A stretch of DNA of 24,942 nt from a virus: IMG/VR virus record IMGVR_UViG_3300005939_000047, positions 1-24,942 of that record. One strand, 5' to 3'. Below the pieces are notes generated by a model. That model was not told the DNA's origin and made no database searches. It saw nothing but the letters and a program-made list of their open reading frames with translations. Of the stretch, positions 1 to 24,942 are shown one piece after another. The translations under genes and the position numbers were made by a program. Positions within the stretch are counted from its first letter, which is position 1, and each line of letters starts with the position of its first letter.

Positions 1-33
1 CGTTCAAAAAAATTGGTAATTTTCTTGTGAACG
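1..33. repeat. Hairpin-forming inverted repeat at window edge
   Basis: Outer arms CGTTCA (1-6) and TGAACG (28-33) pair, and inner arms AAAATT (9-14) and AATTTT (18-23) pair around a short loop. It lies directly next to a C-rich tract. It could be a terminator or part of a genome end or packaging site; the sequence does not decide. Confidence 0.5.
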
Positions 34-77
34 ATCCCCTCACCCTCAACCCACACCCCTAACCCGCTACCCCCCAT
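34..77 (-). other. G-run tract, potential G-quadruplex on minus strand
   Basis: The plus strand here is almost free of G and holds repeated C runs; the minus strand therefore carries at least six runs of three or more G separated by 3-5 bases, matching the usual G-quadruplex pattern. This is striking in an AT-rich genome. The stretch from 78 to 295 holds no gene that I can support. Confidence 0.55.
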
Positions 78-295
78 ATAGCCCTAGTGCATAAGCCTTA
101 ACTTTAATAGCTCAAATAAATGTTATGTATATAATACTAGAGCCTTGTGGTTTATCCCACTCCGGTTCACACATACACACACATAGTATGGTACTCTTAA
201 CTAGTGTAATATGGTGAGGCTCTGCCTCTTTCTCTTATGCCGGATTTGTCGGCGAGATTGGGCGCGCCTTGTTCAGCTCTGCGTATGTGTAGCGC

Positions 296-925
296 TTAGC
301 CTCATGTGGTGGGCGGTGTCAAGCCTAGACTTTTACCCTCTTTGTTCGCTTGCATTATCTTTTCCACCACGCTCTTGGTTTGTTGGGTCGCTCCTGTTTC
401 GATTGTGAGCTTATCTTTCCAGTTGTAACGGTGTTTCATTAACAACGCTAGATTTGAGTTGTTGCTACTTGACAGCAATTTTTGCTCGAAAAGCGGTTGG
501 ATAATATCGTTAACAGTCGCGCCTTGATATGAGTTGATATGTATCCCTAGGAACAAGCAGAGTCAGGAGAGAGTAATGTTATAGTCAAGCATCTCGCAGA
601 GCTCTATATATTTATAAGCAAGCTCTTGGAGTTGTTGTTCGGAGTACATCACTCCCTCTTTGTATAGCTCTCTTAGGTGAATGATTTCTGGGTAGTGTTT
701 CAGTGTATGGTTATGTATCATTAAATACTTCTTTGTATCACTCCGTCCTTTGTAGTGGTGTTTTATGTTGTTTGTTTTATTCCTTATGGATTTGGTATCT
801 TCTTGTTTGGCGTTCTCTTTTGTATCGATATTTTTAAGAAATTGTTTTATACTTTCATACTCCTCCTGTTTGTCTGTTATCATTATATTTGTTTGCTCTT
901 CTTTGCTTGTGATTTCTTTTCCCAT
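296..925 (-). CDS. Small terminase / DNA-packaging gp3-like protein
   Basis: The 209 aa protein starts at the ATG at 925; no earlier ATG follows the upstream in-frame TAA. It looks like the small terminase (DNA-packaging gp3) family, which binds viral DNA and hands it to the large terminase. The visible match is in the C-terminal half: an alpha-helical stretch, then LSGLCLFLGI (about residues 119-128, one Gly coded by UGA), as in the family's TITGLALFLG segment, and later HRYNWKDKLTIETG, like the typical NxYGWKDK ending. The first 60 residues are charged and probably disordered. It stands alone, convergent with nothing, next to the G-rich tract. GC content is higher than in the neighbours and only two UGA codons occur, which suggests a different origin. 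A second small terminase gene lies beside the large subunit at 5741, so this copy may be a regulator or a relic. Family moderately sure, role unsure. Confidence 0.6.
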
Positions 926-1129
926 AGATCCAGAGATAATGATATAAATGTTATCTTGTATTTATTGTTTTCTTTTCCCTTTACAATAGAATTTTGTTAA
1001 ATCTTTTCTATTTTCCGCGATTTTCTTTACTTTTCTTTATACCTTATGTATACACTGAAACAGCGTAAGCCCTTTATGTAAGCGGGTGTTTGCTTGCTTG
1101 TTATGTTATAAACTTACTTACACTTGCCC

Positions 1130-1157
1130 TTGCAATTGCATACGAACTATATACAAT
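1130..1157 (+). promoter_or_regulatory. Promoter candidate for the micro-gene cluster
   Basis: TTGCAA (1130-1135) and TACAAT (1152-1157) are 16 bases apart, close to a sigma-70 consensus pair, and lie 31 bases before the ATG at 1189. The 926-1188 gap between the divergent genes otherwise holds only short direct repeats of GTAAGC (near 1065 and 1080). Confidence 0.45.
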
Positions 1158-1188
1158 AGAGCTATAAACATATTAAAAGTATAGACAA

Positions 1189-1284
1189 ATGAAGAAATTA
1201 TTGCGAGTATTTTACAGGTACGCAGAAGAGAAAAAAGAGAACAAGCGACTACTGAAACAAGCCGAAGAGCTGAATTGTTTATAA
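1189..1284 (+). CDS. Hypothetical 31 aa charged protein
   Basis: A short open frame with ATG and TAA, rich in Lys, Arg and Glu (for example YAEEKKENKRLLKQ), predicted to be a single amphipathic helix. It is first in a run of four tiny same-strand genes, has a promoter candidate 31 bases upstream and a hairpin with a T-run right after its stop. I do not recognise it. Support comes from context and the clean flanking signals, not from homology. Confidence 0.4.
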   Translation: MKKLLRVFYRYAEEKKENKRLLKQAEELNCL

Positions 1285-1288
1285 ACTT

Positions 1289-1315
1289 GGAGCGGTGTAT
1301 ATTACACCCTCCTTT
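1289..1315 (+). terminator. Rho-independent terminator candidate
   Basis: GGAG-GGTGTA (1289-1299, one bulged C) pairs with TACACC-CTCC (1303-1312) around a TAT loop and is followed by TTT. It comes five bases after the stop of the 31 aa gene. Confidence 0.5.
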
Positions 1316-1345
1316 AATCTGTTTTTATCATTTCATTATATACTT

Positions 1346-1411
1346 ATGGAGTTTCGACAAATTATTGTGCCAATTATAGCGGGGTTTCTTGTTATGGTTT
1401 TATGGATTTAA
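1346..1411 (+). CDS. Hypothetical 21 aa membrane micropeptide
   Basis: A 21-residue frame that is almost all one hydrophobic helix (VPIIAGFLVMVLWI), ending in TAA. Its upstream 25 bases share the T-rich leader ending in CTTATG seen before the next two small genes, which argues for real translation. A single-span membrane micropeptide of this size could act in lysis or superinfection control, but that is only a guess. Confidence 0.4.
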   Translation: MEFRQIIVPIIAGFLVMVLWI

Positions 1412-1444
1412 TATCTATCTTTTATTTTTCTTCTTTTATTACTT

Positions 1445-1567
1445 ATGCCTACAATAGAACTACAAAGACTTGAATGTATCGAATATGAGCAATGAGTATG
1501 TGAGTTTATTGCTTACGCTAGTATAGATACAGAACTACAACTATTAAAACAAGAGATTTTAGACTAA
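1445..1567 (+). CDS. Hypothetical 40 aa acidic protein
   Basis: A 40-residue frame with one UGA read as Gly (residue 17). It is acidic and helical, ending LLKQEILD. The start ATG follows a T-rich leader (TTTTATTACTT) identical in its last 11 bases to the leader of the next gene. No family recognised. Confidence 0.42.
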
Positions 1568-1593
1568 TTTTTATCTTTTTGATTTTATTACTT

Positions 1594-1710
1594 ATGGGAA
1601 TAAAAAAACCAAAAACAAATCGGGTTTGATATATTGTAGACTGAATGATGATAATATGTTATTTGATCGTTCCAGTATATGTTTATATCTATAACTATTT
1701 ACTAAAATAA
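1594..1710 (+). CDS. Hypothetical 38 aa single-span membrane protein
   Basis: A 38-residue frame with two UGA codons read as Gly. A basic start (GIKKPKTNR) is followed by a hydrophobic span, MIICYLIVPVYVYIYNYLL, so the N-terminus probably faces the cytoplasm. Same T-rich leader as its upstream neighbour, and a strong hairpin sits directly after its stop. Unknown function. Confidence 0.42.
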
Positions 1711-1742
1711 CAGAGAGGTGGTATCAAATACCGCCTCCTGTT
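1709..1742. terminator. Strong hairpin, probable bidirectional terminator
   Basis: AACAG plus GAGGTGGTAT pairs with ATACCGCCTC plus CTGTT around a CAA loop (one G-T pair and one bulged A), followed by TTT on the plus strand. It closes the micro-gene cluster and separates it from the TnpB element end. Confidence 0.6.
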
Positions 1743-1777
1743 TCCAACGAAGCTAAGAAGCATATTATTACATCAAG

Positions 1778-1919
1778 GTGAACTACCCCACGGCTAAAGA
1801 CCGTTGGGGCTTCTCGCTTCAATGATAGATAACCGCTCGTATCTATTGATACTTACTTGTTATTGCTACCTCTGCGAGAGTATACCACTACTGTTCCGTA
1901 ATGGTGTGAGCCGAGTTTA
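1778..1919 (-). ncRNA. Putative omega/reRNA and right end of TnpB element
   Basis: This lies directly after the tnpB stop on the same strand, where TnpB guide RNAs are encoded. The last part forms CCCCA-CGG / CCG-TGGGG around TCTTTAG (1786-1809, one bulged base) and ends GGGGTAGTTCAC. The next bases (1777 to about 1757) would form the guide segment. The call rests on position and hairpin only. Confidence 0.5.
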
Positions 1920-3002
1920 CTAAAGTTTAAGCTCAACTTTTGTGTATCTTAGTATATTTTCAGCCGCTCAAATATCTCTATCATATTCTGCTCAGCATTC
2001 AGAACATTGATACATCCTTTCTGATAACTTTAATACTTTCTTTACATTTCAACACTTACTACATTGCTTGCTTGTTGGATACCATCTGCTAATTTGATGT
2101 GTAGTCTTTCAATACCAATCTGCTTTGTATTGTAATTTATTAACTAATTCAGACCATCATTGATTTCAAATTGCTCTTGCTAGTTTATGATTTCACATCA
2201 TTCACTTCACATTTAGATTTTCTAATCCTATCAAATCATATTCTTTTACTATACTTCTACTAATCTTATGTAGATAGTCATTTCTGTTATTGGCATTATC
2301 TTTGTGTAGTTTAGCAATTTTGGTTTTCAATTGCTTGTATCTACTACTTCACTTCTGCTTTTTAGACATCCACATTTGTAGTCTTTCAATCTCTTTTGTA
2401 TCTTGTTTTTTTGTTTTATATTTTTTTCAATCACTTGTTATTGCTAAGTCTTTTAATCACAAATCTATTCACACTTCTTTTTTTGTCTTCTTATCTTCTT
2501 TGATTTCTTTCTCTACTAATATACTTACATAGTATTTTCAATCTGTATCTTGTGATATTACTAGTGATTTTACTTTTCATTCTATCTCTCTATGTTTTAT
2601 GAATTTCAATCATTGCTTCATCTTAGGTATGTATATTCTGTTTCATTCTATCTTGAAATGTTGTGGTATCTTTACTGATTGTTTAGATTGTTTCTTCTTG
2701 AAGTTCGGAAACCCTCATCATTTGGTAAAGAATTTATTGTATGCTACATCAAGATTTTCAAGTGTAGCTTGTAATGATTGACTGTTTACTTCTTTCAACC
2801 ATTCATATTCTTTTTTCAAACCTACTAAATCATTTGTGTATTCATATTTATTTCGCTTCTTATCCTTGTTTTGTTGATAATCTTGTATGGATTTATTTAG
2901 ATAATAATTTCGTACAAATCTTCAACAACCAAAATATCTTCAAAGAGCTTCTCTTTGATTTGTTGTTATAATTAGCTTGAATTTATACACATAGTTTTTC
3001 AT
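1920..3002 (-). CDS. tnpB: TnpB RNA-guided nuclease (IS605 OrfB family)
   Basis: The 360 aa protein is a full-length TnpB, an RNA-guided DNA nuclease of IS200/IS605 elements and ancestor of Cas12. The N-terminus shows the usual YKFKLIITTNQREAL and FGCGRFVRNYYL segments. RuvC residues are intact: D180 in VGIDLG, E261 in IGLENLNVKG, D343 in YDRDIGAAEN. The zinc finger has C314/C317 (CSKCG) and C333/C336 (CSECG). Several motif Gly residues are UGA, including both Gly of GIDLG and the Gly after each CxxC pair, so the element must have lived in a code-25 lineage for some time. Start ATG at 3002 gives a normal N-terminus (MKNYVYKF). The frame is uninterrupted once UGA is Gly. It lies upstream of a guide-RNA-like region and has broken a KilA-N gene. 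No TnpA is present. Confidence 0.95.
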
Positions 3003-3062
3003 ACTGCCATATATAATGATTTATTTAGTAAAAGCAAGTGAATTTGTTAAAGTCGCTTACAT

Positions 3063-3085
3063 CCTCAACGCTAAAGACATTGAGG
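3063..3085 (-). repeat. Left-end hairpin of the TnpB element
   Basis: CCTCAA / TTGAGG six-base stem with a loop containing TCTTTAG on the minus strand, 61 bases upstream of the tnpB start. The same loop occurs in the hairpins at 1786-1809 and 3310-3332. It could instead be a diverged right end. Confidence 0.55.
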
Positions 3086-3087
3086 TT

Positions 3088-3306
3088 TTACGCTCCTGTT
3101 ATAAAATCGTATGCCATAGATTTAAATTCAGGACTTAACCGCATCATAAAATCAATAATCAATTTTGGGTGCATCCACGTTCCTCAATATTTTCCTCTTT
3201 TTGTTTTTATAACTAGTTTTTCTAATTCCCCCTTTTTAGGGGGTATTGGGTTTTCTTCATAATATAACTGATCTACAAATTCTTTAGTTGATTTGTTTTC
3301 CGTGAA
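3088..3306 (-). pseudogene. Broken KilA-N domain protein fragment
   Basis: A 72-residue open stretch without a start codon shows the C-terminal half of a KilA-N domain, a DNA-binding domain of phage antirepressor-like proteins: KTKRGKYGGTWMHPKLIIDF followed by MMRLSPEFKSMAYDFIT. The upstream side runs into a TAG inside the end sequence GTAGTTCAC of a solo element end, and the downstream side runs into TAA at the left end of the TnpB element. Both ends are therefore cut by mobile-element sequence, and the N-terminal 40 or so residues normally expected are missing. Probably not functional. Confidence 0.7.
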
Positions 3307-3406
3307 CTACACCAACACTAAAGATGTTGGTGCTTCAAGAGTCATAGCTCCAACTAGTGTCGGCAACTCGTCTTGCTTTTGACTAATGTCCCATCAGCCA
3401 TAATAT
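3302..3406 (-). repeat. Solo TnpB-type right end / guide-RNA-like sequence
   Basis: A perfect 8-base stem CACCAACA / TGTTGGTG with loop TCTTTAG (3310-3332, minus-strand reading) is followed by GTAGTTCAC, matching the right end of the intact element at 1778-1809; both are preceded by TTGAAGC. No tnpB is attached: the upstream side is the stop of a phage gene. It is either the remnant of a deleted element or a stand-alone guide RNA that the nearby TnpB could use. Confidence 0.55.
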
Positions 3407-3604
3407 TTATTTATTCATTGTTGTAGTATATTCAAACTTGCATTCACATCTCTTGTGTTCTGATTTTTGTTGCATTAATTTGCTAGCCTCTACTAACATC
3501 TCTACTGTCAGACATTCTTTTTTGTCTGCTATTGCGTTTGGATCGCAAGACCTCTGTGTGTATGGGTGTCGTGGTCATTTCAAAAAGTCTAAGAATTTAC
3601 TCAT
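3407..3604 (-). CDS. Hypothetical 65 aa Cys-containing protein
   Basis: Last gene of the minus-strand operon, three bases after the stop of the gene before it. 65 residues with one UGA-Gly (residue 10). It carries Cys residues at RSCDP, KECL and HKRCECKF, which could bind a metal, but the spacing matches no zinc finger I know. No family recognised. Its stop abuts the solo right-end sequence, so the original 3' context may have been lost. Confidence 0.6.
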
Positions 3605-3607
3605 TAT

Positions 3608-3925
3608 TTATTTGATACGATCTAAAATATTTTTAATTATATTCATATTTATATCTAACCTCTTTTCTTTTCTAATCTCCAGTTCTTGATATAGTTTATT
3701 TCTTATATCAGCAGGTTGTGATAATATAAATCATTCAATTTTAGTTGGTTCATATCTCTTTATCGGACATTTCAGATCGAACCTGTGAAATCATATTCAG
3801 TCTATTGTGACTAAATTGTTTGTGTTCAACATATCAGATACTTGCTGCACAGAAGCTTCAGTATTAATCACTGTTCAATCTTTCAGTTGTATCATAGTTA
3901 ATTCTTTGTAGTCTTTAATTAGCAT
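3608..3925 (-). CDS. Hypothetical 105 aa phage protein
   Basis: Second gene of the operon; its ATG overlaps the last 11 bases of the DUF6291-like gene, which suggests coupled translation. The protein contains four UGA-Gly codons, a beta-rich N-terminal half (IQLKDGTVINTEASVQQVSDML, then a VTIDGIGFHRFDL strand) and a charged helical C-terminus (YQELEIRKEKRLDINMNI). Placed next to a replication-type phage gene it may take part in early functions, but I do not recognise it. Confidence 0.65.
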
Positions 3926-4646
3926 TTTGATTTATTCAAGGTAAAACTGTGGATTTATTTTTATCATTTAAAAGCTTTGCTTTATTATAAACTTCTGCAT
4001 AACTCTTGTATATCTTTAGTGGACCCGAGCAAACTCATTTCCAAAAATTAATTCTAATACTTACTCTCAATATATTCAAAGCAAATTCAATTCTCGTTTG
4101 TCATATTTTTTCGCAAAATTCTCCATAATCCTTTGCCGTGCAAATATGTTTTCAAAACATACGATCTTTTGTTTTATCATAACTCACTCACATTTCATTA
4201 CAAAGTTTTTTGAGTTCTGATATTAAATTATTTATTTCTTTGTTTCAGTGAACCGTAGGTTCAGTATCTTTAGATACTTCTTTTATATCTGTTACTGTAT
4301 CTGTTACTGTTACTGTTACTGTTACAGGTTCTGTGGGTTCGCTTGGGTTATTTTTAAACCCACTGGGTTTTATAGGTTTCTTTCTAGTCTTCTTCGGTGG
4401 TCTTCATCATAATTTTCCATTTTCTCTACTATTTTCTGCTCTAATTTTCCATTTAATTAGATCTCTTTTCAGTGATTGTTTGATCGGAGTGAATGCAATA
4501 TTTATTATCATATCTTCAGTTTTCGGGTCTTCATCATTTACATATAAAAGGATGTGTTTAAAAAGTTCTCAAGCCTTTTCGCTTGTTAGATGCCCGACAG
4601 TTTCTAATAGATCTGCGTACAACATAAAACTTTTTTTATCTTTCAT
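3915..4646 (-). CDS. DUF6291-like phage replication-module protein
   Basis: The 243 aa protein begins MKDKKSFMLYADLLETVGHL, the typical opening of DUF6291 phage proteins, and continues with LTSEKAGELFKHILLYVND and AFTPIKQSLKRDLIKWKIR, then SRENGKLGGRPPK, the family's basic NGKKGGRPKK motif. That N-terminal domain occupies about residues 1-105. A linker rich in Val-Thr pairs, coded by tandem GTTACT hexamers on the plus strand (4291-4325), joins a C-terminal domain of some 110 residues with KDYGEFCEKIGQTR and many hydrophobic positions. Such proteins usually sit near phage replication or early genes; their biochemical role is not known to me. ATG at 4646 was preferred over the in-frame ATG at 4658 because it matches family starts. 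First of three overlapping or abutting genes. Confidence 0.75.
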
Positions 4647-4665
4647 TACAAGTAGCATTTTGAAT

Positions 4666-4709
4666 AAAAAAAACCCCCAGCACACCAGGAGAGGAAGCTA
4701 AGGGTTTTT
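4666..4709 (-). terminator. Terminator or attenuator hairpin before DUF6291-like gene
   Basis: Read on the minus strand, AAAAACCC-TTAGC pairs with GCT-GGGGGTTTTT and the T-run continues to eight bases. It ends about 20 bases before the start ATG at 4646. As it lies between the promoter-bearing gap and the gene it would control, it may act as an attenuator, or it may end a leader transcript. Confidence 0.5.
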
Positions 4710-4712
4710 CGT

Positions 4713-4998
4713 TTGTTTGCATACCGTAGTATTGCAACTTTCATCGGAACTACCCCGCCATAATCTTACGATTACATTTTCAAACTCAAACGTTCTCCTG
4801 ATGTTCATATAATATAATATATATTAAAAGATTTCTTCATTGCAAGACTTTTTTTACACACATCTAATTACAAAAAACCGCATAATTGAGTTAAATAGTA
4901 ATCCGAGAAACCACAGTAGATAACCGCTATTGCTACCCCTACTTTTTAAAACATAGCATTATTATATATAGAAGAAACTATACCTTATTAAATTACGC
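4713..4998. other. Gene-free stretch with guide-RNA-like fragments
   Basis: No supported gene in this stretch. On the minus strand it contains GGTAGCAATAGCGGTTATCTA (about 4913-4933, listed here as two joined parts GGTAGCAATA and GCGGTTATCTA), both parts also found in the right-end region of the TnpB element, and GGGGTAGTTC (near 4750-4760), which matches the element terminus. It may be a decayed right end. A run of TATA repeats lies near 4806-4830. Confidence 0.3.
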
Positions 4999-5027
4999 TT
5001 GCTTTTTCTATATTAATACTGTATAAG
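4999..5027 (+). promoter_or_regulatory. Promoter candidate for the rightward operon
   Basis: TTGCTT (4999-5004) and TATAAG (5022-5027) are separated by exactly 17 bases, in an AT-rich stretch 50 bases before the first rightward gene. All genes from 5078 to the end of the window run in this direction with few gaps. Confidence 0.5.
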
Positions 5028-5077
5028 AATATTACTAAGTGTATATATATTTTTATCTTTTATTTTCTTTATGAAGT

Positions 5078-5416
5078 ATGAGATACAAATTAAAAACAAA
5101 ACCGCTGTCCGTGAATGATGCACGAGTAGGGAAAAGATTTAAAACTATCGACTACAAGACTTATGAAGTTATCATTAAGGCACTGCTGCCAAAGTCTATA
5201 GAGATCAAAGACCCTAAAAGTATGGAGTTGTTTATGAAGCGATGATTTAGTTCTATGGCTTCTGATACTAGTAATCCTATTAAATGTTTTGAAGATTGTC
5301 TGCAAAAGGCATATTGAATTAATGATAAGTATTTCCGAAGAGTGATCGCAGAAAAAGAAATCGTGAAGAAATGACAAGAGTATATTGAGTTCGAAATTAG
5401 ACATTTTACTTGATAA
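5078..5416 (+). CDS. rusA: RusA-type Holliday junction resolvase
   Basis: The 112 aa protein matches RusA endonucleases, which cut Holliday junctions and help phages prepare branched DNA for packaging. The N-terminal LSVNDARVGKRFKT fits the family's LSTNKLY..RRF region, and the metal-binding acidic set is visible: D63, N66, K69 and D73 in SDTSNPIKCFEDCLQ, then D83 in YGINDKYF, ending with EIVKKGQEYIEFEI. The frame contains four UGA-Gly codons. ATG at 5078 was chosen; the ATG seven bases earlier opens a different 23-codon frame. First gene after the promoter candidate, just upstream of the terminase genes. Confidence 0.85.
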
Positions 5417-5424
5417 TTTAAGCT

Positions 5425-5931
5425 ATGATTAAAGTTACCAAGAAAGATCTTGACAAAAAAACTCCTCCGGTCAAAAAGGCTGAGGAAAAGAAACAAGAAG
5501 ATCCAAAAACACCTGAAATTCCTAGTGATGAACCTATTGAGGTCTTTCCGAAACCTTTTCTTAAATGACAAACTTTAGAAATATTAGATGGTATATATAA
5601 ATGAAAAACAGGGGAGATGTATGATATTAGATATATATTTGTATTATGAATTTGCATACAAGTAATTTTCTTTGTGATAATCGATGGATATAAAATGCTA
5701 CAAATAGACCAAAATATTTTAGTTGCTTATAAACCAAAAAATGACAGAAAAAAACCAAATCCTGCCAAAAAAACTAATAATAAAGACAAAAAAGCAGTTG
5801 AGAAAGGAGCAGATCGCAAGAAAGGCAAGGAAGATAAAGCTTGAAAAGGCAAAGAAACTAAAAGCAGCCAAAGCAAAGAAAGCAAGGCTGTTAAAGATAG
5901 CAAAAAAAGCTGAACTGGAAAAACAGAATAA
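5425..5931 (+). CDS. Hypothetical membrane protein with Lys-rich tail
   Basis: A 168 aa protein with three parts: a charged, proline-rich start (TPPVKKAEEKKQEDPKTPEI), one hydrophobic span at about residues 72-92 (YIFVLGICIQVIFFVIIDGY) and a tail made largely of Lys, Ser, Gly and Ala. The last 191 bases overlap the small terminase gene in another frame, an unusually long overlap in which both readings are Lys-rich. The tail may be the less constrained of the two. No family recognised. Confidence 0.6.
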
Positions 5932-6376
5932 AAATATTGACAAAGATAAGTGATGAAGACCGACAAAAATAGATTATTCAGTCGTACAAATACTTATAGA
6001 CATTTTTAGAGTTGCTTGATCTATTAATGATGCAACGGCTCAGGCTGAGATTTCAAAAGGCACATATCATAATCGAATTAAATATTGAGCTACGTTTTTA
6101 GACATAAATGGTAAAGAAAAAGACTTCAAGACCGAGATGAGGAGAGCTAGAAATTTTCCAAGAGTTGCTTGTAAATCAATAATATTAAATGAAGCCTTTA
6201 AATGAAGCGCCAAAGCATCACTGGAATATTTAAAAAGAATAGATCCCGAGTGGAAAGATAAAGCAGAGTTGTCAGGAGATAACGAAAATCCTGTTGAGAA
6301 GACTATTTTTATTCTTCCTGATAATTGAAGATGACCACAATCCAACCCCAAGAATGATTCCAAACAAACTTCTTAG
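5741..6376 (+). CDS. terS: Terminase small subunit
   Basis: The 211 aa protein binds viral DNA for packaging by the large subunit encoded right after it. A long Lys/Ala-rich helical N-terminus (residues 1-70) precedes GGRPTKIDYSVVQILIDIFR (about residues 72-91) and a helix-turn-helix-like SINDATAQAEISKGTYHNRI. The C-terminal RIDPEWKDKAEL matches the WKDK motif common in this group. It overlaps the upstream gene by 191 bases and the terL start by 46. No ATG occurs in frame between 5741 and the GGRP motif, so either this start or a frameshift from the upstream frame is used. Seven UGA codons are read as Gly. Confidence 0.8.
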
Positions 6377-7860
6377 GATCTAAAGCGGATATTGTTATCG
6401 GATGATGAAAAGCCTGAGCTTGAAAAACAGTGGCACTTATACTTGAGCCACTTAGAAATATAACAGAAGTACAAGATTTTTGATCTGTAATATTCAGGCG
6501 TACTATGCCGATGGTAACTAACCAATGAGGATTACGAGATAAAGCGATGGAATTTTACGCATCTATACCTTGAGCCAGTCCAATGGAAAGTACAAAGACC
6601 TGGAAATTTTTGAATAAAGATTGATTTTCAAATAAATTAAAATTTTCACATCTCGAACACGAGAAAGATAAATTAAATCGACAGTGAACAGAAATACCGT
6701 TTATGTGATTTGATGAATTGACACATTTCTCAAAAACACAATTCTTTTATCTATTATCTAGGAATAGATCTACTTGTTGAGTTCGTCCATACGTTCGTGC
6801 AACTTGTAATCCTGATCCTGATAGTTGGGTTAAAGAATTTATTGAACGATGGATCGATCAAAAGACTTGATATATTATTCCTGAAAGATGTTGAGTTCTC
6901 AGATATTTTACTATGGACTGAGAAAATATAGTACGATGAGACAGCCCCAAAGAAGTTAAAAAGAAGTGTCCTAAAATCTTCAAAAATAAGGAGCTTGCTA
7001 AATATGATATTTCTGATCTTATTAAATCAGTTACTTTTATTGAATGAGATATATACGAAAATAAAAAACTTTTAGATAAAGACCCTGCATATTTAGGAAA
7101 TCTTTTGGCCCAAAGTACACAGGTTAAATCACAACTTTTCGAATGAAACCGAAACGTCAGAGTAGACGGGCTTTCTTTATTCAAAGAAACATCACTAAAT
7201 GATATGTTTAGTAATTTTGTGGAGGACTCAGAAAAAAGATATATTACTGTCGATGTTGCGAGATTATGAAAAGATCTAGCGATAATAAAATGTTGGCAAT
7301 GATTTAAAGTTTATAAAACTCGTGTCTTTACAAAATGTTTGATTACAGATCTTTATAGTGAAATCGAGAAGCTCAGAAAAAGCGAAAGCATCCAAATATC
7401 TAGGACATTGATCGATCAAGATGGAGTATGATGAGGACTGTTGGATATGTGAAGCTATGTTTGATTTAGTTGATGATTGCCTGCACTTCCTGATCCAACC
7501 ACTGAGATCAAAGAGAATTACGCCAATCTAAAGACCCAATGTTTTTATAGGACTGCTGTCAGAATAAATGATGGAAGTATGGCTATAGATACAAAAGATA
7601 TTATGGTAGATGGATTGGTAACAAAAGATATAAAAGTTTGATGACAAATACACGATGTAAAATCTTTAATTAAAAAACAACTTAGATCTATCAAAAAAGA
7701 TAAAATCGACAAAGAGTGAAAGCTCCAAATAAATTCTAAAGAAAACCAAAAGAATAATTTAAATTGAATGTCTCCCGATTTTGCTGATACGATTATGATG
7801 AGAGAATATTTTGAACTAATAAAAGAAATAGACCCAACCGAACAGATATTTTTTAGTTAA
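6331..7860 (+). CDS. terL: Terminase large subunit
   Basis: The 509 aa ATPase-nuclease drives DNA into the procapsid and cuts concatemers. The N-terminus fits (QTNFLGSKADIVIGGGKAGA), with Walker A GGGKAGAGKT at residues 24-33 coded with four UGA codons, Walker B IPFMGFDE ending at D128-E129, and RuvC-like nuclease acids D308 (YITVDVARLGKD), D362 or D364 (LIDQDGVGGG) and D486 (SPDFADTIMM). Length is normal for the family. About 30 of 39 Gly codons are UGA, the highest use among the genes counted. The start at 6331 lies inside terS and gives a complete N-terminus. This gene is the clearest proof of the UGA-Gly reading. Confidence 0.95.
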
Positions 7861-7872
7861 TAAAATACTTTA

Positions 7873-8109
7873 ATGGCCAGCAAATGATTGTTCTTGTATT
7901 TGATACCAAAAGCTCCAACGAATTGGGGTAAGGTTTCTCAAGCACGATTTAAAAAACAGCCACACAAACTACAAGTATTTATATATTTAAAATACAATCA
8001 AAAATATTGCAAAAGATTTATTATGAGAAATATGTATATATCAGCAGAAAATACTTTCTATAAATATGACAAGATAATACAAAAACACCTCAAAAATAAT
8101 ATTGTTTAG
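7873..8109 (+). CDS. Hypothetical 78 aa basic protein
   Basis: A 78-residue basic protein rich in Lys, Tyr and Asn with one UGA-Gly near its start (MASKGLFLYLIPKAPTNWGK). It sits between the large terminase and the tail tube gene, 12 bases after terL. Tyr and Phe are frequent (for example YNQKYCKRF). No family recognised; a 76-base gap with no further gene follows it. Confidence 0.55.
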
Positions 8110-8185
8110 TATCACGACTATTGACTATTATAAATTTTTTCCTTATACGGGAGATGATTGTATTTTAAATATTAAAATTTAATAA

Positions 8186-9136
8186 ATGACAAAATTTTCT
8201 GGAAAAACTATTAATGTCTGAATAGTTATAGAGGCTTCACCTGGTGCTGGTGGTGTTCCTGACACTTGGTTCAAATGGAATGAATTATCACTACAAAACA
8301 AAGTGACTCACGTTATGGATGAAAGTTCATTGTGAAATATTGTAGATGTAGCTGACACAGAAATTTCTTCTGAATATGCTGAATGAGGATTATGAGGAAA
8401 TGTAGCGCCTATTTCTATTGGTTGGTTATTATATTTAATTTTCTGACAAGCGCCAGTAACTACTGGAGCAGGTCCAATTTATGACCACACGTTCGAATTA
8501 TTGAATGCTAACACGCAACAAACTGCTGGTATCACTATTGAAAGGCCAACAGATGAATTGCAACACACTTTAAGTTATGTTGAAAATATGACTATCTCTG
8601 CCGAAATAGATGGTTATGTAACAGTTAGTATGAACGTAAAAGGTAAGAAATGAACCGTTGTAACTCATACCGCATCTTTCACTGATGAAAAAGCTTTCGT
8701 TGCTAATATGCTTAAATTATATGTAGCTGATGAGTGAGATAATCCACTATTAGATCCTAATATTTGTCTTAAATCTTTCGAACTTGTCCTAACAAGAGAT
8801 CAGGAGGAGGATAGGTGTATGTCTGATATAGCTATGGGAGAACAAATCACAAATAAATTTATAATTACAGGATCGTTTGAAGTTACTATGGAAGATAGTG
8901 ATGATATGGATGATTACTGTAACAACCAATATAAAGCAATATCTATTGTGATCGAAAATGCAGACTCAGATATATTAACTTTCACTATGCCAAAAGCTGT
9001 ATATGTAAATCGAACGCCTGCAATGTCACTTGATGCTATAACAAAACAAACTATAGAATTTAAAGGTCTATATTCTACTTCAGAAAGCAAAGCAATAAAT
9101 GCTGTCCTAGAAAATACTTTAGCTTCGTATGTTTAA
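8186..9136 (+). CDS. Phage tail tube protein
   Basis: The 316 aa protein resembles the tail tube family whose members open GIEATPGTA; here VGIVIEASPGAGGVPDTWFK. It continues with an NIVDV..TEISSEYAEGGL stretch and NVAPISIGWLLYLIFG, the pattern of a mostly beta-sheet tube subunit with an early helix. It would stack in rings around the tape measure to form the siphovirus tail. Seven of about 22 Gly are UGA, fewer than in the terminase, which fits a strongly expressed gene. Its place before the protease and capsid genes is unusual; tail tube genes normally follow the neck genes. Confidence 0.75.
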
Positions 9137-9167
9137 TATTAATTTTATATATTTCTTTTAAATAAAA

Positions 9168-9929
9168 ATGGACGCAATAAATATAATTATAAAAATAATA
9201 ACAGAGGAAGTCGCAAAGCAATATAGGGAATTTGTTGAAACTGCTGTAGACATAAAAGTTTCTGATGAGGACGACAATACTTTTAAAGTTATCGCAAATA
9301 GTTGAGAAGAAGACAGAGTATGAGATATTGTTATTGCAGCAGGAGTAGATACAAAAAATTATATGAAAAATCCAATTGTATTGGCGGATCATAGATATGC
9401 AATCGCAAGTATTGTCTGAATTTGAACTAAGGTATATGTTGATTGAAAAAAACTTATTCTTGAATGAAAATTTGCAGATAGCCCGATGGGAGATTTATGT
9501 AAATCATTATATAGTCAAGGAGCATTAAAAACTGTTTCAATTTGATTCATAACTAAACAAAGAAACGAAAAAAATAGAGACATCATTGAGAAATCAGAAC
9601 TATTAGAAGTTTCTTTTATACCAGTACCTTGTGATGCAGGAGCTGTAAGTTTAGATAAAAAACAATTAGAATTATGAATAGAGATTTGATTAATTTCTAA
9701 AGAAGTTGCCAAAAAAATAGAAACGATGGATGAAGTTGTTGAAAGTATTAAATCATATATCGACGAAAAATTCGATACTATGACAAAAGAAATCAAAACA
9801 GTAACATCAAAAGATACTGAAGATGGGGAGAACAACCCACCCGAAGAAAAAAAGGTAGAGATTACAAAAGAACAAGCACAGTTATTTGTAAAAGCTCTTA
9901 GTGAATGATTATTCACTGCCAAAAAATAA
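9168..9929 (+). CDS. HK97-type prohead protease
   Basis: The 253 aa protein is a capsid maturation serine protease (S78 family type) that trims the scaffold domain of the capsid protein. Visible residues are the catalytic H75 in VLADHRY, S124 in LKTVSIGF and the conserved EVSFIPVPCDAGA segment. The start region reads DIKVSDEDDNTFKVIANSGE, matching the usual beta-strand opening. The last 90 residues are a charged, helical tail (ESIKSYIDEKFDTMTKEIKT) that may act as scaffold. It lies 28 bases before the major capsid gene, the standard partner. Confidence 0.85.
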
Positions 9930-9957
9930 TCAATTTTTATATTCTTTTTTTAAAATT

Positions 9958-11181
9958 ATGAGCGAAGCAGAATTAAAAGAATTGATGGAGAAATTAACTC
10001 CTCAATTAGAAACTTTATTAAAGTCTACTGTAGAGGCTTCTTTGAGTGATGAAACACTTAAAAGTTTAATTGCAGACCAAATGAAAGATATGGATTTGGA
10101 AGCAGACGCAGAAAAAATGGTTGCATTGGAAAAATCTGTTAAGGAATTGACAGAAAAAATGCAAATGAATACACTTTGAACTAAAGAATTGAAATCTGAA
10201 AAAGCTATTGAATTATTTGAAATGGCTGTTATCAAATCAGCAAAGGACAAAACTTCAGTAGAAGCTGAATTAAAGACTTTGACTGAGGGTGCAACTGGTC
10301 TAGGATTAGACGCTAGTGGATTATACTTTATCCAAACTGAATTCCGAAAGGAAATTCAAAAAGTTTTCAATGACAAATTCTATGCAACTGCATATTGTAG
10401 AATTATGCCAATGAACTCTAAGACTTTAGAAGTGCCTATCTTAGTGCAAAATGCAACTAATGGAGCTTGGGTAGCTGAAGCTGCATCTTGAGATGATGGG
10501 ATACCAGGTGGAACAGAAATCTTATTGACTGCAAAAAAATGGACTAGATTATTGAATGCAACTTCTGAAATGGTAGAAGACTTTTCAGCGGATGGAACAC
10601 TTTGGACTATGTTTGCGGAAGCAGCAGCAGAACAATTGATGTTATTTATTGACGACCAAGTTTTCAAAGGAGATGGTACAGGTACTGGATCAACTCAAAA
10701 TGTTCTTGGAGTATTTAATTTGACTGGTGCGGCTGTTACTACTTTGAGTGGTGCTGTATCAACTATGGATTATGACGATTTGATAGATATGCTTTACGAC
10801 ATCCCTGTTAAATACAGAAGAAATGTTATATTCTTCTTTGCTAGAGATGGAATAAAAGGTCTTAGAAAGTTGAAAGATAATGATTGATTGCCTATCTATG
10901 CAGGTCCTAGAGAAGCTCAACCAGCTACATTAATGGGTTACCCAGTTGTTGAATTGGCCGTTGGTCAAGACGCAGTTGGAGACGACGAAGTTTTTGGAGC
11001 AGTTGGAAATCTAAAACATTTCGCTATGGGAATGAGAAAAAACCTTACAACTGAGTGGGGTTACATTGATTCAAATTTTGCAAAAGGAATTAAATCAATG
11101 AAAGTTGAAACAAGATTTGATGCTAAAGCTATATTCGAGGATGCGTTCTCGCTTATAAAAACTGCAGCTTCAAGTTCTTAA
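9958..11181 (+). CDS. HK97-fold major capsid protein
   Basis: The 407 aa protein has the expected plan: a helical N-terminal delta/scaffold domain to about residue 110 (MSEAELKELMEKLTPQLETL), which the protease would remove, then the HK97 core with VPILVQNATNGAWVAEAA, an AAAEQLMLFIDDQVFKGDGT segment before the P-loop-like hinge, and ATLMGYPVVELAVG followed by NLKHFAMGMRKNL near the end. Only 3 of about 30 Gly codons are UGA (10177, 10489, 10885), in sharp contrast to the terminase; this probably reflects selection on the most strongly translated gene. A terminator follows. Confidence 0.93.
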
Positions 11182-11187
11182 CATATT

Positions 11188-11218
11188 AGGGGGGGATAAC
11201 CTCCCCTCCTTTTCTTTT
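11188..11218 (+). terminator. Rho-independent terminator after capsid gene
   Basis: AGGGGGGG (11188-11195) and CCTCCCCT (11200-11207) pair over eight bases (one G-T pair) around an ATAA loop and are followed by CCTTTTCTTTT. It could set the capsid transcript level apart from the neck genes downstream. Confidence 0.75.
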
Positions 11219-11239
11219 AATTATTAATTAATATACGCT

Positions 11240-11578
11240 ATGAGATACAAAGTATTAAGAGGAATTATTCAATGAAAAAAAGTTTGAGATATTGTCGATA
11301 TGGATTTTGATTTGGCCAAGAAATATTGACCTAATTATTTAGAGATCGATAAAAAACCTATAGAAGAAAGGGAAATACAATCGCCACCACCAGGAACAAA
11401 AGCTAAAATGACCTGGGAGCAAATTAAAGCTGAGGCGTGAGGAAAAGTAGATAAGTTTAAGGCAGACAGAATCAAAGAGATCGCTGTCGATCATAAAATT
11501 GATATTTTTAAAGAGGATGGTAAAAATTTCAAGTCTAAAAAGACATTAATTGAGGAGTTAAACATTTTAACAAAATAA
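11240..11578 (+). CDS. Hypothetical 112 aa head/neck-region protein
   Basis: A 112-residue protein after the capsid terminator. The N-terminal third is strand-rich (MRYKVLRGIIQGKKVGDIVDM, a small beta-barrel-like opening), a proline segment (QSPPPGTKAKM) follows, and the end is helical and charged (ADRIKEIAVDHKIDIFKEDG), similar to short helix-extended-helix DNA-binding modules seen in phage neck proteins. Small proteins with this split layout commonly lie between capsid and connector genes. No certain family. Confidence 0.6.
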
Positions 11579-11590
11579 ACAAAAGATCTT

Positions 11591-12211
11591 ATGAACGACT
11601 TGGACTATATATTGGGGCTAGTAAAAACTGCGTTGGGAATAACCGGTACTACTAGGGATGACGAACTAAAGCAATGGATCGAGTGAGCCATTGACTATAT
11701 TTCTAATTATACTCATCGTCCAATTCGTTCAGAAGACATAGTAGAAGTTTTAAATTGAGGAAAAAATAGTAATATTATAAAATATCCAACTGATGCTATA
11801 ACAAAAGTCGAATATAGAGTTGACTATACTCGAACAGAAGAAACTATAGTGTCTTGATCTATATTAATGGATTATAGAAATCCATATTTTATTGATAGAA
11901 CAACTCTAGGAGTAAAAAATCTTAGACTTTCATATACTACAGGTCGAACATTACAAACTGATCCAGTACCACCACTAACAGAGGCGACAATAGGAACTTT
12001 GCCAAATGATTTATACACAGTTATAGTAAATTATGTTGTGGCCGTAGATAAATTAAATAGTTCTTGAATTATAGATGGAGTTAAATCAGAAAAATTGGCC
12101 GATTATTCTATCACTTTCAAAACATCTTCAGAAATGAGTAGTGGAAACATCTTATTGTCATCGTCGGATAAGACAATTTTAGATACCTATGTTTTATATA
12201 ATCTAGTATAA
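11591..12211 (+). CDS. Head-tail connector (gp6-like adaptor)
   Basis: The 206 aa protein fits the head-tail connector type that docks under the portal. The diagnostic region is the helical start LGLVKTALGITGTTRDDELK followed by QWIEGAIDYISNYTHRPI, as in the family's D..L..lI..A...ie.yt.r. It continues with TDAITKVEYRVD and a beta-rich C-terminus. Position after the capsid and before the head-closure gene agrees. The stop is one base before the next ATG. Confidence 0.75.
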
Positions 12212-12212
12212 G

Positions 12213-12530
12213 ATGTCTATAAAAAATTGCAGTGCAGCAGTTCAAAGAATGGTATATGTCAACTGAAAATCAACGTGAATGACCACAGTTGCCACATACG
12301 ATTGATATTGGACAGCAATTTGAGAGGAATCAAAATTATTTGATCCTGCAAGTATGGGTAAAGCATTTATATTGAAAATAACGCAGAATGATGTAGATAT
12401 TAGGGATGGGGATGAGGTTATTATAGAGTCAAATACCTATTCTGTGAGTGGCGTATCTCACAGGAAAGGGGGGAATCTATATTTAACAACTGCTTTATTA
12501 AATTTGAATCAAGAAGATGCTACAAGTTAA
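12213..12530 (+). CDS. Head closure / stopper protein
   Basis: The 105 aa protein is short and beta-rich (AAVQRMVYVNGKSTGMTTVA, then DVDIRDGDEVIIESNTYSVS with a Gly-Asp-Glu turn), like the head-closure or head-tail joining proteins that seal the connector. The ending is VSHRKGGNLYLTTALLNL. It overlaps the next gene by 14 bases. Assignment rests on the fold pattern and its place in the neck block rather than on a strict motif. Confidence 0.6.
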
Positions 12531-12948
12531 TATTGATCCAAAAGACGCAATGAAAAATCTTAATGAAATATCTAAAGATGATATACCAAGAGCTTTATCA
12601 GCTTGGATTGAAAAAGCACTTATAACTATACAAAGAGAAGCTAAAAAAGAAGTTCCAAGAGATACAGGAATATTAGCAAGATGAATTAGGTATAGGCAAA
12701 CTTGAAGATCTCGTTGAGAAGTATTTGACAATGTATCGTATGCTTGATTTGTTCACGAGTGAACTAGATCGCATACAATAACAGCTAAATGATGATGATT
12801 ATATTGGTCTTGAGCTAGACACCCAGTGAAAAGCGTAAGACATCCAGGAACAAAAGCCAATCCTTTCTTTGTGAGAGCAATAAAAAATAAAGAAGACAAA
12901 TTATTAAGTTTATTAGCATCAACAATCGACAGCTTTATATCAAAATAG
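12517..12948 (+). CDS. HK97 gp10-like tail/neck protein
   Basis: The 143 aa protein shows the HK97 gp10-like pattern: a helical first half (ALITIQREAKKEVPRDTGIL), then NVSYAGFVHEGTRSHTI with the Gly of HEGTR coded by UGA, and near the end VRHPGTKANPFFVRAIK. This is one of the most reliable family signatures in the window. Such proteins act at the head-tail junction or in tail completion. Three successive UGA codons read as Gly follow ITAK. Overlaps the previous gene by 14 bases. Confidence 0.85.
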
Positions 12949-12953
12949 TCATA

Positions 12954-13391
12954 ATGAGTATAGCAACTTGGAGAGATAAAATATACACAGCTCTATCGCC
13001 ACTAGCAGGATCAGGTATCACAAAACCAATGACTGAGATATATAAATATGCTCCAAAAAAATGGGACAATCCGCCATTTATGATAATTCAATATGATAAT
13101 ACCGCTAATGAGACTGAGGATAGTTGTTCAAATAATCTTACATATAGTTTTATATTATCAATAGTTCATCTTATTAATGATGATATTGATTGGGCAACTG
13201 CAGAGCAAGCAATTTGCAATATTATAGATCTATCTATAGGATTATTAAATGATAATAGAGCTTGGGGATGAGATGCAGTGGCGACAATATGACCAACATC
13301 TGAACTTGTAGAAATTACAGCCTCTGAGAAATGAGGGGCCTTAGTTGGTAGAATATCAGTTTGAATAAAATCACAAGACGTTTTATCTTAG
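12954..13391 (+). CDS. Tail completion / tail terminator-like protein
   Basis: The 145 aa protein sits directly after the gp10-like gene, where siphoviruses encode the tail terminator or completion protein. It opens MSIATWRDKIYTALSPLA, continues YKYAPKKWDNPPFMIIQYDN and has the beta-strand series LTYSFILSIVHLIND before DWATAEQAICNIIDLSIGLL, a strand-then-helix layout typical of that family. A weaker match than its neighbours. Confidence 0.55.
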
Positions 13392-13400
13392 AATATTACA

Positions 13401-15410
13401 ATGAATATTATACAAAAAATAGTATCAAGAGTATTATGAGTACAAAAAACAGCAACAGTAAGTAATCGATTTCCTGATGTTGTTTCTAGTGATCCTACAT
13501 CTCTATCAAGATGAGACTATATAAAATATTTCAAGTCTTGGCAATATATTGCTATCACTACAATTTGAGATGCTATGTCAGCTCAAAAAACAGTATTAAA
13601 AAATAAACAATGAAACGAAAGGAATCATCCATATATGAAATTTATGACATCTGAATTAATAAATTCAGTATCTCATAGTTACGAATTATTCGGGACTGCT
13701 TATATTTTAATGATAAGAGCTTCTGAAACTTCAGCGGTTCAATGATTAAGAATATTAAGGCCTGATTTAATGCAAGAAGATTTTGACGAACGTGGAAGAT
13801 TAAGACAATGGTTTTATTATGGAGAAAACACAGTAACAAATATACACAAAGAAGATGTAATAGTTGTTGCTGATTGGAATCCATATCAAGAATATCCACA
13901 TATAACTAGATGAGTATCAAAACTTTCTGCAGCAGCAGGAACGATATTAAATGATGAAATATGAACTATATGGAATCAACAAAATATGACTGATTGAAAC
14001 ACTAGGACTCCAGTTATTACATCGTCTCAATCACTAACGAAAGATCAAATAAAAATTATGAAAGATTCACGAGACGAAAGTCATTGATGAGTTTGAAAAC
14101 AAAATTGAGCTGCATTTTTGGCCAATTGATTTCAAATACAAAACTTGAATCCAACTCCAAAAGATATGGACTATCCTTTACAACAAAAATGGGATGCAGA
14201 AAAAATATTGGCAACTTATAGAGTTCCAAAAGCTGTTACCGGTATGTGAGAGGGTGTGAATGTTTGAAATGTTGAAGCGTTTAATTCTATATTTGCTGAA
14301 AGAGCTTTGACTCCGTTGGCTCAAAAAATATCTACAGCATTTTCAACTACATTATTCAGTTGAATAGGTACATACGAGTTTGTAAATATTATGCCAGTTG
14401 AGGAAGATAATATTAGAAATAATTACAATACTGGGCTTATATCTCAGAATGAGGGTAGAAATTCTCTAGGATATAAATCAGTTAAATGATGAGATGTATT
14501 TGTTGATGGCGCTCCAGCTGTTACAGAAATTTCAGGAAGTAAAAAAGATATAGAAAAGAAAAGTATATCAGATACTATAGTAAATAAATTCTCTTTATTA
14601 TTAAAAGAAGTTGAACCAAAAAAACGAAGTGAAGATCGAATGGAAAAGAAAATTTCTAAGAAAACTAGGAGAATGAAAAAATATTACAAACCATACAATG
14701 CAAAATTACAAACAATATTCTGAATACAAGAAAAAGATATAATGAAACAATATGATTCACAGACAAAAGATATAAAAGAAATATCTATAGATATGAAAAA
14801 AGTATCAGTCTCATTATGAAATAAATATACTAATGCCTATTTGAGATTATTAGGCCCTGTTCAAAAGGATTTAATGGAATCAGAATGACAATTAGCTATG
14901 AATGAGGTTAAAGATATGGCTTTTGATGTGAACACAACAAAATCTAAGAAGATCCAAAAATGAATACTAACTAATATGGCACAAGAGGTCGACAAAGTTA
15001 CTGACAAGAAATTGAACGCAGTAATCGATGCAGGAATACAAGGTTGATTATCTCCTGATGAAGTGAGAGTATCTATACAGTGAGTATTTACAGAACTTTC
15101 AACAAGTAGAGCCAAAAAAATTGTTAGAACAGAAACTATGAGAGCAGCCACAGACTCACAAATATTAGCTCGAGATCAATCAAATATTGTTAAATGAAAA
15201 GAACGATACACAGCTCAAGACGAAAGAGTTTGTGAATGGTGTGGTCCTCTACATTGAAAAAAAATAGGCTTAACAGATCCGTATTTCAAGAAATGAGATA
15301 AATATAAAGGTAGGGATTGATGAACAATGAAACTAGATTATTCATCTACCGAATGATCTCCACTACATCCAAATTGTAGATGTGATTTAATACCTATCGT
15401 AGAAGACTAA
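13401..15410 (+). CDS. Portal protein fused to MuF head-morphogenesis domain
   Basis: The 669 aa protein joins two normally separate head proteins. Residues 1-370 form an HK97-type portal (YIAITTIGDAMSAQKTVL early, SYELFGTAYILMIR, later LATYRVPKAVTGMGEGV, FAERALTPLAQKI), the dodecameric ring through which DNA enters. A helical linker follows. From about residue 565 the MuF/SPP1 gp7 module appears: RAKKIVRTETMRAATDSQ, then RVCEWCGPLHGKK and SPLHPNCRCDLIPIVED with the typical Cys-His set. Its location after the tail completion gene, away from the terminase, is unusual. The frame is continuous with UGA as Gly. The portal part and the MuF part are both clear. Confidence 0.88.
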
Positions 15411-15434
15411 ATTTTTATTCTTAATTATACGCCA

Positions 15435-15725
15435 ATGATTAAAATTTGAGAAATCGAAGTAAAGTTCAAACCCAATATGACAGTAAGAGATTGACAATTT
15501 TTAACAAAATGCTATGCAAACTTAGAAAATGAAAAGACCGAATATGGTCAAATGGAAATGAGTAACGATTTAATGTTCTTATTTATAGTAGAAATAGATG
15601 GAGTAAAAGACAAGCTCCAAATTGAGAAATATGTATTAGATGGTAAATTGACTATGGATGATTATGCGGAATTAGTTGAAGCTACAACAAAATATTTTGA
15701 CGAAGTGCAAAAAAAAAAGATATAA
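15435..15725 (+). CDS. Tail assembly chaperone (G-like, zero frame)
   Basis: The 96 aa product lies just before the tape measure gene, where siphoviruses encode the G/GT chaperones that coat the tape measure during tail assembly. It reads MIKIGEIEVKFKPNMTVRDG and ends acidic with VQKKKI. A run of ten A (15709-15718) sits six bases before the stop and a long open -1 frame continues from it, the standard arrangement for a G-GT frameshift. Confidence 0.75.
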
Positions 15726-15907
15726 TAATTAAGACATCATTATATGAAATATCTAAAATCGGGATAGCTAGTAAAATTAATTATACAGATGAAATAATAA
15801 ATGTTAGAATTATGCAGTTTATGAGTCGATCATACAATGATTTGATGGATACACCGATAGAATATGTAAATATTATTTTAGAAATGATAAACAAAGATAA
15901 TGGCTAA
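15435..15907 (+). CDS. Tail assembly chaperone, -1 frameshift product (GT-like)
   Basis: Shifting back one base in the A10 run continues translation from 15719 (KDIIIKTSLYEISKIGIASK) for 62 codons to TAA at 15905-15907, adding a helical T domain that ends VNIILEMINKDNG. The extension has no start of its own close to its beginning and would otherwise leave a gene-sized gap before the tape measure, whose ATG (15900) overlaps it by eight bases. The resulting protein is about 157 aa, normal for GT chaperones. Confidence 0.75.
15709..15719 (+). promoter_or_regulatory. Slippery A10-G ribosomal frameshift site
   Basis: Ten consecutive A followed by G, read as CAA AAA AAA AAG in the zero frame, allows -1 slippage of tandem Lys tRNAs. 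The zero-frame stop TAA is at 15723. No clear downstream pseudoknot was found by eye. Confidence 0.7.
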
Positions 15908-17408
15908 AGAAAGCGTCGTAAAAGTAATAATAAATTGAGTTGATAATTCTAAGAAAGCGTTGAATTCTGCGACGAAGTCAGTTTCTAAATTTGCAAAAGC
16001 TAATAAAACCACCTTTAAAAAGATGGCTGCTGTTTGAACAGTTGCCTTTGCTGCCGTAGTAGCGTTCGGATCTAAAATGGTAAAGCTTGCAAACAATCAA
16101 ATAGAACAAGAAAAGAAATTAGCTGTTGTATTAAGACAAAGAACAAAAGCAACAGACGATCAAATAGAATCCATAAAAAATTTAGCCAAAGAACAACAAA
16201 AACTTTGAATTCTTTGAGATGAAATACAACTTGCCTGAGCGCAACAGTTGGCCACTTTTGTTAAAAGTACAAAATCAGTAGAAAATCTTTTGCCAGCTAT
16301 GAATAATTTAGTAGCACAGCAAAAATGAGTTAAAGCAACTCAAGAAGATATGATAAATATTGCAAATCTTATGGGAAAAGCTTTAGATGGTCAAGTTTGA
16401 GCTTTGAGTAGAGTTGGAATATCTTTCTCAGACGCACAAGCAGAAATATTAAAGACCGGAAATGAAATGGAAAGATCAGCTATTCTTGCTGAAGTTATTA
16501 CCTGAAATGTTTGAGAAATGAACAAAGCACTTGCACAGACTACGTTTGCTGGTAAAATGACACAGCTAAAAAATAACTTATGAGATGTATGAGAAACTAT
16601 AGGAAAAGCACTTATTCCAATGCTTGATTTATTAGTTGATAAAATTGTTCCAGTTGTGACAAAATTTGCAACTTGGGCAGAAGAAAACCCTAAATTAATA
16701 AGAAATATATTAGTAATTGCTGGTGCTGTTGCTTGATTAGTGGCAGTTGTTGGTTTATTATGACTTGCTTTGCCTGGTCTTATTACAGGTATAGCTGCTT
16801 TAAATACTGTATTACTTGCCAATCCTTTTTGATTGGTGTTAGTAGCTATAGTTGCAGTTACTACGGCAATGAGAAAATTGGCCGATATGACTCAGACTAC
16901 AACTGAAAAAATGGAAAGTTATAGACAAGAATTGAGTGATTTAGACGAACAATACTCAAATTGAGAAATTACACTCGGTGATTATTTAAAGAAAACTGCT
17001 GAAGTTAGAGATCTAATGAATAGTGCTGCAGACGCTGCAACAACCTTTGGATGAACTCTTAAAGATAATTTATTCGATATGTTAAACACTATTGCAAGGC
17101 CTATTCAGTCAACAATAGATCTTATAAATCAATTAAGAAAAGCGTTCGGCCTGGCAAGTACATTATCAACAGGCGACACAGATCTATCAAAAGTAACAGG
17201 TTCAGCTCGTTGAGGAGGTTTGTTTGCAGGAAATGCTGGTGGATGAGTAACTGCATCGCCAACAGAATTCCAAACAAATATAACTTTACAATGATGAGTA
17301 AATGTCTCAGATCCAGCAGATGCAGAAGCATTTATGGAGAAAATATGAGGATTTGTAAAAGACACTATAAAAAATTCTTATAAAACAGCTTCTTTATGAA
17401 ATACTTAA
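15900..17408 (+). CDS. Tail tape measure protein
   Basis: The 502 aa protein sets tail length and passes into the cell envelope with the DNA. Residues 155-195 match the tape measure core (DGQVGALSRVGISFSDAQAE), followed by a TFAGKMTQLKNNLGDVGETI segment and ALIPMLDLLVDKIVPVV, TWAEENPKLIRNI (about 255-270), then two or three hydrophobic stretches to about residue 325 (VIAGAVAGLVAVVGLLGLAL). The Gly-rich C-terminus holds AGNAGGGVTASP. At 0.15 nm per residue the length would correspond to a tail near 75 nm, an inference. Overlaps the chaperone extension by eight bases. Confidence 0.88.
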
Positions 17409-17414
17409 TATAAA

Positions 17415-18260
17415 ATGTTCTGAAACCTACTATATGTAAATTGAGTTTATTGAGAAAATCACGTGTTTAATGCACTGTGATTTGATTTTGATGATTTATA
17501 TTATAATCTATTTTGATCTTATAGTTGGATAAAAATTACAAATATGCCTGATATTTGGAGTTTAGATCAATTAGATTATAGAAAATTTGATATTGCCGTA
17601 CAACCTGGAATGTGAGAAAGCGAGTACAATATTAAATCTAAAAAAATTACTGTAAATTGTAGCATACACGCAGACTCAGAATCTGATTTACAAGATAAAA
17701 TTACAATTATGAAAGCTGATTTGGCAATGTATGATGAAGCCAAAAAATCTTTATATCTTAAATTAAAAAATTGAGTAGTAGTGCAAGCGCCAGCTAAACC
17801 TATTAGATGTTACATACCTAGAGAACAATGGACGATAGGCGTTGTATTAAAAGTTGTTGTAGTTTTTGAAATTATAAATCCTTTTTTATTGACTGTAGAC
17901 AGGACGTGATACAGTTATCCTAATATTACGACTTTGGTAAATGATGATATATTGTTGACCGAATCAGAAGATTTAAGTAATCCAAAAATTATTATAGTTT
18001 TTAATTCTGCGACAGCAGTTACTGAATTAGTAGTTTCGATATGAAATAAATCTATTACAATAAACGAAGCGATAAGTCCCCTAGATATAATAGTGATTGA
18101 TCCTACGGAATATCAAGTATCTATAAATGATATTTCCGATGGGATTGATCGAGACTGAATATTCCCTGTTTTATTTCCTGGAACAAATCTATTTACTGTT
18201 CAGCCGAACGGTACTTATGACTTTAGCGCCTTTATATCATTTTCTAACTCTTATGTATAA
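17415..18260 (+). CDS. Dit-like distal tail protein
   Basis: The 281 aa protein follows the tape measure, where siphoviruses place the distal tail protein that joins tube and baseplate. The N-terminal half is consistent: an early NALGFDFDDLYY stretch, DQLDYRKFDIAVQPGMGE, then KKITVNCSIHADSESDLQDK and IMKADLAMYDEAKKSLYLKL, with beta strands and one helix as in Dit ring domains. The second half is beta-rich (FEIINPFLLTVDRTGYSY). The family match is by layout; the next gene starts within its last eight bases. Confidence 0.65.
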
Positions 18261-19350
18261 TATAAAAATATATGGGAGACCTTGAATAAATCTATATAAA
18301 GTTTTATCTCCCAAAAAAATTGAAAGTAATTATGCTTTTAGTGAAACAGTGGACTTTGGGCAACAAGAATTCACATTTAGTTATTATTGAGGTAGATTTG
18401 TTGAAAATTCTATTGAATGAACGGTCGATTTATTCAAAAATAGGAATATAGTAGAAGTTTATCAAGACTGAATATTGATATATACTTGATGGGTTGTATC
18501 TATAATAGAAAAAGAAGATAAAAAATGATATAGGTTTGATATAAAAATATCTTGATTAGCAAGTTTATTGTCAAAGGTTGTATATAGTGGATCATTATCA
18601 ATTACAAATCCAACTACTGCAATCCTACAATGTATAAGTGAAGTAAATACAAAGCTTGGGTTGAATATAGATGTTACGAAAGTGCAAACATATACTAACC
18701 CGTATAATTGGAAGATAAAAAATGCTAGAAATTGTGTTGATGTATTGAGTCAGGCAATGGAGAAAACAAAAGATCGATACTTCTTTATAAACGAACAAAG
18801 GGAGGCAATATTTCAACCATATACATCTTGAGCTAGTGAGGAACTAATATTTTGAGAAGAAGTCTCAGCAATATCTGTCGAAACAGATACAACATTATTG
18901 ATAAATAAGGTATATATAAAATGGAGATTTACTACAAGAACTGAAATCAGGGCAGAAGATCCAGACAATCCATGAAGTTTTATAAATGTATGGGTTGATG
19001 ATATACTTATTTGAGATGTTATAGTTGAAGACGCAGTATCGATAGCAGCAAATTGATTATTAGAAACTGAGATATATTTGGAGCAGGAAGTAGATTCTAA
19101 CTCAGCAGCCACAGAATATTGAGAAGATTATTTAAGTAAACAAACAATTCAGGAATTTAATTTAATTAGATTAGAAAAACCAAAACAATGGGAATGATTA
19201 CATCCAGGAGATAATATAACAGTTAGGAATTCAGAAATATTAATTAGAAATGATATAATTAAAAAAATAGTTTATGATAAAGATGGTGCAGTTATTGAGA
19301 CAAAAGATTATGAAAGTTTGGAACAATTTTTAGAAACTAACACAGCATAA
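18253..19350 (+). CDS. Gp37-like / Tal-like baseplate protein
   Basis: The 365 aa protein resembles siphovirus Gp37-like proteins that form the tail tip with Dit: the opening MYNIKIYGRPGINLYKVLSP is followed by DFGQQEFTFSYYGGRF, DLFKNRNIVEVYQDGILIYT and GWVVSIIEKEDKKGYRFDI, the pattern of the gp27/Tal N-terminal barrels. The centre contains YFFINEQREAIFQPYTSGAS, and the end EGLHPGDNITVRNSEILIRN. ATG at 18253 is needed: no other start precedes LSPKKIESNYAF. Both ends overlap neighbouring genes (ATGTATAA at the start, TAATG at the end), so translation is probably coupled. Confidence 0.65.
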
Positions 19351-20969
19351 TGGGAATATACTACAAATTAAAAGACGATTCACAGGCAACTATTGACGCT
19401 CCAGTTAGTGCAGGAGATACAATAATTGTATTAGGTGCTTGACAGGGTGCAAATTTACCTGATCTTGATCCAGGAGAAACATCAAAAATTGCATTATGAC
19501 AACTTGTTTCATCTCCAACAGTATTAAATGTATTTCAAAAATTTGAGGTTGTTTTAATGACAAATAAATCGTGAGATGTTATAACTGTTACTAGAGCGCA
19601 AGACGGTACTATAGCACAATCATTTCTAGTATGAGATATTGTCGGATGTTTTGTTTTGGCTTCACATCTTACACAAATGCAAACTATAATAGATGCAAAA
19701 TTGGATCTAGCTGATTATATATCTTGAGACAAAATTTATTGAAGCTCTACAACTTGAACTGATGCCTACGCAATTACATTGTCGGATGTTTCAGCTCTAA
19801 CAGATTGAATGAGAGTATTCTTTGATGTTGACACTGCAAACACTGCAGCAGCGACTCTTGATGTTTCATCTCTAGGTGCAAAAGATCTTACAATATTTGG
19901 TTGAGATGCTTTACAAACTTGATATATAAGTGCCTGACAAATAGTTGAAGCGACACGAGACGCAGCAAATGATTATTGGGAAGTTATATCTGTAGTTGAT
20001 AATAGTGATGTAATTATAACATCTAAATTTACAGAAAATGTGACATTATGAGAAACCATAACAGCTGGAGATCAGTTGGGATCAATTTATATAGATGATT
20101 CAGATTGAAAAGCATATAATACAGATTCAAACACTGCATCAAAAAATAGATGTGATTGAATAGTAATTCAAAGTTGAGTATTGGACGATGTCGTTCCTAT
20201 GATTAAATGATGAGATTTAGACCAATCAGCAGTTACAGAATGAGAATATTTCTATCTTATGAAAGCTCAAAGTTTACCTGAACAGATCCAAAGTTGATAT
20301 GTATTTACTGAAAAAATTAGTATATCTTGAATATCTTGAACACCTACACAATTCTCTTTTGATCTTAAATGTGATAATGCTATTGGTACAGTACAAGCAG
20401 AGGCGATGGTAAAAATAAATTGAGTACAAGAGGGTAGTACACAAGTAAATGTTACAACATCCTATGTTGCAAAAACAATCACATATACAACACCTATAAT
20501 TGAAACCGATATAATAACAGTTGAAATCAGATTGAATACTGGAGCAACTTATGCTTATATTAAAAATTTTGTTATCGAATGAATAGATACAGACTGAAGA
20601 TATTGAATTTCTGCAAATAGAAATCCTTGAGATACTCCTGTATTGGTTGGAAAATCAACAAAAACTACACAAATAAATATGCTAATAGATGAGCAAAATT
20701 TCGTTGATGCGTACAAAGTACAAGAGCCACATACACTACTTGATAACACTGTTTATCAAGCTGAAACAGACTGATTTGTTGTTGCATATATTACCTGATC
20801 TTGATCTTTAAAAGGATATATGGACGCAATAGATGCTACGACTCAAATAACTGCGTTTAGTTGAACAGAATGAACAGCAGTATTTCCAGTGACTAAATGA
20901 CACTATTATAAAGTAGTTCAAGGATCGGCGTCACTAACTGGAGCAAGGTTTTATCCATTATCTACGTAA
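19350..20969 (+). CDS. Tail fibre / receptor-binding protein
   Basis: The 539 aa protein looks like a tail fibre. The middle segment TLSDVSALTDGMRVFFDVD, TANTAAATLDVSSLGAKDLT and IFGGDALQTGYISAGQIVEA is the usual phage fibre repeat with glycine turns, and residues 300-470 form a likely carbohydrate-binding-like beta region (SGTPTQFSFDLKCDNAIG). It begins MGIYYKLKDDSQATIDAPVS. Its ATG overlaps the previous stop. Most Gly are UGA. It may bind the surface of the small host; the target is unknown. Confidence 0.65.
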
Positions 20970-20971
20970 CT

Positions 20972-21340
20972 ATGAAACACTTTTTTAAATGACCTTTAGA
21001 TAATTTAATTTATATAGGTAAATCAAAATATAATTTGCCACATACTTTTTCTATAGATGTCATATCAGATAAAGATTATAAAAAAATAAAAGATTGACAC
21101 ACTATAACTGTCGAAAAAAATAGTTTGCTTATTATAGATGATAATGATGTAACAAAAGAAGAAAAGAAATTGAAATGTAGAGAATTGATTTTGGAAAAAT
21201 ATAAACTCCACGATCAAACAAATATTTTAATGGATTGATCTGATACACAGAAAAAAGAAATGAAAATATATATCTCATCATTATTAATGGAATATAGATC
21301 AAATTGAAAAGATGCAAATTTTAGTAAAATAACCTTATAA
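20972..21340 (+). CDS. Hypothetical 122 aa tail-region protein
   Basis: A 122-residue protein directly after the fibre gene, two bases after its stop. The first half is strand-rich (GPLDNLIYIGKSKYNLPHTF, then TITVEKNSLLIIDDND) and the second half helical and charged (VTKEEKKLKCRELILEKYKL, KKEMKIYISSLLMEYRS). Five UGA-Gly codons occur. Small proteins in this position often help fibre assembly, but nothing here proves it. One base separates its stop from the next ATG. Confidence 0.6.
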
Positions 21341-21341
21341 T

Positions 21342-21692
21342 ATGACTGATAGATACAATGAATTTGCACCTGCTGCAAATAAAGTCCTAAATGAGGACGG
21401 TACAATAACACTTTTAGATTGAACCCTAGTAGATATGACAACAGCAACAGAAAAGTATAAAGAGATGTCGCCGATGGCAAACAAATTTTTGAATCCGGAT
21501 GGATCTATTGTGACAAGTCCTCGATGAAGTTGAGCTATGCCACCACTTACAGGAACTTGAAGCCCTGAATGAGTCGCAACCAGTAGAATGGCTTGAGATT
21601 TCTATGTTGATACAGTTTCGGAGATTACATATACAAACCCTAATGCAAGTTGAATGATTTGACGAGAAATAGTCCAAACAGCTCCAGCTTAA
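21342..21692 (+). CDS. Hypothetical 116 aa protein with internal repeat
   Basis: A 116-residue protein with a repeated motif: AANKVLNEDGTITLLDGT near the start and MANKFLNPDGSIVTSP about 40 residues later. The second part is rich in Gly, Pro and Ser (SGAMPPLTGTGSPEG). This layout suggests a small structural or fibre-tip protein. No signal peptide. Unknown family; placed between tail fibre and adhesin genes. Confidence 0.6.
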
Positions 21693-21716
21693 TTTTATTT
21701 TTTTGCTACAACTAAA

Positions 21717-23447
21717 ATGTTTAAAAGATTTAAAAACACAATATTAATATTATCATCAATATTATTAATATGAAGTGCGTTTGCTTTGCCAAAATGGACG
21801 TCTCTTTGGAAAGCACAAGATGCAATCGCTTTGCCAGTTACTCAGATAATTTCTTGATGAACTCAAAGCGGAAGCTACGTAATTTGATGAGATGTGATCG
21901 CTAATTTATGAGATAATTCCAGTGGTCGGGTTATTATAGATAATCTATATAATTCTAATTGAATTTCCTATAGCACTGGTTGATGAGGAGTTTCTTCAAC
22001 TGGTTATTGGTATCTTGATTGAAGCGCTGAAAATTATTTAAGCACAACTTGAATCGGAAACTATGCTCTAGCAAATGCCAGCAAATGATTTGCGGTCGGT
22101 ACTCTTTGATCTCATTTAAATCAAGCCTCAAACCAAACTTGGTTATCTTTTGGTTATGATAATTGAATGAGAGAAAATATAACTGAATCAGTATTTGTTT
22201 GAATAGGTGTCGATTGACACGCAAATACAATGAATCAAGTATTAGTTGGTAAATGATTATATCACGATACAACTAACGCAGTTGTATATTGAATATATAA
22301 CGAAGACGATACATCAAATCTAATAGTAATTTGAAATGGTGCGTCTGATGGTGCTAGAAATAATGCAATAGAAATAGAAGTTGGATCTAGCTGATTATGG
22401 CTACCATACCTATTAAATTATTCTTTGATATGAACGGACGGCGCTGGTAGATTAATAGAAGCTACTGAAACAGATCCAGTTTGGACTGCTGTTAGTGGGA
22501 ATTATTTACCACGAACTTCTGTAACTACTGGTATTGTTTACCCTTGAAGTGATGTCCTAATACCTAGTTCATCTTCAATATTTACTTACCTAGATACAAT
22601 AGCAAATGATTTAGGTAGTGTAATTACTACTTGAGCTTATATATTAAGTTGAGAAACGGCAGTAGTTGCTTGTACTTCTTGACAAAAACAGGTAGCAATA
22701 ATTTGATGAGATTTAGCTTTACAGACTTGTGTTTGAACTGGTTGGACAGCAGAAAGCTGATTTGGTTGAGCGTTCTTAACTACAAGTAATGTGACTTCAA
22801 ATAGTCCTTGAACTTTAGCAACAGATGACTTTGTATTTGGTAGTACTTGATTAAGTGATACTTGACCTGATTGAGATAAGAGAATGCAATTTGATAAGTC
22901 TTTATGATTTTTCTGAGCAGGAGTTGCACAAAGTACACAATGGGACACTAGATGAAACTCAGCAACAGTATTTTGAACAAATAATGAAGCACAAGCTACA
23001 AATAGTTTTGCAATATGAAGTGCCTGTAAATCGGCAGGAAATCAAGCGTTTGTTTGATGAGTAAGTGCTTGGAATTATGGTGTTGCGTCTTTAGCTTATT
23101 GAAGTCTTTTTAGAGCATCAAATAAAAATTCAATATCTGTTTGATATGGTTCGGCAGTGACTGATACAGCAGGAACAGCAGTAAGATTGGAAGCTGATAG
23201 TGACCAAGATAATAGTAAAAAACCCGCAATCTTTATTAGAACAGGAGTAGCACCTAGTACAACTACAGATAGAATGTATAATGTAGGTTGAGATTTAATG
23301 TGGAATTGAGAAGAAGTGATTACACAAATATATACAAATCCAACCACACCTTGATTAGATTTCCAATTTGCTTTTAGTTGATGACTTATGGAAGCACAAT
23401 ATTATACAGGTTGAGCTTGGACTACATCAACAATATTTACACCTTAA
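21717..23447 (+). CDS. Secreted YadA-like adhesin or surface protein
   Basis: A 576 aa protein that opens with a good signal peptide (MFKRFKNTILILSSILLIGS, then AFA just before a likely cleavage near residue 24). The body is beta-rich and full of Gly, Ser, Thr and Asn. Short segments follow the YadA/trimeric adhesin head pattern: GNYALANASKGFAVGTLG, NSFAIGSACKSAGNQAFVGG, ISVGYGSAVTDTAGTA. In the phage tail-fibre block this may be a fibre, but a signal peptide implies export from the host, so it may be a surface protein made during infection or lysogeny. Head-like repeats moderate, signal peptide clear. Many UGA-Gly codons. Confidence 0.6.
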
Positions 23448-23471
23448 ATAATTTTATAACTAAATACAACT

Positions 23472-23717
23472 ATGCAAACAATCAAGAAACACTCTTTTAA
23501 GATAGCTGTTTGAACTGTAATAACTGTTGTATTGGCAGTGGTAGTTTTTGGTATAAGAGCTTGAGTATTTATGTCTGATGTAGCACAAAACACAGATAAC
23601 ATAGAAAAGAATACTGTAAAGATTGATAAGGTATTAGACAAGATTTGAATAATGAATGAATTGGTTGTAGAAACTTCTACTAATGTTAAACGATTAGTAC
23701 AAGAAGAAATGAAATAG
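23472..23717 (+). CDS. Holin-like membrane protein
   Basis: An 81 aa protein with a basic start (MQTIKKHSFK), one transmembrane span at about residues 10-31 (IAVGTVITVVLAVVVFGIRA) and a helical, coiled-coil-like remainder (DNIEKNTVKIDKVLDKIGIM). Size and layout fit single-span phage holins or membrane-anchored accessory proteins. It lies among secreted proteins at the end of the late operon, where lysis genes usually lie, but no endolysin accompanies it here, so the role is an inference. Confidence 0.5.
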
Positions 23718-23742
23718 ATTTTATAAATTAAAATAATTTATT

Positions 23743-24726
23743 ATGTTTAAAAAGATTTTATATAGTTTGGTATGACTGTTGTTAGTGTGATGATTGTTTT
23801 GATTTGCAAATGCACAGTTAGTAGCTTCATCTCAAACAGTAGATGAAGAATTATCTATTGGTTGAAGTCCTTTGGCTATTGATTTTGATGATGATTGAGA
23901 TAGATTATATATATTAGATACAAATAATGATTTATATCTTTGGGATTGTACTGGTGCTTATGATGTGTCTACTTGTACTAAATCAGCTACAACTATTGAT
24001 ATATGATTACAAGATTCAACACCAAAGGACATAAAATTTTGAAATAGTTGAAATAATTTTTATGTTCCTTGAAATGCAACAAATACTATAATGCAATATA
24101 ATTGTACTGGTGCATATGATTTAACAACTTGTACTTATAGTCAGTCTTCTGCTCCAGGTAGTGAAACAGATGTGACTTGAATTAGTTTTAAATCAGGTTG
24201 AACTATATTATATTATGTTTGAACTACTGATTGGATTAGAAAAGCAACTTGTACTACTGGGCGAGATATTTCTAGTTGTTCTTATGTTGCTTGAAAAGAT
24301 TTAGATGATTGGGGAGTGTATTTTCAATCAATATATGTTGATGATACTGAAACAGACGCTTATATTTATGATAGCTCTTGAATTTTGTTTTGGTTTAAAA
24401 TGTGAACACCTTGAGATGCTAGTACAACAGTCCCACACAATTCGACAAGTATGAAAACTCAAAAGGTAGTAACATTTTGAAATACCTATCAAACAGACTT
24501 TATAAATTGAACAATATATTTTTGAGTATGAGGTTATTTATTGCAAATGGAAGATGCTTTTAATCTTAGTCCAACTATCACAGTAAACTACAATGCTACT
24601 TCTACAGGAGTAGTATGTGATTGAGTAAATGAAATAACAGTACCTTGAAATATAAAAGAAGTAAGTGTAGTATGAACTATGTATAGTTTCATAGTACAAA
24701 CATTTAGAACATTATTTAGACTTTAA
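23743..24726 (+). CDS. Secreted protein with paired-Cys repeats
   Basis: The 327 aa protein starts with a signal peptide (MFKKILYSLVGLLLVGGLFG, then FANA). The first half contains three repeats built on C-x8-C: C69/C78 (WDCTGAYDVSTC), C121/C130 (YNCTGAYDLTTC) and C170/C179 (ATCTTGRDISSC), about 50 residues apart, each followed by strand-forming sequence. The spacing resembles beta-propeller blades, with probable disulfides after export. The end has no second membrane span (SVVGTMYSFIVQTF is only mildly hydrophobic). Function unknown; export suggests action outside the host cell or in the envelope. Confidence 0.65.
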
Positions 24727-24750
24727 TTAATTAAGAATATTATTAAGATA

Positions 24751-24942
24751 ATGGAAATACGAGAACCGAACTTTGTTAAAGAAATAGTTGATTGAGGATT
24801 AAGAAAAAATCAGAAGATAGAATTGTTAGAAAAGGTACAGGAAGAACTGACAGAATTATTTGAAGCAGATATACTTGATGAAGCCTTATACAACAAGGCA
24901 TATAATAATTGTTATGAGTGAGCGAAGAAATTATTAAAATAA
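24751..24942 (+). CDS. Hypothetical 63 aa acidic helical protein
   Basis: A 63-residue protein rich in Glu and Lys (KIELLEKVQEELTELFEADI) with two UGA-Gly codons, probably an antiparallel helical hairpin. Its TAA is the last codon of the window, so whether it belongs to a longer operon cannot be seen. No family recognised. Confidence 0.6.

Follow-up and report, generated by a model that had tools for sequence, protein, structure and literature searches.

The genes of this phage fragment read UGA as glycine, which is certain, and, as judged from codon comparisons, CGA as tryptophan, that is, they use the code of the Absconditabacteria, which we take to be NCBI table 37, rather than table 25. 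It is very likely that the whole gene set of the stretch analysed here (24,942 nt, hereafter the window) is in this code, and that the phage infects Absconditabacteria and is translated by the machinery of its host.

The window, an incomplete fragment of 24.9 kb with a GC content of 0.32, belongs to a siphovirus-type tailed phage (Caudoviricetes), as established by Pfam and PHROG matches to terminase, portal, HK97 capsid, tape measure, tail tube and distal tail (Dit) proteins (Table 1). Three overlapping contigs from other metagenomes cover positions 7502-15576 with identities of 100%, 99.99% and 100% (1 mismatch in 16,710 bases); since they agree, sequencing error is excluded for this part. 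A megablast search of the window against named phages and an Rfam search gave no match.

Table 1. Features of the window, with the evidence for each and the TGA and CGA (or CGG) codons counted in them.
Position	Strand	Feature	Evidence and codons
296..925	-	Gene without assigned function, perhaps linked to DNA packaging	GP3_package Pfam E 0.0035, below cut-off (very weak); 2 TGA, 1 CGG
1760..1919	-	Omega-RNA / TnpB element right end (probable)	Hairpin and GGGGTAGTTCAC at end, a terminus presumably resembling IS200/IS605 ends; fold z-score -3.9
1920..3002	-	TnpB (IS200/IS605 OrfB) RNA-guided nuclease	PF01385, PF07282, PF12323; phrog_506 391 bits; 20/24 Gly as TGA, including the Gly of each CxxCG and the two in VGIDLG; 2 CGA
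3407..3604	-	Small gene	ORF only; 1 TGA, 1 CGA
3608..3925	-	Small gene	ORF; 4 TGA, 0 GGN codons
3915..4685	-	DUF6291 protein	PF19808, 80 bits; 9 TGA
5072..5416	+	RusA-like gene, 5' end uncertain	phrog_11573: 113.0 bits with CGA=Arg, 121.4 with CGA=Trp; 5 TGA, 3 CGA
5425..5931	+	Gene without assigned function	ORF; 5 TGA
5897..6376	+	Terminase small subunit (TerS), 5' end uncertain	phrog_4102: 38.3 bits, 44.7 with CGA=Trp; 7 TGA, 1 CGA
6325..7860	+	Terminase large subunit (TerL), start TTG (6325) or ATG (6331)	phrog_979: 287.9 bits, 316.4 with CGA=Trp; 30 TGA, at 6403, 6406, 6415 and 6421 in Walker A IGGGKAGAGKT; 5 CGA, as Trp at 6535, 6679, 6847, 6934 and 7150
8186..9136	+	Tail tube protein	PF18906, 73 bits; 7 TGA
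9168..9929	+	Prohead protease	PF04586, phrog_80; 10 TGA
9958..11181	+	HK97-type major capsid protein	PF05065, 112 bits
11240..11578	+	Gene between capsid and connector, without assigned function	ORF; 4 TGA
11591..12211	+	Head-tail connector	phrog_442: 49.9 bits, 55.4 with CGA=Trp; 4 TGA, 2 CGA
12213..12530	+	Head-tail joining gene (probable)	ORF and position only; 4 TGA
12517..12948	+	HK97 gp10-like tail completion protein	PF04883; TGA at 12760 in HEGTR
12954..13391	+	Tail terminator (probable)	ORF and position only; 4 TGA
13401..15410	+	Portal fused to Mu F-like head protein	PF04860, PF04233; phrog_2662: 212.2 bits, 233.2 with CGA=Trp; 30 TGA; 6 CGA, as Trp at 15204
15900..17408	+	Tape measure protein	phrog_28 and others; 22 TGA
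17415..18260	+	Distal tail protein (Dit)	PF22768, phrog_33; 10 TGA
18253..19350	+	Tail-associated protein (probable)	ORF and position only; 14 TGA
19350..20969	+	Tail fibre-like protein	phrog_8469, phrog_4900; 32 TGA
21717..23447	+	Large Gly-rich protein, signal-peptide-like start	ORF; no match in Pfam or PHROG; 49 TGA
23472..23717	+	Small membrane-type protein	phrog_3961, 23.8 bits
23743..24726	+	Repeat protein, signal-peptide-like start	ORF and direct repeats; no family match in Pfam or PHROG; 24 TGA

Open frames 450 bases or longer take up 4% of the window under table 11, against 79% when TGA is taken as a sense codon. The first-pass annotation had described in-frame UGA in every long gene and stops at TAA or TAG, and both observations hold: TGA accounts for 326 of 7,308 codons and occurs in all 28 genes counted, being spread alike over early-type left-hand genes, the TnpB element and structural genes; no internal TAA or TAG was found in these 28 genes, and the 27 checked terminate at one or the other. 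Moreover, UGA stands at the obligatory glycine sites which that annotation had listed, with correct coordinates (four in Walker A, both TnpB CxxCG knuckles, VGIDLG and HEGTR).

The meaning of each codon was evaluated by a codon-column test with Codetta-like profiles, in which standard-code homologues served as yardstick; the capsid, tail tube, connector, protease and Dit genes, having no alignable standard-code homologues among the loci compared, were left out, most of them being judged by their PHROG scores instead. In the 68 TGA columns, whose tabulation had been proposed in the first-pass annotation, glycine was the best of 20 residues (+43.7 nats), followed by asparagine (+7.3), which was rejected at a distance of at least 36 nats, tight turns being common to the two residues. 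As had also been claimed, TGG is tryptophan (+27.1 nats over 13 columns), and every other codon with at least 20 columns kept its standard meaning. A Mycoplasma-like code 4, with UGA as tryptophan, could be called by software offering few codes (VIRE gives it for such phages, and geNomad-based surveys for 7.5% of predicted Patescibacteria phages), but it deserves practically no credence and was rejected, tryptophan scoring −76.5 nats at the TGA columns in the first test and giving lower Pfam scores than glycine in all ten matched genes (for instance 73.2 vs 106.2 bits for the portal and 61.6 vs 83.8 for OrfB_IS605). Chance is excluded as a source of the in-frame TGA, because glycine rises from 3.1% of residues with GGN alone to a normal 7.6% when TGA is added, while reading TGA as tryptophan would bring this residue above 5%.

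The proposal of code 25 was therefore right for UGA, but not for the table as a whole, as the CGA columns give tryptophan. In these columns (n = 9, from TerL, TnpB and portal only) tryptophan reached +23.6 nats and arginine −10.0, with tryptophan as top residue in six; none of 20,000 random draws of nine columns scored as high, their maximum never exceeding 3.1, and in the same test AGA, AGG and CGT columns gave arginine. Reading CGA as tryptophan also improved the scores of independent PHROG models for TerL (+28.5 bits), portal (+21.0), the RusA-like gene (+8.4), TerS (+6.4), connector (+5.5) and TnpB (+4.9). Plain code 25, in which CGA would still be arginine and either Gracilibacteria or Absconditabacteria could serve as host, shares the certain glycine reading of UGA, and three genes with one CGA each (tail tube, capsid and Dit) score slightly higher under it, by 1-3 PHROG bits; losses of this kind are expected at unconserved sites, but they are not support for the tryptophan reading. 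Against the column values, the PHROG gains and their repetition in a relative (see below), plain code 25 appears very improbable. CGG (2 of 7,308 codons, none in aligned columns) is too rare to weigh and is probably tryptophan as well; per 10,000 codons, the window has 41 CGA and 3 CGG. The CGA reassignment had escaped the first-pass annotation.

Searching for four in-frame TGA in Walker A retrieved 16 contigs; judged by open frame and motif, five of these (L222, L226, L228, L234 and L140) seem to be true UGA=Gly phages and the other 11 chance matches. L140 is a distant relative, its TerL being 52% identical to that of the window, and its own columns independently gave TGA as glycine (+28.2 nats) and CGA as tryptophan (+13.1, vs −7.1 for arginine), with 20 CGA codons vs 7 TGG. 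In L222, tryptophan was favoured at CGA in the three genes scored (+7.8, +3.3 and +4.6 bits on the best family); in L226, L228 and L234 the scores moved in both directions. The major capsid gene of the window uses TGA for only 3 of its 30 glycines, an avoidance that is a recurrent pattern, seen in four phages with UGA as glycine.

The combination of UGA as glycine and CGA as tryptophan favours Absconditabacteria over Gracilibacteria as host, a proposal for which the code is the basis; the two groups had been named together at first, which was right in kind, but CGA as tryptophan makes Gracilibacteria less likely. We infer the host and its tRNAs, and likewise that the phage has no suppressor tRNA elsewhere in its genome. 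The phage would infect Absconditabacteria (SR1) and be translated by the host's own machinery, with a host tRNA-Gly (anticodon UCA) reading UGA, a host tRNA-Trp (anticodon UCG) reading CGA, and release factor 2 presumably absent from the host. Alternatively, the host could use the standard code and the phage bring a suppressor tRNA-Gly(UCA), UGA serving to time late expression, a device of some large recoded phages. Such phages exist, the Absconditicoccaceae phage RSA-ATP1 carries this tRNA according to the description available (PMC13059738), and tRNAs could lie outside the fragment; no tRNA gene was found in the window, however, UGA is present in all genes counted, including the early-type ones on the left and the TnpB element, and not in late genes only, and a shift of CGA to tryptophan would also require displacing the host's arginine reading, so that we regard this as improbable. 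Somewhat less so, though still unlikely, is a Gracilibacteria lineage sharing the CGA reassignment, which would leave the code right and place the host outside Absconditabacteria. Some Gracilibacteria are inferred to read CGG, and only CGG, as tryptophan, but Absconditabacteria alone have been reported with UGA as glycine and CGA/CGG as tryptophan (PMC8629427). A TnpB search of genomes kept 80 loci, none named Absconditabacteria or Gracilibacteria, with 45% identity at best.

By itself, UGA as glycine adds one more case to a known kind, since phages of these bacteria in code 25 are already published. The CGA result adds virus-side evidence for a change predicted in Absconditabacteria from rare codons, for which its authors still await experiment (PMC8629427); our reading of the literature turned up no phage described with this sense-codon change. 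As a whole, we consider it rather probable that Absconditabacteria phages followed their hosts through both the stop and the sense reassignment, some lineages going beyond what is reported for hosts (L140 uses mainly CGA for tryptophan), that the CGA reading, a host signal within the sequence, may sort Absconditabacteria from Gracilibacteria phages without spacers, that published code-25 protein sets of such phages hold arginine for tryptophan, and that selection against UGA in the major capsid gene suggests a limit set by UGA-Gly decoding on high expression. When the genes of such phages are translated with code 25, or by automatic tools with code 4, arginine takes the place of conserved tryptophans. 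The avoidance of UGA in capsid genes offers a way to test what decoding it as glycine costs. A standard-code cell could scarcely express a genome that needs the stop reassignment and the sense reassignment together, a point that matters for the breadth of host range such phages can have.

Among known systems, the terminase relatives in the standard code (L002 and other loci, Bacteroides phage LoVEphage, Rhizobium phage RHph_N28_2) belong to the same family, at about 30-48% identity, and provide the yardstick for codon meaning; unlike the genes of the window, theirs have open frames with table 11. From spacer matches, Liu et al. 2023 assigned 57 phages to Gracilibacteria and 50, mostly in code 25, to Absconditabacteria, and they also listed 27 prophages (PMC10746230), so that the earlier view of the window as belonging to a small number of known phages of these bacteria was too strong. 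These share with the window tailed-phage genes, dense in TGA and open only under UGA as glycine; their phages are linked to hosts by spacers, the window by its code alone, and that study compared codes 11 and 25 only, CGA and CGG not being mentioned in the paper (PMC10746230). RSA-ATP1, a complete tailed phage of 39,071 bp described in 2026, is comparable in the description available, as a tailed phage with UGA as glycine and an inferred host (Absconditicoccaceae); it was called in code 25, CGA not being a topic of that description, and has four tRNA genes, including the tRNA-Gly(UCA), in contrast to none in the window fragment (PMC13059738). Two phages reading AGG as methionine are likewise cases in which phage and presumed host have a sense-codon change in common, and they have no tRNA for AGG (Shulgina and Eddy 2021, PMC8629427), although codon, amino acid and host are others. 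The Absconditabacteria code of the same study was derived from bacterial genomes, whereas the window is viral: both have UGA as glycine, CGA as tryptophan, rare CGG and low GC. In Absconditabacteria, whose clades have a GC of 0.26-0.38, CGA stays under 37 per 10,000 and CGG mostly under 7, so that CGA, at 41 per 10,000, is slightly commoner in the window (PMC8629427).

Under table 11, open reading frames of at least 450 bases covered 4% of the window, against 79% with TGA as a sense codon; read-through of TAG or TAA instead gave 13 and 41%, respectively. TGA accounted for 326 of 7,308 codons across 28 genes, and no internal TAA or TAG was present in the 27 genes checked. The first-pass annotation had assigned the genome to code 25 (UGA as glycine), citing UGA at conserved glycine positions, and in-frame TGA was indeed found at the sites named in the terminase, in the gp10-like protein, and in both CxxCG knuckles and VGIDLG of TnpB. 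Part of the window was also represented in three contigs of other metagenomes, and a single mismatch was counted over 16,710 bases; sequencing error therefore does not explain the codons there.

Features discussed in the text, with coordinates in the window unless another contig is named
Feature	Coordinates (strand)	Remark
TnpB right end	about 1775-1815	
TnpB gene	1920-3002 (-)	
TnpB residue 345	1968-1970 (-)	UGA
Further hairpin	about 3045-3095 (-)	CCTCAATGTCTTTAGCGTTGAGG
Second hairpin	3290-3420 (-)	ends in GGTGTAGTTCAC
Terminase small subunit (TerS)	5897-6376	
Terminase large subunit (TerL)	6325-7860	
TGA, terminase Walker A	6403, 6406, 6415, 6421	
Overlap with three contigs	7502-15576	
Major capsid	9958-11181	UGA 3/30 Gly; other genes 323/524; Fisher p 1.5e-8
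TGA, HEGTR of gp10-like protein	12760	
Portal fused to Mu F-like domain	13401-15410	
Large protein	21717-23447	signal-peptide-like start
Large protein	23743-24726	signal-peptide-like start; three repeats around CTGAYD.xTCT
Capsid of L140	8214-9347	UGA 9/38 Gly; other genes 100/144; p 5e-7
Capsid of L222	5240-6445	UGA 0/34 Gly; other genes 75/253; p 3e-5
Capsid of L226	382-1596	UGA 5/27 Gly; other genes 98/136; p 3e-7

In the column test, TGA, CGA and CGG were masked in the window proteins, profile HMMs were built solely from relatives translated with table 11, and per-residue log-odds were summed over the columns beneath each codon. At TGA (68 columns) glycine scored +43.7 nats and asparagine +7.3, all other residues being negative; with a simpler precursor of the test, glycine stood at +58.8, asparagine at -31.4 and tryptophan at -76.5. 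Moreover, glycine outscored tryptophan at TGA in 10 of 10 Pfam-matched genes (portal, 106.2 vs 73.2 bits; OrfB_IS605, 83.8 vs 61.6), which bears out the glycine assignment. UGA is the commonest glycine codon in the window genes, raising glycine from 3.1% of residues (GGN alone) to 7.6%. At TnpB residue 345, in the DRDxNAA motif, a UGA codon occupies a column that is Asn in 98% of TnpB relatives; glycine there is an unusual substitution, adjoining the RuvC active site.

Code 25 leaves CGA as arginine, and this part of the assignment did not hold. Several arginines of the window terminase, all encoded by CGA, aligned with conserved tryptophans. Over 9 CGA columns the column test gave tryptophan +23.6 nats and arginine -10.0, the maximum for random sets of 9 other columns being 3.1 in 20,000 draws; tryptophan was the top residue in six (TerL 71, 119, 175, 204 and 276; portal 602). 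AGA, AGG and CGT read as arginine, and every codon with at least 20 columns, except TGA, kept its standard meaning. As an independent check, PHROG models, not built in the present analysis, gained bits when CGA was changed from Arg to Trp: TerL 287.9 to 316.4, portal 212.2 to 233.2, RusA-like 113.0 to 121.4, TerS 38.3 to 44.7, connector 49.9 to 55.4 and TnpB 386.2 to 391.1; three genes with one CGA each lost 1.2 to 2.7 bits. Tryptophan then makes up about 1.3% of residues. CGG occurs twice in the window genes.

A terminase motif with in-frame TGA led to other contigs. One of them, L140, whose TerL is 52% identical to that of the window, gave TGA=Gly +28.2 and CGA=Trp +13.1 (Arg -7.1); its main tryptophan codon is CGA, which outnumbers TGG 20 to 7 over the whole locus. 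In L222, with a different terminase, CGA=Trp was better in 3 of 3 genes with a match, and L226, L228 and L234 are UGA=Gly phages in which the change from Arg to Trp at CGA raised some scores and lowered others. UGA supplied 10, 24, 0 and 19% of capsid glycines in the window, L140, L222 and L226, respectively, against 30-72% in other genes, the capsids being identified by Pfam in the first two and by PHROG in the others. Most simply, this probably reflects selection against decoding UGA as glycine in the gene expressed at the highest level.

Judged by its genes (terminase, portal with Mu F-like domain, prohead protease, HK97 capsid, connector, gp10-like, tape measure, tail tube, Dit and fibre-like), the window is a siphovirus-type tailed phage. 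It is probably a genome fragment, since head and tail genes are present and no lysis or integration genes belonging to the phage itself were recognised within the 24,942 bases. The nearest named phages share about 30-48% TerL identity, and no DNA similarity to named phages was detectable. The second hairpin, upstream of TnpB, resembles the TnpB right end, and the further hairpin lies between it and TnpB; they may represent a nested insertion or an element that lacks TnpB. The signal-peptide-like starts of the two large right-hand proteins are unusual among phage structural genes, and neither protein had a family match.

The two-change code runs throughout the fragment, early-type genes and TnpB element included. 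Translation would depend on a host supplying tRNA-Gly(UCA) and tRNA-Trp(UCG), presumably one of the Absconditabacteria; the GC of 0.32 and the usage of CGA and CGG (41 and 3 per 10,000) are consistent with values reported for them. A code switch by phage suppressor tRNAs in a standard-code host is unlikely, because UGA also occurs outside the late genes and the change extends to a sense codon; the unseen remainder of the genome could nevertheless carry tRNA genes.

We file the window under the Absconditabacteria code (NCBI table 37) rather than plain code 25, as a UGA=Gly phage that has the CGA change in addition. Code-25 phages and prophages of Absconditabacteria and Gracilibacteria are known (Liu et al. 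2023, PMC10746230), with no mention of CGA in that paper, and our searches of open papers gave no report of the change in a phage, an absence that is not proof. In the VIRE database 7.5% of the phages predicted for Patescibacteria are listed under code 4, and some of these may be UGA=Gly phages mislabelled by software offering few codes. The Absconditicoccaceae tailed phage RSA-ATP1 carries tRNA-Gly(UCA) (PMC13059738), whereas no tRNA genes were found in the window fragment. Shulgina and Eddy 2021 (PMC8629427) inferred both CGA and CGG as tryptophan in Absconditabacteria, besides UGA=Gly, whereas in Gracilibacteria only CGG looks like tryptophan, and only in some; they also noted phages sharing another sense-codon change, AGG as methionine. 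In its use of CGA as tryptophan, L140 is further along than the Absconditabacteria they described.
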